DNA of 64,000 nt from positions 1 to 64,000 of the forward strand of contig CAMYJH010000022.1 of the NCBI GenBank assembly GCA_947258715.1, given 5' to 3'. The stretch is from an uncultured Gammaproteobacteria bacterium (lineage in GTDB: Bacteria; Pseudomonadota; Gammaproteobacteria; HK1). The translations under genes and the position numbers were made by a program. The notes beneath the pieces are model-generated. The model was not told where the DNA came from. It saw only the letters and a list, made by a program, of their open reading frames with translations, and ran no database searches. The first letter of the stretch is position 1, and each line of letters begins with the position of its first letter. Of the stretch, positions 1-64,000 are shown one piece after another.

Positions 1-94
1 AGGCGTCCGCCACTTGTTCAGGCGCAAAAACGGCCCGCTCGCGTACCGCCAGCGGGGCGGTCTTATGGCTCAATCCGATTGCGTAGACCAACAT
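1..94 (-). CDS. hemA: glutamyl-tRNA reductase, N-terminal fragment (runs off left edge)
   Basis: Only the first 31 codons lie in the window. On the minus strand, ATG at 94 begins MLVYAIGLSHKTAPLAVRER and continues without a stop to base 1. The GLSHKTAPLAVRE segment is the hallmark N-terminus of HemA, the NADPH-dependent enzyme that reduces glutamyl-tRNA to glutamate-1-semialdehyde, the first committed step of C5 tetrapyrrole synthesis. The family is about 420 residues, so over 90% lies outside. No other ATG is near, and the start agrees with family alignments from memory. It is divergent from the sensor kinase gene. hemN, another haem gene, lies 3.3 kb away on the other strand, but no common promoter is visible. 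Confidence 0.85.
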   Translation of the reverse strand, partial: MLVYAIGLSHKTAPLAVRERAVFAPEQVADA

Positions 95-586
95 GACGAT
101 GGCTGCTGTTTGTCCGCTGTAGAAACGTTAGAGAGGGCGTTTGTTTGTTACCTTAGGTATAGCAACATCCGCGCCAATCGGGGCATTTTTGCCAAAGTAC
201 GGACTCGTGGCTGTAAACCGCTAACAGCGCCCCGTCCTCCGTCCCGACATGGTAAGCGTATCTTGTGGCAACCTCCAAAACCCCCAATTTCGGGAATGGA
301 CACCTCGTGCCCACACGAGTTTGGGATGTTTTGCGCTCCGCCCGATCCCGATTAGGCCCTCTCAAACCGCCCGCGGACCCACCCTGAGCCGGCTCGAGGC
401 CGCTGTAATCCACGTGTGAACGGATTGAGCGGTCGGCGGTCCCACTGCCCATCGTCCACGCTTCGTTTAGGCATGAATTTTGCTTCCCGTTGCCCAGTAT
501 CGTCGCCCGGCCCTTAATGGCGTAAATTGCAACCAGTTGATCGGCCGTCGACGCGTCTGAACACAGCCCACACCCGGTTTCGCACG
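95..586. other. intergenic region between hemA and the sensor kinase
   Basis: About 490 bases with no convincing gene. Open frames exist on both strands but their translations are rich in Arg, Cys and Pro and match nothing known. Many gammaproteobacteria carry a TPR or LolB gene divergent from hemA; none is visible here. A small dyad TACCT-T-AGGTA lies at 149-159 and a hairpin CTCGTG-ccca-CACGAG at 304-319. The hemA promoter must lie here, but no clear -35/-10 pair was recognised. Confidence 0.5.
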
Positions 587-3295
587 ATGCTCAAGCTCAC
601 CTCGTACTTTCGTCGGCTCCCCGTCCGCAACAAGCTTTTGCTGCTCACCTTATTGACCAGCAGCGTCGCACTCATGTTCGCCGCGGCAATTTACACTGTT
701 TACCAGCTCTCGATGCTTCGTCAAGAGCTTACGAACGACGTCGCCGCGCTTGCGGACGTGGTCGCCGAGAGGGGACGGGTCGCCATTCGGCGCAATGACC
801 GAGAGGCCCTCGAGCCGACCCTCAACGCCCTATCTGGCCATAAGTACGTATCCTCTGCATTAGTTTACTCCAAAGACGGCACTCAGTTTGCCGTATACCG
901 ACGCGGCGCCACACCTTCCGAGAGCGCCTTCTACTCAGAGCTTCCGGTACCACCGCCGGCCCCCTCGAGAGAGGTCTTTTTCAGACCGGTGTTGGATCAG
1001 GGCGAAACCATCGGATCGGTATACCTCAGCGCGGACCTGAACAAGCTGTACCGGCGGTTGACCGAGCAGGGAATGATTGCCGCGGCCGTGATGCTCGCCT
1101 CGTTCTTTGTTGCCTTTCTGCTCACCAATCGACTGCGGAGAGAAATCACTGAACCGATTCAGACCCTCACACGCGCGGCCCGAGTAGCGTCCACGCCCGA
1201 TCGAATCGCCCCTTCGGCTTCTGGTGGGCGGGAGGACGAATTTGGAATCCTCATGCAAGCCTTCCATGGATTGCTGGCTCAGGTCGAGGACCGAGACGCC
1301 GCACTTCGTTTGAGCGAACAGCGTTTCCGGAGCTTGACGGAAGACAACTCTGACCTCGTAACCGTTATCGAGCCTGAGGGCCGTATTTGCTATCAGAGCC
1401 CATCCAGCAGATTCACGCTTGGCTACCCCGCGGCAGCTCTTCAGGGGCAAAATTTGTTCGACTTCATCAAGAACGAGGACAAGAGCCATGTTAAGAAAAT
1501 ATTGCGCCAAGCTGAGGAGGCGCCGGACTTGCCTGTCGCCATCGATTTTCGCTGGCGCCACCAGGACGGAAGCTGGCGCTATATGGAATCCCGCTGCGCC
1601 AATCAGCTCGATAATCCTGCGGTAAAGGGCATCGTCATCAACGCCCGAGATGCTACTGAGAAAAAATTAGCCGCAGCTGAGCTCGAAGCGGCCAAAGAGG
1701 CAGTAGAACTCGCAGAGCGCACGAAATCGCGCTTTCTCGGTAACGTGAGTCACGAGATCCGAACACCGGTTACGACAATCCTGGGCATGACCGAGCTGTT
1801 GCACCGAACTGATTTGACCTCTAATCAGAGCCATTACGTCAACCTGGTAAGAAATAGCGGGCACACCCTGCTGAGTATTATCGACGACATCCTGTCGTTA
1901 TCGATGATGCAATCCGGGCGAATCGCTTTAGATTGTCTCGTCTTCGACCTCTACGTGCTTGTAGAAGAAGCGCTCGAAATGATGTCGCAGCGTGCGGATG
2001 CGAAAGGTCTTGAGCTATGTGCGATGATTGAACCTGACGTGCCGAGGTTTTTTCGGGGCGATCCGAATAAACTCCGGCAAGTCGTAATCAATTTGGTGGG
2101 TAACGCTGTTAATTTCACAGACCACGGGGAAATCGAAGTTAACGTATCAGCAACGCGGCAGGGAACGGAAAACGCATTGCTTAGATTTGCGATTCGTGAC
2201 ACCGGAATCGGCATTCCGGAACCGATGCAAAAGCAGTTATTCACACCTTTCGTGCAGACAGATGACTCGTCCAAGCGGCGCAGCGGTGGAACAGGCGTCG
2301 GACTCGCGATATCTCGTACACTCATTTCGATGATGGGCGGCGAAATCGGGTTCGAGAGCGTGCTTGGCGCCGGATCTTGTTTTTGGTTTACCGCCCGTTT
2401 GGAGACGCAGTCCGAAAGAATCAAGGACGATGCCACGTCAAAGGTTTTCGAGAATCATCGTGCGATTGTCGCGGCAAGCAACGGTACCATGCGTCGAGTT
2501 CTCGTACGTCAGCTTGAAAATTTAGGCTTCGACACCGACGATTTGGATTGCGGAAGCAAGGCGATAGAGTGTGTGCAACGCGCGTCCACGGCCGCGATTC
2601 CATATTCGATACTATTTTTCGACCGCTCGCTGAAAGACCTGGACGGCATTAGCGTTGCAAGGGCTCTTCGTTCAGATCCAGGCATCGGGCCAATCGCGCT
2701 CGTAATGACGACATCGCTCCAGGGTATGCTCGATGTAGATGCTCTTCGCGAAGAAGGCATTGACTTACAATTGACCAAGCCGGTTAAGCAAACCCGACTT
2801 TCGGCGAGTCTCAGTGAGGTGTTAACAGAGCGAAGCCACGCTTTGCCGGCGAAAGGCAAGAGTTCTCGGCGCTTGATCGACGGGCTACGCCAACAGCGCG
2901 CGGATGCCAAAAAGGGACGCATTCTGCTGGCGGACGATGACGAATCAATTCGCGAGGCTTTTTCACTCATGCTTGAAGTACTAGGCTATGAGGTGGAGGT
3001 TGCCGAGAACGGCGCCAAAGCAGTAGAAGCTTATCAGCGAGGCGATCACGACCTCATTTTGATGGACTGCCAGATGCCGGAGTTGAGCGGACTTGGTGCA
3101 ACATCACGAATTCGGGAACTGGATAAACGTGGATCTCACATTCCAATCATAGGAATGACGGGGAACGTGGAGGAAGGTGGGCGCAAACAACACAAGGCCG
3201 TCGGCATGAATGAGCTTCTTGTAAAACCTGTGCCCATGGAGCGGCTTGCAGCTATATTGGAAAATTATGTCATCCAGAGGAAGAAGGTGCGCTGA
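587..3295 (+). CDS. hybrid sensor histidine kinase with two receiver domains
   Basis: A membrane-bound hybrid kinase of 902 residues from the ATG at 587; the frame stays open to a TTG at 527, but that extension is not membrane-like. Order: TM1 (about 17-40), a periplasmic sensor loop, TM2 (about 165-185), HAMP-like linker, PAS domain (about 250-370), HisKA with His389 in NVSHEIRTP, HATPase_c with N box (LVGNAVNF), G1 (DTGIGIP) and G2 (GGTGVGLAIS), then two receivers. The C-terminal receiver has the acidic pair (LLADDDES), Asp827 (LILMDCQMP) and Lys (LLVKPVP). The first keeps Asp679 and a Lys but has VAASN where the acidic pair should be, so it may be a poor phosphoacceptor. No response regulator gene is adjacent, so the output pathway is unknown. 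Confidence 0.9.
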   Translation: MLKLTSYFRRLPVRNKLLLLTLLTSSVALMFAAAIYTVYQLSMLRQELTNDVAALADVVAERGRVAIRRNDREALEPTLNALSGHKYVSSALVYSKDGTQFAVYRRGATPSESAFYSELPVPPPAPSREVFFRPVLDQGETIGSVYLSADLNKLYRRLTEQGMIAAAVMLASFFVAFLLTNRLRREITEPIQTLTRAARVASTPDRIAPSASGGREDEFGILMQAFHGLLAQVEDRDAALRLSEQRFRSLTEDNSDLVTVIEPEGRICYQSPSSRFTLGYPAAALQGQNLFDFIKNEDKSHVKKILRQAEEAPDLPVAIDFRWRHQDGSWRYMESRCANQLDNPAVKGIVINARDATEKKLAAAELEAAKEAVELAERTKSRFLGNVSHEIRTPVTTILGMTELLHRTDLTSNQSHYVNLVRNSGHTLLSIIDDILSLSMMQSGRIALDCLVFDLYVLVEEALEMMSQRADAKGLELCAMIEPDVPRFFRGDPNKLRQVVINLVGNAVNFTDHGEIEVNVSATRQGTENALLRFAIRDTGIGIPEPMQKQLFTPFVQTDDSSKRRSGGTGVGLAISRTLISMMGGEIGFESVLGAGSCFWFTARLETQSERIKDDATSKVFENHRAIVAASNGTMRRVLVRQLENLGFDTDDLDCGSKAIECVQRASTAAIPYSILFFDRSLKDLDGISVARALRSDPGIGPIALVMTTSLQGMLDVDALREEGIDLQLTKPVKQTRLSASLSEVLTERSHALPAKGKSSRRLIDGLRQQRADAKKGRILLADDDESIREAFSLMLEVLGYEVEVAENGAKAVEAYQRGDHDLILMDCQMPELSGLGATSRIRELDKRGSHIPIIGMTGNVEEGGRKQHKAVGMNELLVKPVPMERLAAILENYVIQRKKVR

Positions 3296-3393
3296 TATCC
3301 TTGAAATCGAATCTCACTTGTTTTTGATTCGACCTGATTGTCGGCAATCACGAACGATCGGTGAGCCCAGGCGCCCGAACGATAGGTGAGAAA

Positions 3394-4758
3394 ATGCTAA
3401 AAAAAGAGCTTTTCAAGAAATACGACGTTCCTGCGCCACGCTATACCAGTTATCCGACCGTGCCGTATTGGAGCGGGGAAGGGTTTTCCGTCCAACGGTG
3501 GGAGGAAACCGTGGGGCGGACGTTCACGGAAACGAATAAGGAAGCAATAGGTCTCTACATTCATCTGCCGTTCTGCGAAAGTTTATGCACCTTCTGCGGC
3601 TGCAATAGACGAATAACGAAGAATCATGCGGTCGAAGTTCCGTACATAGAGCGATTACTCCAGGAATGGTCGACTTATCTGGAACTTTGGGGCGCGAAAC
3701 CTCGAATAAAGGAATTACATCTTGGTGGCGGCACGCCAACCTTTTTCTCACCGGACAATTTGCATCAGCTCATTTCCGCGATCCTGTCGGAATCCGAGAT
3801 AGCGGACGAGCCTGAATTCGGTTTCGAGGCTCATCCGAACAACACCACGGTCGAACACCTCAGCGTGCTCTACGATCTCGGATTTCGCAGGTTCAGTCTC
3901 GGAGTCCAGGACTTAGACCCGGTCGTACAGGAAACCATTAACCGCATTCAACCGTATGAGAAGGTCGAGAGCGTCACCCGTGCCGCGCGGGAAATCGGTT
4001 ACAGTTCCATCAACTTCGATCTGGTATACGGGCTCCCACGGCAGAAGCTGTCCAGCATCTGGAACACCGTGACCGAGGTTAACAAACTGCGTCCGGATCG
4101 AATCGCCTTTTACAGCTACGCCCACGTTCCCTGGATAAAAGGTGTTGGTCAAAGAAACTTCTCCGAATCCGACCTGCCGCTTGACGCCGAGAAACGGGCC
4201 TTGTACGAAGTCGGTCGAGAGTTGCTCGAGGAAGCTGGTTATCATGAGATCGGGCTCGATCATTTCGCCCTGGAAGAGGACGCCTTATATCGTGCATCCC
4301 GGAATAAGACCCTACATCGAAACTTCATGGGATACACGACTGCGCATACGAAACTTCTTATCGGACTCGGCGTGTCGGCCATCAGCGATTCCTGGTATGC
4401 CTTCGCCCAGGACGACAAGGCGTTGAAGACTTATTCCGAGGCGGTTGAATCCGGTCGTTCTCCAATCGTTCGCGGGCACATACTGACGGAAGAAGATTTA
4501 AGGCTGCGCCAGCACATCTTGAATATCATGTGCCAGTTGGAAACCAGATTCAGTGAAGCAGAGACCCAGTGCCCTCGACTAAAACAAGGCCTCAATCGAC
4601 TGGCGACAATGGAAAAAGATGGCTTGGTTCAAGTTCGAGGAGATACTCTTCGGGTGTTGAAGGAGGGTCGGCCCTTCTTACGCAACATCTGCATGGCACT
4701 CGACGCTCGATATTGGGACCGGCAAGCTAAAACTCAGGTATTCAGCCGAGCAATCTGA
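3394..4758 (+). CDS. hemN: oxygen-independent coproporphyrinogen III oxidase
   Basis: A radical SAM enzyme that decarboxylates coproporphyrinogen III to protoporphyrinogen IX without oxygen, in the cytoplasm. The 454-residue product matches the usual length of about 457. The cluster-binding CX3CX2C motif is Cys61, Cys65 and Cys68 (LPFCESLCTFCGC), followed by the glycine-rich GGGTP SAM motif. The ATG at 3394 is chosen because AGGTGAG sits just upstream; a GTG at 3361 is in frame but lacks that support. A 14-base dyad GATTG-tcgg-CAATC (3336-3349) lies upstream. It does not match the FNR/Anr consensus, though anaerobic control would be expected for this enzyme. Transcription probably ends at the hairpin at 4866-4893, shared with amtB. 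Confidence 0.95.
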   Translation: MLKKELFKKYDVPAPRYTSYPTVPYWSGEGFSVQRWEETVGRTFTETNKEAIGLYIHLPFCESLCTFCGCNRRITKNHAVEVPYIERLLQEWSTYLELWGAKPRIKELHLGGGTPTFFSPDNLHQLISAILSESEIADEPEFGFEAHPNNTTVEHLSVLYDLGFRRFSLGVQDLDPVVQETINRIQPYEKVESVTRAAREIGYSSINFDLVYGLPRQKLSSIWNTVTEVNKLRPDRIAFYSYAHVPWIKGVGQRNFSESDLPLDAEKRALYEVGRELLEEAGYHEIGLDHFALEEDALYRASRNKTLHRNFMGYTTAHTKLLIGLGVSAISDSWYAFAQDDKALKTYSEAVESGRSPIVRGHILTEEDLRLRQHILNIMCQLETRFSEAETQCPRLKQGLNRLATMEKDGLVQVRGDTLRVLKEGRPFLRNICMALDARYWDRQAKTQVFSRAI

Positions 4759-4865
4759 TCCTGCGCCTCAAGGGCAGCGGGCTGAAAAATCAAACCTCTC
4801 GCTTGTCTCCGACAGCCTCTAGAGCTGGGTTGTCCCGATCGACGTGGACATTGGGCGTTGGAAGT

Positions 4866-4893
4866 AAAAGGCCGGGAATCTTCCCGGCCTTTT
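4866..4893. terminator. bidirectional intrinsic terminator between hemN and amtB
   Basis: AAAAGGCCGGGAA and TTCCCGGCCTTTT form a perfect 13-base inverted repeat with a two-base centre, giving a GC-rich stem flanked by A and T tracts on both strands. It lies between the convergent ends of hemN (4758) and amtB (4917), so it can stop transcription from either side. Confidence 0.85.
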
Positions 4894-4916
4894 TAGTTGA
4901 ACCAAGACGGTTTGAG

Positions 4917-6215
<1,299 letters not shown>

Positions 6216-6242
6216 GATCGATCTCTCCTTAGATTGGTATGT

Positions 6243-6698
<456 letters not shown>

Positions 6699-6767
6699 TT
6701 ATCGACGGCGCGAAGCGGCATCCGGCGGCATTCAGAGGCACCGAAGCGGAGCGGGGAACTCCGAGCA

Positions 6768-6784
6768 TGCACCAGAATTGTGCA
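6768..6784. promoter_or_regulatory. NtrC-binding site (enhancer)
   Basis: TGCACCAGAATTGTGCA differs by one base in its outer half-sites from the NtrC consensus TGCACC-N5-GGTGCA. It lies about 110 bases upstream of the sigma-54 promoter, the usual enhancer distance. Just beyond it lies the start of the divergent mug gene. Confidence 0.7.
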
Positions 6785-6828
6785 GATCTATATCCAACGC
6801 TACCCGCGGGCAATCTGTCGCTCCGAAG

Positions 6829-7368
6829 ATGAAAACGCTGCCGGATTATCTGCGCCCTGGTCTTCGTATCGTTTCCATCGGGCTCAATCCTTCACTGCCT
6901 TCGGTTGAGGCCGGGTTTTACTTTGCGAATCCGCGTAACCGGTTCTGGCGCGCGTTGAATCGATCCGGCCTGGCAGCTGGGCCCGTGACGCCTTCGGTAA
7001 AGGCGATGGATATCCTGTTCCAGCGTGACGACATCGGCTTTACCGACGTGGTGAAACGGCCGACGCGAGGGGGCGCCGAGCTTCGAGCGGCGGACTATCG
7101 CCGGGACGCGCCGCAGCTTAAAGCCAAGCTCGAGCGTTTCCGGCCGACCATCGCCTGGTTCCACGGCAAGCAGGCCTACGGTCTTTATCTCCGCCACGGC
7201 GACAAGCGCACGCAGGTGAAGGCAAGCTGGGGCGCGCAGTCTCTTCGCATAGGAATCAGCCGGGTTTACGTCACGCCAAACCCGAGTCCCGCCAATGCGA
7301 CTTATTCCCTAAGCGATCTGATTGGCTGGTATCGCAGGCTGGCGCGATACGCTGCAGTCGATGATTGA
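6829..7368 (+). CDS. mug: mismatch-specific uracil/thymine DNA glycosylase (Mug/TDG family)
   Basis: A 179-residue base-excision repair enzyme, likely removing uracil (and perhaps ethenocytosine or thymine) from G:U/G:T mispairs. The motif GLNPSLPSVEAGFYFANPRN corresponds to the Mug GINPG active-site loop with its catalytic Asn, followed by the NRFWRALN segment; VTPNPSPANATYS near the C-terminus is the mismatch-recognition loop. The ATG at 6829 is preferred; an upstream TTG at 6778 would begin inside the NtrC-like site. Family length is about 165-170, so the fit is good. It is divergent from glnK with no obvious functional link. Confidence 0.9.
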   Translation: MKTLPDYLRPGLRIVSIGLNPSLPSVEAGFYFANPRNRFWRALNRSGLAAGPVTPSVKAMDILFQRDDIGFTDVVKRPTRGGAELRAADYRRDAPQLKAKLERFRPTIAWFHGKQAYGLYLRHGDKRTQVKASWGAQSLRIGISRVYVTPNPSPANATYSLSDLIGWYRRLARYAAVDD

Positions 7369-7514
7369 GTCACCGATCTGCATAAGCGGCGGGGACTTTG
7401 ATAGGATGCGCCGATTTTTGCAGCACTTAGCCGCTTGCTGTTCTATGACTCGGCTCGAAGTGCGCGACCCGCGGCCGGGCCCGTTCAGTTTCAAAAGGTA
7501 GAGGAGTGAGACTC

Positions 7515-8330
7515 ATGGAAAACATCCTAACAATCATCCAAAACGCCATCGCCACCTGGGGGCTCAAGTTGGTCGCGGCCATCGCCATCCTTGTGATCGG
7601 CAGATGGCTAGCGGGCGTGGTCACGAAGATCATCAAAGCCGTCATGACCAAAGCCAAAACGGACGAAATGCTGGTGAAGTTCCTCGGCAGCATCGTTTAC
7701 TACGCCCTGCTTGCGTTCGTCATCATCGCCGCCATCTCTCAGCTCGGCGTGCAGACGACGTCGGTGATCGCCGTGTTCGGCGCCGCCGGTCTGGCCATCG
7801 GCCTCGCGCTTCAGGGCTCGCTGGCAAACTTCGCCGCCGGCGTCATGCTGATCGTGTTCAAGCCGTTCAGGGTCGGCGACTACGTCGAGGCGGCGGGTAC
7901 CGCTGGCACCATCGATGGGATCATGATATTCAACACCAAGCTTAAAACGCCGGATAACAAGGTCGTATGGGTTCCAAACGGAAAAATCTTCGACGGCAAT
8001 ATCATCAACTACAACGCCAGCGACACGCGGCGTGTGGACATGGTATTCGGCTGCAGCTACGAAGACGATCTGAGCAAGGCGAAATCGATCCTGGAGGATT
8101 TACTGAAGGACGACGAAAGGATCCTCGACGATCCGGAGGCGACGGTGAAGGTTTCCGCGCTCGCCGACAGCAGCGTCAACTTCAACGTGCGCCCGTGGGT
8201 GAAGACTGCGGACTACTGGGGAGTGTACTGGGACATGACCGAGAAGGTGAAGCTTCGCTTTGACCAGGAGGGCATCAGCATTCCTTATCCGCAGCGAGAC
8301 ATTCACGTGCATCAGGCGCAGGCGGCGTGA
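7515..8330 (+). CDS. mscS: small-conductance mechanosensitive channel, MscS family
   Basis: A 271-residue inner-membrane channel that opens on membrane tension to release solutes during hypo-osmotic shock. Three TM segments occupy about residues 15-100. The pore-lining TM3 is Gly/Ala-rich (AAGLAIGLALQGSLANFAAG), then FKPFRVGDYV opens the beta domain, and the C-terminal alpha/beta domain ends with YPQRDIHV. Length matches E. coli MscS (286). The ATG at 7515 is preceded by GAGGAG at the right distance; a GTG at 7506 lies inside that RBS. It is monocistronic, with a strong terminator at 8395-8438. Confidence 0.95.
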   Translation: MENILTIIQNAIATWGLKLVAAIAILVIGRWLAGVVTKIIKAVMTKAKTDEMLVKFLGSIVYYALLAFVIIAAISQLGVQTTSVIAVFGAAGLAIGLALQGSLANFAAGVMLIVFKPFRVGDYVEAAGTAGTIDGIMIFNTKLKTPDNKVVWVPNGKIFDGNIINYNASDTRRVDMVFGCSYEDDLSKAKSILEDLLKDDERILDDPEATVKVSALADSSVNFNVRPWVKTADYWGVYWDMTEKVKLRFDQEGISIPYPQRDIHVHQAQAA

Positions 8331-8394
8331 GAGTCATGCATTATGAGTGACGCGACGGTTTCTGCTGTCGGTCGCGCCGCGGGCTCCAAATGTG

Positions 8395-8438
8395 AAAAAA
8401 GGGATGTCGACCCGTTTAGATCGTCATCCCCTTTTTTT
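8395..8438 (+). terminator. intrinsic terminator after mscS
   Basis: AAAAAAGGGATG pairs with CATCCCCTTTTTTT across an 18-base loop, with one bulged C, and the arm ends in a run of seven T. It lies 65 bases after the mscS stop. Confidence 0.75.
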
Positions 8439-8447
8439 GATTTGTTT

Positions 8448-8627
8448 ACTGGATTGCCGCTTCCGCGGAAATGACGAGAGGTGGATTGAGCGCGCCGAGA
8501 ATGGGACTGCCGTAGGATGTGGCGCACGGTGCACCCTGCGGTTACGGGGCCTAAGCGAATTGAAGGATTTACCGGCAACCACGTTTCTACGACTCCACCG
8601 TCACTCCCGCGGAAGCGGGAATCCAGT
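8448..8627. repeat. inverted pair of dRS3-like palindromic repeats
   Basis: Two copies of the element whose general form is ACTGGATTCCCGCTTCCGCG plus GGAATGACG lie at 8448-8476 (plus orientation) and 8599-8627 (minus orientation). Each is itself a dyad centred on ATTCCC-GC-N4-GC-GGGAAT. The 120 bases between them hold no gene. The same element recurs at many gaps in the window. Confidence 0.8.
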
Positions 8628-8696
8628 AGACAAACCGTTTATTGAATTCGTAAGAACGCGTTGCGCGCCCGGCGGGATACGCGCGCAGGCAGATTT

Positions 8697-11600
8697 TTAC
8701 TGTATCGGCTTCGCGTCAGCGCGAAGTCGCGTCGGCATTCGCCGGCGCAGGAGTGCGTTGCGCACAGACCATTCGCTTTCGGAGTCGTGGTCGTTGAGAA
8801 GGAAGCGAACCTCTTTGCCCACGTAGACCGCGACGGGGACGCCGTCGCGAAACAGAATGCGGTTGCCGGTAAAGGAAGGCACTCGCTCGCCGGGGAGGAG
8901 AATGCCGACGAGGTTCAAAGGATCTGCTGCGCTTACCGCCACCATCTCGCCGTTTTTGCTCTTGCGGCGCATGGCGCGCATCGCACTCACCGCTTCCGGG
9001 AGGGCGAACTGCTCGCCCACAGGCCCCTCGACGAAGCGCCCGCCGCGGATTTCGCCGCGCGCCTCCAGCCGTCGGCAGACGCGCAAAACGTCCCGCCAAG
9101 GCGCCCTCAGCGGTTCGCGCGAAAGCATCGGCTTCATCAGTACGCCGTAGCGGTTAAGCAGCCTCCACGCCAGGTTCTCGGTGGCCTCGTATCGAGCGCT
9201 GTTCTGATGCGGCAGTTCCGACTGCCTGGAAACGCGTCCCGGGACCCGCGACCAGCGCCCGGCTTCCGAAAGCGGGTTTCGCGATCCGCTTCTCCGCCTA
9301 CGGCTTCCGCCGCGCTTGTGTGCCGGTAGCAACATGGCGCGAAGGCCGGCAAAGCTGTCGGCGTTCACCAGTCCCGCGGCGCAAAGCTCGCCCAGCGCGT
9401 CTTCCAGCTGGCTGCGCAGAAGGCCGGCGCCTGCGGCCAGATCGTCGAAGAAGCACGCGCCTTGGCGGTCAAGACATTGGAGCACCCGCGTCGCCGACGC
9501 GGAGGGGCGCTGCTCGACGGTCTCGGCAAGCGCGAGCCAGTCGGCCAGATCGCCTCGTCTGAGGAGCGTGATAGGGGTACTGCGCACAGGTGGCGAGGTC
9601 CGGCCCCCGTTTCGCCCCGGGCTGCCTGGGGAAAGCCTCAGCCAGGTGAAGCGCCCGGAGAGGCAAAGCGCGTCCAGCCAGCTGCTGTCGTAATCGGACA
9701 CCCGGGCGGCCAGGATTTCCGCTTCCCAGGCGGCTGCCGGGGCCTCGAAGCCCTGCAGCTGATCGACCACCGCGCTGACCGATTCTGGGCCGATCATGCG
9801 GGCATCTTCGGCGATATGCTGCCAATCGAAGAGGAATCGCATGAAATCCGCCAGGGTGACCGGCTCGATCTCCCGCCGCAGCCGACCCAGCGTATAGCGG
9901 TGGATCCGGGCCAGCAGGCGACGTTCGCACCATTCTTCTTCGGTCGCGTCAGGAGTGAAGCGACCGCGAAAGGCGAAGCCCTCAGACTCCAGCGCCACCA
10001 GGGCGGTTGTGGCGGCAGTAATCGGCACCCCCAGCGAGCCGGCGAGGCTCTCCGCGGTCGCCGGTCCTAACCCCTCCAGACGGCTCCGAAGCAGCTCTTT
10101 GAGGGCGATTTCCACCTCCATCGCCCCTGCTGCATGCTCCCGGGGTGCCTCGATTTCGGGGTTCAGCGTGGCCCGGGGATGCACCGTCCGGGCCTCCTGC
10201 AGCCGCTCAGCGGCAACCCAGAGATGGTGGCCATCGCCAATCTCGAGCCGGGTGGCCCGACGGGCCGAGACCAGCTCTGAAAGCCACGTCTTCAGAGCCG
10301 ATGCCGTCGACGACGCGGAGCGCAGCTCCTCGTCGCTGGCGAAGCCCAGGATCACCAGCATGTCGTGCAGCTCGTCGGCATTCGCCACCCGGGGCCAGGC
10401 TTCTTCGCGCACACGGCGTATGGCGTCGTTGTCGAGGCGGCCGAGATCGGCGGCGGATTCCGGATCCAGCCAGCGGCGAGACGCGACCGCGCGGGTTCGG
10501 CGTTCTTCCAGCGGCGCGTCGTCCAGGAAGGCGTAGGGGCGCGCGTTCAAGATCTCCTGGGCAAGCGGCGAGGGCTCGGTCAGGTCGCGGCACACCAGCT
10601 CGAGCTCACCGCTGTGCAAACGGCCCAGCAGCCGCTCCAGCCCGTCGATGTCCATGGCGTCGTTGAGACAATCGTCAATAGTCTGGGCCACCAGCGGGTG
10701 GTCCGGAATCTCGCGCCGTCCGGCCAGGTTCTCGGCGCAGGCGATTTGATCCGGAAACACCACCGCGACTAAGTCCTCCGCCTGCATCCGCTGCAGTTGC
10801 GGCGGCACTTTGCGCCCCCCCTGGACCCTCGGTACCGCCAGCGCGATGTTCGCGTTCCAGCGCCAGCGAACGGTGAACATGGGCGCGTCCAGCAGCGCCT
10901 GCACCAGCACCTCGCGCACGCTCTCCTTGTTGAGATAACGCCCCACCTCCTGCAGCGCGAAGCTGTGGCTTTCGCCCAAGGAGAGCACGATGGCGTCCTC
11001 GGTGGCCGCCGCCTGCAGCTCGAAATTGAATTTGCGGCAGAAGCGCTTGCGCAGCGCAAGTCCAAGGGCGCGGTTGATGCGGCTGCCGAAGCTGGAGTGA
11101 ATGACCAGCTGCATGCCGCCGCTTTCGTCGAAGAAGCGCTCCAGCACCAGATGCCGATCGTCGGGAAGTGCGGTGAGCGCGGCCCGCGCGGCGGCGAGAT
11201 ATTCAACCAGCTGAGTGGCCGCGGGCTCGCTAACACCGTCGATGGCGCGAAGCCAGCGCGCGACTTCGGCACGACTCTCCGACGTGCCTGCGCTATCGCC
11301 CATACGCGCGCCAAGCTCGGCGCGAAGTCGCGCCACGGAAGCCGAAAGCTCGTCGCTTCGCCCCGGCGCTTCGCCGAACCAGAAGGGCATGTTGGGCGGC
11401 ATGCCCTTGGCGTCTTCCACCCGCACCTTGCCGGACTCGATACGCAGCACCCGCCACGAGGTGTTGCCGAGCTGAAAGATGTCTCCCGGCAGGCTCTCGA
11501 TGGCGAAGTCTTCGTTCAGCGTGCCAAGGAAAGTGCCGGCGGGTTCGAGGATGACGTCGTAGTCGGCGTTGTCTGGAATGGCGCCGCCGCTGGTAAGCGC

Positions 11601-13073
11601 GGTCAGCCTTGCACCGCGGCGGGCTTTGATGCGCCGGTTGACCGCGTCGCGATGAAGATAGGAGCTTCGCCGCCCGCGCCTGGTGCTGAATCCGTCGGCC
11701 AGCATGCGCACGGTCTGGTTGAAGGTGGACTGATCAAGATTGCGGTAAGGCCACGCCCTGCGCAGGCAATCGAGCAGAGCGGGCTCTTCCCAGTCCTCCG
11801 CGGCAGACATGGCGACGATCTGCTGCGCGAGCACGTCCAGTGGCGCAACCGGCACCGACAGGCGATCGAGTTCGCCTCGCTGAACGGAGTCCAGCAGCGC
11901 CACGCACTCCACCAGCCCGTCCCGGCTGGTGGGAAACAGCCGTCCCTTGGGCGTGCCGCCGACGTTGTGGCCGGATCGGCCGACCCGCTGGAGAAAGGTA
12001 GCGATGGCGCGGGTGGAGCCCAGCTGACACACCAGGTCCACGTCGCCGATGTCGATGCCGAGCTCCAGCGAGGCGGTGGCCACCAGGGCTTTCAGAGCGC
12101 CGCTTTTAAGTCGGATTTCGGCGTCCAGGCGCTGGGTCTTGGACAGGCTGCCGTGATGGGAGGTGACCACCTCTTCGCCCAGGCGGTCGCTCAAATGCCG
12201 CGCCACCCGCTCGGCCATCCGCCGTGTATTGACGAAAACGAGTGTGGTGTGGTGCTCGCGCACCAGCGCCGCCAGCCGGTCGTAGACCTCGCCCCAGACT
12301 TCCCCCGACATCACCGGTTCCAGCGGAGAGCCTGGCAGCTCGATGGCCAGATCCCGGTGGGCGTTGTGACCCTCGTCGACAATCACGCAGTCCGGCCGAC
12401 CGCCGTCATCCACGCGGCTGCTGCCTACGAGGAAACGGGCGACTTCCTGGATCGGCTTTTGCGTCGCCGAAAGACCGATGCGTACCGGCGGCTCGGCGGT
12501 GAGCGCCTGCAGACGTTCGAGGCTCAAGCTCAAATGGGCCCCGCGCTTGCTGCCCACTACGGCGTGCACCTCATCGACGATGACGCTGCGCACGTTGCGC
12601 AGCATGTTGCGGCCGCCTTCGCTCGTAAGCAGCAGGTAAAGCGATTCCGGCGTAGTCACCAGGATGTGGGGCGGTTTGCGCCGCATGGCTTCGCGGGCGG
12701 AAGAGGGCGTGTCGCCGGTGCGCACCAGGGCACGGATGCCGCAAGGCGGTTTCCCCTGCTCCAGCAGCGCGTTCTCAATCCCGGACAAAGGCGCTTCCAG
12801 GTTTCGCTGCACGTCGTTGCTCAAGGCTTTGAGCGGCGAGACGTAAAGCACCCGGGTGGCGTCGGGGAGCGGTCCCCTTTGTGCCAGCTGCACCAGCTCG
12901 TCGATAGAGGCGTAGAAGGCGGCCAGGGTCTTGCCGGAGCCCGTCGGCGCAGCGATCAGGGTATGGTGCCCACTGCCAATGGCGGGCCACGCCCGGCGCT
13001 GGCAGGCGGTGGGTTGGCCGAAGGTGCCCTCGAACCAGGCGGCGACGGCCGGGTGAAATGAATCAAGCGGCAT
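8697..13073 (-). CDS. lhr: Lhr-family ATP-dependent DNA helicase (DEAD/DEAH type)
   Basis: A 1458-residue superfamily 2 helicase, close to E. coli Lhr (1538). The N-terminal half has Q-like and Walker A ([11 protein letters not shown], about residue 43), Walker B as DEVH (VIVDEVHAV), the SAT motif (GLSATQKP) and motif VI (QRVGRSGHN), then the winged-helix and beta-barrel Lhr core. The long C-terminal part resembles the tandem winged-helix region of full-length Lhr, linked to nucleic acid binding and, in some lineages, a uracil glycosylase activity. Lhr translocates 3' to 5' and is tied to DNA repair. dusA lies upstream on the same strand after 84 bases, so co-transcription is possible. Confidence 0.95.
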
Positions 13074-13157
13074 GGGTTGGAAGGTTCAGGCCGGACGCTG
13101 CGATTCCGCGGCGAGGCCATGATACCCGGTGACTGTATAGATAAACAGTATTCTGTT

Positions 13158-14198
13158 TCACGCAGCGGCGCTCTGGGATGTCTCCCGCGCCGCGGAAACA
13201 CAGCTCAGCGCGGCCTCGATGACATCCGTTCCCGCTCCAGGCTGACGCGCGTCCTCGCTCAAGACGCGGCGGTAGGCCTTCGAGCCCGGCATCCCGGCAA
13301 ACAGTGGAATCAGGTGGCGGGCCATGCGCGCCAAGGGCACGCCTTGTTTGAGCTGTGCCTGCATGTAAGGGAGATAGTCCCGCACCACTTCCTCGGTTGA
13401 TCGATTTTCCCGCGGGTCGCCAAAGATGCGGCGATCCACGTCAGCGAGAACAAAGGGGTTGCGGTACACCTCGCGCCCCACCATCACGCCGTCGAATGCG
13501 TCCAAATGCTGCTCCGCCTCGTCCAGCGAGGAAATGCCGCCGTTCAATATGATTTCCAAATGCGGACGTTCGCGCTTGAGTCGCGCCACCACCTCGTAGC
13601 GCAGCGGAGGTAGCTCGCGGTTTTGTTTCGGGCTCAAACCGTCAAGCCAGGCTTTGCGCGCGTGCACGATGAAGGTCTGGCAACCGGCGCCGGCGACGGT
13701 ATCGACGAATGCCAGCAGGGATTCGAAGCTGTCCCGATGGTCGATACCGATGCGGGTCTTGACCGTCACCGGAATAGGCGACGCGGCCGTCATTGCGGCG
13801 ACGCAAGCAGCGACAATTTCGGGCTCCGCCATGAGACAGGCGCCGAAGCGTCCCGACTTGACCCGTTCGCTGGGGCACCCGACGTTGATGTTGACCTCGT
13901 CGAAACCGGCTTCCGCGGCGAGCGCGGAGCACTCAGCCATGGCATTCGCATCGCTGCCGCCGAGCTGCAACGCCAGCGGGTGCTCGGTGTGGTGGAAGCG
14001 AAGGAATCGCCGCCGGTCCCCGTACAGCAGCGCGCCGGTGGTGATCATCTCGGTGTAAAGCAGGGCGCGCTTGGAGATGAGCCTCAAGAGATAGCGCAGA
14101 TGGCGATCGGTAATGTCCATCATCGGCGCCACGCAGTAGCGGCGGTCGGGGCCCCGGGGCGCCGGCTTGCGGCCGTTCATTGGCGTGGTGATGGTCAT
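13158..14198 (-). CDS. dusA: tRNA-dihydrouridine synthase A
   Basis: An FMN-dependent enzyme that reduces uridines 20/20a in the D-loop of tRNA. The 346-residue product has the TIM-barrel start YCVAPMMDITDRHLR, the catalytic Cys in NINVGCPSERVKSGRFG (DusA subfamily wording, rather than DusB/DusC) and the FMN-binding ILNGGI. The length is normal. The ATG at 14198 gives an extra 20-residue leader before the conserved core; an in-frame ATG six codons in is an alternative start. It is divergent from the EamA transporter gene, with about 145 bases between. Confidence 0.95.
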   Translation of the reverse strand: MTITTPMNGRKPAPRGPDRRYCVAPMMDITDRHLRYLLRLISKRALLYTEMITTGALLYGDRRRFLRFHHTEHPLALQLGGSDANAMAECSALAAEAGFDEVNINVGCPSERVKSGRFGACLMAEPEIVAACVAAMTAASPIPVTVKTRIGIDHRDSFESLLAFVDTVAGAGCQTFIVHARKAWLDGLSPKQNRELPPLRYEVVARLKRERPHLEIILNGGISSLDEAEQHLDAFDGVMVGREVYRNPFVLADVDRRIFGDPRENRSTEEVVRDYLPYMQAQLKQGVPLARMARHLIPLFAGMPGSKAYRRVLSEDARQPGAGTDVIEAALSCVSAARETSQSAAA

Positions 14199-14343
14199 CA
14201 GCCCATTTCGCTCGGCAGCCCGAAGATGATTGCTGAAGGATACCGGGAGTATTTGCCGTTTCGCCAGTCGGGTCCATTGACCCGGGATGGGAAACCGTCA
14301 TTGTCGGGTCGCCGCTGGGGTAAGCCGAAGCGACAATGCGCGG

Positions 14344-15243
14344 ATGAAAGCGCTGCGCCGCATCGACGACGAGACCGCCGGCATGGTGCTCGGCCTTCTG
14401 GGGGTGGCCGGCTTCAGTCTCACCCTTCCGGTAACCCGCTACGCGGTGGAGTACTTCTCGCCGGTTTTCATTGGCTGCGGGCGCGGATTCGTGGCCGCCC
14501 TTGCGGCACTGGCCTATCTGATATTGACCCGAAGCCGAGTGCCTTCCCGTCGCGACCTGGTTGGTCTGGCAGTGGTGGCCGCCGGAGTGGTGTTCGGATT
14601 TCCGCTGATGAGCGCTTACGCGATGCTCCACGTGCCGTCGGCCCACGGCGCGGTGATGCTGGGGATCCTTCCGCTTGCCACCGCCTTCGTCGGCACCCTG
14701 ATTGCAGGAGAGCGGCCGTCGATCCCCTTCTGGCTTGCCGGCATCGTCGGCGCCGGAGCGGTGATCGTGTTCGCCGCGATTCAAAACGACGCCGGCGGGC
14801 TCCATTTGGCGGACTTGGCGCTACTCGGCGCGGTGGCCGCAGCCGCCATCGGTTATGCCGAAGGCGGGCGCCTTTCGCGCACCCTGGGCGGATGGCAGGT
14901 GATCTGCTGGGCGCTGGTGTTGTCACTGCCGCTGCTAGCCGTGCCCACCGCTAATGAAGTCTTTCATCTCGACTTCCGCGCACCGACGATCGCCGCATGG
15001 AGCGGTTTTCTTTATTTGAGCCTCGTCAGCCAGTTCTTCGCCTTTTTCTTCTGGTACCGCGGGCTCGCGCTGGGCGGAATCGCGCGCGTGAGCCAGGTGC
15101 AGCTGCTGCAGATTTTCTTGACCCTTTTCGCCTCGGCGCTGATGTTGAATGAGTCCGTGGACGCCACTACCATCGCTTTCGCCGTCTTCGTGGTGGCGAC
15201 CGTGGCGGTCAGCCGAAAGATGCCGGTGCGGCGGACCGCTTAG
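14344..15243 (+). CDS. EamA/DMT-family transporter
   Basis: A 299-residue inner-membrane protein with ten hydrophobic segments in two EamA repeats, as in drug/metabolite exporters such as RhaT/YdcZ relatives. Motifs typical of EamA are present: FSLTLPVTRYAVEYFSPVF in repeat one and SLVSQFFAFFFWYRGLALGG in repeat two. The substrate cannot be read from the sequence. The frame is open back to 14287, but the ATG at 14344 places the start just before TM1, as in the family. No RBS is strong. It stands alone, followed by repeat elements. Confidence 0.85.
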   Translation: MKALRRIDDETAGMVLGLLGVAGFSLTLPVTRYAVEYFSPVFIGCGRGFVAALAALAYLILTRSRVPSRRDLVGLAVVAAGVVFGFPLMSAYAMLHVPSAHGAVMLGILPLATAFVGTLIAGERPSIPFWLAGIVGAGAVIVFAAIQNDAGGLHLADLALLGAVAAAAIGYAEGGRLSRTLGGWQVICWALVLSLPLLAVPTANEVFHLDFRAPTIAAWSGFLYLSLVSQFFAFFFWYRGLALGGIARVSQVQLLQIFLTLFASALMLNESVDATTIAFAVFVVATVAVSRKMPVRRTA

Positions 15244-15272
15244 AGCGCTCTGAGGGTCAAAACTAACTGCGT

Positions 15273-15427
15273 CGTCATTCCCGCGAACGCGGAAAGACGG
15301 CCGGAGTATAAACACCGCCGCGTTCGCGGGAATAGTGGTAGGGGTGAGGAAGTAGGGTGCGCCGTGCGCACCAAGCGGCCTAATGAAGAGTTTATTGACT
15401 GGATTTCTGCTTCCGCGAGAATGCAGT
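15273..15427. repeat. compound dRS3-like repeat unit
   Basis: A degenerate inverted arrangement: an element on the minus strand at 15273-15300, a second palindromic core at 15320-15335 and a plus-strand element at 15397-15427. Between them is the linker GTAGGGTGCGC...GCGCACC plus TTTATTGACTGG that also forms the units of the 127-bp array at 16144-16524. It lies in the gap ahead of yajQ. Confidence 0.7.
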
Positions 15428-15491
15428 AGTTTAATGCGATCCTAGCCGCACGCCGGCATAATCAATGAAGAGTCCGTAGGAGAGGTTTGAC

Positions 15492-15974
15492 ATGCCTTCT
15501 TTCGACGTGGTGTCGGAGCTCGACATGCATGAGGTCAACAATGCGGTGGACCAGGCCAATCGCGAAGTGGCGACGCGCTTCGACTTCAAGGGCACGGATT
15601 CAAAATTCAATCGCGAACAGAGCGTGGTAACGCTGCAGTCCGAATCGGAGTTTCAGCTTGGACAGATGCTGGACATTCTGCGCGCCAAGCTCAACCGGCG
15701 CGGAATCGATCTTGCGTGCATGAAGGTCGAAGAGCCTGAGCAGACGGGCAAGCAGGCAAAGCAGATCGTGACGTTGCGCCAGGGCATCGAAACGGAGCTG
15801 GCGAAAAAGATGGTAAAGATGATCAAAGACAAGAAGATCAAAGTGCAGGCCCAGATTCAGGGCGAAAAGGTGCGCGTCAGCGGCAAGAAAAAAGACGATC
15901 TGCAGCAGGTTATCGCGATGCTCAAAGCTGCCGATATCGATATGCCGCTGCAGTTCACCAATTTCCGGGACTGA
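15492..15974 (+). CDS. yajQ: YajQ-family cyclic-di-GMP/nucleotide-binding protein
   Basis: A 160-residue cytoplasmic protein with the typical start MPSFDVVSELDMHEVNNAVD and end LQFTNFRD. YajQ proteins have two ferredoxin-like domains; some bind cyclic di-GMP and act with transcription regulators, others bind tRNA or nucleotides. The length is standard (about 160-163). TAGGAGAGG lies at the right distance before the ATG at 15492. It is flanked by repeat-filled gaps on both sides, so it appears monocistronic. Confidence 0.95.
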   Translation: MPSFDVVSELDMHEVNNAVDQANREVATRFDFKGTDSKFNREQSVVTLQSESEFQLGQMLDILRAKLNRRGIDLACMKVEEPEQTGKQAKQIVTLRQGIETELAKKMVKMIKDKKIKVQAQIQGEKVRVSGKKKDDLQQVIAMLKAADIDMPLQFTNFRD

Positions 15975-16119
15975 ACGTCAGGTTTACGTCACTCAGGAGT
16001 TGTCTCCCGTCGTCGGCCCCGAGAGTGTTCTGTCCACCCTCCTGTGGACCCACCAGCCAGGTGAAGGGTAGCGTCATATTCGCGTTCGGTTCATCCTAGG
16101 CTTGAACGGCCGGCATGGG

Positions 16120-16138
16120 TTCCGGCCTTCGGCCGGAA
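16120..16138 (+). terminator. hairpin downstream of yajQ
   Basis: TTCCGGCC-TTC-GGCCGGAA is a perfect eight-base stem followed by ACTTTTATT. It lies 145 bases after the yajQ stop, immediately before the 127-bp array. A related hairpin lies near 31123-31138 before another repeat, so it may instead belong to the repeat family. Confidence 0.5.
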
Positions 16139-16143
16139 ACTTT

Positions 16144-16524
16144 TATTCGACTGGATTCCCGCTTGCGCGGGAATGACGGCCGACGTATAGACCCCGAGCG
16201 TTCTCGGGAATGGTGGTAGGGGTATGGTCGTAGGGTGCGCCGCGCGCACCAAACGAATTTAATGAACGTTTATTGACTGGATTCCCGCGTTCGCGGGAAT
16301 GACGACCGGGGTGTAGGTCCCGCTGTGTTCGCGGGGATGGTGGTAGGGGTAAGGTTGTAGGGTGCGCTGCGCGCAGCAAACGAATTAATGAACGGTTTAT
16401 TGACTGGATTCGCGCGTTCGCGGGAATGACGGCTGGGGTGTGGACGGTGTCGCAATCTCGGGAGTGACGGTCAGGGGGTAGACGCCGTTTTGTTCGCGGG
16501 AACGACGACCGGGATGTGGGCCCC
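16144..16524. repeat. 127-bp tandem repeat array, three units
   Basis: Units start at 16144, 16271 and 16398 (each at TATTGACTGG or TATTCGACTGG), an exact 127-base period. Each unit contains a dRS3-like palindrome, a second palindromic core, and the GTAGGGTGCGC/GCGCACC dyad. The third unit is the most degenerate. Together with short flanks it fills the 637-base gap between yajQ and tpm; no gene is seen there. Confidence 0.85.
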
Positions 16525-16611
16525 GTTACCTTCGCGAGACTGGCGGTGGAGGCGGGGATTCTGCCGTTTTCGGGTGAGCGTGCGGCTAAATCAATACGCG
16601 AGCGGAGTTTC

Positions 16612-17268
16612 ATGGAAGCCGATTACTGGCACCAGCGCTGGGAGCAGAAAAATATCCCCTTCCACGAGGGGCGCGTTAACGGCTATCTGAAAATCTACTT
16701 CGAGCGTCTGAAATGCAACAAGGGCGACCGCGTGTTCGTGCCGCTGTGCGGCAAGGCGCTGGACATCAAATGGATCTGCGACCGGGGCTGCGAGGTGTTG
16801 GGGGTGGAGCTCAGCCCTATCGCGGTTACGGAGTACTTTGAGGAAAACGCGATCGAGCATCGCTGTTCTCGGGAAACTCCTTTCGACGTTTTCAGCGGTG
16901 GAGGGGCGGCGCTGCTTTGCGGCGACATATTCGACATGGGCCCCGCCCATTTCGAAGGCATCAACGCCATCTACGATCGCGCCGCATACATCGCGTTCGA
17001 TCCGGATCGGCGCCGGCGCTACGCCGAATTCTTCTCTGCTATGCTGCCCAAAGGTGCACCTTTTCTTCTGCTGACGTTGGAGTATCCACAAGCGCTCATG
17101 GATGGTCCGCCTTTTTCGGTGGGGGAGGCGGAGGTGCGGCAACGCTTCGCCTCGCGTTACCATGTGGAGCACCTCCAAACGCGGGATATCATCGAAAAGC
17201 AGCCGCACTTCCAGCAAAAGGGCCTGTCCCAGCTGCTCGCGCATGCATTTTTCCTTACCGATCGCTGA
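16612..17268 (+). CDS. tpm: thiopurine S-methyltransferase family protein
   Basis: A 218-residue SAM-dependent methyltransferase. It opens MEADYWHQRWEQKNIPFHEG, the TPMT signature, with the SAM-binding VPLCGKALDIKWICDRG and VLGVELSP next. Bacterial TPMTs of this length methylate thiopurines and, in some species, selenite or tellurite; the natural substrate is unknown. The frame is open further upstream into the repeat array, but the ATG at 16612 matches the family start. The HDAC-family gene follows after 25 bases on the same strand, so the two may be co-transcribed. Confidence 0.93.
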   Translation: MEADYWHQRWEQKNIPFHEGRVNGYLKIYFERLKCNKGDRVFVPLCGKALDIKWICDRGCEVLGVELSPIAVTEYFEENAIEHRCSRETPFDVFSGGGAALLCGDIFDMGPAHFEGINAIYDRAAYIAFDPDRRRRYAEFFSAMLPKGAPFLLLTLEYPQALMDGPPFSVGEAEVRQRFASRYHVEHLQTRDIIEKQPHFQQKGLSQLLAHAFFLTDR

Positions 17269-17293
17269 GCTCCTGAAAGCAAGCAATTTGGCC

Positions 17294-18277
17294 GTGAGCC
17301 TTCCCCTCGTCTATCACCCTCATTACACCGCTGCGCTGCCTTCGGGCCACCGCTTTCCCATGACCAAGTTCCGCCGACTTTACGAGCTGCTGCTGCAGTC
17401 GGGACTGGTAACGTCGGAGGACGTGCACGAGCCGATGCCGGCAAAACGATCATGGCTCGAGCTTGCGCATACGCCCGAATATGTGGAAGGTGTTTGCAGC
17501 GCGTCGCTTGACGACGCCAGCGTGCGCCGCATCGGTTTGCCCGTGGACGAAAAGCTGGTGCGCCGCAGCCTGGCCGCGGTGGGCGGCACGGTGCTTGCTT
17601 CGCGCCTTGCTTTCGATCACGGCATCGCCTGCAACAGCGCAGGCGGCAGCCACCACGCGTTTTCGGGCCATGGCTCGGGCTATTGTGTGTTCAACGATGT
17701 GGCGGTGGCGGCGCGGGTGCTGCTGGATGAAGGCCGGGTAAGACGCGTGCTCATCGTCGATCTCGATGTGCATCAGGGTGACGGCACCGCGGAGATCCTC
17801 TCAGGCGATCCGGGCGCATTCACATTTTCCATCCACTGCGCGCAGAATTTTCCCAAGTCCAAGCAGATAAGCGACCGCGACGTGGCGCTGCCCGCCGGTA
17901 CCGGCGATGACGACTACCTCGCCGTTCTCAAAACCGAGCTTCATGAGCTGCTGCCCGAGTACTCTCCCGAGCTGGTGATTTATAACGCCGGCGTCGACAC
18001 CCATCGAAACGACCGCCTGGGCAAGCTGGCCTTGAGCGACGAAGGGATCGCGGCGCGCGAACGCGCGGTGCTGAGCCTATGCCGCGCATCGGGAGTACCC
18101 GTCGCCTGCGTGGTCGGCGGCGGCTACGACATGGATGCGGACGTGATCGCGCGGCGCCACATGATTCTGCACCGTGAAGCGAGGGCTATTACTGAACGCA
18201 ATCGGTCCTGGGAAATAGGGCGCGTTACCAGCGAAACTTCCCCCACATCTCCGGGTGAGCCCAGTGTCTCGGGTTGA
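17294..18277 (+). CDS. histone deacetylase family protein
   Basis: A 327-residue zinc-dependent deacetylase/amidohydrolase of the arginase-deacetylase fold. Visible features are the start LPLVYHPHYTAALPSGHRFP, the active-site pair in AGGSHHAFSG, metal ligands in DLDVHQGDG and GVDTHRND, and the catalytic Tyr loop GGGYD. Bacterial relatives act on acetylated proteins, polyamines or acetoin-type substrates; the wording resembles HDAC11-like members. The start is uncertain: the GTG at 17294 fits the family, but the frame is open to 17102 inside tpm. The last 50 bases overlap the end of the convergent DUF6231-like gene, and the final 35 residues look like a non-conserved tail. Confidence 0.88.
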   Translation: MSLPLVYHPHYTAALPSGHRFPMTKFRRLYELLLQSGLVTSEDVHEPMPAKRSWLELAHTPEYVEGVCSASLDDASVRRIGLPVDEKLVRRSLAAVGGTVLASRLAFDHGIACNSAGGSHHAFSGHGSGYCVFNDVAVAARVLLDEGRVRRVLIVDLDVHQGDGTAEILSGDPGAFTFSIHCAQNFPKSKQISDRDVALPAGTGDDDYLAVLKTELHELLPEYSPELVIYNAGVDTHRNDRLGKLALSDEGIAARERAVLSLCRASGVPVACVVGGGYDMDADVIARRHMILHREARAITERNRSWEIGRVTSETSPTSPGEPSVSG

Positions 18278-18845
18278 GCCAGTCCGGGGTTTGCTTGTAG
18301 CTGGCGATGTCGAAGCCATAAAGACGCGCTTGCATAGCGTCCTGTTCAAAACGGTTGAGCAGGGTGAGACCGAAGGCGGAGAGCTCCGCGTCTGACCAGA
18401 TTGTTTCACTGCCGGTTTCCTCGCCCGTTCTGACCAAGACGCAAAGACGCCGGGCGAGCACGTCTCGCAGACGTGCGATGACGGCGCTGCCCGTAGCGCT
18501 GTCCACGCGTTCCAGATAACCGGCAATCAGGGCAAATTCGTAGCGCCGCTCGATTTTGAGCGCCAGCACCCGCTCCGCCGCGCCTTCCGTTTCCACGATT
18601 TCCAACTCGCAGCCAGCCGCCCCGTCAGCGTAGTGGCGCAACAGCTGCCGGGCGTAATCCCCCACTGCCATTAGCCTGCGCGGCCGCCACGCCTGAAGCT
18701 GCCGCGTGAGGAGATCGTCCGCCGCGCGCATCAAAACCTCCACGCTTGATAGGCGCGGCTCTTGGCGGCACTCGACCGATGCCGCGGGCGGTATCGTTGC
18801 CATCTTTTCGCCATATTTGCTCTCCGCTTGGCCATGGGCCGCCAC
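18225..18845 (-). CDS. DUF6231-like hypothetical protein
   Basis: A protein of up to 206 residues; the conserved part probably begins near MRAADDLLTRQLQAWRPRR (ATG at 18731). The pattern of a nucleotide-binding-like start (RRLMAVGDYAR), then LRDVLARRLCVLVRTGE, WSDAELSAFGLTLL and the terminal DIASYKQTPDWLNPRHW resembles the DUF6231 family of gammaproteobacteria, which I recall only from such end motifs. Function is unknown; the layout (an early glycine strand, then IVETEG) would fit a methyltransferase-like Rossmann fold, but no SAM motif is clear. Its 3' end overlaps the end of the HDAC-family gene by 53 bases on the opposite strand. Confidence 0.65.
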   Translation of the reverse strand: MAAHGQAESKYGEKMATIPPAASVECRQEPRLSSVEVLMRAADDLLTRQLQAWRPRRLMAVGDYARQLLRHYADGAAGCELEIVETEGAAERVLALKIERRYEFALIAGYLERVDSATGSAVIARLRDVLARRLCVLVRTGEETGSETIWSDAELSAFGLTLLNRFEQDAMQARLYGFDIASYKQTPDWLNPRHWAHPEMWGKFRW

Positions 18846-18927
18846 CTATGCGCGCATCGTTGCGGTATTTACTTCAACCTGCAAGGCGGCATGGAGACGG
18901 GCCGCCGAAAGCTTGAGGAGAAAAAAC

Positions 18928-19437
18928 ATGGTGAACTCGAACCGCACGCTTTGTCTCGGGGAAACGGGTCTTGCGCAGCTGGCCTGCGATCTCGGAAGCC
19001 GCCAGGCGGCGCTCGCTCGTTTCAATGGAAAAGGGAACAGTCGTTACCAAGCGCGGGTATTGATTGAGTCCATGCGGGAGATGGTGAAGACAGTCAAGAT
19101 TGCGGTGCCGTTTCGCACCGGTAGCTACGCGCTGGAAGGCCACCTGAGGCGCGAGTTGATAAAGCTTGCCGACGTTCTCAGCAACATTCCCGCCGTGAGT
19201 ATCGATATTGAAGCGCACACCGACGTGCGCGGCAGTCGGCGATTCAACCGCAAGCTGGCCTTCGAGCGGGCGCGCTGCGTGAGGCGGGTTTTCCTGAGCC
19301 GCGGCGTAGCGCTCAGACGGATTACGGCGCGCGCCGTTGGCGTCGAGGGCGCGCTGTACCCCAAAGGCGATCGCGGAGGCTATGCCTTCGATCGACAGAC
19401 CCTTGTTCGATTCGGCATCGAGGAGACAGAAACATGA
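18928..19437 (+). CDS. OmpA-like domain protein without signal peptide
   Basis: A 169-residue protein starting at the ATG at 18928, with GAGGAG seven bases before it. The C-terminal half is an OmpA/MotB-type peptidoglycan-binding domain: VSIDIEAHTDVRGSRRFNRK contains the key Asp, and ERARCVRRVFLSRGV the conserved Arg. The N-terminal half is unusual: no signal peptide, lipobox or TM segment is visible, so export is unexplained. The next gene overlaps it by four bases (ATGA), so the two are translationally coupled, and that partner supplies a TM segment. Together they may form a two-part envelope protein. Confidence 0.75.
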   Translation: MVNSNRTLCLGETGLAQLACDLGSRQAALARFNGKGNSRYQARVLIESMREMVKTVKIAVPFRTGSYALEGHLRRELIKLADVLSNIPAVSIDIEAHTDVRGSRRFNRKLAFERARCVRRVFLSRGVALRRITARAVGVEGALYPKGDRGGYAFDRQTLVRFGIEETET

Positions 19438-19832
19438 ACAGCAAACAGCCGCTCGACGACACCTGGCTTTTCTGGAACGCGGAGCGTCTTGAAGAGTTCC
19501 CCCACGTTTCGGAAAACGATTACACCTGCGCGACGGATGACGGCGACGCCGAGGAGGGTAAGCAAGGACCGTCACCAGCCGCCATACTGGCGCATCTTTT
19601 GCTGTATGTCGGTGGCGTGTCCGCGGCCCTCGTGGGCGTCGGCCTGGTGGTTTTGATCGGCAGCTTCATCTCCGCTTACTCGGCGCTCAACGCAGCGGAT
19701 GCGCGCGAGCGGGCGGCGGTGCCGGGGCAACCCTACCTCAGCCTTCAACGCTCAGCGCCCCCCGGGAAAACCGTGCCGCGGGAAGCTATAGTTTTTGTAC
19801 CGTCGAGACCCCGTACGGCGTCCGGGGGCTAG
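19434..19832 (+). CDS. small single-pass membrane protein, unknown function
   Basis: A 132-residue protein overlapping the stop of the OmpA-like gene (ATGA). The N-terminal 55 residues are acidic (ENDYTCATDDGDAEEG), one strong TM segment spans about 60-85 (LLYVGGVSAALVGVGLVVLI), and a short basic tail follows. No known family was recognised. The layout suggests an inner-membrane protein with a cytoplasmic acidic head. The stop at 19832 lies just after a hairpin CCCCG/CGGGG (19809-19827). Confidence 0.6.
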   Translation: MNSKQPLDDTWLFWNAERLEEFPHVSENDYTCATDDGDAEEGKQGPSPAAILAHLLLYVGGVSAALVGVGLVVLIGSFISAYSALNAADARERAAVPGQPYLSLQRSAPPGKTVPREAIVFVPSRPRTASGG

Positions 19833-20149
19833 CCGAGCCCAATTGGCGGCTCGGGGTATACCCGCGAGCCGTCGCGCATCTAAAGGCTTCGAGGGGAAAA
19901 GGGCCCGGCCGCCGTGGGCGGGGCTGTCGCGGACTACGCCCCGGTCGCCAACCAAGGGGCGCAGTGGTCTTCGGCGGGTTGTCAGGGTGCCTAATAGAGG
20001 AAGAAATTTACCGAGGAGAATATGTTTTTTTCCTGTCTGTGAACCGGTTCACCAAAATTTCGGTCCTAAAATGCTGTAATTGATACTATATTTTCCACAA
20101 CCGTCTGGCTTTAGAGTTCTTGAAATAAGACGCCCCTCGCGGCCAAAGG
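19833..20149. other. GC-rich, hairpin-rich intergenic segment ahead of XRE gene 1
   Basis: 317 bases with no plausible protein. The first 170 are very GC-rich and contain strong dyads, for example CCGAGCC/GGCTCGG (19833-19854) and GGGGC/GCCCC with extended flanking pairing around 19920-19950. From about 20000 the composition shifts to AT-rich, with a T7 run at 20025-20031 that could end a transcript. It resembles a structured RNA or leader, but it did not match RNase P, tmRNA, 6S RNA or the riboswitch classes I know. Confidence 0.4.
20039..20052. promoter_or_regulatory. 14-base palindrome, possible XRE operator
   Basis: GTGAACCGGTTCAC is a perfect 14-base palindrome about 100 bases before XRE gene 1, in the AT-rich promoter-like stretch. 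A related AAACCGGTGTCA sits at 20897-20908 before XRE gene 2. Such sites are typical operators of small XRE repressors; assignment is inferred. Confidence 0.5.
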
Positions 20150-20545
20150 ATGCCCATGAGCCTCGACCCTAACCCAGCAGATGCTTCCGACGTGCCAACC
20201 CAGAGTAAACGAAGTCGGCGAGATGACACCACCAGTCTGGCCGGTCGGCTGCGCAAGCGCAGAAGGGAATTTGGCTGGACCCAGGTTCAGCTGGCGGAAG
20301 AAGTGGGTACCTCCCAAGCCGTGATCCAGAAGATCGAGAACGGCAAGAGCCTGAGACCCAGGATCCTAGAGGATATGGCGAAAGCCCTGGACGTTTCGCC
20401 GTCGTGGCTCATGTTCGGGGTGGAAGAGGTGAGCGCCCTGGACGATGAGGCCCTGGAACTCGCCAAGGCGTGGGCCAACCTGCCGGAGCCCCACCGCTCG
20501 GCCATGCGCGACGCCATCTTCCGCATGCGCCACGGCAAACAGTAG
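20150..20545 (+). CDS. XRE-family helix-turn-helix regulator (copy 1)
   Basis: A 131-residue DNA-binding protein. A disordered 25-residue N-terminus precedes the HTH_3 domain: LAGRLRKRRREFGWTQVQLA, then EEVGTSQAVIQKIENGKSLR (recognition helix), and ALDVSPSWLMFGVEE. The C-terminal 35 residues form a short helical tail (LAKAWANLPEPHRSAMRDAI) that may mediate dimerisation. It is clearly paralogous to the gene at 20999: both share TSQAVIQKIENGKSLRPR-like helices and the same tail pattern (VAKAWSELNEPDRSSLK). Two ATGs (20150, 20156) are in frame. Targets are unknown; self-regulation through the upstream palindrome is plausible. Confidence 0.85.
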   Translation: MPMSLDPNPADASDVPTQSKRSRRDDTTSLAGRLRKRRREFGWTQVQLAEEVGTSQAVIQKIENGKSLRPRILEDMAKALDVSPSWLMFGVEEVSALDDEALELAKAWANLPEPHRSAMRDAIFRMRHGKQ

Positions 20546-20618
20546 ACCTTTCCTCAACTCTACCATTGTCGATTTGTGGCGCGTTGGCATGCGCCCCCTG
20601 GCCGAGGGCATACCCTTT

Positions 20619-20642
20619 GGGAGCGAGCTTGCTCGCGATTCC
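20619..20642. repeat. REP-like palindrome (Pseudomonas type)
   Basis: GGGAGCGAGCTTGCTCGCGATTCC contains the dyad GCGAGC/GCTCGC. The same core forms the 43-base inverted repeats around the rhodanese gene at 51.2-51.75 kb. It lies in the 453-base gap between the two XRE genes, the rest of which holds no gene. Confidence 0.8.
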
Positions 20643-20913
20643 TTAAATCACGCGGGTTCGGTAACCATCGATTCGGGGCCTTAGCGCCGAAGCCGCTAAT
20701 CGCTAATTAATCTTCCTCTACCCCCATTTCACGGGCGCCTTCGCCGGCTGCTTCAGCGGGCTTTGCCAGCCCCCGCCAGCCGCCCCCCGTTCCCGAGAAC
20801 TCCCGGTCTGGGAATCTCTGGCACAGCAATTGCTCCATCTACCCCGACATCGGGCTCATGCGACCTAAAGTCTTGAAAATTAAGCCTCTAAATCGCAAAC
20901 CGGTGTCAAAAGT

Positions 20914-20986
20914 GTCTCCAAACGGAGACAGGGGGCCCGCCGCCGAAGGGCGGGCCGTTGGTATCGGTCCCTTTGACCTCAGGGTC
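20914..20986 (+). promoter_or_regulatory. leader with three successive hairpins before XRE gene 2
   Basis: GTCTCC-AAAC-GGAGAC (20914-20929), then GGCCCGCC-GCCGAA-GGGCGGGCC (about 20934-20956), then the small GACC-TCAG-GGTC (20975-20986). The RBS AGGAGGAGC follows at once. The strong middle stem without a T run suggests an mRNA leader structure rather than a terminator. Confidence 0.55.
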
Positions 20987-20998
20987 ACAGGAGGAGCT

Positions 20999-21418
20999 AT
21001 GGAGAGTCGCAATTCAGTGCAGGTTGTGAATTCGAGCGCCAAAGACATGTCCGAGCAGGGGCATCTCCCTAAGGATATGTCCGAGCAGGGGCGTATCCCC
21101 GTCGTGGCCACGCTTGCCACGCGCCTGAGAGGCGCGCGCAAGGAGCGTAGCTGGTCGCAGCAGAAGTTGGCTGACCGCGCCGGCACGACCCAGGCGGTCA
21201 TTCAAAAGATCGAAAACGGGAAGAGTCTGCGCCCGCGGAATATCGTCGCCCTGGCCGACGCCCTCGAGGTCGAGCCCGCATGGCTCATGTTCGGCGCCAG
21301 CGAAACCGCGCAGCTTTCACCCGAGGCGATAGCAGTGGCGAAAGCCTGGTCCGAACTCAATGAGCCGGATCGCAGCAGCTTGAAAGAACAGTTGTTGCAG
21401 CTTTCGAGGAGACTATAA
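20999..21418 (+). CDS. XRE-family helix-turn-helix regulator (copy 2)
   Basis: A 139-residue paralogue of the regulator at 20150. The ATG at 20999 is fixed by a near-perfect Shine-Dalgarno (AGGAGGAG); the open frame upstream (to 20858) crosses the hairpins and is not coding-like. The N-terminus holds a tandem ten-residue duplication (KDMSEQGHLP then KDMSEQGRIP) absent from copy 1. The HTH is LRGARKERSWSQQKLADRAG, then TTQAVIQKIENGKSLRPRN, followed by EVEPAWLMFGASE and a helical tail ending LLQLSRRL. A hairpin at 21441-21459 closes the unit. The role is unknown; the two copies may cross-regulate because their recognition helices are almost the same. Confidence 0.85.
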   Translation: MESRNSVQVVNSSAKDMSEQGHLPKDMSEQGRIPVVATLATRLRGARKERSWSQQKLADRAGTTQAVIQKIENGKSLRPRNIVALADALEVEPAWLMFGASETAQLSPEAIAVAKAWSELNEPDRSSLKEQLLQLSRRL

Positions 21419-21440
21419 AAAGACTGCAGTCACGGCTGAA

Positions 21441-21459
21441 AGGGGCCCAAAGGGCCCCT
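21441..21459. terminator. hairpin after XRE gene 2
   Basis: AGGGGCCC-AAA-GGGCCCCT is a perfect eight-base stem 22 bases after the XRE stop. No T run follows, so it could be a Rho-independent terminator of weak type or an mRNA-stabilising structure. Confidence 0.55.
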
Positions 21460-21620
21460 CTTCAGCGGGCTGTCAATAATTGAGCGGAGATTTCGTAACT
21501 TGTCGTCTTGGACTTTGCTCTTCTCGGTCAGGTCTAATTTCCTTTCATGAAGAAGTCGGGTCCGCGACGGACGACGAGGCGGACTGATGCCGAGGGAAAG
21601 ATCGTTCCTTGCCGTTATTC

Positions 21621-21899
21621 TTAGCGCATGCTGGGGCGCGTGTGACGGATGGACGGGTTCTTTCGCGACAGCCATCCGCCTCGGCTCGTGCTTAATTTCT
21701 CGAGAACTTTGAGCCCGATTTGTTTCCGTCCCGCGTCGTCCAGATCGATGAGCGCGCGGAAAGAATCAATCTTCGCCTCGTCGAGGGTCTCGCTGAGCGC
21801 CTTCTTGTCGAACACCAGGCGCTGTCCGGCGGCGTTCACCGCATAGCGGTGCAGCGTATAGATCAATAAATTGCGTTGACTTCCAGACACGTTTTTCAC
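21621..21899 (-). CDS. hypothetical protein of 92 residues downstream of pepN
   Basis: An open frame 69 bases after the pepN stop on the same strand. The first 70 residues look protein-like, with alternating charge and hydrophobicity (NLLIYTLHRYAVNAAGQRLV, then FDKKALSETLDEAKIDSFRA); the last 20 are basic and low-complexity. No family was recognised. GGATCTCGGAGTG upstream offers a weak GGAG RBS. It may be a genuine small gene co-transcribed with pepN, but chance coding is not excluded. Confidence 0.4.
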   Translation of the reverse strand: MKNVSGSQRNLLIYTLHRYAVNAAGQRLVFDKKALSETLDEAKIDSFRALIDLDDAGRKQIGLKVLEKLSTSRGGWLSRKNPSIRHTRPSMR

Positions 21900-21968
21900 T
21901 CCGAGATCCTGTTCGGATAAATAAAGAGTGGACCCGGAATATTGCAGCCGGATGAAAGTTTTGGTCGC

Positions 21969-24608
21969 TTAGGCGAGCGTCTTGGAAGCGATTTCGTAGC
22001 TGTCCTTGGAAAGCTTTTCCGACGAGAGGATGCGCTCGAGGGTGGATTTCATCAGCGCCTGTCGCTTGGGATCGAATTTTCGCCAGCGGCTCAAGCTCCC
22101 GAGCAGGCGGGCGGCGATCTGGGGATTGCGGCGGTCGATGTCGATCACCTGGTCGGCAAGAAATACGTAGCCGGCGCCGTCGTCGGAATGAAAGCGCACC
22201 GGGTTGGCGTGGCAGAAAGCGCCGATGAGCGAGCGGATCTTGTTCGGGTTGCCCGGGTCGAACCTGTCGTGGTCCATGAGCGCACGCACGCGATCGAGGG
22301 TTCCGGGTAGCCGGGAAGTGGCCTGCAGCGAAAACCACTTGTCCATCACCAGCGCATCGTCGCGCCACTTTGTTTCGAAATCGGAGAGTGCCTTCTCGCG
22401 TTCAGGACAATCGCAGTTGGCAAGCGACGAGAGCGCCGCGAGCACGTCACTCATGTTGTCCGCCTGCTCGAACTGAGCCAGACCGAGTTCACGCGCGGCT
22501 TCGGTCTCCAGCGACATGAGATAGGCAAGGCACAGATTTTTTAGCCGCCTCCTGCCGGCAGACTCCGGATCGAAGCGGTAGGGCTCGTTGCTCGAATTCG
22601 CGGTGTAGGTTTCCATCAACAGAGACTCGAGCTTCGCCACCAGCGCCCGCTGCATGCCGCGTCGGGCGGCATGAATCGCGTCGACGTCGATCACCTCCAT
22701 GCGATCGGCGAGGTAGCTCTCCGAGGGCAGGGTGAGTGCTTCGGCGATCAGCGCCTTGTCCAATTCCTGCGCGCGAAGGGCTGCGGCAAATGCGTCGATA
22801 AAGGAATCAGCGAGCTCGATGTTTTCGCCGTCGCCGCCGGTCTCGACGATGCGGAAGATGTTGCCAGTGATCAGTTCTTGCGCCGCGTCCCAGCGGTTGA
22901 AGTCGTCGCTCTCCCTGGCCATGAGGAATTCGAGCTCGGCTTGCGATCGATTCAGGTTGAATTTGACCGGTGCGGAAAATCCACGGCCGATGGAAAGCGT
23001 CGGTCGGCTACCGACATCGCGTAGCTGAAACTTTTTCTCGACCTCTTTGAGCTCGAGGATGGGTTCGGTAACTGAGTGGCCTTCGCCCAGCTTGAATTCG
23101 AGATTCTTTCCATCGTCGTCGAGCAGCGCGATGCGGATAGGGATGTGCATGGGCCGCTTGTCCGACTGCCCGGGTGTCGGCGGACAGTGCTGGCTCAAGG
23201 TCAGCGTAGAGGTTTTGGTTTTTGCATCGTAGTCCGCCGCGACGGAGATCTCCGGCGTGCCCGCTTGACTGTACCAGAGGCGAAACTGAGCGAGATCCAC
23301 GCCGTTAGCATCCTCCATGGCGCTGACGAAGTCGTCGGTCGTCACCGCCTGGCCGTCGTGACGCTCGAAGTAGAGGTCCATGCCGTTTTGGAATCCTTCC
23401 TCGCCCAGCAGGGTGTGGATCATTCGAATGACTTCGGCCCCCTTGTCATAGACGGTCACGGTGTAGAAGTTACTGATCTCGATATAGGAGTCCGGGCGCA
23501 CCGGATGCGCCATGGGTCCGGCATCCTCGGCGAACTGATAGGTGCGAAGAACGCGCACGTCCTGGATACGCTTCACCGGCCGCGAGAAGGTGTCGGCAGA
23601 GAACTCCTGGTCGCGGAACACGGTCAAGCCTTCTTTCAGGCTCAGCTGAAACCAGTCGCGGCAGGTGACGCGGTTGCCGGTCCAGTTATGAAAATACTCG
23701 TGGGCGATGACGCCCTCGATGTTGGCAAAGTCGGAATCGGTGGCGGTGTCGGGTCGCGCCAGCACGTACTTGGAGTTGAAGATGTTGAGTCCCTTGTTTT
23801 CCATCGCACCCATGTTGAAGTCGTCCACGGCAACGATCATGTAGGTCTCGAGGTCGTACTCGCGGCCGAAGACTTCCTCGTCCCAGCGCATGGCTTTTTT
23901 CAGTGCCGCCATGGCGTGATCGCACTTGTCGGCATTGTGATGCTCGACGTAGATTTGGAGCGCGATGGTTCTGCCAGAGCGGGTGGTAAAGCTGTCATCG
24001 ATGCAGGCCAGAGCGCCGGCCACCAGGGCGAACAGGTAGGAAGGCTTGGGAAAAGGATCTTCCCAGCGCACCCAGTGTCGGCCGCCGTCGAGCTTGCCGC
24101 GCTCGACCGGATTGCCGTTCGAAAGCAAAACCGGATATCGCCTTTCTTCGGCGACGATGGTGGTGGTGTAGCGTGCCATCACGTCGGGACGGTCCGGAAA
24201 CCAGGTGATCTTGCGAAACCCTTCCGCCTCGCACTGGGTGCAAAATATGGGGCCGGATTTGTAAAGACCTTCCAGCGCCGTGTTGTCCTGGGGCCTGAGG
24301 CGGGTCTCGAGCTCGAGCGTGAAGCGGTTGGGCACCGCGCGGATCAGCAGCGACTCGTCATTGACCAGGTAGCGGTCGGGATCCAGGGGTTCGCCGTCGA
24401 GGATTGCGGCATCCACGGCAAGGCCGACGCCGTCCAGAATAATGTGTTGCTTGTCCCAGTCGGAGTCGGGGTTTTTTCGAATCTCGAGACGCGACCGGAC
24501 ACGGGTGATCTCCTCGCCTAATTCGAAGCGAAGATCGACCTGTTCCACCAGGTAGGGCGGGGGGGCGTAGTGCTTGAGGTAAATGGTTTTGGGGGCGGCG
24601 TTTGACAT
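21969..24608 (-). CDS. pepN: aminopeptidase N (M1 family)
   Basis: A cytoplasmic zinc aminopeptidase, 879 residues from the ATG at 24608 (an ATG eight codons earlier, 24632, is also possible). The exopeptidase motif GAMENKGLNIFNSKYVLA lies before the zinc motif HEYFHNW with its downstream Glu in LKEGLTVFRDQEFS, near residue 300 as in E. coli PepN. The DUF3458 Ig-like and ARM-like C-terminal domains are present. The start MSNAAPKTIYLKHYAPPPYL resembles other PepN leaders (YR.DY..P.Y). It removes N-terminal residues from peptides during protein turnover. The MITE-like element at 24655-24829 sits in its promoter region. Confidence 0.96.
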   Translation of the reverse strand: MSNAAPKTIYLKHYAPPPYLVEQVDLRFELGEEITRVRSRLEIRKNPDSDWDKQHIILDGVGLAVDAAILDGEPLDPDRYLVNDESLLIRAVPNRFTLELETRLRPQDNTALEGLYKSGPIFCTQCEAEGFRKITWFPDRPDVMARYTTTIVAEERRYPVLLSNGNPVERGKLDGGRHWVRWEDPFPKPSYLFALVAGALACIDDSFTTRSGRTIALQIYVEHHNADKCDHAMAALKKAMRWDEEVFGREYDLETYMIVAVDDFNMGAMENKGLNIFNSKYVLARPDTATDSDFANIEGVIAHEYFHNWTGNRVTCRDWFQLSLKEGLTVFRDQEFSADTFSRPVKRIQDVRVLRTYQFAEDAGPMAHPVRPDSYIEISNFYTVTVYDKGAEVIRMIHTLLGEEGFQNGMDLYFERHDGQAVTTDDFVSAMEDANGVDLAQFRLWYSQAGTPEISVAADYDAKTKTSTLTLSQHCPPTPGQSDKRPMHIPIRIALLDDDGKNLEFKLGEGHSVTEPILELKEVEKKFQLRDVGSRPTLSIGRGFSAPVKFNLNRSQAELEFLMARESDDFNRWDAAQELITGNIFRIVETGGDGENIELADSFIDAFAAALRAQELDKALIAEALTLPSESYLADRMEVIDVDAIHAARRGMQRALVAKLESLLMETYTANSSNEPYRFDPESAGRRRLKNLCLAYLMSLETEAARELGLAQFEQADNMSDVLAALSSLANCDCPEREKALSDFETKWRDDALVMDKWFSLQATSRLPGTLDRVRALMDHDRFDPGNPNKIRSLIGAFCHANPVRFHSDDGAGYVFLADQVIDIDRRNPQIAARLLGSLSRWRKFDPKRQALMKSTLERILSSEKLSKDSYEIASKTLA

Positions 24609-24654
24609 TGAGGCTCTGCCGGTTTCATCCATCCGTGACAGGGGAGCGATTATA

Positions 24655-24829
24655 TTAAGGAAGGTCTGATTTATCAGACCTTCCGCTAGGCGCAGGGATG
24701 CGCCGCCGAATCCGATGACTGTAAGTCATTGGATTCGTGAGGCAAGTGGAAACCGCGGCAAGTGGAAACCGCGTTTTCACTTGCCGACTCTGAAAATTCC
24801 AAGGATGGAATTATTCAGAGTTTCCTTAA
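24655..24829. mobile_element. 175-bp MITE-like element with TTAAGGAA ends
   Basis: The ends are inverted: TTAAGGAA-gg-TCTGA at the left and TCAGA-gt-TTCCTTAA at the right, matching imperfectly for about 20 bases, with TTAA on both sides (a possible target duplication). Inside are five dyads: a perfect 12-base-arm hairpin (24659-24684), GGCGCA/TGCGCC (24689-24704), a stem around 24709-24736, a 16-base tandem duplication GGCAAGTGGAAACCGC plus its inverted copy (about 24741-24785), and a hairpin before the right end. No transposase is present. It lies between the divergent pepN and darP. Confidence 0.75.
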
Positions 24830-24891
24830 AGGTGTCGGGTGTCTTTAGCCCGGGCAAATGTTAATCAGCAGAGGGCTTCGACGGCGCGGCC

Positions 24892-25380
24892 ATGGTTGAC
24901 GACCGGGAACAGATCCCGAGCAAATCGCAGCAGAAGCGTGAACACCACGCGCTTCAGACCCTGGCCGAGTCCCTGATCCGGCTCTCGGCCAGGGAGCTGG
25001 AGCAGATCCCCCTCTCCGACGAGCTGCGCGGCGCGGTGAAGGAAGCTTCGCATCTCAAGCGCGGTGCCCTCCAGCGCCAGGTCCGCTATATCGCCAAACT
25101 CCTCGCGCTCGAGGATTCGAAAAAGGTGGGCGACGCGCTGGAAAGAGTGCGCCACGGCAGCCGCGAGGAGACCGCCCGACATCACCGCATCGAGCGCTGG
25201 CGGGATCGGCTGCTGGAGGAGGGCCAGGAGGCGCTGTCCGAGTTCCTGGACGTGCACCCGAAAACCGACCGCCAGCAGCTGCGGCAGCTGATAAGAAATG
25301 CGCTTTCCGAGCGCGCCCGCGGCCAGCCGCCCAAAGCCTTTCGCCGCCTCTACGCGCTGCTCCGCGAGCAGGTGGAATGA
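24892..25380 (+). CDS. darP: DarP/YjgA ribosome-associated protein (DUF615)
   Basis: A 162-residue all-helical protein that, in E. coli, associates with pre-50S ribosomal particles and assists late assembly. Family wording is clear: SKSQQKREHHALQTLAESLI, then LKRGALQRQVRYIAKLL, and a C-terminal LRQLIRNAL. The usual length is about 180. The ATG at 24892 is preceded by GGCGCGG without a strong RBS. Its stop overlaps the start of the next gene (ATGA), so the two are coupled. Confidence 0.93.
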   Translation: MVDDREQIPSKSQQKREHHALQTLAESLIRLSARELEQIPLSDELRGAVKEASHLKRGALQRQVRYIAKLLALEDSKKVGDALERVRHGSREETARHHRIERWRDRLLEEGQEALSEFLDVHPKTDRQQLRQLIRNALSERARGQPPKAFRRLYALLREQVE

Positions 25381-26582
25381 GCGCGCCAGGAAGGAAATAC
25401 GAAACCAAAACTTGGGCGCCCGGCCCGTGGCTGCTGCTCGTTGTGGTGGTTATCGGCGTGGCCGTATTTCGCGCCGACTGGCGGGCGCCGGAGGTCCCCG
25501 TTGAGGGCGAAGCACCCGGCGGCGTCAAGCTCGCCGACGTGCTCTCCCAGGACAGCGCCGGATTCGCCCGGGCGGAGCGCATACGCGCCTTCGATTTTCC
25601 CGAAGACCACGGGCCGCACCCGGATTTCCGCAGCGAATGGTGGTATTTGACCGCCAACGTCGCCAGCCCGAGCGGCAGGCGCTTCGGCCTTCAGCTGACC
25701 TTCTTCCGCTTTGCCCTGTCCTCCGACCCGGCGTCGAAAGGTGTTTCGGCCTGGTCCACGCGCCAGGTATACATGGCCCACTTTGCCTTGAGTGACATCC
25801 AAAACGGGAAGTTCTACTCCGCAGAACGCTTCGACCGAAGCGCGGTCGGCCTCGCCGGCGCCGAGACTTTCCCGTTGCGGGTATGGCTGCACGACTGGGC
25901 CATGGAATCCGTCGGCAACGACATCTTTCCAATGCGGCTGACGGCGAAAGACGGTGCCAACGCCATCGACCTTCTGGTTTCGGCCGGCAAACCACTTGTG
26001 CTTCAGGGGGACCGGGGCTTGAGCCAGAAAAGCGCCGAGCCCGGGAATGCGTCCTACTACTATTCCTTCACCCGTTTGCCCATTGCCGGCACGGTTCGGG
26101 TGGACGGCATCGATCACCCGGTTTCGGGCCTCGCCTGGCTGGACCGGGAGTGGAGCACCAGCGCGCTGGCCGCGGATCAGGTCGGCTGGGACTGGTTCGC
26201 GCTGCAGCTCGATGACGGGCGGGATTTCATGTATTACCAGCTACGGCGTAAGGATGGCAGTGCCGACCCGCTGAGTGCCGGCGTGGTGGTGGATGTTGGG
26301 GGAAAGACCCAGACGCTCGCGGCTTCAGACGTGCGCCTGGAGACGCTCGGCCTTTGGCAAAGCCCCGCGGGCGGCGATTATCCTTCCGGATGGCGGCTTC
26401 AAGTGCCCACCCAGGGACTCGATATTAAGCTCACGCCCGCGATCGCCGACCAGGAGCATCGCGGCGCTTTACGCTATTGGGAAGGCGCGGTGGAAGTGGA
26501 AGGCACCTCCGTCGCCGGGGCGGTCGGCGGTCGCGGTTACGTGGAGCTCACCGGCTACGCGGACGCCACGCCCGGAAAGTGA
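25377..26582 (+). CDS. CrtC/AttH-like lipocalin-fold protein
   Basis: A 401-residue protein with an N-terminal TM anchor (WLLLVVVVIGVAVF, residues about 18-32) and a double-lipocalin domain. The signature FPEDHGPHPDFRSEWWYLTA is shared by AttH proteins and carotenoid 1,2-hydratases (CrtC). It also has FFRFAL, and SGLAWLDREWSTSALAADQV midway, the second family motif. AttH proteins usually sit beside FtsX/LolD-type ABC genes and are secreted or anchored; here no such genes adjoin, and the nearest FtsX-type ABC set is 19 kb away. No carotenoid genes are present, so hydratase activity is not implied. It is coupled to darP (ATGA overlap). Confidence 0.85.
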   Translation: MSAPGRKYETKTWAPGPWLLLVVVVIGVAVFRADWRAPEVPVEGEAPGGVKLADVLSQDSAGFARAERIRAFDFPEDHGPHPDFRSEWWYLTANVASPSGRRFGLQLTFFRFALSSDPASKGVSAWSTRQVYMAHFALSDIQNGKFYSAERFDRSAVGLAGAETFPLRVWLHDWAMESVGNDIFPMRLTAKDGANAIDLLVSAGKPLVLQGDRGLSQKSAEPGNASYYYSFTRLPIAGTVRVDGIDHPVSGLAWLDREWSTSALAADQVGWDWFALQLDDGRDFMYYQLRRKDGSADPLSAGVVVDVGGKTQTLAASDVRLETLGLWQSPAGGDYPSGWRLQVPTQGLDIKLTPAIADQEHRGALRYWEGAVEVEGTSVAGAVGGRGYVELTGYADATPGK

Positions 26583-26648
26583 GAAATAGGCCGCTAACGG
26601 GACCCAGTCGCGGTTTTCTCGATTGTGGATCCAGGGCTAATTTGCTAG

Positions 26649-30545
<3,897 letters not shown>

Positions 30546-30566
30546 TCGGATGAGAGCTCAGACCAG

Positions 30567-30839
30567 GTGCGATTGCTGACTTTTGTTTTGGTGATGCTGC
30601 TCGCCGCGGTCCAGTTCCAGCTTTGGGTGGGCGAAGACAGCCTTGCCGGCGTTTACCGTTTGCAGCAGGCCACCGAACGGCAGAGGCAGGAGAACGTCGA
30701 GCTCAGGCAGCGCAATCAACGCCTCGCCGCCGAGGTCAAGGACCTCAAGACCGGCCTCGCGGCGGTGGAGGAGCGCGCCCGCCGGGAGCTCGGGATGGTG
30801 CACGAGGACGAGACCTACTATCAGATCGTCGACCGCTGA
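30567..30839 (+). CDS. ftsB: cell division protein FtsB
   Basis: A 90-residue bitopic divisome protein, starting at GTG 30567. One N-terminal TM segment (LLTFVLVMLLAAVQFQLWVG) is followed by a coiled coil (QQATERQRQENVELRQRNQR) and the conserved end ARRELGMVHEDETYYQIVD. FtsB forms the FtsQBL complex that activates septal wall synthesis. The length is right for the family. In many gammaproteobacteria ispD follows directly; here 450 bases of repeats separate them. Confidence 0.95.
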   Translation: MRLLTFVLVMLLAAVQFQLWVGEDSLAGVYRLQQATERQRQENVELRQRNQRLAAEVKDLKTGLAAVEERARRELGMVHEDETYYQIVDR

Positions 30840-30870
30840 GCGTATTGCCGAAGCTCAATAGAGGTTCTTC

Positions 30871-30937
30871 GCACCGTCGATTGCACTTGCTGAACAGCTG
30901 GGAAGCTCGGCACCGTAGATTGTACTTGCTGAACAGC
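30871..30937. repeat. 39-base-period direct repeat after ftsB
   Basis: GCACCGT(C/A)GATTG(C/T)ACTTGCTGAACAGC occurs at 30871-30898 and 30910-30937 with two differences in 28 bases; the linker GAAGCTC is also shared. It lies in the gap before ispD. No coding role is seen. Confidence 0.75.
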
Positions 30938-30963
30938 AACGCGAACCCCGGAGCAATACCCAT

Positions 30964-31270
30964 CGTCATTCCCGCTAAAGCGGGAATCCAGTAGTCTAAT
31001 CGGATTTCGGCCGTAGGCTGGCATCTCCACGTGACTTCCAAATTTTCTGTGGTGGAAGCGTGGACTGATGGGATCCAAGATTCTTGAGTGATGCGATCTA
31101 TCCAGTGGGATTTAACGAAATCCGACCTTCGGCCGGAATGATTTTTCGCTGGATTCCCGCTTTCGCGCGAATGACGAAGGAGTATTGTTGGAAGTTACCA
31201 TGAGCATACTCACCTCGGGTCGGGATGATCTTCCACTGGGTTCCAACTTCCTGCTTTCGCGGGAATGACA
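30964..31270. repeat. three dRS3-like palindromes between ftsB and ispD
   Basis: Copies at 30964-30992 (minus orientation), 31148-31176 and 31233-31270 (plus orientation; the last has a six-base insertion). The palindrome core is ATTCCCGC-N4-GCGGGAAT. A hairpin CCGACC-TTC-GGCCGG at about 31124-31138 precedes the second copy. No gene lies in the 450-base gap. Confidence 0.75.
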
Positions 31271-31289
31271 AGGCGATAGAACGACGTTT

Positions 31290-32000
31290 ATGGCGAACGA
31301 TCGAATCTGGTGCCTGATTCCCGCCGCCGGGGCGGGGCAACGCATGGGCGCGGATCGACCAAAGCAATACCTGCAGATCGCCGGCCGTATGGTCATCGAG
31401 CATACTGTTGAGAAATTTGCCGGCCATCCGCGTATCGCCGGCGTGACGGTAGTGCTGGCGCGCGAGGACCCCTGGTGGGAAAAAGTGCGGCTCGCAAAAG
31501 GCCTTGAGGTCAATCGCTGTGATGGAGGCGACAAGCGCTTCGAGTCGGTGTTGAACGGCCTAAAGGCGTTGAAAAAGGAAGGCGCCGATGAAGAGGACTG
31601 GGTGCTGGTGCACGACGCGGCGCGTCCGTGCGTGCGGCGCGAGGACATCGACCGGCTCATCGATACGGGCACCGCGCATTCCGTGGGCGCCGTGCTGGGT
31701 ATGCCGGTGCGCGACAGCATGAAGCGAGCCGGATCCGATGCCAGTGTGCGCCAAACCGTGAGCCGGGGAGGGCTCTGGCACGCCTTCACGCCGCAGATTT
31801 TTCGCCTGGGCCCGCTGGCGCGAGTGCTTCAGCGCGCGCTGGACGAGGATGCCGAGGTCACCGACGAGTCCGAGGCCATGGAACGCGTTGGGGCCCGTCC
31901 GGTCATGGTGGAGGGGCATGCGGACAACGTGAAAATAACCACGCCGTTCGATCTCGAGCTTGCGCAGCACTTTCTTTGCGCGCAGGGTGCGCTGAGATGA
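31290..32000 (+). CDS. ispD: 2-C-methyl-D-erythritol 4-phosphate cytidylyltransferase
   Basis: The third step of the MEP isoprenoid pathway, joining MEP to CTP. The 236-residue product has the nucleotide-binding [19 protein letters not shown], and [16 protein letters not shown]. The terminal [19 protein letters not shown] is standard. The stop overlaps the ispF start (ATGA), so the two are coupled. The upstream gap is repeat-filled, and the promoter is presumably within it. Confidence 0.97.
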
Positions 32001-32473
32001 GAATCGGGCACGGTTTCGACGCGCACCGCTTCGCCCACGGCGTGCCGCTGGTTCTGGGCGGCGTTAGGGTGCCTCACGACCGGGGGCTTGCCGCCCATTC
32101 CGACGGCGACGTGGTGATCCATGCGCTCTGCGATGCGCTCCTCGGCGCAGCGGCGCTGGAAGATATCGGCAAGCACTTCCCGGACACGAGCGACGCGTTC
32201 AAGAATATCGACAGCCGGATCCTTCTTCGCGCTGTGGTGGAGAAAGTTTCGGAAAAGCGTCATCGCGTGGCCAACGTGGACATCACCATCGTTGCTCAGG
32301 AGCCGAAGCTTGCCCCCCACATTGACGCCATGCGCGACAACATCGCCAAAGACCTCGGCATCGATCCCGCCAAAGTGAGCGTCAAGGCCACCACCAGTGA
32401 AGGGATGGGCTTTACCGGCCGCGGTGAAGGTATTGCCGCCTTCGCTGTGGCGCTGCTTACCGGCGACGCCTGA
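31997..32473 (+). CDS. ispF: 2-C-methyl-D-erythritol 2,4-cyclodiphosphate synthase
   Basis: Forms the cyclodiphosphate of the MEP pathway. The 158-residue product begins [20 protein letters not shown], whose Asp and His bind the active-site metal, with [19 protein letters not shown] and the end [20 protein letters not shown]. The frame is open far upstream inside ispD, but the ATG at 31997 overlapping the ispD stop is the family start. Paired ispD-ispF genes are typical of the lineage. Confidence 0.97.
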
Positions 32474-32521
32474 TATCGGCGTTCAAGGGATATAACTGCG
32501 CCCGCACCGGGGCTCCATCCC

Positions 32522-33574
32522 GTGCCCGATCCCACCATCAAGCTGGCTTACGCCTTCGGTCCTCCGCAGGCGGACGCTGTGATTCGTGCGCGGCCGGAAG
32601 ATTTCGAGGTGGAGGAGTTACTGCGTTTCGAGCCGACCGGCGATGGCGAGCACGCTTACTTGAGCGTCAGAAAGCGGGGTTTGAACACCCGAGCGGTGGC
32701 GCAGATGCTCGCGCGTCACGCGGGCGCGCGCGCCATCGACATCGGATTTGCCGGAATGAAGGATCGAAACGCGGTCGCCACCCAGTGGTTCAGCGTCGGC
32801 CTCGCCGGGCGCGGCGATCCGGATTGGCACGCGCTCAACGATGACGCCCTTAAGGTGCTTCTAGCGACCCGCCACGAAAAGAAGCTTCGCCCGGGGCAGC
32901 TTATGCAAAACCGTTTCCGCATAACTCTGCGATCGCTCAGGGGTGATCGAGAAGGGGTTAAGGCGCGCCTGGATCGGATCGGGTCTGAGGGCGTACCCAA
33001 CTACTTCGGGCCCCAGCGCTTTGGCCGCAACGGCGCGAATCTGGACGCCGCCCGGGAGCTGTTCCAGGGTATTCGGCAGGTGCGGGATCGGAAGCTCAAG
33101 GGGATTTATCTCTCCGCGGCCCGCGCCCATGTGTTCAACCACGTGCTTTCGGCAAGGGTTGCCGCCGGGAGCTGGAACCGGACGCTGCCGGGCGAGGTGT
33201 TCATGTTCGACGACTCCCGCAGCCGCTTCCCGACGCATGACGAAGATCTTGCCGCCGACCCGCGGATTGAGAAACTGGAGCTTCACCCCACTGGTCCGCT
33301 ATGGGGAAAAGGATCGCCGGACGCCGCCGGCCAAGCGGCGGATGTTGAGCGGGAAGCGGTAAAAGGACTGTCGGATCTGGCTGGGGGACTGGAAGCAGCC
33401 GGGTTCAAAGCAGACCGTCGGGCGCTTCGGCTTCGCGTGGTCGATCTGGATTATCGGCACAGTGGCGAAGACGCTGTCATGTTGACCTTTGCGCTTCGCC
33501 CTGGCGCCTTCGCCACCGCGGTAATGCGTGAAGTTGCGCAAGTAAGGGAGCAGCGCTCAGCGCAGCCGGACTAG
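32522..33574 (+). CDS. truD: tRNA pseudouridine synthase D
   Basis: Converts U13 in tRNA(Glu) and others to pseudouridine. The 350-residue product has the catalytic Asp in GFAGMKDRNAVATQWFSV, the N-terminal ARPEDFEVEELLRFEPTGDG and the TruD insertion (VPNYFGPQRFGRNGANLDAA). GTG at 32522 is the only start giving the conserved N-terminus. It lies 48 bases after ispF. In E. coli surE and pcm come next; here they do not. Confidence 0.96.
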   Translation: MPDPTIKLAYAFGPPQADAVIRARPEDFEVEELLRFEPTGDGEHAYLSVRKRGLNTRAVAQMLARHAGARAIDIGFAGMKDRNAVATQWFSVGLAGRGDPDWHALNDDALKVLLATRHEKKLRPGQLMQNRFRITLRSLRGDREGVKARLDRIGSEGVPNYFGPQRFGRNGANLDAARELFQGIRQVRDRKLKGIYLSAARAHVFNHVLSARVAAGSWNRTLPGEVFMFDDSRSRFPTHDEDLAADPRIEKLELHPTGPLWGKGSPDAAGQAADVEREAVKGLSDLAGGLEAAGFKADRRALRLRVVDLDYRHSGEDAVMLTFALRPGAFATAVMREVAQVREQRSAQPD

Positions 33575-33821
33575 GGCGTGAGCTTAATCCGATTGAAGCA
33601 TATGCGTCGGATTCTCAAACGCCCGACGGCCGTCAACGCCGCGCCGGGGATGGGCGACTTAAGCATCAACTTCGGTCTTCGGCCACGTGTCAGGAATGTG
33701 CTTGGCCGGACGGTGTGCCGCGACCCTGTTTAAGCGTCCACGCCGCGCTTGGACAGACAGCCCATCAGCACTGCTCGTGCGGCGCGCGACAGTGGCGTGT
33801 ATGAGCCTAAGATTAGTGCGA

Positions 33822-34292
33822 TTATCCGGGGTAAGGCGCGAACCGGAGCTTACCGCCGACGCGTTTCACTGCCTCTTCGATCTCCTGCACATGTTTTTGC
33901 TCGCCCAGATAAAGAAGCTCCAGATACGGCAGTCCGTTCTGCGGCGCAAAACTCAGCGCCTCGACAATGACCTGAGCGGTTTTATCCGGGTTTTCGCCGC
34001 TGACCATGAACCGCGTCGGCTTGCTCTCCGCCGGTGCGAGCCGGGCAAACAATTTTCGCGACAGGTCGCTCTGGGCGCCGGTCTTGAACAAACTGACAAA
34101 GGCCGAATCGGCCAGCTTGCTGCCGCTTTCGATAATCATGTAATCGAAGCCGGGTCCGAATGCGTTTTTCGCCATCTCGATACGCTGATCCGTCGGTTCG
34201 GCTTGCTTGATCTGGGTGGCACAACCGGCGACCAGAACAATGGCCGCGAGAACGGAGGCGGCGAGGGTGAAAGTTCGTTTGAGATTCTTCAT
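33822..34292 (-). CDS. predicted lipoprotein, paralogue A of a tandem pair
   Basis: A 156-residue protein with a lipoprotein signal: MKNLKRTFTLAASVLAAIVL, then the lipobox V-A-G-C at about 20-23, so it is likely anchored in the envelope. The mature part is shared with the gene at 34535: AFGPGFDYMIIESGSKL, ALSFAPQNGLPYLELLYLGE and the ending RVGGKLRFAPYPG. About half of the residues agree by eye. No family was recognised. The two lie head to tail on the same strand with 242 bases between, suggesting duplication. Confidence 0.75.
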   Translation of the reverse strand: MKNLKRTFTLAASVLAAIVLVAGCATQIKQAEPTDQRIEMAKNAFGPGFDYMIIESGSKLADSAFVSLFKTGAQSDLSRKLFARLAPAESKPTRFMVSGENPDKTAQVIVEALSFAPQNGLPYLELLYLGEQKHVQEIEEAVKRVGGKLRFAPYPG

Positions 34293-34534
34293 TAACTGGC
34301 TTCGCTAAGTAATTGGACGTACGGGAGAATTCGGCTGGAGAACGAATTTGCTCCCAGCCTCAAATGAGGCTTCCACTTCGATTCAAAGTCCGCGCTGAAC
34401 ACATCAACCGGCTCGAACTTGATGATCGCGACCACGACGGAGACAGCACCGCGGCGGCCCTCGCGCTTGATAACGGTACGTTCGCCGCCGTAGTGCTTAG
34501 CAAAACTCGCCTGTCTTGACCAGACGCCAGTCGA

Positions 34535-35005
34535 TCAGCCCGGGTAGGGCGCAAAGCGCATCTTACCGCCGACGCGCTTCACCGACTCTTCGATACCCTG
34601 CACGTACTGCTCATCGCCTAGATACAAAAGCTCCAGCTTAGGCAGCCCGTTTTCCGGCGCTCGGCTCAGCGCCTGAATGATGACAAGGGCGGTTTTCTCG
34701 CCGCGCGGTCCCGTTACCAGGAACGGTGTGCCCTCGCTCTCGGCCTTTGCGATTCGGTTAAACAGGTGTCGCGACAGGTCACTTGAGGGGGCCGCACGGA
34801 AAAAGCCAACGAAGATCGCATCACCCAGCTTGCTGTCGGGTTCGATAATCATGTAATCGAAACCCGGGCCGAAGGCCGCCGTGGCCGCCTCGACGCGTGG
34901 GTTCATCTCCGTCGATTCCTTGATCGTAGCGCCGCAGCCGGCGAGCAGCCCGCCGGTTGTCAACACTGCGGCGAGAAGCATGAGATTTTGTTTCATCGTT
35001 TTCAT
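34535..35005 (-). CDS. predicted lipoprotein, paralogue B of a tandem pair
   Basis: A 156-residue protein from the ATG at 35005 (34996 is an alternative). The lipobox is L-A-G-C (TTGGLLAGCGATIKES). The mature part repeats the pattern of paralogue A: AFGPGFDYMIIEPDSKLGDA, SDLSRHLFNRIAKAES, NGLPKLELLYLGDEQYVQGI and RVGGKMRFAPYPG. The start at 35071 would add a non-signal leader and is rejected. The promoter of this gene is divergent from the lipoprotein at 35123. Function is unknown; conserved aromatic and Pro-Gly end suggests a compact periplasmic domain. Confidence 0.75.
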   Translation of the reverse strand: MKTMKQNLMLLAAVLTTGGLLAGCGATIKESTEMNPRVEAATAAFGPGFDYMIIEPDSKLGDAIFVGFFRAAPSSDLSRHLFNRIAKAESEGTPFLVTGPRGEKTALVIIQALSRAPENGLPKLELLYLGDEQYVQGIEESVKRVGGKMRFAPYPG

Positions 35006-35122
35006 GGTTTGTATTGTCTCGATTGATTGCAAAAGGATGGGGTCAACGGACCAGTTGGCATATATCGCCACAGCTGATCATAATGTATCGCTCTATGCTG
35101 GCGACAGGACCCCTCGAAATAC

Positions 35123-35659
35123 TTGAATATATTATTAAAAATCGGTCGATCCCAGTTCTTTTTGCTGGCCGCGCTGCTACTTGCCGGCTGCGGCACGGTG
35201 TACGTCAACGAAGAGGATCGCAACCTCGGGGCGTCCGAACGCGACAGCTTCGCCGTGGAGCGCTCCGTGGACAGCGTTTACCGCGAGCTTTACGGCCGCC
35301 TGGGGCACTGCGTTTCGATCTATAGTTACCGCGTACGGGGCAACATCACCCGCGATCGGGATGCCGCCCATGTCACCGTGGATTCCGGCGTGGGCTTCGA
35401 TCGGGTGCTCTATCTTGCCGACTCATTTTTTCTTAGAGCCGAGCTCGAGCGCTTGGGGCCGGAGCGCACTTCTATTCTTCAGAGCGCTGAAGGCCGCTGT
35501 AGTCCAGCGGCGATGCCGGATCGCGCCGTTCGCCGACGCTCGAATGGCGGGAGCGCCATAGCGGCTGCCCGGGCCTTCCGCGGATACTTTCCGCCGTGCA
35601 CAGGGAAGCCCACGGACGGGCGCGGTGTACAGGGACGCCAGGGAAGGCGACAGCAGTAA
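35123..35659 (+). CDS. predicted lipoprotein, likely frameshifted at its 3' end
   Basis: A lipoprotein-type protein of up to 178 residues, starting from TTG 35123. The signal and lipobox are clear (FFLLAALLLAGCGTVYVNEE). Residues about 30-115 are protein-like (VDSVYRELYGRLGHCVSIYS, GNITRDRDAAHVTVDSGVGF). From about residue 115 the translation becomes Arg/Gly/Pro-rich without structure. The +1 frame instead continues plausibly to a stop at 35561 (FRALKAAVVQRRCRIAPFAD). A frameshift near 35465 is therefore likely, either real decay or a sequence error. No family recognised. Confidence 0.55.
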   Translation: MNILLKIGRSQFFLLAALLLAGCGTVYVNEEDRNLGASERDSFAVERSVDSVYRELYGRLGHCVSIYSYRVRGNITRDRDAAHVTVDSGVGFDRVLYLADSFFLRAELERLGPERTSILQSAEGRCSPAAMPDRAVRRRSNGGSAIAAARAFRGYFPPCTGKPTDGRGVQGRQGRRQQ

Positions 35660-35680
35660 ACGCGGCAGGGAAGATCCATT

Positions 35681-36454
35681 ATGGAAATCATCAATAGAAC
35701 CGAAACGGCGGATCCGCGATCCGAAGAAGGCGCGAGCGATACCCGAGAACAAAGCTCGAACCTGGGACGGCCGGCTTGTTCGGGTGGGCGGAAGATCCGC
35801 AGCCTGGTCATGTGGAGCGGCGGCCTGGATAGCACCTATGCGCTGGCAAGGCTGCTGCAAGAAACCACAGACGAAGTCTACGCCCATCATATCCACCTGA
35901 ATGCGCCCCGGGATGATGCCAAGTCGAGAAGCCGGCGCTGTGAATTCGAGGCCCAAGCCATTTCGCGCCTGGTGGTGCCGTTGAAATCCCGCTTCAGGAG
36001 CTTTGAATACTCGGAAAGCCGCGCCGATCTAACGGCCTTTGCGTGCTTCGCCCGGGACACGACCAGCGCCATGTTCTTTGCCGCCCAGTTGGCCATGAGC
36101 CGGGGCTTCACGCCTTTCGATCGGATCCTGGTAGGCGTTGATGACGAAGATCCCAGGTGGCGGCCGGGAACCGAGCTCTACGCCTTGAGGCGCATGCTGA
36201 TGAACCGCATCCTGCGCGCGGTGTGGGAGTCGGAAGAGATCCCTTATCTCTACGTGTTTTATCCCCGGCCTTCGCGCGCAGACGCCTTCGCGTATTTAGG
36301 ACAGGAGCTGGCCCCGCTGACCGTGAGCTGCCGCCACCCGGAAGCAGGCGGGCTCGGTTTTGGCGACCACGCCTTGCACCCATGCAACGCCTGCGCCAAG
36401 TGCCGCTCACGGCCAAAGCTGGAGCAGGATGCGGAAGACGAGGCGGCGGCGTAA
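35681..36454 (+). CDS. QueC-like PP-loop ATPase family protein
   Basis: A 257-residue protein with an ATP-pyrophosphatase PP-loop, LVMWSGGLDSTYALARLL (about residues 42-59), and a C-terminal zinc-type cluster HPCNACAKC, an extra Cys in VSCRHPE preceding it. This C-x(n)-CX2CX2C order matches QueC, the 7-cyano-7-deazaguanine synthase. It differs from canonical QueC: an N-terminal extension of about 40 residues, a longer gap before the last Cys triplet, and no queC-like neighbours (queD, queE). AGGGAAG precedes the ATG at 35681. Related stand-alone QueC-like proteins occur in phage-defence systems (Qat, CBASS-associated Cap9) and protein or DNA modification; which applies here is unknown. Confidence 0.75.
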   Translation: MEIINRTETADPRSEEGASDTREQSSNLGRPACSGGRKIRSLVMWSGGLDSTYALARLLQETTDEVYAHHIHLNAPRDDAKSRSRRCEFEAQAISRLVVPLKSRFRSFEYSESRADLTAFACFARDTTSAMFFAAQLAMSRGFTPFDRILVGVDDEDPRWRPGTELYALRRMLMNRILRAVWESEEIPYLYVFYPRPSRADAFAYLGQELAPLTVSCRHPEAGGLGFGDHALHPCNACAKCRSRPKLEQDAEDEAAA

Positions 36455-36469
36455 ATGTCCTGAGCCGAC

Positions 36470-36763
36470 GTGGACGCGAAGCAACCCGCCGTTTATATCC
36501 TATCGAGTAGACGCAACGGCACGCTATATATTGGAGTGACGTCAGATCTGGTTAAGCGCGTTTGGGAACACAGGCACGATGTGGTGCCCGGATTCACGCG
36601 ACGTTACAGAATCCATCGTCTTGTTTATTTCGAGCTTTGGGGCTCGATATCGGATGCAACCGAGAGAGAAATGCGGCTCAAGAAATGGAACCGAGCCTGG
36701 AAAGTTGAGCTGATCGAGTCCGTGAATCCGAACTGGCGCGACCTTTGGAACGAGATTCTTTAA
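36470..36763 (+). CDS. GIY-YIG domain protein
   Basis: A 97-residue single-domain GIY-YIG protein of the UPF0213/YhbQ-like type. The motif appears as VYILSSRRNGTLYIGVTSDL, followed by the conserved Arg and His (RVWEHRHDVVPGFTRRYRI), LVYFELW, and a closing TEREMRLKKWNRAWKVELIE. The Arg and Glu of the nuclease core seem present. Start is GTG 36470; the stop of the PP-loop gene is 15 bases upstream, so both may form an operon. Such small proteins are common and often horizontally moved; biological role is mostly unknown. Confidence 0.8.
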   Translation: MDAKQPAVYILSSRRNGTLYIGVTSDLVKRVWEHRHDVVPGFTRRYRIHRLVYFELWGSISDATEREMRLKKWNRAWKVELIESVNPNWRDLWNEIL

Positions 36764-36824
36764 CTGTAGTATTGCTTGTTGTCTTACTGAGTAGAATCCG
36801 GCTTTCAGCCAGATTGAATTTTCT

Positions 36825-37186
36825 AACTGGATCCCCGCTTCCGCGGGAATGGCGAATGGAGGATTGTCTTAGCCCAGGGGCAAGGGTCCTTCTCATTAAA
36901 TGAAACGGGCGGTCTCAACTCCATATCCGATGCCGGCTTTGTTGTCTTCACGCTTTCTCAACAATGTTTTTAGAACCTATCTCAAAGTTGCGTTGCCTAG
37001 CCCAACGGCGTTAAAAGCAGGCTCAAAATGCTCATTTACTCGCGTGTAAATTGCGCTCGTTAAGGCTGTTTTTACCTTGTCTTATCCAAGTTCGCCAAGT
37101 TTGAGATAGGTCCTAGTTAACCAAGTCAGCCCCTCTTAATACCATTGAAACCAGTTTCGCCATTCCCGCGGAAGCGGGAATCCAGT
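36825..37186. repeat. inverted dRS3-like pair flanking a MITE-like element
   Basis: A plus-orientation copy at 36825-36853 and a minus-orientation copy at 37159-37186, about 300 bases apart. Between them lies the element at 36974-37113. The whole 518-base gap from 36764 to 37281 holds no gene. Confidence 0.75.
36974..37113. mobile_element. 140-bp MITE-like element with ACCTATCTCAAA ends
   Basis: Terminal inverted repeats AACCTATCTCAAAGTTG and its counterpart CAAGTTTGAGATAGGTC match over about 14 bases. The inside carries further dyads (TAAAAGCAG, CGCTCGTTAAGG) and no reading frame. Flanking TAG/CTAG could be the target duplication. It differs in sequence from the 24.7-kb element. Confidence 0.7.
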
Positions 37187-37281
37187 GAGCGAAGTACTCA
37201 TTAAGCGCTGCGATTCAAGAATTCACTGGCGCCGAAATTCTTTCTGCGTTCAGAGACAACGCGAGCGCCGGGTTCAGGTGC

Positions 37282-37818
37282 CTACTTTTTGAGCAGCACG
37301 TAAACGGCTCCGGTGCCGCCGTCATCCGGCGCGGCCGAGCAGAAAGCCACCACGTCGCTTCGAAGCCTGAGCCACGTGGCGACATTTTCTTTCAGAACCG
37401 ATCCCCCTGTGCGCAGCCCCTTGCCGTGAATGACGCGTACGCAGCGGAGCCGGCGCTGGGAGCACTCCGAGAGAAAGTTCTGCAGTGCTTCGCCCGCCTC
37501 ACGAACACGCATGCCGTGGAGATCCAGCTGGTCCTCGATTCGAATCTGCCCCCGCTTGAGCATGCGAATCACCTTGCGCTGCACCCCCGGCGAGGCGTGG
37601 AAAAGCGAGCCGTGGCTCGACGGCTTATCGCTTTCGTAGGGGGCTCGGTCCTCCGCTGAGATATCCGCGTTCGCCCCCTCGCGGGGTGCCGGCCTGGGCC
37701 GTGACCGCTGATGCTGAACGCGATCGTCGTGCAGCCGTCGCGCGCCGCCCGCGGCACGACGAAACAGCGTCAGGTCATCGTCATGGTCGGGCTTCGGTTT
37801 TCGACGGTCAGCGCACAT
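37282..37818 (-). CDS. Smr domain endonuclease-like protein
   Basis: A 178-residue protein from the ATG at 37818 (37854 is also in frame). The C-terminal Smr domain is clear: IEDQLDLHGMRVREAGEALQ (the LDLHG motif), VRVIHGKGLRTGGSVLKE (the HGKG motif) and the end GTGAVYVLLKK. It belongs to the SmrA/SmrB type in Gammaproteobacteria. SmrB in E. coli cleaves mRNA at collided ribosomes, SmrA is less defined; which one this is cannot be decided here. The N-terminal half is charged and low in order. Confidence 0.9.
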   Translation of the reverse strand: MCADRRKPKPDHDDDLTLFRRAAGGARRLHDDRVQHQRSRPRPAPREGANADISAEDRAPYESDKPSSHGSLFHASPGVQRKVIRMLKRGQIRIEDQLDLHGMRVREAGEALQNFLSECSQRRLRCVRVIHGKGLRTGGSVLKENVATWLRLRSDVVAFCSAAPDDGGTGAVYVLLKK

Positions 37819-38114
37819 TTCGTTGCAGTTGGCCGATACAGGCCGGAATCGCATTTCTTAAATCAGATATCAAGGTCGAAGTTACTGAGAGTAACAGAAC
37901 TTTTAGCTCCGTCTACTCGCCGGTCCGCAGGCGGTCAGAGCGGGGAGACTGGACTATGCTTTGAGGCGTGGCGGGCGCGCTTCGGTAACCCGCCTAAAGA
38001 AACATTATGCCGCGGCCTTTATTAAAGTGGCGCTGACTTTCATTCCGGGCTTGGGGTCTTCGCGGCTTGCGCCCTTCATTTAATAAGACGGTCCTCGATC
38101 GCATTGAAACAGTG

Positions 38115-39653
38115 ATGGTTCAAACCGTGCAGAAAAATGCTCTTCAGCCGGGGCACTCGATCAACTGGTATCAGATCACCGGCATTCTCGGGATCGGCGG
38201 CTTCGGCATCACCTACTTGGCCGAAGACGAGAATCTGCTCCAGCAGGTGGCAGTCAAGGAATACTTTCCCAGGGAATGGGCGCTGAGGGGGGAGGACGGC
38301 TGCGTTGAATGCGCCTCGGTCGATGACCTGGAGAACCACCGGTGGGGCATGGACCGTTTCATCAGCGAAGGAAGAATTCTGGCGAAATACGATCACCCGT
38401 CCATCGTCCGAGTGATGTCGGTATTCGAGGCCAACAAAACGGCCTACCTGGTGATGCGCTACGAGGAGGGCGCAACGCTGAAGGAAGTTCTCAAACAGAC
38501 GCCAGAGCTTGCTGAGGACGAGCTCAAGACCATGCTCCGAAGCCTACTGGAAGGGCTCGAACTGATGCACGAGTCAGGCGTGATTCACCGCGACATCAAG
38601 CCGGACAACATTTTTCTTCGGCGTGACGGTACGCCGGTGTTGCTGGATTTCGGCTCAGCCCGACAGGCCATCGGCGAAAAGACCATGGATTTGACCACGC
38701 TGGTATCTGCCGGCTACGCGCCCATCGAGCAATATGCGGAGGACAACGGGAAGCAGGGGCCATGGACGGATATTTACGGACTCGGCGCGACCGTTTACCG
38801 CACCATCATGGGCAGCAAGCCGCCCGATGCCCTGGTGCGCAGCAATGGGCTCATCAATTTGTCTCGCGACGTCACTCCATCGCTCGCCGACGAGAAGATG
38901 GACAAGTATTCCTACCGCTTTCTCAAGGCTGTCGACCATGCGCTGGCATTTAAGGCCAAAGATCGTCCCCAGAGTATTGCCGCCTGGAGGGAAGCGCTCA
39001 GACTCGATCATTCAGGCGATGCGGAAACTGAGGAGAACAAGTCCTTTGTGGCGTCTTCCGGCGTCATGCATGTGGAAGTCGACAACATCGATACCGGCCA
39101 ATGGGACATCGAGAGTGTTGAGAAGAGAGACGACACTTCAGGCGAGCCACGGGGGAGCATCGAAGACGATTACGGGCACGTGGTCGGGGATCTGCGCCAA
39201 AAAATATACCTGGACAGCTTCAATGCTCTGGCGGCACGAAGGTTGGGACTGTCTTGGAACTGGGCGGCCGGAATCTTTACCTGGCTCTGGCTCATGTATC
39301 GAAAGATGTACCTGTGGGGGCTGATCGTTTATCCGCTTATCGCGATCGTTTTGCTTCTACTCATCGATTACTTTCTGCCGGCTGTTGCCGGGCCAGGCGC
39401 AAGAGCACCCGGCATGGTGCTCGGCGGGTATTTCTTCGTTACGACGCTGCTCGGAGGCGCGTTTGGCAACTCCATCTATCGCCGCCACGTGGTCAAGAAA
39501 ATCCGAAAGGCGAGAGAGCTCGACATCAGCGGCAAGGAGCGGGGAGAACTGCTGCGACTAAAGGGCGGGGTGACTTTTGCCTTCCCGTTCTTGGCGCTGA
39601 TGGCGCTGGCAGCGGTGGTCGTGGGGATCGCTGTGTTAACGAGAGGGGCTTAG
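38115..39653 (+). CDS. membrane-anchored Ser/Thr protein kinase
   Basis: A 512-residue Hanks-type kinase from the ATG at 38115. Kinase core: GILGIGGFGITYLAEDENLL (P-loop), catalytic Lys in VAVKEYFPREW, the HRD loop VIHRDIKPDNIFLRRDG, DFG as LLDFGSARQ, and activation loop to APIEQYA. After an acidic linker, the C-terminal 130 residues hold three TM segments (WNWAAGIFTWLWLMYRKMYL, LIVYPLIAIVLLLLIDYF, FAFPFLALMALAAVVVGIAV), resembling DUF2628-type membrane modules. The VAVKEYFP family often works with phosphatases and FHA proteins; an FHA gene lies at 57.8 kb, not adjacent. The preceding TTG at 38067 has no RBS. Confidence 0.9.
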   Translation: MVQTVQKNALQPGHSINWYQITGILGIGGFGITYLAEDENLLQQVAVKEYFPREWALRGEDGCVECASVDDLENHRWGMDRFISEGRILAKYDHPSIVRVMSVFEANKTAYLVMRYEEGATLKEVLKQTPELAEDELKTMLRSLLEGLELMHESGVIHRDIKPDNIFLRRDGTPVLLDFGSARQAIGEKTMDLTTLVSAGYAPIEQYAEDNGKQGPWTDIYGLGATVYRTIMGSKPPDALVRSNGLINLSRDVTPSLADEKMDKYSYRFLKAVDHALAFKAKDRPQSIAAWREALRLDHSGDAETEENKSFVASSGVMHVEVDNIDTGQWDIESVEKRDDTSGEPRGSIEDDYGHVVGDLRQKIYLDSFNALAARRLGLSWNWAAGIFTWLWLMYRKMYLWGLIVYPLIAIVLLLLIDYFLPAVAGPGARAPGMVLGGYFFVTTLLGGAFGNSIYRRHVVKKIRKARELDISGKERGELLRLKGGVTFAFPFLALMALAAVVVGIAVLTRGA

Positions 39654-39740
39654 GTCTCAGCCTTCGGTTGCGCGACGATAGCGGCGAAGTTCGACCGAGA
39701 CTCCGGCAGCGCCGTAGAGACACTCGAGCGGGTTGTGACA

Positions 39741-40164
39741 ATGGTGGCGGAAAAGCTCTTCATCTACGGCACGCTGATGTTTTCAGAAATCCGTTCGGCG
39801 TTCGTTCGTCGCCCGTTCTAAACCTCTGTCGCCGATACTCAAGGCTATCGGTTCAACCGCCCTATTCGCCGGGCGGGCATCGGTGCCCCGAATCGTCGCA
39901 GACGAGAGTGCCAGCGCGTGTGGGCTCCTTCTTCCAGGCGGCGACCGTACACTTGTGAGAATATTCGGTACCTTCGAAGGATTCAAAGACGCGCTCTATA
40001 CCCGCCTGGGCGTCAGCATCAAAGACAGCGATGAAGCTGCGCTCGAGACCTTAGTATACGTCTCCGGTCCAGCGATACGGGCAACGCTCGAAGGCCACCG
40101 GGATCTGGAAACCTTTCGCGGGCGCCATCTTTTGGCTTATCGCAGACGCATCGTTGCGGCGTGA
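39741..40164 (+). pseudogene. gamma-glutamylcyclotransferase-like (AIG2 family) gene with frameshift
   Basis: From ATG 39741 the frame reads MVAEKLFIYGTLMFSEIRSA and hits TAA at 39816-39818. YGTLM is the substrate-binding signature of AIG2/GGCT proteins. In the +1 frame the family continues to 40164: ILKAIGSTALFAGRASVPRI, ACGLLLPGGDRTLVRIFGTF with the catalytic-type Glu in TFEGFKDALY and YVSGPAIRATLEG. A one-base shift near 39800-39815 has therefore split one gene of about 140 residues. It is either a pseudogene or a sequencing error. Confidence 0.75.
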
Positions 40165-40237
40165 CGGGATGCATGAACTTAAGGCAAATGAAATACAAAC
40201 TCCCAATGTAAGTACGCACAGTGCGGGAAGCCTGCAC

Positions 40238-40264
40238 GGGGCCGGGGTAGTGTGCCCCGGCCCC
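40238..40264. terminator. strong hairpin after the GDSL hydrolase gene
   Basis: GGGGCCGGGG-TAGTGTG-CCCCGGCCCC has a perfect ten-base GC stem. It lies 38 bases past the end of the minus-strand GDSL gene. No T run follows on the minus strand; on the plus strand GAAAATTT follows. Terminator function is probable but not certain. Confidence 0.6.
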
Positions 40265-40301
40265 GAAAATTTACGCGAAACGTGGTATCTACGTTATTGA
40301 A

Positions 40302-41336
40302 TCAAGGCCTAGGCGCGGCGACCGCTCCGGCAGCGCGCAATTTACCCAGGGCTATCTGGGTCGAAATTCGCTCCGCGTTAAACACGGTATCGGGAAGACT
40401 CCGGTTAGCTACCAGGGTAGCGTGGGCGAATGCCGCGAGCAGCTCGTGCGTTGATCCTGTCGGGTGGATCAGATCCCAGAACAATGTGCCTGTCGAATCA
40501 ATAGGGCCAAAACCACAAGCTCCGGTTGGCGGACGCGTGCCGTCTGGCTGCTGGATCAGACATGGCATCGTAACGTTGTCGTAACCAAATAGCTTTTGCC
40601 GCTCTAATAATTCGGCAAAAGCGGCATTGACATTGACCAATACGATTTCGAGCCCGAGCACCTCGGCGAGATCAGTCATTGTCTCCGCCAGGGCCGCATT
40701 GTGAAAGGCGGTGAGGGCATTCAGTCCAGCCGCTTGCTCGGGTGTTAACACCAGCTGACCCAGCGGCGTCTCGCCTAAGTCGGGCAAATTCGGCACAAGA
40801 AAGCGCCGCGCATTCCCTTGCATCGCAAGATCAGTGACAGCCTGTGCGAGATTCCCGACCGCTTCTGGCGGCAGAGCATCGGTGAAGAAGTAGTCGTTCG
40901 CGCCGGCCCAGACCACCACAAGATCGTCAGGCTCCACGGAGCCGACGGTGTTCAGAAACAGGTCGACCTGGCTGAGCACCCCTAGGCCGGGCGCGGACTC
41001 GCCGTCTAGACCAGTGAAAGCTCCGGCAATCGCCCGATTGTTCGCTAAAGGATTGATGAAAACAGGCGTGTCGAAATCGATCGTCAGGCCAAGACGGTCG
41101 GCGAGCCCTTCTAGCCAGACGGGGCCGTCTGAGAAGCGGCCGTTAAAGTAGGGCGGACTGGGCGGTACTGTGCCACCCGAGAGGTAAAACAGGTTACCGC
41201 TATCAGTCAGGCTATCGCCGAACGCCCAGAGATTATTTACCTCGGGCTGCCGGGGGTCCATTGCGAGAACGCTGGCGCTACCCGATCCGATCAGAACGAC
41301 CGTCAGGAGAACCGTTGCACAAATACGTTTAATCAT
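40302..41336 (-). CDS. secreted SGNH/GDSL-family hydrolase
   Basis: A 344-residue esterase/lipase-type protein with a signal peptide (MIKRICATVLLTVVLIGSGS, cleavage near ASVLAMD). Block I is NNLWAFGDSLTDSGNLFYLS with the nucleophile Ser, block III has VWAGANDYFFTDAL, and block V is DLIHPTGSTHELLA with the catalytic Asp-His. GGAGG precedes ATG 41336. No autotransporter barrel is present, so it is probably secreted or periplasmic. Relatives include plant-type GDSL esterases and bacterial thermolabile haemolysins; substrate unknown. Confidence 0.88.
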   Translation of the reverse strand: MIKRICATVLLTVVLIGSGSASVLAMDPRQPEVNNLWAFGDSLTDSGNLFYLSGGTVPPSPPYFNGRFSDGPVWLEGLADRLGLTIDFDTPVFINPLANNRAIAGAFTGLDGESAPGLGVLSQVDLFLNTVGSVEPDDLVVVWAGANDYFFTDALPPEAVGNLAQAVTDLAMQGNARRFLVPNLPDLGETPLGQLVLTPEQAAGLNALTAFHNAALAETMTDLAEVLGLEIVLVNVNAAFAELLERQKLFGYDNVTMPCLIQQPDGTRPPTGACGFGPIDSTGTLFWDLIHPTGSTHELLAAFAHATLVANRSLPDTVFNAERISTQIALGKLRAAGAVAAPRP

Positions 41337-41733
41337 TTGCTTTCCTCCCTCATAGACCGGTTCTAGACATGCGAGCAAAGCGCCGAGGAATTATAACGGC
41401 GCCTCTACACTTAATCGAATTTCTATCCGCCCAGCGCATGTCTGAAAGTGAAAAGTTTTGGGAAATTATCCCGCCTATAACCAGTTCCAACTTAGACAGC
41501 GGAATCGAGATATTGCCGGGCGGTTTCTGTGTATGCACAAAATGTGCGCTTACTGTGGTCGAGACGCGCATCCTTCGGAGATGGGGGAATAATGAAAAAA
41601 GCCACCATCCCCTGCTGCATTTTTTTTGCCTCAGTTAAAACAAGATTCTTCCAAGAATGTTGATGACATATTGCTTCTGGAGTGAACTATCTGACAATGG
41701 CCGACAAAGGCCGCGGAAGAGGTGAGCAAGTGG
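41337..41733. other. intergenic region, 397 bases
   Basis: The gap between the divergent reading of the GDSL gene and the end of the GlxA regulator. It is more AT-rich than its surroundings. An open frame at 41369-41638 (plus) has no RBS or protein-like pattern and was not called. A T-rich run at 41620-41628 may mark the end of a transcript. Confidence 0.4.
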
Positions 41734-42768
41734 TTAGCGGGGTCCAGCAGCGGTCTTGGCGTCGGTATCTTTATACTCGTATCTAGCCGGCTTCTTTAGC
41801 CGTCGCTCGTCTCTGGGCGGAATGCCGTAAAAGTCCCGATAGCACTTGCTGAAGTGGGGCGCCGAAACGAAGCCGCAGGCGAAGGCGACGTCGACGATGG
41901 ACATGGAAGTCTGCAGCAAAAGCTGGCGCGCGCGGGCGAGGCGAAGCTCCAGGTAGTAGCGGGTCGGTACGCAACGGAGATGCTTCTGGAACAACCGCTC
42001 GAGCTGGCGGCGGGAGAGGCCGACGTGCTGCGCCAGCTCGTCCAAACTCATGGGCTCTTCCAGGTTGGCTTCCATCAGCGATACCGCGTCCACCAGCTTC
42101 GGCTGGCTGGTGCCGAGGTGGAGTCTCAGCGGGATCCGCTGGCGGTCGTTGGGGCCACGAATGCGCTCGCAGATGAATTCCTCCGAAACCGAGATTGCCA
42201 GGTGTCCACCGTGATCCTCATGGATCACGTTGAGCATCATATCCAGCGGCGCGGTGCCGCCGGAGCTGGTGAGGCGATCGCGGTCGATCTCGAACAGCTC
42301 CGACGAAACGATCACTTTAGGGAACTGCTCTCGCATGGCAGCCATGTTTTCCCAGTGTATGGTGCAGCGGTATCCGTTCAGAAGCTCGGCGCGGGCCAGC
42401 AGGTAGGCACCGGTACAAACGGCTCCGATGTTCACCTTCTTCATCGCCAGTTTCCGCAACCAGAAAGCGATCGACCGGTCTTCTACCGCCTCCACGCGCT
42501 CACCGGTGCACACCAGCACCATGTCCAGGGGTCCGCAGTGATTGATATCGCTATCCGGCCCGATAGAGAGACCGTTGCTGGCGGTAACCGGCTGGCCGTG
42601 CAGGCTGATCAGCGGCCATTGGTAGAGCGTTCGGCCGCTCAGGCGGTTGGCCATGCGCAGCGGTTCCAGCGCCGCAGTGAAGGCGATCATGGAAAAATCC
42701 GGGAGCAGGAGAAAACCAATGCGCCGGGGTTTGACCTCGTCCGCGTAATTGGGCTCGTTTGCTCGCAT
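41734..42768 (-). CDS. GlxA-family AraC-type transcription regulator
   Basis: A 344-residue regulator from ATG 42768 (42837 or 42822 are possible; GAGAGG sits just before 42768). The N-terminal half is a DJ-1/PfpI-like class I amidotransferase domain (RRIGFLLLPDFSMIAFTAAL, IGAVCTGAYLLARAELLNG) acting as ligand sensor. The C-terminal AraC domain has two HTH motifs: MSLDELAQHVGLSRRQLERL and SIVDVAFACGFVSAPHFSKC, then YRDFYGIPPRDERR. The family includes GbdR, CdhR and SouR, which respond to glycine betaine, carnitine and sarcosine. That would suit the downstream osmolyte-like genes, but ligand and targets are inferred, not shown. Confidence 0.88.
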   Translation of the reverse strand: MRANEPNYADEVKPRRIGFLLLPDFSMIAFTAALEPLRMANRLSGRTLYQWPLISLHGQPVTASNGLSIGPDSDINHCGPLDMVLVCTGERVEAVEDRSIAFWLRKLAMKKVNIGAVCTGAYLLARAELLNGYRCTIHWENMAAMREQFPKVIVSSELFEIDRDRLTSSGGTAPLDMMLNVIHEDHGGHLAISVSEEFICERIRGPNDRQRIPLRLHLGTSQPKLVDAVSLMEANLEEPMSLDELAQHVGLSRRQLERLFQKHLRCVPTRYYLELRLARARQLLLQTSMSIVDVAFACGFVSAPHFSKCYRDFYGIPPRDERRLKKPARYEYKDTDAKTAAGPR

Positions 42769-43101
42769 GACCTCTCGCTTTGTTGTTGTTTGGCTGCGCT
42801 GGCTGCAGAAATGCACACTCATGATGCGATGCAGCACTGCGCCGACAGGCCCTTATGCCCGAATAATGATGTTTTCTTTCAACGATTTCGAGCTTTTTAG
42901 TACGAAATCCATTGATTTACCAGATTAATCTCCGTTGGTCGTCCTGAATGCGACAACCGCGGCGGCAGTCGCTATGCTCCGGGCCGGTGCGAAGCTTCCC
43001 CCGGGATGACGGGCGGAAACAACAAGGGGATGACTTGGTTTGGCCATTCATTTCAGCCGGGAAGAGTTTAGATTCAAGGCGCGACGCCGCCGCTGCCGCG
43101 G

Positions 43102-43950
43102 CTAGCCGTTGCTGATGCGGAACGAATGCTGGGGATAGGTGCCGAGCAATTTCAGCTTGGTGCAAAAGAACTGGAGCTCGTCGAAGGCGTGGCTGACGTG
43201 TATCTCGGACGGATGCCCCTCGATCTCGGCGTAGAACTGGGCAACCGTAAAGCTCGCATCGACGATGTAGCTCTCGAGCTTGGTCATGTTGATACCGTTC
43301 GTGGCGAATCCGCCCAGCGCCTTGTAGAGCGACGCCGGGAGACTGCGCACCTGGAAAACGAAGCTGGTCATGCAGGGACCGTTGCGAGGGTCCGGCTCGA
43401 CGCGGGAGCGTGACATAACCACGAAGCGGGTGGTGTTTCCCAACCGGTCCTCGATTCGGGTGCGTAGAGTCTCGAGGGAATAGATCTCGCCCGCGAGGGC
43501 GGAAGCGATGGCGGCGACCTTCGGGTCGCCGCGCTCGGCCACGTCCCGGGCAGCGCCGGCGGTATCCGCAGTGTGCACGACCTCGACGCCGAGTTCGTGA
43601 ATCAGTCCCCGGCACTGGGCGAGCGCCTGGGTGTGGCTCTCGATAGATTCGAGGCCCTCCAGGGTGGCGCCGGTGGGTGCCAGGAGACAGTGTTGCACGG
43701 CCTGAAAGTGCTCATTGATGATGAACAGGCTCGATTCCGGCAGTAAATGGTGTATGTCGGCAACACGGCCGCCCAGCGAGTTCTCTATGGGTATCATGGC
43801 CAGCGCTGCGGAACCGTCCGAAACGACCGAGAAAGCGTCCTCGAAGTTTTCGCACGGCATCGGCTCGAGATCCGGATAGGCTTCGATGCAGGCAAGATGC
43901 GAGTAAGCGCCCCGCTCTCCCTGAAACGCGATTTTCTTTTTTGTCGACAT
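43102..43950 (-). CDS. pheA: prephenate dehydratase
   Basis: Converts prephenate to phenylpyruvate in phenylalanine synthesis. From the ATG at 43950 the product has 282 residues, so it is the stand-alone dehydratase without a chorismate mutase domain. Motifs: KKIAFQGERGAYSHLACIEA, IPIENSLGGRVADIHHLL, ESHTQALAQCR and the catalytic Thr of the TRF motif in GNTTRFVVMSR. A regulatory ACT domain follows (LGGFATNGINMTKLESYIVD), the site of phenylalanine feedback. An in-frame ATG at 43980 lies 30 bases upstream and is less likely. Confidence 0.95.
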   Translation of the reverse strand: MSTKKKIAFQGERGAYSHLACIEAYPDLEPMPCENFEDAFSVVSDGSAALAMIPIENSLGGRVADIHHLLPESSLFIINEHFQAVQHCLLAPTGATLEGLESIESHTQALAQCRGLIHELGVEVVHTADTAGAARDVAERGDPKVAAIASALAGEIYSLETLRTRIEDRLGNTTRFVVMSRSRVEPDPRNGPCMTSFVFQVRSLPASLYKALGGFATNGINMTKLESYIVDASFTVAQFYAEIEGHPSEIHVSHAFDELQFFCTKLKLLGTYPQHSFRISNG

Positions 43951-44208
43951 GGTGATTCTCAAGGCACTCGAGAGGGGCAATTCTAAACCAGACTTTCAGG
44001 ATCGGGTCCCGGCAGGCGAATCCGTGTCATGGGCGAAGAGGCGCTGCAGGTGGTGCAGGTCTGTCTCAGCTTCGAAGCTGTCTGGGAGGGAGGAACCACA
44101 CTGGAACACAATCTTGGCAATCTTCGGCTTCTGGCCGGGGCTGGAACTCAAAAACAGTAACTAATGAGTACCAAGTTGGTTTCAAAGAGGGCATCACCAG
44201 TGGCGATC

Positions 44209-44325
44209 CTCTCTTCTAAAAAGGAGCTAAAAGCGAGATGTGATGCGGCTTGCACGGCGACGCGGGTACGGGAATTAGAGACCCTGTTGCTGTTCAAACA
44301 GGAAAGGAAAACTTTCTTGACGTGG
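44209..44325 (+). pseudogene. possible remnant of an M24-family gene (N-terminal fragment)
   Basis: The reading frame gives ELKARCDAACTATRVRELET followed by LLLFKQERKTFLTW. The intact M24 gene at 47659 has GLEALLLFKQESMYYLTGYD at the same place in its N-terminal domain, and the preceding 20 residues keep the R-x3-A-x4-R spacing. At DNA level ctgttgctgttcaaacag versus cttttgctgttcaaacaa is nearly alike. Downstream the frame has nothing M24-like. This suggests a decayed duplicate, though 39 residues is little evidence. Confidence 0.4.
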
Positions 44326-44379
44326 ATCATTCTCCGAATAAAGAACGGCTAGTGCGTGCATGGCGTCCGAAGTCGTCTG

Positions 44380-44928
44380 CTACTCGGAATAAGGCTCGAC
44401 CTTGCTGACTTCCATCGTGTAACCGGCGTCACCGAGCAAGTTGAGATAGGCCTGCGCTTTAAGGGTGCCGGTCACCTGCACCGAATCAAAGACGCCGGTG
44501 ATTGGATAAGCCTTCTTGGTTTTCACGTACACGATCTGGTTTGCGGGCGGCGGCGGTACGTGGATACACGCACCGAAATACGGCACCAGCAGGAACTCCG
44601 TGACTTCGTAGCCGCCGAATTCCAGCGGTAACACGAATCCGGCCAGTTGAACGTACTGACCGTCGAGCTCCTCAACCACCGGCGCCGTGCTCATGGCCGA
44701 CATGTAGTCGAGCAGCAGGCGCTGCGCTTCGGGAGAGCTGTCCATCAGCTCGCTCGCCTGTTTCCCGTCGAGCGCTTTTTCGAGCACGGTCTCCGGGTTC
44801 CAGTCGATGGGCATCAGGTCTTCCCACTTGAGCTCGCGGGCGTTCTCGGTTGCGGCCAAGGCCGCGACCGCCCACAGGCCCCATGCGGTTAAGGCGAACC
44901 CCCCGAGTCCGGGCATGCGCATTCCCAT
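44380..44928 (-). CDS. DUF3299 periplasmic protein
   Basis: A 182-residue protein with an N-terminal signal (LGGFALTAWGLWAVAALAA, cleavage near AATENA). The DUF3299 core is recognisable: QVQLAGFVLPLEFGGYEVTE-like wording (YVQLAGFVLPLEFGGYEVTE), LLVPYFGACIHVPPPPANQI and the final ITGVFDSVQVTGTLKAQAY. The family often accompanies FtsX-type ABC transporters and DUF2796 proteins; in Vibrio cholerae a similar set (zrgABCDE) is Zur-regulated and takes up zinc. It starts three bases after the permease stop, so it belongs to that operon. The GACIH and PPPP segment suggests a metal or ligand site. Confidence 0.85.
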   Translation of the reverse strand: MGMRMPGLGGFALTAWGLWAVAALAATENARELKWEDLMPIDWNPETVLEKALDGKQASELMDSSPEAQRLLLDYMSAMSTAPVVEELDGQYVQLAGFVLPLEFGGYEVTEFLLVPYFGACIHVPPPPANQIVYVKTKKAYPITGVFDSVQVTGTLKAQAYLNLLGDAGYTMEVSKVEPYSE

Positions 44929-44931
44929 CGT

Positions 44932-46191
44932 TCAAATCCTCATGGAAAGCCCGTCCGCCAGCGACAGACGGTAGGCCCGGAAAGCCGGAACGCAACCGGC
45001 GATGAATCCCGCGAGCACCACCAGCCCGAGGATTGCCAAATCCCAGAGATCGAGCGGTGCGACGGGCAGGTACAGCCCGAACTCCCGGGCCGCGAATGGC
45101 CGGGCGACTACCAAGGCGGCATAGAATAGCGTGATCCCGAGGCCGACGCCGAACAGCGCGAGGGCGCCGGCTTCGCTCATGAACAGCCCCCACACGTGCA
45201 GCGGGCGGGCCCCCACCGAGCGCAGGACCGCCATCTCCCGGCGGCGGGCCTCCAGGCTCGAGAGGATCACGGTCAGCATCCCGAGCATGCCGGTCACGAC
45301 CACCATAATTGAAATTCCCCGCAAGGCGTTTTCGGCAATGCTCATCATGTCCCAAAGCTGCTGCAGCGTGACCCCGGGGATGATCGCCTGCAGCGGCTCT
45401 CCGCGGAATTGGTTGATATAGCGCTGGACCTTGAGCACCGCGATTCGCGAGTCGAGACCGACCAGAATCGCCGTGACCGCCTTCGGCTTGAGGTCCATCT
45501 TCTCAGCCTCCTCGGGAGAGACGCGCAGCGTCGGGATGGGCACGCCCGCTCGCCAGTCGACGTGCATCCCTTCGATGCCCTCCAGACTGAGATGCACGGT
45601 GCGATCGACCGGGGTGCCCGTGGGTTCGAGAATCCCGGCCACCCGGAACGGTTTGTCCTCGTGGGTGAGCATGCTGACCGTGCCTGCGCCGTGGGCAACC
45701 ACGATGGGATCGCCGAGCGCGTAGCCGAGGCGCGCCGCGACTTCAGCACCGAGCACCGTGTCGAAGACTCCCTCGAACGGGGCGCCGGCGGCGAACTGCA
45801 GCTTTTGACGCCGGGCGTAGCGATAAAGCTCAAAGTAATCCCGCGTCGTGCCCATGACGCGATAGCCCCTGTGCGAGTCACCCAGCGAGACCGGAACCGT
45901 CCAGCTTACCCGGGGCAGCCCCGCGATGTGCTGATAGCTCTCCCAGGAAATGTCGTTGGTGGGGTCGCCGATGCGGAAGACGGAGTAGAGCAGCAGCTGT
46001 ACCGGACCCCCGCGTGCGCCGACGATGAGATCGGTGCCGGAGATGGTGTTAGCGAAGGCGCTCCGGGCGTCGCGACGCACCTTCTCGACACCGAGCAGCA
46101 TCGCCGCGCTGAGCGCCACCGCGAGCACGGTGAGCCCCGCCGTCACCCGGCGATTCCAGACACTCCTAAGTGCGAGTCGCACGATGGCCAT
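44932..46191 (-). CDS. FtsX/MacB-type ABC transporter permease
   Basis: A 419-residue inner-membrane protein: TM1 at about 20-40 (TAGLTVLAVALSAAMLLGVE), a large periplasmic MacB_PCD-like domain (residues 45-275), and three C-terminal TM segments (ISIMVVVTGMLGMLTVIL, ALFGVGLGITLFYAALVVA, LAILGLVVLAGFIAGCVP). The cytoplasmic loop between them reads EARRREMAVLRSVGARPLHV, the FtsX coupling motif. It lies nine bases after the ATPase gene and three before the DUF3299 gene. Such permeases move substrate by mechanotransmission rather than by a channel. Zinc uptake is an analogy from the zrg system. Confidence 0.9.
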   Translation of the reverse strand: MAIVRLALRSVWNRRVTAGLTVLAVALSAAMLLGVEKVRRDARSAFANTISGTDLIVGARGGPVQLLLYSVFRIGDPTNDISWESYQHIAGLPRVSWTVPVSLGDSHRGYRVMGTTRDYFELYRYARRQKLQFAAGAPFEGVFDTVLGAEVAARLGYALGDPIVVAHGAGTVSMLTHEDKPFRVAGILEPTGTPVDRTVHLSLEGIEGMHVDWRAGVPIPTLRVSPEEAEKMDLKPKAVTAILVGLDSRIAVLKVQRYINQFRGEPLQAIIPGVTLQQLWDMMSIAENALRGISIMVVVTGMLGMLTVILSSLEARRREMAVLRSVGARPLHVWGLFMSEAGALALFGVGLGITLFYAALVVARPFAAREFGLYLPVAPLDLWDLAILGLVVLAGFIAGCVPAFRAYRLSLADGLSMRI

Positions 46192-46200
46192 GGGCGATCC

Positions 46201-46977
46201 TCAGTGCCCGCCCGCGTGTCGATTGAGCTCGGACAGCGCAAGCCGTCGGTCGAAGCGGGCCCCGAGGCGCACGTCGTGACTGACGAAAATCAGCGTCGTG
46301 GCCTCGGCTTCGCACTCGGCGAACAGCAGCGCGAGGAAACCTTCTCGGGTCCCCTCGTCGAGCGCCGAGGTCGGCTCGTCGGCGATGACGATCTCGGGCG
46401 ATCCGATCAGCGCACGGGCAACGGCGACCCGCTGCTGCTGGCCGATGCTCAGATCGGTCACCGCGCGGGCAAGCAGCGCCGGACGGTCAAGCTCGAGATC
46501 GCCGAGCAGCCGCCTGGCCTCGGCGTCTATGCGCCCCGAGTGCGCCTCGGCCCGCCGGCGGCGGCGCGCCGAGAACAGGCACGGCAGGGTGACGTTGTCG
46601 ATCATCGACAGGTAGGGCACCAAGTTGAACATCTGAAACACGATGCCGATGTGATCGGCCCGAAAGCGGTCGCGTTCGCGGGCGCTCAATCGCGAGAGTT
46701 CAGTGCCGAGCACTTCAATTGCTCCCTCTTGCGGCGTGACGACACCGCCGAGGAGGCTCAAAAAGGTGCTCTTGCCGATTCCGCTCGGACCCGAGAGAAA
46801 AAGCCGCTCTCCCCGGGAAACCTCGAGACGATTGATGGCAATGAGATCCCCGTCACCCCCAGGCCAGGCAAATCGCGCGCTTTCCAGGCGAACGGCAAGC
46901 TGGCTTGCTTCCCCGATAGCGCTCTCCACCGCATCGGTCGCGCCGGACGATTCTACGCCAGCAGTCTCGTCCGCCAT
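46201..46977 (-). CDS. ABC transporter ATP-binding protein (LolD/MacB type)
   Basis: A 258-residue ATPase that pairs with the FtsX-type permease. Walker A is LSGPSGIGKSTFLSLLGGV, the Q-loop IGIVFQMFNLVPYLS, the signature DLSIGQQQRVAVARALIGSP, Walker B with EIVIADEPTSALDEGTRE and the H-loop TLIFVSHDVRLGARFD. The N-terminal 30 residues are an acidic extension before the domain start (RLESARFAWPGGDGDLIAIN). Its ATG overlaps the stop of the decayed DUF2796 frame upstream (TAATG), so it was the second gene of that operon. Confidence 0.93.
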   Translation of the reverse strand: MADETAGVESSGATDAVESAIGEASQLAVRLESARFAWPGGDGDLIAINRLEVSRGERLFLSGPSGIGKSTFLSLLGGVVTPQEGAIEVLGTELSRLSARERDRFRADHIGIVFQMFNLVPYLSMIDNVTLPCLFSARRRRRAEAHSGRIDAEARRLLGDLELDRPALLARAVTDLSIGQQQRVAVARALIGSPEIVIADEPTSALDEGTREGFLALLFAECEAEATTLIFVSHDVRLGARFDRRLALSELNRHAGGH

Positions 46978-47510
46978 TAACGATTGATCTCCAGGTACAA
47001 CGTGCCACCGGGGCTCAGAGCGGTCGCGGTCTGCAGGCGTTCGGTGGTCACCTGGGCCTCGAATTTCTTCGCGCTAACAAGATGGGCCACCAACCGTACA
47101 CGGACGCGACCGGGCTTCTCCAGAGTCCGGCGGCGGAGTGGCTACCGCCGATGAAACCCGGAGTGTCGTTTTCCTCTCTGTTTTTCGGCGACATCTCTCG
47201 TCTTCTGTCGAATCCCTCGCGCGCTGCCAACGGTGCATTGTTGGTGGTCCATGCCGCCTAATGTGGCTAACACCGCCAGAACATTGCAACACCCCGCGGC
47301 GGAAGATTCAAACAGCACATCGGAGCGGCGAAATACAGCCAGCGCCCTCTCCACCGCGCGGCTTTGCCAGTCGCTGCCGGACTCTTGCTCGAAGGCGACG
47401 ACGTTGACCGGCGACGTCCGCAACTAATTGGCCTACTCGTCTCCCGCCAGGGTTGCACTCAGCGTGCCGTATCCGCGTGCGTGAGCGCCTGCTTTGACTC
47501 TTTTTATGAA
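46977..47510 (-). pseudogene. decayed DUF2796 (ZrgA-like) gene
   Basis: A single minus-strand frame ends in TAA at 46977-46979, overlapping the ATPase start (TAATG). Read upstream it gives HARGYGTLSATLAGDE, two amber codons (47433-47435, 47424-47426), LRTSPVNVVAFEQESGSDWQ, then ALAVFRRSDVLFESSAAGCC, another amber (47142-47144), and the end VRLVAHLVSAKKFEAQVTTE to GGTLYLEINR. The DUF2796 pattern is HEHG...L...G.ELRIELRSPA.N.V.GFEH...DALF..PAAAGC... with a FEVQ..T..GQ.A.L.P end. The His-rich zinc-binding middle is missing. Three in-frame stops make it a pseudogene. Its start is uncertain. Confidence 0.6.
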
Positions 47511-47658
47511 TATATTGAGCAGGTCAGGCGCCTGAGCTTTTCTCCACCCAACCTGTATATGGGATGATGACGCCCCGTTAAACCGGCCCGGGGCTCACCC
47601 CGGAACCGGACGGTCGGTATAGATTAAATGAGGTCCCCTGTTGCCCGAGGCGTTACCC

Positions 47659-48810
47659 ATGGCGCTCCACTTCACTCCCGCCGAATTCGTGAGACGTCGC
47701 AAGTCCCTGCTTTCATTAATGGATTCGAGAGGACTGGAGGCGCTTTTGCTGTTCAAACAAGAAAGCATGTATTACCTCACGGGCTACGACACCTTTGGAT
47801 TCTGCTTTTTCCAGTGCCTGGTGTTGACCACCGACGGGCGCTTCACCCTGCTGACAAGAGCGCCGGATCTGCGCCAAGCGCAGCACACGTCCATCCTCGA
47901 AGACATCCGGGTATGGACCGACGCCGCTGGCCATAACCCGGCTGACGATCTGCGACAGATATTGGATGAGCACGGGCTCAAAGGCCGGAGGCTCGGGGTG
48001 GAGTACGACGCCTATGGGCTCACCGCTTACAATGGCCGCCGGCTGGAAGCGGCGCTGGAAGGGTTCGCAGCGCTCGAGGATGCTTCCGATCTGGTGAGCC
48101 GGCTGCGCGTGGTCAAAAGCGATGCCGAGATCGAGTACGTAATACGCGCCGCCGAGCTGGCCGACGACGCCCTGGAGGCCGCCATCAATATGTGCGCGCC
48201 CGGCACATTCGAAGGGGATATTCTCGCCGCCATGCAGGGTGCGGTGTTTCGCGGCGGAGGAGATTATCCGGGAAACGAGTTCATCATCGGCTCCGGCAGC
48301 GGCGCGCTGCTCTGCCGCTATTTCAGCGGCAGAAGAAAGCTCTCGAACACGGATCAAATCACGCTGGAGCACGCTGGCGTTTACCGCCATTATCACGCCG
48401 CGCTGATGCGCACTTTGCTGGTGGGCGAGCCCCACCCAGAGCATCTTAAAATGCATCCGGCTTGTGTGGATGCCATGCACGCCTGCATCGAGGCGCTCAA
48501 GCCGGGGCGGCCGGTGGGCGAGGTTTTTGACGCCCACGCGAAGGTGCTGGACAAGGCGGGCTTGAAAGCCCATCGCATGAACGCCTGTGGTTACAGCTTA
48601 GGCGCGACTTTTACGCCCACGTGGATGGATTTTCCCATGTTCTATACCGGCAACACACTGCTGGCCGAGCCGAACATGGTGTTCTTCATTCACATCATCC
48701 TCATGAACAGCGATGCCGGCCGCGCCATGACTTTGGGCCAGACGGTGCGCGTGACCGAGTCCGGCTGCGAGCGCTTGAGCCGGATGCCGCTGGATCTGGT
48801 TGTGAAATAA
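47659..48810 (+). CDS. M24-family hydrolase (creatinase/prolidase type)
   Basis: A 383-residue pita-bread-fold enzyme from the ATG at 47659 (open upstream to TTG 47641). N-terminal creatinase domain: LMDSRGLEALLLFKQESMYYLTGYDTFGF. C-terminal domain: GDYPGNEFIIGSGSGALLCR, LEHAGVYRHYHAALMRTLLV and AEPNMVFFIHIILMNSDAGR. The five metal ligands of true prolidases (D, D, H, E, E) are not all seen, for example EHAGVYRHYH replaces a metal-binding Asp; in this it resembles metal-free creatinase and ectoine hydrolase. It is paralogous to DoeA at 51827 in its fold but with only modest similarity. Substrate unknown; the neighbours suggest a small N-containing compound. Confidence 0.85.
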   Translation: MALHFTPAEFVRRRKSLLSLMDSRGLEALLLFKQESMYYLTGYDTFGFCFFQCLVLTTDGRFTLLTRAPDLRQAQHTSILEDIRVWTDAAGHNPADDLRQILDEHGLKGRRLGVEYDAYGLTAYNGRRLEAALEGFAALEDASDLVSRLRVVKSDAEIEYVIRAAELADDALEAAINMCAPGTFEGDILAAMQGAVFRGGGDYPGNEFIIGSGSGALLCRYFSGRRKLSNTDQITLEHAGVYRHYHAALMRTLLVGEPHPEHLKMHPACVDAMHACIEALKPGRPVGEVFDAHAKVLDKAGLKAHRMNACGYSLGATFTPTWMDFPMFYTGNTLLAEPNMVFFIHIILMNSDAGRAMTLGQTVRVTESGCERLSRMPLDLVVK

Positions 48811-48919
48811 AATCCGTCAGCGGAAGGAAACCGTGACCTCGGCCGCGGCGTAGACCCGTAGCCTATAAATCGGAACTGCATTTAATCAAACCTTCGATAT
48901 CTCCTACAGCAAAGCCGGT

Positions 48920-49516
48920 ATGGATATACAGACCATTCCCGCGAGGCGGGGCAAAGCCGCATTTGCCGACGCCGGACAGAAGATCAAAGTGATCAATACC
49001 CACGGCGAGCAGGTGGTGGACACCTGGGCCTTCGCCCGGGAGAACCTGGACGAGTTCATGTCCATGGAGCATACCCGGGCGACGCTGGTGAAGCTCATGC
49101 CGGCGTTGGGGGATCACCTGTACTCCAACCGGCGCAGGCCGATTCTGACCCTGGTTGAGGACACTTCCCCCGGAGTTCACGATACCTTGATGGCTGCCTG
49201 CGACGACTATCGCTACAAGCTGCTCGGCTGCACCGACTACCACGACAACTGTACCGACAACCTGGCCGCGGCCATGGACGCGCTCGGGCTCGAGGCGCCG
49301 GAGACACCGAGTCCGTTGAACCTGTTCATGAACATCCCCTGGGGCGCCGACGGCGTGCTTGCCTTCGAGCCGCCGCTGACTCGGCCGGGAGATTACGTGG
49401 TGCTGGAGGCGAACATGGATCTGGTGATTGCATTCTCCGCCTGCCCGCAGGATATTCTGCCCGTCAACGGCAAGGCGGGGCGGCCGACGGAAGCGCACTT
49501 TCAGATCCTCGACTGA
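48920..49516 (+). CDS. DUF1989 (urea carboxylase-associated type) protein
   Basis: A 198-residue protein with DUF1989 wording: IPARRGKAAFADAGQKIKVI, GEQVVDTWAFARENLDEFMS, MEHTRATLVKLMPALGDHLY and the metal-like cluster CDDYRYKLLGCTDYHDNC. Members accompany urea carboxylase/allophanate hydrolase, or aminomethyl-cycle and amine-degradation genes, and the exact reaction is often unproven. Here it sits between an M24 hydrolase and a Rieske oxygenase, and the next gene begins 40 bases later, so these are probably one transcription unit. Confidence 0.88.
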   Translation: MDIQTIPARRGKAAFADAGQKIKVINTHGEQVVDTWAFARENLDEFMSMEHTRATLVKLMPALGDHLYSNRRRPILTLVEDTSPGVHDTLMAACDDYRYKLLGCTDYHDNCTDNLAAAMDALGLEAPETPSPLNLFMNIPWGADGVLAFEPPLTRPGDYVVLEANMDLVIAFSACPQDILPVNGKAGRPTEAHFQILD

Positions 49517-49555
49517 GTTCGATTGCAGCAACCACTACGAGCGAGCACTGCAGGT

Positions 49556-50761
49556 ATGAGCAACGAGATCTCTTCCATAGGGCGTAACGGCGGCCTGGAC
49601 CCGGCGCTGCTGGCAGCCGTCAACCGGAACACCGTCGATGCCTGCGGACTGCCCAACCAGGCTTATGTCAGTCGGACTTTTGCCGAGTTCGAGCGGGACG
49701 GACTGCTCGCACGCACCTGGGTGTGCATCGGTGCGGCGGGGAGCTTAACAAACAAAGGCGACGCCAGGCCGGTCTCGCTTCTCGGCTTGCCGCTGTTCAT
49801 GGTCCAGGATGGCGACGGCATCAACGTGTTTCACAACGTGTGCAGCCACCGGGGGCACCAGCTGATCGGCGCAGCCTGCCGCTTCAAGGGATCGATTCGC
49901 TGTCCCTATCACTCATGGACCTACGCCTTCGACGGCGCGCTCCGAGGGACGCCGCATATCGGCGGCCCGGGCGTTCACGAGGCGGAAGGATTCGACCGCA
50001 GCCGCCACGGCTTGAAGCCGGTGCGGAGCGCCGAGTGGATGGGGCTCGTGTTTGTCAATCTGTCCGCAGACGCGCCGGATCTGGACCGGCATCTCGCGCC
50101 CCTGAGTTCACGCTGGGTCAGGTTTCTCGGTCAAGGCGACGCGGCAAGGCTGAAGCTCGCCAGCGAAGACGACAGCTTCTCTCTCGAAATCGAGGCCAAC
50201 TGGAAGCTGGCGGTGGAAAACTTTTGCGAGAGCTACCACCTGCCGTGGATCCATCCGGGACTGAATCGCTACTCTCGGCTCGAAGATCACTATCACATTA
50301 TGCACGAGGGTCTGTTCGCCGGTCAGGGTACCCGCGTCTACGACCCCGTCTATCGCGCCGGCGCCGAGTTCCCGGCTTTCTCCGGCTGGCCCGAAGGGGA
50401 GCAGCGTTTGGCCGAATACGTGGCGCTGTTTCCCAACGTGATGCTCGGCCTTCACGTGGATCACTTCTACGCCGTGGTGCTGATCCCCGAGTCGCACCAT
50501 CGCACCCGCGAGGAGATGCGCATTTTCTATCTGGATGACGCCGCCGAGTCCGAAACCCACGCGGAGTCACGGCGTACCACGCGGGAAGCCTGGCGAGCGA
50601 TCTTTCTGGAAGACGTCGGCGTAGTAGAGGGCATGCAGCGGGGCAGGCACTCGCCGGCTTTTTCCGGCGGCGCATTTTCGCCGGTGATGGATCCACCGAC
50701 ACACTGCTTTCATAAGTGGGTCGCCAATGGCGTAAACAACCGAAATCTAGACACGGCCTGA
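49556..50761 (+). CDS. Rieske-type ring-hydroxylating/N-demethylating oxygenase, alpha subunit
   Basis: A 401-residue non-haem iron oxygenase from ATG 49556. The Rieske 2Fe-2S site is CSHRGH and CPYHSW (C-x-H and C-x2-H). The mononuclear iron site is in NWKLAVENFCESYHLPWIHP (the H-x4-H pair), with the third ligand Asp/Glu further on. The fold continues with LGLHVDHFYAVVLIPESHHR and ends HKWVANGVNNRNL. By wording it is closer to choline monooxygenase/GbcA-like enzymes than to aromatic dioxygenases, but substrate cannot be read. A reductase partner is not seen in the window; DUF1330 follows after 22 bases. Confidence 0.87.
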   Translation: MSNEISSIGRNGGLDPALLAAVNRNTVDACGLPNQAYVSRTFAEFERDGLLARTWVCIGAAGSLTNKGDARPVSLLGLPLFMVQDGDGINVFHNVCSHRGHQLIGAACRFKGSIRCPYHSWTYAFDGALRGTPHIGGPGVHEAEGFDRSRHGLKPVRSAEWMGLVFVNLSADAPDLDRHLAPLSSRWVRFLGQGDAARLKLASEDDSFSLEIEANWKLAVENFCESYHLPWIHPGLNRYSRLEDHYHIMHEGLFAGQGTRVYDPVYRAGAEFPAFSGWPEGEQRLAEYVALFPNVMLGLHVDHFYAVVLIPESHHRTREEMRIFYLDDAAESETHAESRRTTREAWRAIFLEDVGVVEGMQRGRHSPAFSGGAFSPVMDPPTHCFHKWVANGVNNRNLDTA

Positions 50762-50783
50762 AAGTCAAAGCTAAGGAGTTCCC

Positions 50784-51071
50784 ATGGCTGCCTATATCAT
50801 CGTGCAAGTGAACGTGAACGATCCGGAACGCTACGAGAACTACAAAAAAATGGTGCCGCCGTCGCTCGAACCCTACGGCGGACGTTTTCTGGTCCGGGGC
50901 GGGAAGGTGGAGAATCTCGAAGGGAGCTGGGATCCGGTGCGGTTGGTGGTGATCGAGTTCGACAGCGTGGAGAGAGCCAAGGCGTGGTGGGGCTCCAGCG
51001 AGTACGCGGAAGCCAAGGCCCTGCGTCAGGCCACCGCCGACACCGAAATGATCGTGGCCCAGGGCGCCTGA
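50784..51071 (+). CDS. DUF1330 domain protein
   Basis: A 95-residue dimeric alpha/beta-barrel-type protein, in the ferredoxin-like ABM family. The wording matches DUF1330: AYIIVQVNVNDPERYENYKK, MVPPSLEPYGGRFLVRGGKV and FDSVERAKAWWGSSEYAEAK. AAGGAG lies before the ATG at 50784. It is the last gene of the plus-strand run starting at 47659. Such proteins may act as small-molecule binders or isomerase-like helpers; the function is unknown. Confidence 0.88.
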   Translation: MAAYIIVQVNVNDPERYENYKKMVPPSLEPYGGRFLVRGGKVENLEGSWDPVRLVVIEFDSVERAKAWWGSSEYAEAKALRQATADTEMIVAQGA

Positions 51072-51203
51072 ACCAGCGGCTACGGCGCCACAACCCTATA
51101 CCTATCGGGAATGAGCAAATCAGGTCTCGTAATTGGCCCTTCCGACCGGAAAATCCTTACCATTGAAAGAAAGGTTAGCGACGAACACGCGACATTGAAC
51201 CAG

Positions 51204-51246
51204 GCCCGCTGTAGGAGCGAGCTTGCTCGCGATTCCTCAGATCAGG
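51204..51246. repeat. left 43-base REP-like inverted repeat
   Basis: GCCCGCTGTAGGAGCGAGCT, then TGCTCGCGATTCCT, then CAGATCAGG. It contains the dyad GCGAGC/GCTCGC known from Pseudomonas REP elements. It pairs with the copy at 51711-51753, which is the reverse complement with two differences in 43 bases. Confidence 0.85.
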
Positions 51247-51276
51247 CGGATCGGCGATCAACGCAGTAACAACACC

Positions 51277-51678
51277 ATGACCGTCAACATCAAAAAAGGC
51301 CACAAACAGCTCGTCGACGAGGCGGAAGCCCTGATCGATACCCTTGCTGCTGAAGAGGCCATCAAGCTTCACGGCAACGAATGCGTGGTGATCGTGGATC
51401 TTCGCGACGTTCGCGAACTCCGGCGTGAAGGCAGGGTTCCAGGCTCCTTCCACATGCCTCGCTGCATGCTGGAGTTCTGGATCGATCCGGAAAGTCCCTA
51501 TTTCAAGGATGTTTTCAGCCAGGACAAGCGCTTCGTTTTTTATTGCAACAAGGGCTGGCGCTCGGCGCTCGCCACTCGAACCGCCCAGGAGATGGGGCTG
51601 GAAGACGTGTGCCACATCGGCGGCGGATTCAGCGCCTGGCAGGCGGCGGGAGGGCCGACCGAGGAGTACGGTAAATAG
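51277..51678 (+). CDS. rhodanese-domain sulfurtransferase
   Basis: A 133-residue single-domain rhodanese from ATG 51277. The active-site loop is FYCNKGWRSALATRTAQEMG with the persulfide Cys; the N-terminal VVIVDLRDVRELRREGRVPG carries the conserved Asp/Arg pattern. No signal peptide is visible. The gene stands inside the 43-base inverted repeats (51204-51246 and 51711-51753), unlike all neighbours, so it could have come in as a cassette. Thiosulfate or another sulfane donor is probable; partners are unknown. Confidence 0.88.
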   Translation: MTVNIKKGHKQLVDEAEALIDTLAAEEAIKLHGNECVVIVDLRDVRELRREGRVPGSFHMPRCMLEFWIDPESPYFKDVFSQDKRFVFYCNKGWRSALATRTAQEMGLEDVCHIGGGFSAWQAAGGPTEEYGK

Positions 51679-51710
51679 CAGAACCGTTTTGGATCGCGCA
51701 CAGGTTCAAC

Positions 51711-51753
51711 CCTGATCCAAGGAATCGCGAGCAAGCTCGCTCCTACAGCGGGC
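51711..51753. repeat. right 43-base REP-like inverted repeat
   Basis: Reverse complement of the left copy with two differences. Together they bracket about 465 bases holding only the rhodanese gene. The core also appears once at 20619-20642. Confidence 0.85.
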
Positions 51754-51826
51754 TTCGTTCTAGTCGGTGTCAACTCCTGTCTTCTTCGCTGGGTACCACG
51801 CACTGCATGCTCCATATTCTCCAACA

Positions 51827-53005
51827 TCAGTCCTTGACGAACAGCTTCCGGGGGAAATTACAGAACGTCTCGGCACCCTTCTCGGTAATGCGGAAACACT
51901 CGCTGATCTCGATGCCCCAGTCGTCGAGCCAGACCCCGGGGATCATATGCAGCGTCATGTTGGGCTCGAGCTCGGTCTTGTCGCCCGGACGCAGGCTCAA
52001 GGTGCTTTCACCCCAGTCCGGTGGATAGTTGAGCCCGGTGGAATAGCCGATGCGCGAGTCTTTAACGATTCCGTGCTTCTCTATGGTTTCTCGCCAAGAG
52101 CGCTCCACCGACTCGCAGGTGACCCCCGGCTTGACCGCATCGAGTGCGTTATTGAGTCCCTCTACAACCACTTCGGCAGTATCGGTAATCTTTTTCGGCG
52201 GTTTTCCCAGGTGCACCGTGCGCGCCATTGGACAGTGGTAGCGATGGCTCACGCCGGCGATTTCCAGGATAGTCCCCTCGCCTGCAACGAAAGGGGTGTC
52301 GGTCCAGGTGAGATGAGGCGTCGAAGTGCCGATCCCGGTGGGCAGCATCGGGCAGATAGCAGAGTAGTCACCGCCGAACTCCGGTGTTCCCGCCACCATG
52401 GCGCGATAAATCTCCGCCGCTGCATCGCACTGCCGAACGCCGGGGCGGACATTTTCGATACCGACCCGCATCATGTTTTCGACGATTCGCGCCGCCTGGG
52501 TCATGTAAGCGATTTCCTGCTCGGTCTTGATGTTGCGCACCCAGTTGACCAGCGTAGTGGTGTCCTCGAAGCGCGCATTGGGTAGATTGCCCTGGAGCGA
52601 GGCGAAGCAAGCGGCAGTGAAATAAAAGCTGTCCATCTCCACGCCGACTGCTCGACGCTCCCACCCTTTTTGCTTGATTAGATCAGCGACGAAGTCCATG
52701 GGGTGTTTGCTCGTCGACTGGACATAGTCATCGGCGTACGGATGAATGTGGTCGTCGGTGAGAAACGTCGTCACTTTCGCCGCGTTGGCGTCAATTCCGC
52801 GGCCTATCCAGTGGGGATCTTCATCGTCCAGCGCTACCAGAACCAGCTGGTGGACGTAAAAAGACCAGCCGTCGTACCCCGTGAGATAGCACATGTTCGC
52901 CGGATGGGTGCAGAGCAAGATTTCAACGCCGCGCTCCGACATGCGGGTCTTGGTGTTTTTTATCCGCTGGCGGTATTCGGACTGGTCGAAGGGGTGGGTG
53001 TACAT
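51827..53005 (-). CDS. doeA: ectoine hydrolase
   Basis: A 392-residue M24-family enzyme that opens the ectoine ring to N-acetyl-diaminobutyrate, the first step of ectoine use as carbon and nitrogen source. DoeA/EutD wording is strong: LTGYDGWSFYVHQLVLVALD, DDYVQSTSKHPMDFVADLI, VGVEMDSFYFTAACFASLQG, VKDSRIGYSTGLNYPPDWGE and IPGVWLDDWGIEISECFRIT. The canonical partner DoeB (deacetylase) is not in the window, nor is the ect synthesis cluster, so use of external ectoine is likelier than turnover of own. The region before its start holds GTGATTAG-type repeats. Confidence 0.9.
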   Translation of the reverse strand: MYTHPFDQSEYRQRIKNTKTRMSERGVEILLCTHPANMCYLTGYDGWSFYVHQLVLVALDDEDPHWIGRGIDANAAKVTTFLTDDHIHPYADDYVQSTSKHPMDFVADLIKQKGWERRAVGVEMDSFYFTAACFASLQGNLPNARFEDTTTLVNWVRNIKTEQEIAYMTQAARIVENMMRVGIENVRPGVRQCDAAAEIYRAMVAGTPEFGGDYSAICPMLPTGIGTSTPHLTWTDTPFVAGEGTILEIAGVSHRYHCPMARTVHLGKPPKKITDTAEVVVEGLNNALDAVKPGVTCESVERSWRETIEKHGIVKDSRIGYSTGLNYPPDWGESTLSLRPGDKTELEPNMTLHMIPGVWLDDWGIEISECFRITEKGAETFCNFPRKLFVKD

Positions 53006-53008
53006 TTT

Positions 53009-53192
53009 CGAGTGATTAGTGATCGGAGATTAGATATTAGTGATTGGTGATTAGTGATTTGTGGGTGGTGATGCGTGACGCGTCATGCGTGATGCGAAAT
53101 AGGAAATTGCGAGATTTTGGTTCCGGTTTTTTTTAATCAGATGTGTGTCGAAAGGCTAGCCTGATCGCTAATCGCGAATCACTAATCACCTT
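53009..53192. repeat. GTGATTAGTGAT repeats and inverted counterpart
   Basis: At 53009-53063 the pattern GTGATTAGTGAT(C/T)GG recurs three times imperfectly, followed by GTGATGCGTGACGCGTCATG. At 53161-53192 the reverse complement appears (CGAATCACTAATCACC). The inverted arms could pair. The stretch separates doeA from the PhyH gene and holds no frame. Confidence 0.6.
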
Positions 53193-53252
53193 CCAGAGCA
53201 CCAGCAGTCGTTTTCAGCGCCTTACAGCACTGTGTCTGATTCTAAGACCCCC

Positions 53253-54062
53253 TCAAGCGTGCTCCGCTTCCCGGGACAACTCTTTAAGGCAGTCGTCGGG
53301 GAGAGGCTCGATAGGGGTGAAATCACGATGCGCAATCCACTCCGGGCGCTCGAAGCGGCGGATATGGTTATCCACGTGACACAGGCTGAGGTAAACAATG
53401 GTGCGGCCGAAGGGTGAGATATTGGAAGGCGAAGCGTGCACCAAGTTGCAGTGGAACATGAGCACCGATCCGGCAGAACCTTTTGGCGCGACGATACCGC
53501 CTTCGTCCACCAGACGCCGCACGGTGTCGTTATCCAGCGTCCACAACGGATAGCTGGTGGTCTCGAGGTCGTGACCGGCCTCCAGCTTGCCCTGCTTGTG
53601 GCTCTTGGGAATGAACATGAGCGGCCCGTTGAACTCGGTCACGTCTTCCAGAAACAAGGCGATGTTCATGGCTCTCGGTTCCGGCATCAGATCGTCACGG
53701 GCCCAGGTGCCGTAGTCCTGGTGCCATTGCCAAACGTCTCCATCGAAGGCGGCCTTGGCGTTAACCTTGAACTGGTGCATGTAGATCGGGCCGTCCAGCA
53801 GCTGCATCACCGGCTCGATGAGCCTTGGGTGCTGGCCTAAGCGCGAGAACGCCTGGTTGAAGGTATGGGCGGCAAATGTGGTGCGAACGGCGCGGCTGCC
53901 CTTCTCACGCACGTTTTCTTTTCGATCCTGAGCAAAAATATCTGGCACTTCTCGCATCAGGACGGCGACTTCCTCGGCGTCGAACACTTGTGGAAGAAAC
54001 ACGTAGCCTTGACGGTGAAATTCTTGAATTTGCTCCTGGCTGAGTCCCATGACTTTCCCCAT
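53253..54062 (-). CDS. PhyH/EctD-type 2-oxoglutarate Fe(II) dioxygenase
   Basis: A 269-residue non-haem oxygenase from ATG 54062 (54050 possible; the frame stays open to 54428 without a protein-like leader). The metal-binding HxD is in VWQWHQDYGTWARDDLM and the distal His in FHCNLVHASPSNISPFGRTI, whose Arg binds 2-oxoglutarate. The fold resembles ectoine hydroxylase EctD and phytanoyl-CoA dioxygenase, but residues typical of EctD (for example FYWHSDFETW) are replaced by WQWHQDYGTW, so it is not called EctD. It probably hydroxylates an amino-acid-like substrate from the same catabolic neighbourhood; the neighbour DoeA is suggestive. Confidence 0.8.
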   Translation of the reverse strand: MGKVMGLSQEQIQEFHRQGYVFLPQVFDAEEVAVLMREVPDIFAQDRKENVREKGSRAVRTTFAAHTFNQAFSRLGQHPRLIEPVMQLLDGPIYMHQFKVNAKAAFDGDVWQWHQDYGTWARDDLMPEPRAMNIALFLEDVTEFNGPLMFIPKSHKQGKLEAGHDLETTSYPLWTLDNDTVRRLVDEGGIVAPKGSAGSVLMFHCNLVHASPSNISPFGRTIVYLSLCHVDNHIRRFERPEWIAHRDFTPIEPLPDDCLKELSREAEHA

Positions 54063-54533
54063 CTCGGCCGCGGAGGATCGCCGCCCTAATCTGAATTCGA
54101 GAATCGTCATCAGGATATTCGAATTCGCGCGCCGACGCGACAGAGGTTTAGCAGGCGGCTTAAAACTGAAGCTTTCGGCAGCACGGCTTCGGCACAGGAG
54201 CGAGCAGGGATTTAGACGAAGCTCCGTCGGCTGAGCCTGAGCAAGTCGAAGTTCCCGCGGATCGCCGCTGCGGACAACGACCGAGACAGGTATGACCCGG
54301 TCTGGTGCCCCAACGGGGTACGATCGCGAAGCAAAGGGAGATCGCCTTCGAACGGGCCTGCCACCGGGAGCGCACCCTCCGCTTTGAAGCGATGCGGAAG
54401 AGCATCGCGCGGAAGATGCCGACATCAATCAAGCAAATCACGCGCCTGATCGACGCAGCAAGACGCAGGCCGCGTCTTCGTCGTAGCGCGGTCTAGATCG
54501 ATAGGATATCGATTGACTACTTTTACCCAGATT
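54063..54533. other. intergenic region, 471 bases
   Basis: Between the start of the PhyH gene and the end of the AAA ATPase. Open frames on both strands translate to Arg/Ser-rich sequences without RBS. It contains the phrase CGGCTGAGCCTGAGCAAGTC, a degenerate form of another REP-like sequence, and the dyad ATCGATAGGATATCGAT (54498-54514). Nothing else supported. Confidence 0.4.
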
Positions 54534-56012
54534 TCAATTGGCAGGAACGGTGCGTTCCCGGGCCCAGGCTCTGAGACCGGCGATGCGTTCGGACATGACC
54601 ACCGAGAGCGGGCGCGTGCGTCCAATTTCGTCCATCACTGTCTGCGCGTTCAGGGCCTTTTTGCACGCGTGTGCCGAGTACAACGCAGACACCACAGCCT
54701 GCTCGATCTCCGCCCCGGAGAAGCCCTCGCAGGCCGCCGCGCATGAAACGAGGTCGATGCCGTTGGCTTTTACCTTGCGTTTGGAGAGATGGATTTCGAG
54801 GATTTCCCGCCGCGTGTCCTCGTCCGGGAGGTCGACGAAGAAGATTTCATCCAGCCGTCCTTTGCGCAGCAGTTCCGGGGGCAGCGCTTCGATGTCATTT
54901 GCGGTGGCGACAATGAAAACGCGAGAACGGTTTTCCGCCATCCAGGTGAGAAGCGAGCCAAGCAGGCGACGCGAGACGCCGCTGTCGCTCGAATCGACGC
55001 TCACGCCCTTCTCGATTTCGTCGATCCACAGCACGCAGGGCGCCATGGCTTCCGCCTGGCGAAGCGATTCGCGCAGGTTGCGCTCGGTTTCGCCGTGGTA
55101 CTTGTTGTAGAGGCTGCCAAAATCCAGCCGCAGAAGTGGCGTGCCCCACGCGCCGGCCACGGCTTTGGCCGCGAGGCTCTTGCCGCAGCCCTGCACCCCG
55201 AGGAGCATGATGCCTTTGGGGAGATCAAGGCCATCGGCTCCGGACTGACCCTGGAAGATCGCCTTGCGGACTCCGAGCCACGATTTGAGCTTATCCAGCC
55301 CGCCTACTTCGGCGAACTGCGCGGTGTCGAACTCGTAGGCGAGCACGCCGTCCTGCCCGATGAGCCGGAACTTGGTTTTCATCACCCCCGGGAGGTCGGA
55401 TTCGGTGATCGCGCCGTCGTCCTCGATGGCGCCGCGGGCCAGGCGCTTGGCGTCGGTGACGGGTAGGCCGACGAGATTGTCCACCAGTCGATCAAGCATC
55501 CGCTGGCTGCTCTGGACCGCCCGGCCGGTGTTCTTCTTCGACCAGTCCCGGGCCTCGGCGGCGACGATGTCGCCCAGCTGGCGTCGCGTCGGAACCGCGA
55601 GATCGAAACGGGCCGTGAGCCACTGTATCTCGGCCGGAACGTCCAGGGCGTGGGAAATGAATACCAGGGTGTGGGCAACGTCCTCGTAAGCCAGCGCAAT
55701 GTCCTTGATCAGCCGCACGTGAAGCGGGTCGTCCACGTAAGGATGGAAATCCGAGAGCAGGTAAATCCCGGCCTGACGCGTGGATCGGATCTGACCCAGC
55801 AGCTCTTCCGGCTTTCGGGTGTGCGTCTGCGCGCCAAAGTCCTTGTCCAGGCGACGCAAACCCTCGGTGATCGACCAGCGGTAAAGAGGCTTTCTATGCA
55901 GCACCAGGACGCGCATAAACAGCTGGATCACGCGGCGTTCCTCCCGCGTCTCGATCACGATGAGCGGCACCGGTGAGCGCAGCAGGACTTCGAGGTCGTG
56001 GAGATCGGGCAT
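54534..56012 (-). CDS. AAA ATPase of the Ycf46 type
   Basis: A 492-residue AAA protein with a non-catalytic N-terminal domain (residues 1-230, IVIETREERRVIQLFMRVLV) and one AAA module. Walker A is LLGVQGCGKSLAAKAVAG near residue 270, Walker B CVLWIDEIEKGVS, sensor 1 IVATANDIEALPPELLRKGR with arginine fingers, then ILEIHLSKRK and the C-terminal helical domain with GFSGAEIEQAVVSALYSAH. Proteins like plastid Ycf46 and cyanobacterial homologues share this order; in cyanobacteria a role in CO2-limited photosynthesis has been proposed. Its function in heterotrophs is unclear. No partner is adjacent. Confidence 0.88.
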   Translation of the reverse strand: MPDLHDLEVLLRSPVPLIVIETREERRVIQLFMRVLVLHRKPLYRWSITEGLRRLDKDFGAQTHTRKPEELLGQIRSTRQAGIYLLSDFHPYVDDPLHVRLIKDIALAYEDVAHTLVFISHALDVPAEIQWLTARFDLAVPTRRQLGDIVAAEARDWSKKNTGRAVQSSQRMLDRLVDNLVGLPVTDAKRLARGAIEDDGAITESDLPGVMKTKFRLIGQDGVLAYEFDTAQFAEVGGLDKLKSWLGVRKAIFQGQSGADGLDLPKGIMLLGVQGCGKSLAAKAVAGAWGTPLLRLDFGSLYNKYHGETERNLRESLRQAEAMAPCVLWIDEIEKGVSVDSSDSGVSRRLLGSLLTWMAENRSRVFIVATANDIEALPPELLRKGRLDEIFFVDLPDEDTRREILEIHLSKRKVKANGIDLVSCAAACEGFSGAEIEQAVVSALYSAHACKKALNAQTVMDEIGRTRPLSVVMSERIAGLRAWARERTVPAN

Positions 56013-56091
56013 GGGCGTCGGGCTCAGACTTTCCCGTATAGTTATAGACGCGGAGCTGGGGTTTTGCCTGTGACGAGGATCGTAGGCCGTC

Positions 56092-56212
56092 TATCGTATA
56101 TCGGTGAAGAAACGGTGGAGGTGCTTCCGTGGATCAACGCCATACCCGTTTTCAAGGTGGCGGCATCAGATGATCGTGGGCAAGCTTTGAGTACTCATTC
56201 CGATATACGATA
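56092..56212. repeat. 13-base perfect inverted repeat
   Basis: TATCGTATATCGG (56092-56104) and CCGATATACGATA (56200-56212) with 95 bases between, in the gap between the AAA ATPase and the aminotransferase gene. Could be an operator pair or a decayed element; nothing else in the 250-base gap. Confidence 0.5.
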
Positions 56213-56263
56213 TACGGCACACGACATACGAGCCCGAAACAACAACCTATAGCGATTAACCTG

Positions 56264-57193
56264 ATGTCAACCCCTTCCCCAAATCCCGCAACCCTTCCCA
56301 ACCCTTACGCCAACGGCGCCGCTTTTGTCGACGGGGACTACGTTCCGATCGCCGAGGCTCGCCTGCCGGTCTTGGATTGGGGATTTACCCGTTCGGATGT
56401 GACCTACGACGTGGTGCACGTGTGGAAGGGGCGTTTTTTTCGTCTCGAAGATCACCTGGACCGATTTCTGCGCTCCTGTGAAAAGCTTCGCCTTGCGCCC
56501 CCCGCGCGGGAGGAGATCCGTGAATCATTGATGCGCTGCGTACAGCTGAGCGGGCTGCGGGACGCCTACGTGGAAATGGTCTGCACTCGTGGCGCGCCAG
56601 CGCCGGGCTCACGAGATCCGCGCACCTGCGTCAATCGCTATCTCGCTTTCGCCATTCCATTTATCTGGGTAATCACGCCGCAACAGCAGGAACGCGGCGC
56701 TCATCTGATCATTTCCCAGACGCCGAGGATTTCGCCGGCGTCGGTAGACCCGACGGTCAAAAATTTTCACTGGGGTGATCTCACCCGGGCGCTGTTCGAA
56801 GCCTACGACCGCGAAGCCGACACCGCGGTGCTGGTGGACGCCGAGGGCTACATATCAGAGGGACCGGGTTTCAACGTGTTTTGCGTTTGCGACGGCCGGG
56901 TGCGGTCGCCTGGGCAGACGGTGCTCGAGGGCATTACGCGCAGATCGGTGAAAGAGCTGTGCGAAGAGTTGGGCGTGCCTTTCGAGCTTTGCCGGATCAC
57001 GCCAGAAGAGCTGAGAGAAGCGGACGAGGTTTTTCTCTCCACCACCGCTGGGGGCGTCATGCCGGTCAGCCGGGTGGACAACCGTATTCTGGGCAACGAT
57101 CGCCCGGGGCCGTTGTCGCTTCGATTACGCGACCTCTACTGGAGCAAGCACGATGAAGGTTGGCACGCGACGCCGGTGGATTATACCGACTGA
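56264..57193 (+). CDS. class IV PLP-dependent aminotransferase (D-amino-acid/branched-chain type)
   Basis: A 309-residue enzyme. Fold-type IV motifs are present: FVDGDYVPIAEARLPVLDWG, DVTYDVVHVWKGRFFRLEDH, the probable PLP Lys in PTVKNFHWGDLTRALFEAYD, EGYISEGPGFNVFCVCDGRV and EVFLSTTAGGVMPV near the end. The family covers D-alanine transaminase, branched-chain and 4-amino-4-deoxychorismate lyase enzymes; the LDWGFTRSD motif favours a transaminase. Relatives include (R)-selective amine transaminases. Given the neighbours, it may remove an amino group from a degradation intermediate, but this is inference. No strong RBS is seen before ATG 56264. Confidence 0.88.
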   Translation: MSTPSPNPATLPNPYANGAAFVDGDYVPIAEARLPVLDWGFTRSDVTYDVVHVWKGRFFRLEDHLDRFLRSCEKLRLAPPAREEIRESLMRCVQLSGLRDAYVEMVCTRGAPAPGSRDPRTCVNRYLAFAIPFIWVITPQQQERGAHLIISQTPRISPASVDPTVKNFHWGDLTRALFEAYDREADTAVLVDAEGYISEGPGFNVFCVCDGRVRSPGQTVLEGITRRSVKELCEELGVPFELCRITPEELREADEVFLSTTAGGVMPVSRVDNRILGNDRPGPLSLRLRDLYWSKHDEGWHATPVDYTD

Positions 57194-57331
57194 GTATTCT
57201 CGGCGCCCCGGGCTTCGCTGGCGCCGGCGCAAAATCGATAAGCCGGGCCGCGAAGGCTACGAAATAACAGAGTTCTGAGCGGGTATTTACGGTAGGATTC
57301 CGGCGGACGAATACCTGGGGGGTTCCCGCCC

Positions 57332-57724
57332 ATGCTCCTCGACTATCGCCTTGCTTTCGAATACTCGAAGGTGGACGCTGAGAAGGGTGACCCGGCGGCA
57401 CAGTACAAGCTCGGCGTCATGTATGGCCTCGGACTCGGCGTGGCCCAGGATTACGCCGAGGCGCTGCGGTGGTATCAGCGCGCCGCGCGAGCGGGCGATG
57501 CCCGATCGCAGTCCAATCTCGGCTTCATGTACGGCACCGGTCGGGGGGTGCCGCAGGACTACATCCAGGCCTACGCCTGGTACAACGTGGCTTCTGCCTC
57601 CGGGGAGGACTCCGCCCGTTACAACCGCGAGGCCGTCGCCGGACGCATGAGCCCGGCCCAGATCGAAAAAGCGCAGAAGCTGTCAGCAGAGATATTCGAT
57701 CAAATCAACCAGGGTCGGACCTAG
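57332..57724 (+). CDS. Sel1-repeat protein
   Basis: A 130-residue protein with two full Sel1/TPR-like repeats: GDPAAQYKLGVMYGLGLGVA, QDYAEALRWYQRAARAGDAR and SQSNLGFMYGTGRGVPQDYI, plus a partial third (QAYAWYNVASASG). Sel1 repeats mediate protein-protein contact in signalling and envelope processes. No signal peptide is seen at the ATG 57332, and GGGGGG lies 14 bases upstream. It converges on the FHA-domain gene, 92 bases away. Partners unknown. Confidence 0.85.
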   Translation: MLLDYRLAFEYSKVDAEKGDPAAQYKLGVMYGLGLGVAQDYAEALRWYQRAARAGDARSQSNLGFMYGTGRGVPQDYIQAYAWYNVASASGEDSARYNREAVAGRMSPAQIEKAQKLSAEIFDQINQGRT

Positions 57725-57816
57725 GCCCAGCCCGCATTTTCTGTCAGTGCAACGCCGCCGATGCGGGCAGAGTCGCGCCTGCCGCCGAGGGTTGGCGAAT
57801 AGCGTGGGCTTATCGC

Positions 57817-58704
57817 TCAGTGCAGCTTGCTGCCGATAAGGTCGCGAGGGAGAAAGCTGCCCAGGGTCGAGATATCGGTGAGCCTCACCCGATCCTTTTG
57901 ATCGATTTCCACAACCAGATGCTTGCGCGAGACCGCGCCGAAGGCGTTGTCCAACGTAACGCTGCAGTGAGCGCTTCGCCCGATGATGTTTTTACCCGCA
58001 CCAACCTTTAGGTCGTGGCCGGTCTCGTCGACGAGCAGAAAGGGCCGACCGGAGACCAGGGTAAATCGGTACTTCGCCAGCACGATGTCGAGGGACTGGT
58101 GTTCGCCAAACTGAATCTCAATGGATTCCCCCTTGGACATGCGGGCAAATCCATTTTCATCCGACAGCGCCCGCGTCCCGCCGATGCCCGCAAGCCCTTG
58201 CAGATCGAACATCAGCCGCTGCCTTTGACTGAGATCTGCGTTCGGTTGCCCGCGGACCCGATCATCGGAGTCGTCCATGCTGCCTAGCCGATTCACGCGA
58301 ATGGTTCGAATAATGTCCTGGGCGGCAGAGAGGTAGGCAACGTACTTGAGAAGTGCAGCCTTCTTATACGGCTCACACGCTTCGTCCAGGGCCCGGATTG
58401 CCTCAATGAGGTCACGCCAGTCGTGGTCCTCGCTGATTTTGTCCAGCTCGAGCCGCTTTAGAAACCGATCTATGCCGTTTCCCGGGCTCGACAGCACGTC
58501 GACGATGCGTTGCTCCATTGAGCGGTAGGCTTCCGCCTCGCGCATCAGCGCGTCGTCTGAGAGCTTGCCAAGACCCGAAACCGTCGCCGACGACAACGCA
58601 GTCTTGTCCTTGAGCGCGTATTCAAACTCGCCTAGGTCCTTGAATCTGAGCTGACCCGCACCGACGGAAAGCTCGACGGATTTTTCGAACAGTCGCTTCA
58701 GCAT
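57817..58704 (-). CDS. FHA-domain protein
   Basis: A 295-residue cytoplasmic protein. The N-terminal 190 residues are helical without a recognised domain (LGKLSDDALMREAEAYRSME, IEAIRALDEACEPYKKAALL). The C-terminal 75 residues are a forkhead-associated domain: KNIIGRSAHCSVTLDNAFGA, then VSRKHLVVEIDQKDRVRL, with the phosphothreonine-binding Arg, Ser and His, and LTDISTLGSF. The N of the usual NGT is not obvious. FHA proteins bind phosphothreonine made by Hanks-type kinases; the kinase gene at 38.1 kb is a possible source, but 19 kb away. Start MLKRLFEKSVELSVGAGQLR has no strong RBS. Confidence 0.85.
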   Translation of the reverse strand: MLKRLFEKSVELSVGAGQLRFKDLGEFEYALKDKTALSSATVSGLGKLSDDALMREAEAYRSMEQRIVDVLSSPGNGIDRFLKRLELDKISEDHDWRDLIEAIRALDEACEPYKKAALLKYVAYLSAAQDIIRTIRVNRLGSMDDSDDRVRGQPNADLSQRQRLMFDLQGLAGIGGTRALSDENGFARMSKGESIEIQFGEHQSLDIVLAKYRFTLVSGRPFLLVDETGHDLKVGAGKNIIGRSAHCSVTLDNAFGAVSRKHLVVEIDQKDRVRLTDISTLGSFLPRDLIGSKLH

Positions 58705-58933
58705 GAAACGATGATCTCGTCAATTTGAGAATATATTAGACCATAGCGGCGGGCTTGATCACGCGGGAAGCCCCTTCGTTTTGGACGCGGAACTCCGGGT
58801 TCGACCGTCTGCGTGGATAAAGCCACCACGGCATGGCGGTGGAATAAGGGAATTGGCGCCGGGCGGCGTTGCCGACTTTCGCAAAATGACCGTGGAAGCG
58901 TTCCAGACAACCGCAGTCTTCCGAAAGCGTTTG

Positions 58934-59842
58934 CTAAAACACGATAACGGCGTCGTACTGGCGAAAACTCTGCGTCAAGTGCGGAAACCAGGCGTAGACT
59001 TCGGCGTGCAGCATCGCCGTGTGCGGCACGACGAATGGTGGCGCGGGAAGCTCGAGTTCCTGAAGGAAATTCACGAATGCCTCGGTTTCACCGGAACCGT
59101 GGGCGTTGACCACATTCACGCTCAGAGTCGAGCCGATCCGGCGTCCGCGGCCTTCGCGCATGCGGCCGAGAAACCAGTTGGGCTCGTCGATACAGTGCAG
59201 CGCGCCGTAGAGCACGGCGTGCTGCCGGCCGCTACGAAAATCAGCGTGGAAGTTATCGACAATGGACTGTTCTCGCGAGCCGGTCCTGGTTTTGAAGCGC
59301 GCGACTCGCTGCGACCGCGTCTCTTCGATGCCGTGAACGGAAACCCTTGCGTTCGCCGCGCGCGCGGCGCGAATGACCTCGGCCACGTCGGCTTCGAGCA
59401 TCGACAGGCGCGAGCTGCCCGATTCAATGAGTTTAACCAGGATCGCCAAGTCATCGTGCGTGATTTCCAGCATCAGGACATCAACCGGGTACTTGGGGAA
59501 AAACCGGGTCGCGAGAAAGGTCCGGGTCAAGTCGTCGTGAGTTTCGCCGACACAAATCACGTCCGGCTGCGCGGTGCGAATTTTCGCCAGCCATGAATCC
59601 AGCGTTGTAATGGCCAAGTCGAGACTGTCGCGCAGCTGTTGTCGCTCGAACGGCGGAATGTCCGCGAGCTTACGAAGCGCATTTTCGCGCAGATAGTCGA
59701 TTTCCGGATAGCGGATGCTGCCTTGCTTGGGTCGAGAAGGTGGCAGAGGGCTGGGTACGAAATTCTCTTTCGCCCAGTCGTAGCCCATGGCCAGAAATAT
59801 GCCGAGAATCATCAAAATGCAGCCGTAGAGCAGGTTACGCAT
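58934..59842 (-). CDS. EreA/ChaN-like (GETH motif) membrane-anchored protein
   Basis: A 302-residue protein with an N-terminal TM or signal anchor (LLYGCILMILGIFLAMGYDW) and a Pro-rich linker. The domain has the TIKI/EreA/ChaN-type motifs: VICVGETHDDLTRTFLATRF with Gly-Glu-x-His, LMLEITHDDLAILVKLIESG and VLYGALHCIDEPNWFLGRMR with G-x-x-H. These clans are metal-dependent hydrolases or haem-uptake factors; the real reaction is unknown. The single start at 59842 fits the anchor. It is flanked by the ABC importer genes on the same strand after 119 bases, which may or may not be functionally linked. Confidence 0.7.
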   Translation of the reverse strand: MRNLLYGCILMILGIFLAMGYDWAKENFVPSPLPPSRPKQGSIRYPEIDYLRENALRKLADIPPFERQQLRDSLDLAITTLDSWLAKIRTAQPDVICVGETHDDLTRTFLATRFFPKYPVDVLMLEITHDDLAILVKLIESGSSRLSMLEADVAEVIRAARAANARVSVHGIEETRSQRVARFKTRTGSREQSIVDNFHADFRSGRQHAVLYGALHCIDEPNWFLGRMREGRGRRIGSTLSVNVVNAHGSGETEAFVNFLQELELPAPPFVVPHTAMLHAEVYAWFPHLTQSFRQYDAVIVF

Positions 59843-59961
59843 ACGGTAGCCTTTCGTGAACGAGTGCGCGTCGTTAACTGAAGTCTTTGAGCGTACGGAG
59901 GCCTGAGAGGTTTATCTCGACGATATGACGCCTACCGCGCCGGCGCGTGGCTGCGCAATTA

Positions 59962-60906
59962 TTACTGGGGAGTCATGCCGCGCATGCGCTCGTTGCGGCG
60001 CCTGAGCATCTCCAGCGTGGTCAGCAGGAGTATCGACAGCACCACCAGGATTGTTGCGACCGCAAGGATGGTGGGGCTGATCTGTTCGCGAATGCCGGAA
60101 AACATCTGCCGCGGAATGGTGTACTCCGGGGCGCCGGCAAGAAACAGCACGATAACCACCTCGTCGAATGACGTGATGAAGGCAAACAGGGCTCCGGAAA
60201 TCATTCCGGGCATGACCAGCGGAACGGTCACTTTGAAGAATGTGCGTACACCGTCGGCGCCGAGGCTGGCAGCAGCGCGGGTCAGACTATGATCAAAGCT
60301 GACCAGCGTGGCGGTCACCGTGATCACAACGAAGGGTGTTCCAAGCGCCGCATGGGCGAGAATGATTGGCACCAAATGAAGGTTCTCGCTGATCGCGGAA
60401 AGCTGATTCGGCGTAATTCCAACCGTGGTGTAGAAGAACTTCATGCCTACAGCGGTGATCACCAGCGGGACGATCATGGGTGAGATGAGGAAGCCCATGA
60501 GAAAAGTTTTGAAGGGCAGTCGGCTGTTGCTCAAGCCCACTGCAGCAACTGTTCCAAGAAACGTCGCCAGGAGTGTGGCGAAAATAGCGATAATGACGCT
60601 GTTCTTGATGGCCAGATGCCAGACCTCCGATTTTTCCCCGACAAAGAAATCTTCATACCAGCGCAGGCTGAATCCCGGCATGGGGTAGGTAAAATACGGC
60701 TCGGCATTAAACGACAGCGGAATGATCACCAGAATGGGCGTGATCAGAAAGACCAGGATAGCGGCACAAATGACCCGGAAGCTGACAAACCACGTGCGGC
60801 CGAGCCAGCCCACATAGGTCGGAAGATTTCGCAGGCCCTTGATTGACGCGCGGACCGACACGATGAGAATCACGAGGAGCAGGGCATAGACGAGCAGTTT
60901 GATCAT
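59962..60906 (-). CDS. polyamine-type ABC transporter permease (PotC-like)
   Basis: A 314-residue inner-membrane protein with about six TM segments. The N-terminal 50 residues (LLVYALLLVILIVSVRASIK) look like an extra TM before the permease domain. EAA-type motif: LTRAAASLGADGVRTFFKVT, then PLVMPGMISGALFAFITSFD; the TFDEVVIVLFLAGAPEYTIP segment is typical of PotC. It starts four bases after the PotB-like gene. The pair imports spermidine/putrescine-like or other cationic solutes; the exact solute is not shown. Confidence 0.88.
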   Translation of the reverse strand: MIKLLVYALLLVILIVSVRASIKGLRNLPTYVGWLGRTWFVSFRVICAAILVFLITPILVIIPLSFNAEPYFTYPMPGFSLRWYEDFFVGEKSEVWHLAIKNSVIIAIFATLLATFLGTVAAVGLSNSRLPFKTFLMGFLISPMIVPLVITAVGMKFFYTTVGITPNQLSAISENLHLVPIILAHAALGTPFVVITVTATLVSFDHSLTRAAASLGADGVRTFFKVTVPLVMPGMISGALFAFITSFDEVVIVLFLAGAPEYTIPRQMFSGIREQISPTILAVATILVVLSILLLTTLEMLRRRNERMRGMTPQ

Positions 60907-60910
60907 GGCC

Positions 60911-62194
60911 TCAACCCAGCTTCATGTTGTCGATGCCGACAAGCTTGTCGTACAGCACGTATACGGCCAGCACCCCGGCGAGCAGGAAGGCGCCAAGCGA
61001 CGACGCTAGGCCCCAGTTGAGCGACCGGTTGGTATGGTCCGCGATGAAGTAGCTGACCAGCTGATCCGTCGGCCCGCCCACAAGCGCCGGCGTGATGTAG
61101 TAACCGAGGGCCAGAATGAACACCAGCAGGCCGCCGGCGCCGATTCCGGACAGCGACTGCGGAAAGTAAACTTTCCAGAATGCTGTCCAAGGCGTCGCGC
61201 CCAGCGAACGCGCCGCGCGCTCGTAACTCGGCGGAATGGTCTTCATCACGCTGTAAATGGGCAGGATCATGAACGGCAGCAGAATATGCGTCATCGCAAT
61301 GACGACGCCGAAACGATTGAAAATGAGCTGAATCCGCTCGTCGATGATCCCCATGAACATCATCACGTCATTGAGCACCCCCTCGGTCTGCAGCACCACG
61401 ATCCAGGCCGTGGTGCGCACCAGCAGCGAGGTCCAGAAAGGCAGCAGCACCAGGATCATCAGCAGGTTGCTGATGCGCAGCGGCAGATTTGCCAGCAGGT
61501 AGGCCACCGGGTAGCCGAGAAGCACGCATAGCGCGGTCACCAGGGCGCTGATCCAGAAGGTGCGCCACCAGACGGAATCGAATCCGGTGAGAAAATAGAG
61601 CTGGCGATTTTCCGGCTCCGCGGTGACGGACTTGTCCCAGTCGTAGCCCAAGTCGAGGGCCTTGAGGAAGAACTCGGCCGTGTAGCGATCGCCGCTGTAC
61701 TTGATCGTGGCCCAGACCTCCCGGTCGCCCCAATCCTTGTCGATTTCCAAGAACTTGTCCTTCCACCGGCCTTCCATGAACGGCCCCACCTGAACACGGC
61801 TAATCTTGCGTGCAGTCTTGGTGATCAGGCTGCGCATGCCGCCCTGGGAGTAATTGAGGCGCGTCGCCGCCCGGCCGACCGTTCGGTTCTTGTAGCCCCT
61901 GGCGAGCTCCGCCGCCAGCGTCTCGTATGCTTTTTCCGGTGGTGTCGGCGCTCCGGAGGGGTCCCAATCTTCGAGAACTATCAGCGTCTCCGAAAAAACT
62001 CCGGCCACTACCGGATTGTCGATGCTGCGGAACATCATCTGAGCGATGGGCGCCAAAAAAGTAAAGGAGACGAACACGAGCAGCGGCAGCACCAGCAGAA
62101 GCGCGCGTGTTTTATTGCGCCGCTCCGCTTTCGCCAGAGCGGCTTTCAGCGACATGCCTTCGGCGACCTGGAACGTCTGTGCTGCCTGTACCAT
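60911..62194 (-). CDS. polyamine-type ABC transporter permease (PotB-like) with long insertion
   Basis: A 427-residue permease, about 140 longer than PotB (275-290). After TM1 (LLLVLPLLVFVSFTFLAPIA, about 33-52) comes a periplasmic insertion, about residues 60-200, with no recognised domain (MRSLITKTARKISRVQVGPF, IKYSGDRYTAEFFLKALDLG). The core resumes with WWRTFWISALVTALCVLLGY, and the EAA loop is YERAARSLGATPWTAFWKVY. The end LNWGLASSLGAFLLAGVLAV is standard. Such enlarged PotB-type subunits recur in marine proteobacteria by memory, but the role of the insertion is unknown. Partner PotC follows immediately. Confidence 0.88.
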   Translation of the reverse strand: MVQAAQTFQVAEGMSLKAALAKAERRNKTRALLLVLPLLVFVSFTFLAPIAQMMFRSIDNPVVAGVFSETLIVLEDWDPSGAPTPPEKAYETLAAELARGYKNRTVGRAATRLNYSQGGMRSLITKTARKISRVQVGPFMEGRWKDKFLEIDKDWGDREVWATIKYSGDRYTAEFFLKALDLGYDWDKSVTAEPENRQLYFLTGFDSVWWRTFWISALVTALCVLLGYPVAYLLANLPLRISNLLMILVLLPFWTSLLVRTTAWIVVLQTEGVLNDVMMFMGIIDERIQLIFNRFGVVIAMTHILLPFMILPIYSVMKTIPPSYERAARSLGATPWTAFWKVYFPQSLSGIGAGGLLVFILALGYYITPALVGGPTDQLVSYFIADHTNRSLNWGLASSLGAFLLAGVLAVYVLYDKLVGIDNMKLG

Positions 62195-62260
62195 GAATGT
62201 TTCCTCTCTCGGTCCCTGTTGCGCTGTTTCCCGGATATCTCCGCTTACTTTCGAACGCCG

Positions 62261-63337
62261 TTACTTCACCAGCCAGGCGGAGAATCGCTCGTCCATCTCC
62301 TGCTGATTGTTGGCCCACCATTCAAAATCGTTCTGCACAGAGTTTGCGAAGTTATCCGGCGAGGTAGGCAGGTGCGGCTTTACCCGTTTGTTGACCTTTT
62401 CCATCGACGACCGTCTTACCGGACCGTAAGAGATGTACTTCGCCTGATCCGCAAGACGCTTGGTATCGGTGGAGAACTTGACGAACTCCAGCGCCGTCGA
62501 GAGGTTGGGCGTTCCTCTGACGATGCCCCAGAGGTCGATATCCCAGACCTGGCCGTCCCAGATGATTTCGAACGGCTTGCGCTCCTTGAAAATTGCGTTA
62601 TACAGCCGGCCGTTATAGGCCGACGTCATTGCCACCTCGCCGTCGGCGAGCAGCTGCGGCGGCTGGGCGCCCGCTTCCCACCAGACGACCTCGTGCTTGA
62701 TCTTGTCGAGCACTCTGAAAGCGCGATCGACGCCTTCCTCGGTGGCCAGGACTTCATACACCTGGGCTGCGGGCACGCCGTCGGCCATCAGCGCCCATTC
62801 TACGTTTACCCTAGGGCTTTTACGCAGACCGCGCTTACCGGGAAATCTTTCCAGGTTGAAGAAATCTCTGATCGATCGCGGCCATTCCTCGGTGAACTTA
62901 TCCCGGTCGAAGGCGACCACCGTCGACCAGACGATTTCTCCGACCGCGCATTCGGTGAGGGTCCCGGGAATAAAGTCGTCGGCCGCGGAGGTGCCGTCGG
63001 GAGCGGGCGGCAGGACGCTGTGGTCGATGGTCTCGAGAAGACCTTCGTCGCAGCCACGGATGGCGTCGGAAAGCTCCAGATCCACCACGTCCCAGGTCAC
63101 GTTGCCGGAATCGACCTGGGCTTTGACCTGCGCTAAGCCACCGTTGTAATCCTCGGAGAGGATTTTTACACCAGTCTTTTTCGCGAACGGCTCGTGGTAG
63201 GCCTTCACCTGGCTATGGGTGTAAGCGCCGCCCCAGGAGACCACGGTGAGGGTTTCGGCCGCTCGGGCCGCGCCGCCGGCAGCGGCCAGGGCAAGCGCGA
63301 CGATGAAAAGCGAACTGCTGAATGGCTTCGACATCAT
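62261..63337 (-). CDS. polyamine-type periplasmic solute-binding protein (PotD-like), copy 1
   Basis: A 358-residue binding protein from ATG 63337 (63334 also). Signal peptide: SSLFIVALALAAAGGAARAA. Mature start LTVVSWGGAYTHSQVKAYHE is PotD/spermidine-type, with NVTWDVVDLELSDAIRGCDE and VVWWEAGAQPPQLLADGEVA. The ligand pocket cannot be identified without alignment. It is followed on the same strand by the PotB- and PotC-like genes. The next gene upstream is a second binding protein of the same family. Confidence 0.9.
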   Translation of the reverse strand: MMSKPFSSSLFIVALALAAAGGAARAAETLTVVSWGGAYTHSQVKAYHEPFAKKTGVKILSEDYNGGLAQVKAQVDSGNVTWDVVDLELSDAIRGCDEGLLETIDHSVLPPAPDGTSAADDFIPGTLTECAVGEIVWSTVVAFDRDKFTEEWPRSIRDFFNLERFPGKRGLRKSPRVNVEWALMADGVPAAQVYEVLATEEGVDRAFRVLDKIKHEVVWWEAGAQPPQLLADGEVAMTSAYNGRLYNAIFKERKPFEIIWDGQVWDIDLWGIVRGTPNLSTALEFVKFSTDTKRLADQAKYISYGPVRRSSMEKVNKRVKPHLPTSPDNFANSVQNDFEWWANNQQEMDERFSAWLVK

Positions 63338-63427
63338 ACCCGTCGCCCTCGCTGGAAATTTTCCGATTATCTTCTTCTGCCTCAATCCACCCCAATTACC
63401 AGGCGGATGCATTGAGGAAGAAGAGCC

Positions 63428-63449
63428 GGGGGCGCGAAGCCGCGCCCCC
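63428..63449 (-). promoter_or_regulatory. hairpin between the two solute-binding genes
   Basis: GGGGGCGCG-AAGC-CGCGCCCCC, a perfect nine-base GC stem, 15 bases after the stop of copy 2 and 90 before the start of copy 1. No T run follows in the minus direction. In transporter operons such stems commonly slow 3' decay and raise binding-protein mRNA level, or partly attenuate transcription. Confidence 0.7.
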
Positions 63450-63464
63450 AAAGCTCGATTTGCC

Positions 63465-64000
63465 TTATCTCGCCAGCCAGGTGTTGAACCGTTCGTTCAA
63501 CTCGTCCTGGTTGTTGGCCCAGAACTCGTAATCGTTCTGCAGCGCATTCCTGAAGTTCTGCGCAGAGGTCGGCATGTGGGGCGCCATCTCCGGCTTCAAC
63601 AACGCCTGCGCCGATTTACGCACAGGTCCGTACGAGATGTAGTTGGACTGGTCCCAGTTACGCACGGTGTCGGTTGAGAACGCGACGAACTTGAGCGCGT
63701 TATCCAGGTTCCTGGACCCCCTGGGGATGACCCACAAATCAAGGTCCCAGATCTGACCGTCCCAGACGATGACGAAAGGCTTCTTCTCGTTGACGATGGC
63801 GTTGAACAGGCGACCGTTGTACGCCGTGGTCATCGCCACTTCGCCGTCAGCGAGCAGCTGGGGCGGCTGCGCGCCCGCTTCCCACCAGACCACGTGGTCC
63901 TTGATGCTGTCCAGCATCTTGAACGCACGGTCAATGCCTTCGTCGGTATCCAGCACCTTGTACACGTCCTTCACCGGAACGCCGTCGGCGATCAGCGCGA
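63465..64000 (-). CDS. polyamine-type solute-binding protein, copy 2 (runs off right edge)
   Basis: Only the C-terminal 178 residues lie in the window; the frame is open to base 64000 and its start lies beyond. The part resembles copy 1 along its whole length (VVWWEAGAQPPQLLADGEVA, YNGRLFNAIVNEKKPFVIVW, YISYGPVRKSAQALLKPEMA, FWANNQDELNERFNTWLAR), by eye about 60% identical. It ends in a typical LAR/LVK tail. Tandem duplication with divergence suggests two related solutes or affinities served by one permease pair. Confidence 0.9.
   Translation of the reverse strand, partial: ALIADGVPVKDVYKVLDTDEGIDRAFKMLDSIKDHVVWWEAGAQPPQLLADGEVAMTTAYNGRLFNAIVNEKKPFVIVWDGQIWDLDLWVIPRGSRNLDNALKFVAFSTDTVRNWDQSNYISYGPVRKSAQALLKPEMAPHMPTSAQNFRNALQNDYEFWANNQDELNERFNTWLAR

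Follow-up and report, generated by a model that had tools for sequence, protein, structure and literature searches.

The window analyzed here, i.e. the whole stretch of 64,000 bp (G000:C22:1-64000), belongs to the 4.9 Mb genome (G000) of a marine-type gammaproteobacterium and carries a catabolic island that can be read as a two-armed module linked to a GbdR-type activator. One arm would act on ectoine and the other on a relative of it that may be N-methylated or a guanidino compound. We give this reading, which was drawn from sequence comparisons, a probability of about 50%. More broadly, the neighbourhood probably imports and opens ectoine-like nitrogen osmolytes, with one ectoine-hydrolase-type enzyme from a poorly studied branch and a second, sister enzyme found widely among marine bacteria.

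Marine bacteria can draw on nitrogen-rich osmolytes such as ectoines, creatine and betaines for nutrition. Through this locus, a hydrolase family found at more than 300 genome loci, here named M24a, becomes connected with a Pot-type importer and with the breakdown of ectoine-type compounds. Additionally, the gene content supports, at the genomic level, the DoeB-less route for ectoine proposed in 2011; the literature examined yielded no test of this route.

Gene content of the window and its conservation in relatives

ORF and profile checks confirmed the genes of the first-pass annotation as genuine ORFs close to the positions assigned there (Table 1). The start of PhyH, placed at 54428, is located at ~54050 instead. 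The regulator described as GbdR-like exceeded the cut-off of its model. Likewise, the polyamine-type importer with two binding proteins proved to be an intact five-gene Pot-type unit, with PotA, both binding proteins, PotB and PotC all on the minus strand and the unit ending at 65811. Binding protein 1 scored 261 bits against the solved structure 8jv1. The closest solved relative of PhyH was 7e01 (225 bits), and PhyH stayed below the cut-off of the EctD model TIGR02408 (170.6 vs 336.5). A search of the literature on the PDB entries nearest to the binding protein and PhyH yielded nothing relevant.

Table 1. Genes of the island with their coordinates, strand and supporting matches
Feature	Coordinates	Strand	Evidence
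GbdR-type AraC-family activator	41734..42837	-	NF052371 491.5 bits, cut-off 480
M24a, metal-less DoeA/creatinase-type hydrolase, new clade	47659..48810	+	Pfam M24 + Creatinase_N
DUF1989 metalloenzyme (predicted)	48920..49516	+	PF09347 178 bits
Rieske oxygenase alpha subunit, carnitine/betaine-oxygenase-like	49523..50761	+	PF00355+PF00848
DUF1330 small protein	50784..51071	+	PF07045 118 bits
M24b, ectoine-hydrolase-type, DoeB-less branch	51827..53005	-	TIGR02993 543.6 bits, cut-off 613
PhyH Fe(II)/2-oxoglutarate dioxygenase, EctD/proline-hydroxylase-like	53253..54050	-	PF05721
AAA+ ATPase adjoining PhyH	54534..56012	-	PF00004
Class IV aminotransferase	56264..57193	+	
PotC-type permease	59962..60906	-	orthologues adjoin M24a in 8 loci, 56-63%
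PotB-type permease	60911..62194	-	orthologues adjoin M24a in 8 loci, 48-56%
Polyamine/opine-type binding protein 1	62261..63337	-	PF13416; M24a-adjoining orthologues 49-63%
Binding protein 2	63465..64000, on to ~64547 past the window end	-	68% to binding protein 1
Importer ATPase PotA	G000:C22 64717-65811, just past the window	-	68-75% to PotA adjoining M24a

The island was compared with two genomes of the same family, G007 (MAG CS4-K024) and G011, which share one genus distinct from that of the window. In both, M24a, DUF1989, M24b, PhyH and the AAA ATPase were located within 10-20 kb with 65-79% identity, and the conserved cluster genes overall showed 60-79% identity to the window. The gene order in G011 was AAA, PhyH, PotA, PotB, PotC and M24b, then convergent DUF1330, DUF1989 and M24a, with GbdR divergent from M24a. 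G007 carried GbdR divergent from M24a-DUF1989-Rieske and, on the other strand, M24b, PotC, PotB, PotA, PhyH and AAA. The GbdR orthologues (72-74%) were found ~120-165 bp from the divergent M24a in both relatives; within the window itself 4.8 kb separate the two genes, and a prephenate dehydratase and an ABC permease/ATPase unit intervene. A corrinoid-activation (AcsV)-like gene was present ~4 kb from GbdR in G007.

DUF1989 shared 76% identity and PhyH 76-79% with their counterparts in both relatives, where the AAA ATPase (65-71%) adjoined PhyH as well. The Rieske oxygenase was present in the G007 cluster (60%) and not in that of G011, DUF1330 in the G011 cluster next to DUF1989 (67%) and not in that of G007. 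The prephenate dehydratase, rhodanese, class IV aminotransferase, Sel1 and FHA-type genes of the window had no match in either cluster. Its ABC ATPase matched those of G007 and G011 generically (32-41%), and a ChaN-like gene found a weak match (35-42%) ~10 kb off in G007. The transporter adjoining M24b in the two relatives differed from the importer of the window (29-46%) and came without a binding protein.

Since GbdR, M24a, DUF1989, M24b, PhyH and AAA were kept in both relatives while the intervening genes mostly were not, we regard these genes as the core. Rieske and DUF1330 each occur in two of the three genomes, and the aminotransferase, previously listed as a cluster member, is outside the core. 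Co-conservation in relatives had been set beforehand as the test that could refute the neighbourhood, and the core was retained in both. Its presence in another genus, in a compact divergent/convergent order, argues for the two-armed module. The patchy occurrence of Rieske and DUF1330, the distance of GbdR from M24a and the different transporter in G007 and G011 were counted against it.

Outside the cluster, a PhyH relative was again found near a 53% relative of the AAA ATPase in a genome of another family (G229, L148:9424-15736). In the window genome a second PhyH (G000:C23:107738-108520, L149; 44-47%) apparently shares an operon with genes for an MFS transporter, a DAO oxidoreductase and a sorbosone dehydrogenase.

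The M24a family, DUF1989 and the Rieske oxygenase

M24a stayed far below the cut-offs of the DoeA models (194 vs 575 and 167 vs 613). DoeA was its nearer relative with 124 bits compared to 39.5 bits for creatinase 1chm. The predicted structure (pLDDT 89) was closest to the fold of DoeA (TM 0.90-0.94), with prolidases and creatinase at TM 0.72-0.86. According to the alignment the metal-ligand aspartates are replaced, and a Glu is located at the position of the DoeA EIAG motif. In the tree M24a formed its own, well-supported clade with distinct motifs. An assignment as DMSP lyase DddP was rejected (36.5 vs cut-off 600). In a number of gammaproteobacterial MAGs (L083:11171-11818, also L060, L061, L065, L077 and L079) the gene after M24a encodes a DMSP-lyase-type cupin.

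In total, 312 pattern-confirmed relatives of M24a were found in genomes, with carriers including Thalassospira, Kiloniella, SAR116 and SAR324. M24a adjoins an orthologous Pot-type importer in eight other loci (L064, L084-L087, L099, L105 and L106; identities in Table 1). In L064, from an alphaproteobacterium, this importer is located between M24a and EutB together with DoeA (665 vs cut-off 613). L051 carries M24a near DoeB (546 vs 402.7), DoeA and creatinase, and L043 carries it near creatinase and M24b. These arrangements in unrelated genomes, together with the fold nearest to DoeA, support the two-armed module. L043 contains five M24-fold genes within 10 kb (L043:10001-19532), namely M24a, a second M24, a PepQ-like gene, M24b and a true creatinase that scored 635 bits against 1chm; genes for a DAO oxidoreductase and an EutA-type racemase share this stretch.

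Other contexts of M24a were less uniform. In SAR116-like loci, which lacked Eut genes, M24a and the importer were accompanied by an aminotransferase and an arginase-family enzyme. The neighbours were unrelated in Thalassospira, Kiloniella and others; both observations were counted against the two-armed module. In most alphaproteobacteria M24a is found beside the housekeeping genes lgt, pgeF, L25, pth and ychF, so the substrate of M24a is not given by its neighbourhood alone. Taken together, the contexts suggest that M24a hydrolyses a C-N bond in compounds of the ectoine, creatine or guanidino type, without singling out one of them.

The window DUF1989 protein is probably an active metalloenzyme, since the metal-site residues of TMAO demethylase, i.e. 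three Zn cysteines, a His and an Asp (PMC12560246), are apparently all present by motif. It missed the models of carboxyguanidine deiminase/UAAP1-UAAP2 (TIGR03424, 102 vs 284.7; TIGR03425, 66 vs 205.95), and relatives of it adjoin agmatinases. The best solved relative of the Rieske protein was the carnitine oxygenase CntA (122 bits). Motif search and alignment to 6y9c revealed CxH/CxxH, a 2-His site and a Glu at the bridge position of NxxExYHxxxxH. The GbcA model NF058607 was missed (112.8 vs 670), and glycine betaine catabolism was rejected, with no GbcA over the cut-off in G000 or G007. We infer N-demethylation or C-N cleavage by Rieske and DUF1989 from these matches; the literature search found no paper on DUF1989 with a Rieske oxygenase. 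Relatives of the Rieske protein (45-55%) are located near DddP in the family of the window (L040:8203-9543 and L037:11557-12897); DddP of L040 exceeded the DMSP lyase cut-off (610.9 vs 600) and that of L037 is DddP-like.

Several of these loci would also fit two independent units that happen to be neighbours, one for ectoine with M24b and PhyH, the other for a guanidino compound or methylamine with M24a, DUF1989, Rieske and the Pot importer. M24a and its importer manage without Eut genes in several loci, the arginase-family enzyme adjoins M24a, agmatinases adjoin the DUF1989 relatives, and a true creatinase is close to M24a in L043 and L051. However, both arms are found together in G000, G007 and G011. 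Moreover, a DoeA/M24b gene was located within ~10 kb of M24a in 4 of 80 fetched loci (L043, L044, L051 and L064), compared to ~0.3 expected with one DoeA/M24b gene per genome, a rough figure because the loci are related, thus not fully independent, and the flank lengths vary. We consider two separate units possible, but rather unlikely.

M24b and the candidate ectoine partners elsewhere in the genome

The earlier call of M24b as DoeA holds for the type of protein, as alignment with over-cut-off DoeA proteins showed all DoeA motifs (GGDY, HLTW, EIAG and PPDWGE) to be retained. It does not hold for the curated cut-off, which was missed and counts against the two-armed module. M24b scored 426 bits against DoeA of H. 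elongata (6twk) and, like DoeA, lacks the metal-ligand Asp pair in the alignment. In the tree the M24b clade (window, G007, G011 and L043) was sister to enzymes of the genus g162 (support 100/98), and both were placed apart from canonical DoeA (97/100). M24b was grouped with a DoeB-less gammaproteobacterial set. Such a second DoeA branch has been described for Firmicutes, Euryarchaeota and some Gammaproteobacteria, with an acetylated route to aspartate proposed in 2011 (PMC3187862). M24b is likely an ectoine hydrolase of this branch.

The nearest outside relatives of M24b (62-63% identity) were found in L206, L207 and L208. L207 carries the relative together with EutC, EutB, DoeD and Ssd, and its DoeD is 69% identical to a DoeD-like transaminase on contig C5 of the window genome. 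EutC was present in L208, which is a contig end, and EutB and Ssd in L206; DoeB was not found in any of the three stretches. These partners of the closest M24b relatives argue for the two-armed module. Furthermore, a 73% homologue in L043 adjoins the EutA-type racemase, a 60% relative in Priestia is part of a eutB, cyclodeaminase and M20 cluster, and haloarchaeal relatives (~56%) are accompanied by BCCT and aminotransferase genes. One genome, G003, showed a marked expansion with 15 DoeA-model matches and 8 Rieske matches.

The first-pass annotation had noted the absence of DoeB, DoeC and DoeD from the island and proposed to search for them elsewhere. Outside the window, EutB was found on contig C21 (G000 C21:16382-17326; 443 bits vs cut-off 413), followed by a decayed start of doeA (~17475-17655). 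Contig C5 carries a decayed doeB fragment (~102421-102813), then the DoeD-like transaminase and EutC, which exceeded the cyclodeaminase model NF006141 (451 vs 408) and not TIGR02992 (411 vs 472). A trimethylamine methyltransferase (MttB)-like gene adjoins EutC (G000:C5:105560-107110, minus strand). The canonical ectoine cluster thus seems to be broken up in G000. No intact DoeB over the cut-off was found in this genome; the best match, on another contig, reached 271.9 vs 402.7. The product of an aspartoacylase-family gene on contig C2 shares 37-39% identity with true DoeB and scored under the cut-off.

EutB also exceeded the cut-off in G007, which carries EutC as well; the presence of these partners in both genomes supports the two-armed module. 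No EutB turned up in G011 in spite of the cluster there; this and the lack of an intact DoeB count against the module. In its favour, DoeA-type genes were present in all five genomes with EutB and in 4 of 12 without EutB among 17 genomes of the family (Fisher p 0.02). Ectoine synthase (EctC) was not found in G000 or G007, a further point for the module; therefore the substrate would be external.

The missing Doe genes had been taken as a doubt about ectoine. This doubt was not supported, because partners are encoded elsewhere in the genome and clusters of the M24b branch normally come without DoeB (PMC3187862, PMC13188858). What stood of the initial proposal is the island itself with its DoeA-type hydrolase and its co-conservation; this doubt and the membership of the aminotransferase did not.

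A substrate other than ectoine is unlikely; in this reading M24b would have shifted to some other compound, a cyclic amidine or an N-acyl one, and EutB, EutC and DoeD would serve something else. This would agree with the score of M24b under the DoeA cut-off, with the doeA and doeB remnants, which suggest decay of the canonical route, and with the DoeB-less clusters of Bacillota, Thermodesulfobacteriota and archaea being termed provisional (PMC13188858). However, M24b retains all DoeA motifs, and its closest relatives keep their EutB, EutC, DoeD and Ssd partners. A mere chance cluster without shared function, conceivable for families as common as M24, PhyH, Rieske and Pot transporters (compare G003 above), is largely refuted, since order and content are kept in another genus at 60-79% and most intervening genes are not.

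Proposed mechanism and comparison with known systems

In the two-armed module the GbdR-type activator probably controls the use of ectoine-type nitrogen osmolytes from outside the cell. The first arm would consist of AAA, PhyH and M24b, in the relatives also of the ABC importer. M24b may open the ring of ectoine or hydroxyectoine, PhyH may hydroxylate the substrate or an intermediate, and EutB, EutC and the DoeD-like transaminase encoded elsewhere would continue the route. Deacetylation possibly comes last, with the aspartoacylase-like protein as candidate enzyme. The second arm (M24a, DUF1989, Rieske, DUF1330 and the Pot-type importer) would act on a related but distinct compound. Here, M24a may cleave a C-N bond hydrolytically by a metal-free DoeA/creatinase-like mechanism, and Rieske and DUF1989 may remove N-methyl or amidino groups. 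We infer each reaction, the substrates, the regulation and the union of both arms in one pathway; a different substrate for the M24a-DUF1989-Rieske arm is our best guess.

Tentatively, M24a and the Pot-type importer might be the central part of a so far undescribed pathway, widespread in marine bacteria, that takes up and hydrolyses a cyclic-amidine or guanidino osmolyte. DUF1989 and the CntA-type Rieske oxygenase would then be lineage-specific additions removing N-methyl or amidino groups, under control of the GbdR-type activator in the family of the window.

The GbdR regulon of Pseudomonas comprises the catabolism of choline, glycine betaine and dimethylglycine. The window resembles it in a regulator over the GbdR cut-off and a betaine/carnitine-type Rieske oxygenase, but its genome has no over-cut-off GbcA and the gene content is not that of betaine catabolism. 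With TMAO demethylase and carboxyguanidine deiminase the window DUF1989 shares the metal-site residues by motif; unlike these, it is a stand-alone subunit under both family cut-offs. Like creatinase and other metal-less M24 enzymes, M24a has no metal-ligand Asp pair, and it is found near true creatinase in two loci, but it scores nearer to DoeA and differs by its own clade and motifs. M24b agrees with the DoeB-less branch in identity and tree placement and differs in gene neighbourhood and importer.

The doe/eut clusters (doeABCD; eutABCDE-ssd-atf) of Halomonas, Ruegeria and Caballeronia have the DoeA-type hydrolase in common with the window. EutB, a candidate EutC and a DoeD-like partner are present in its genome as well, but scattered and without an intact DoeB over the cut-off. 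In place of the Ueh, Ehu or BCCT transporters the locus carries a Pot-type ABC importer, and GbdR is linked to it instead of EnuR. Compared to these clusters the window adds PhyH, AAA, M24a, DUF1989 and the Rieske oxygenase.
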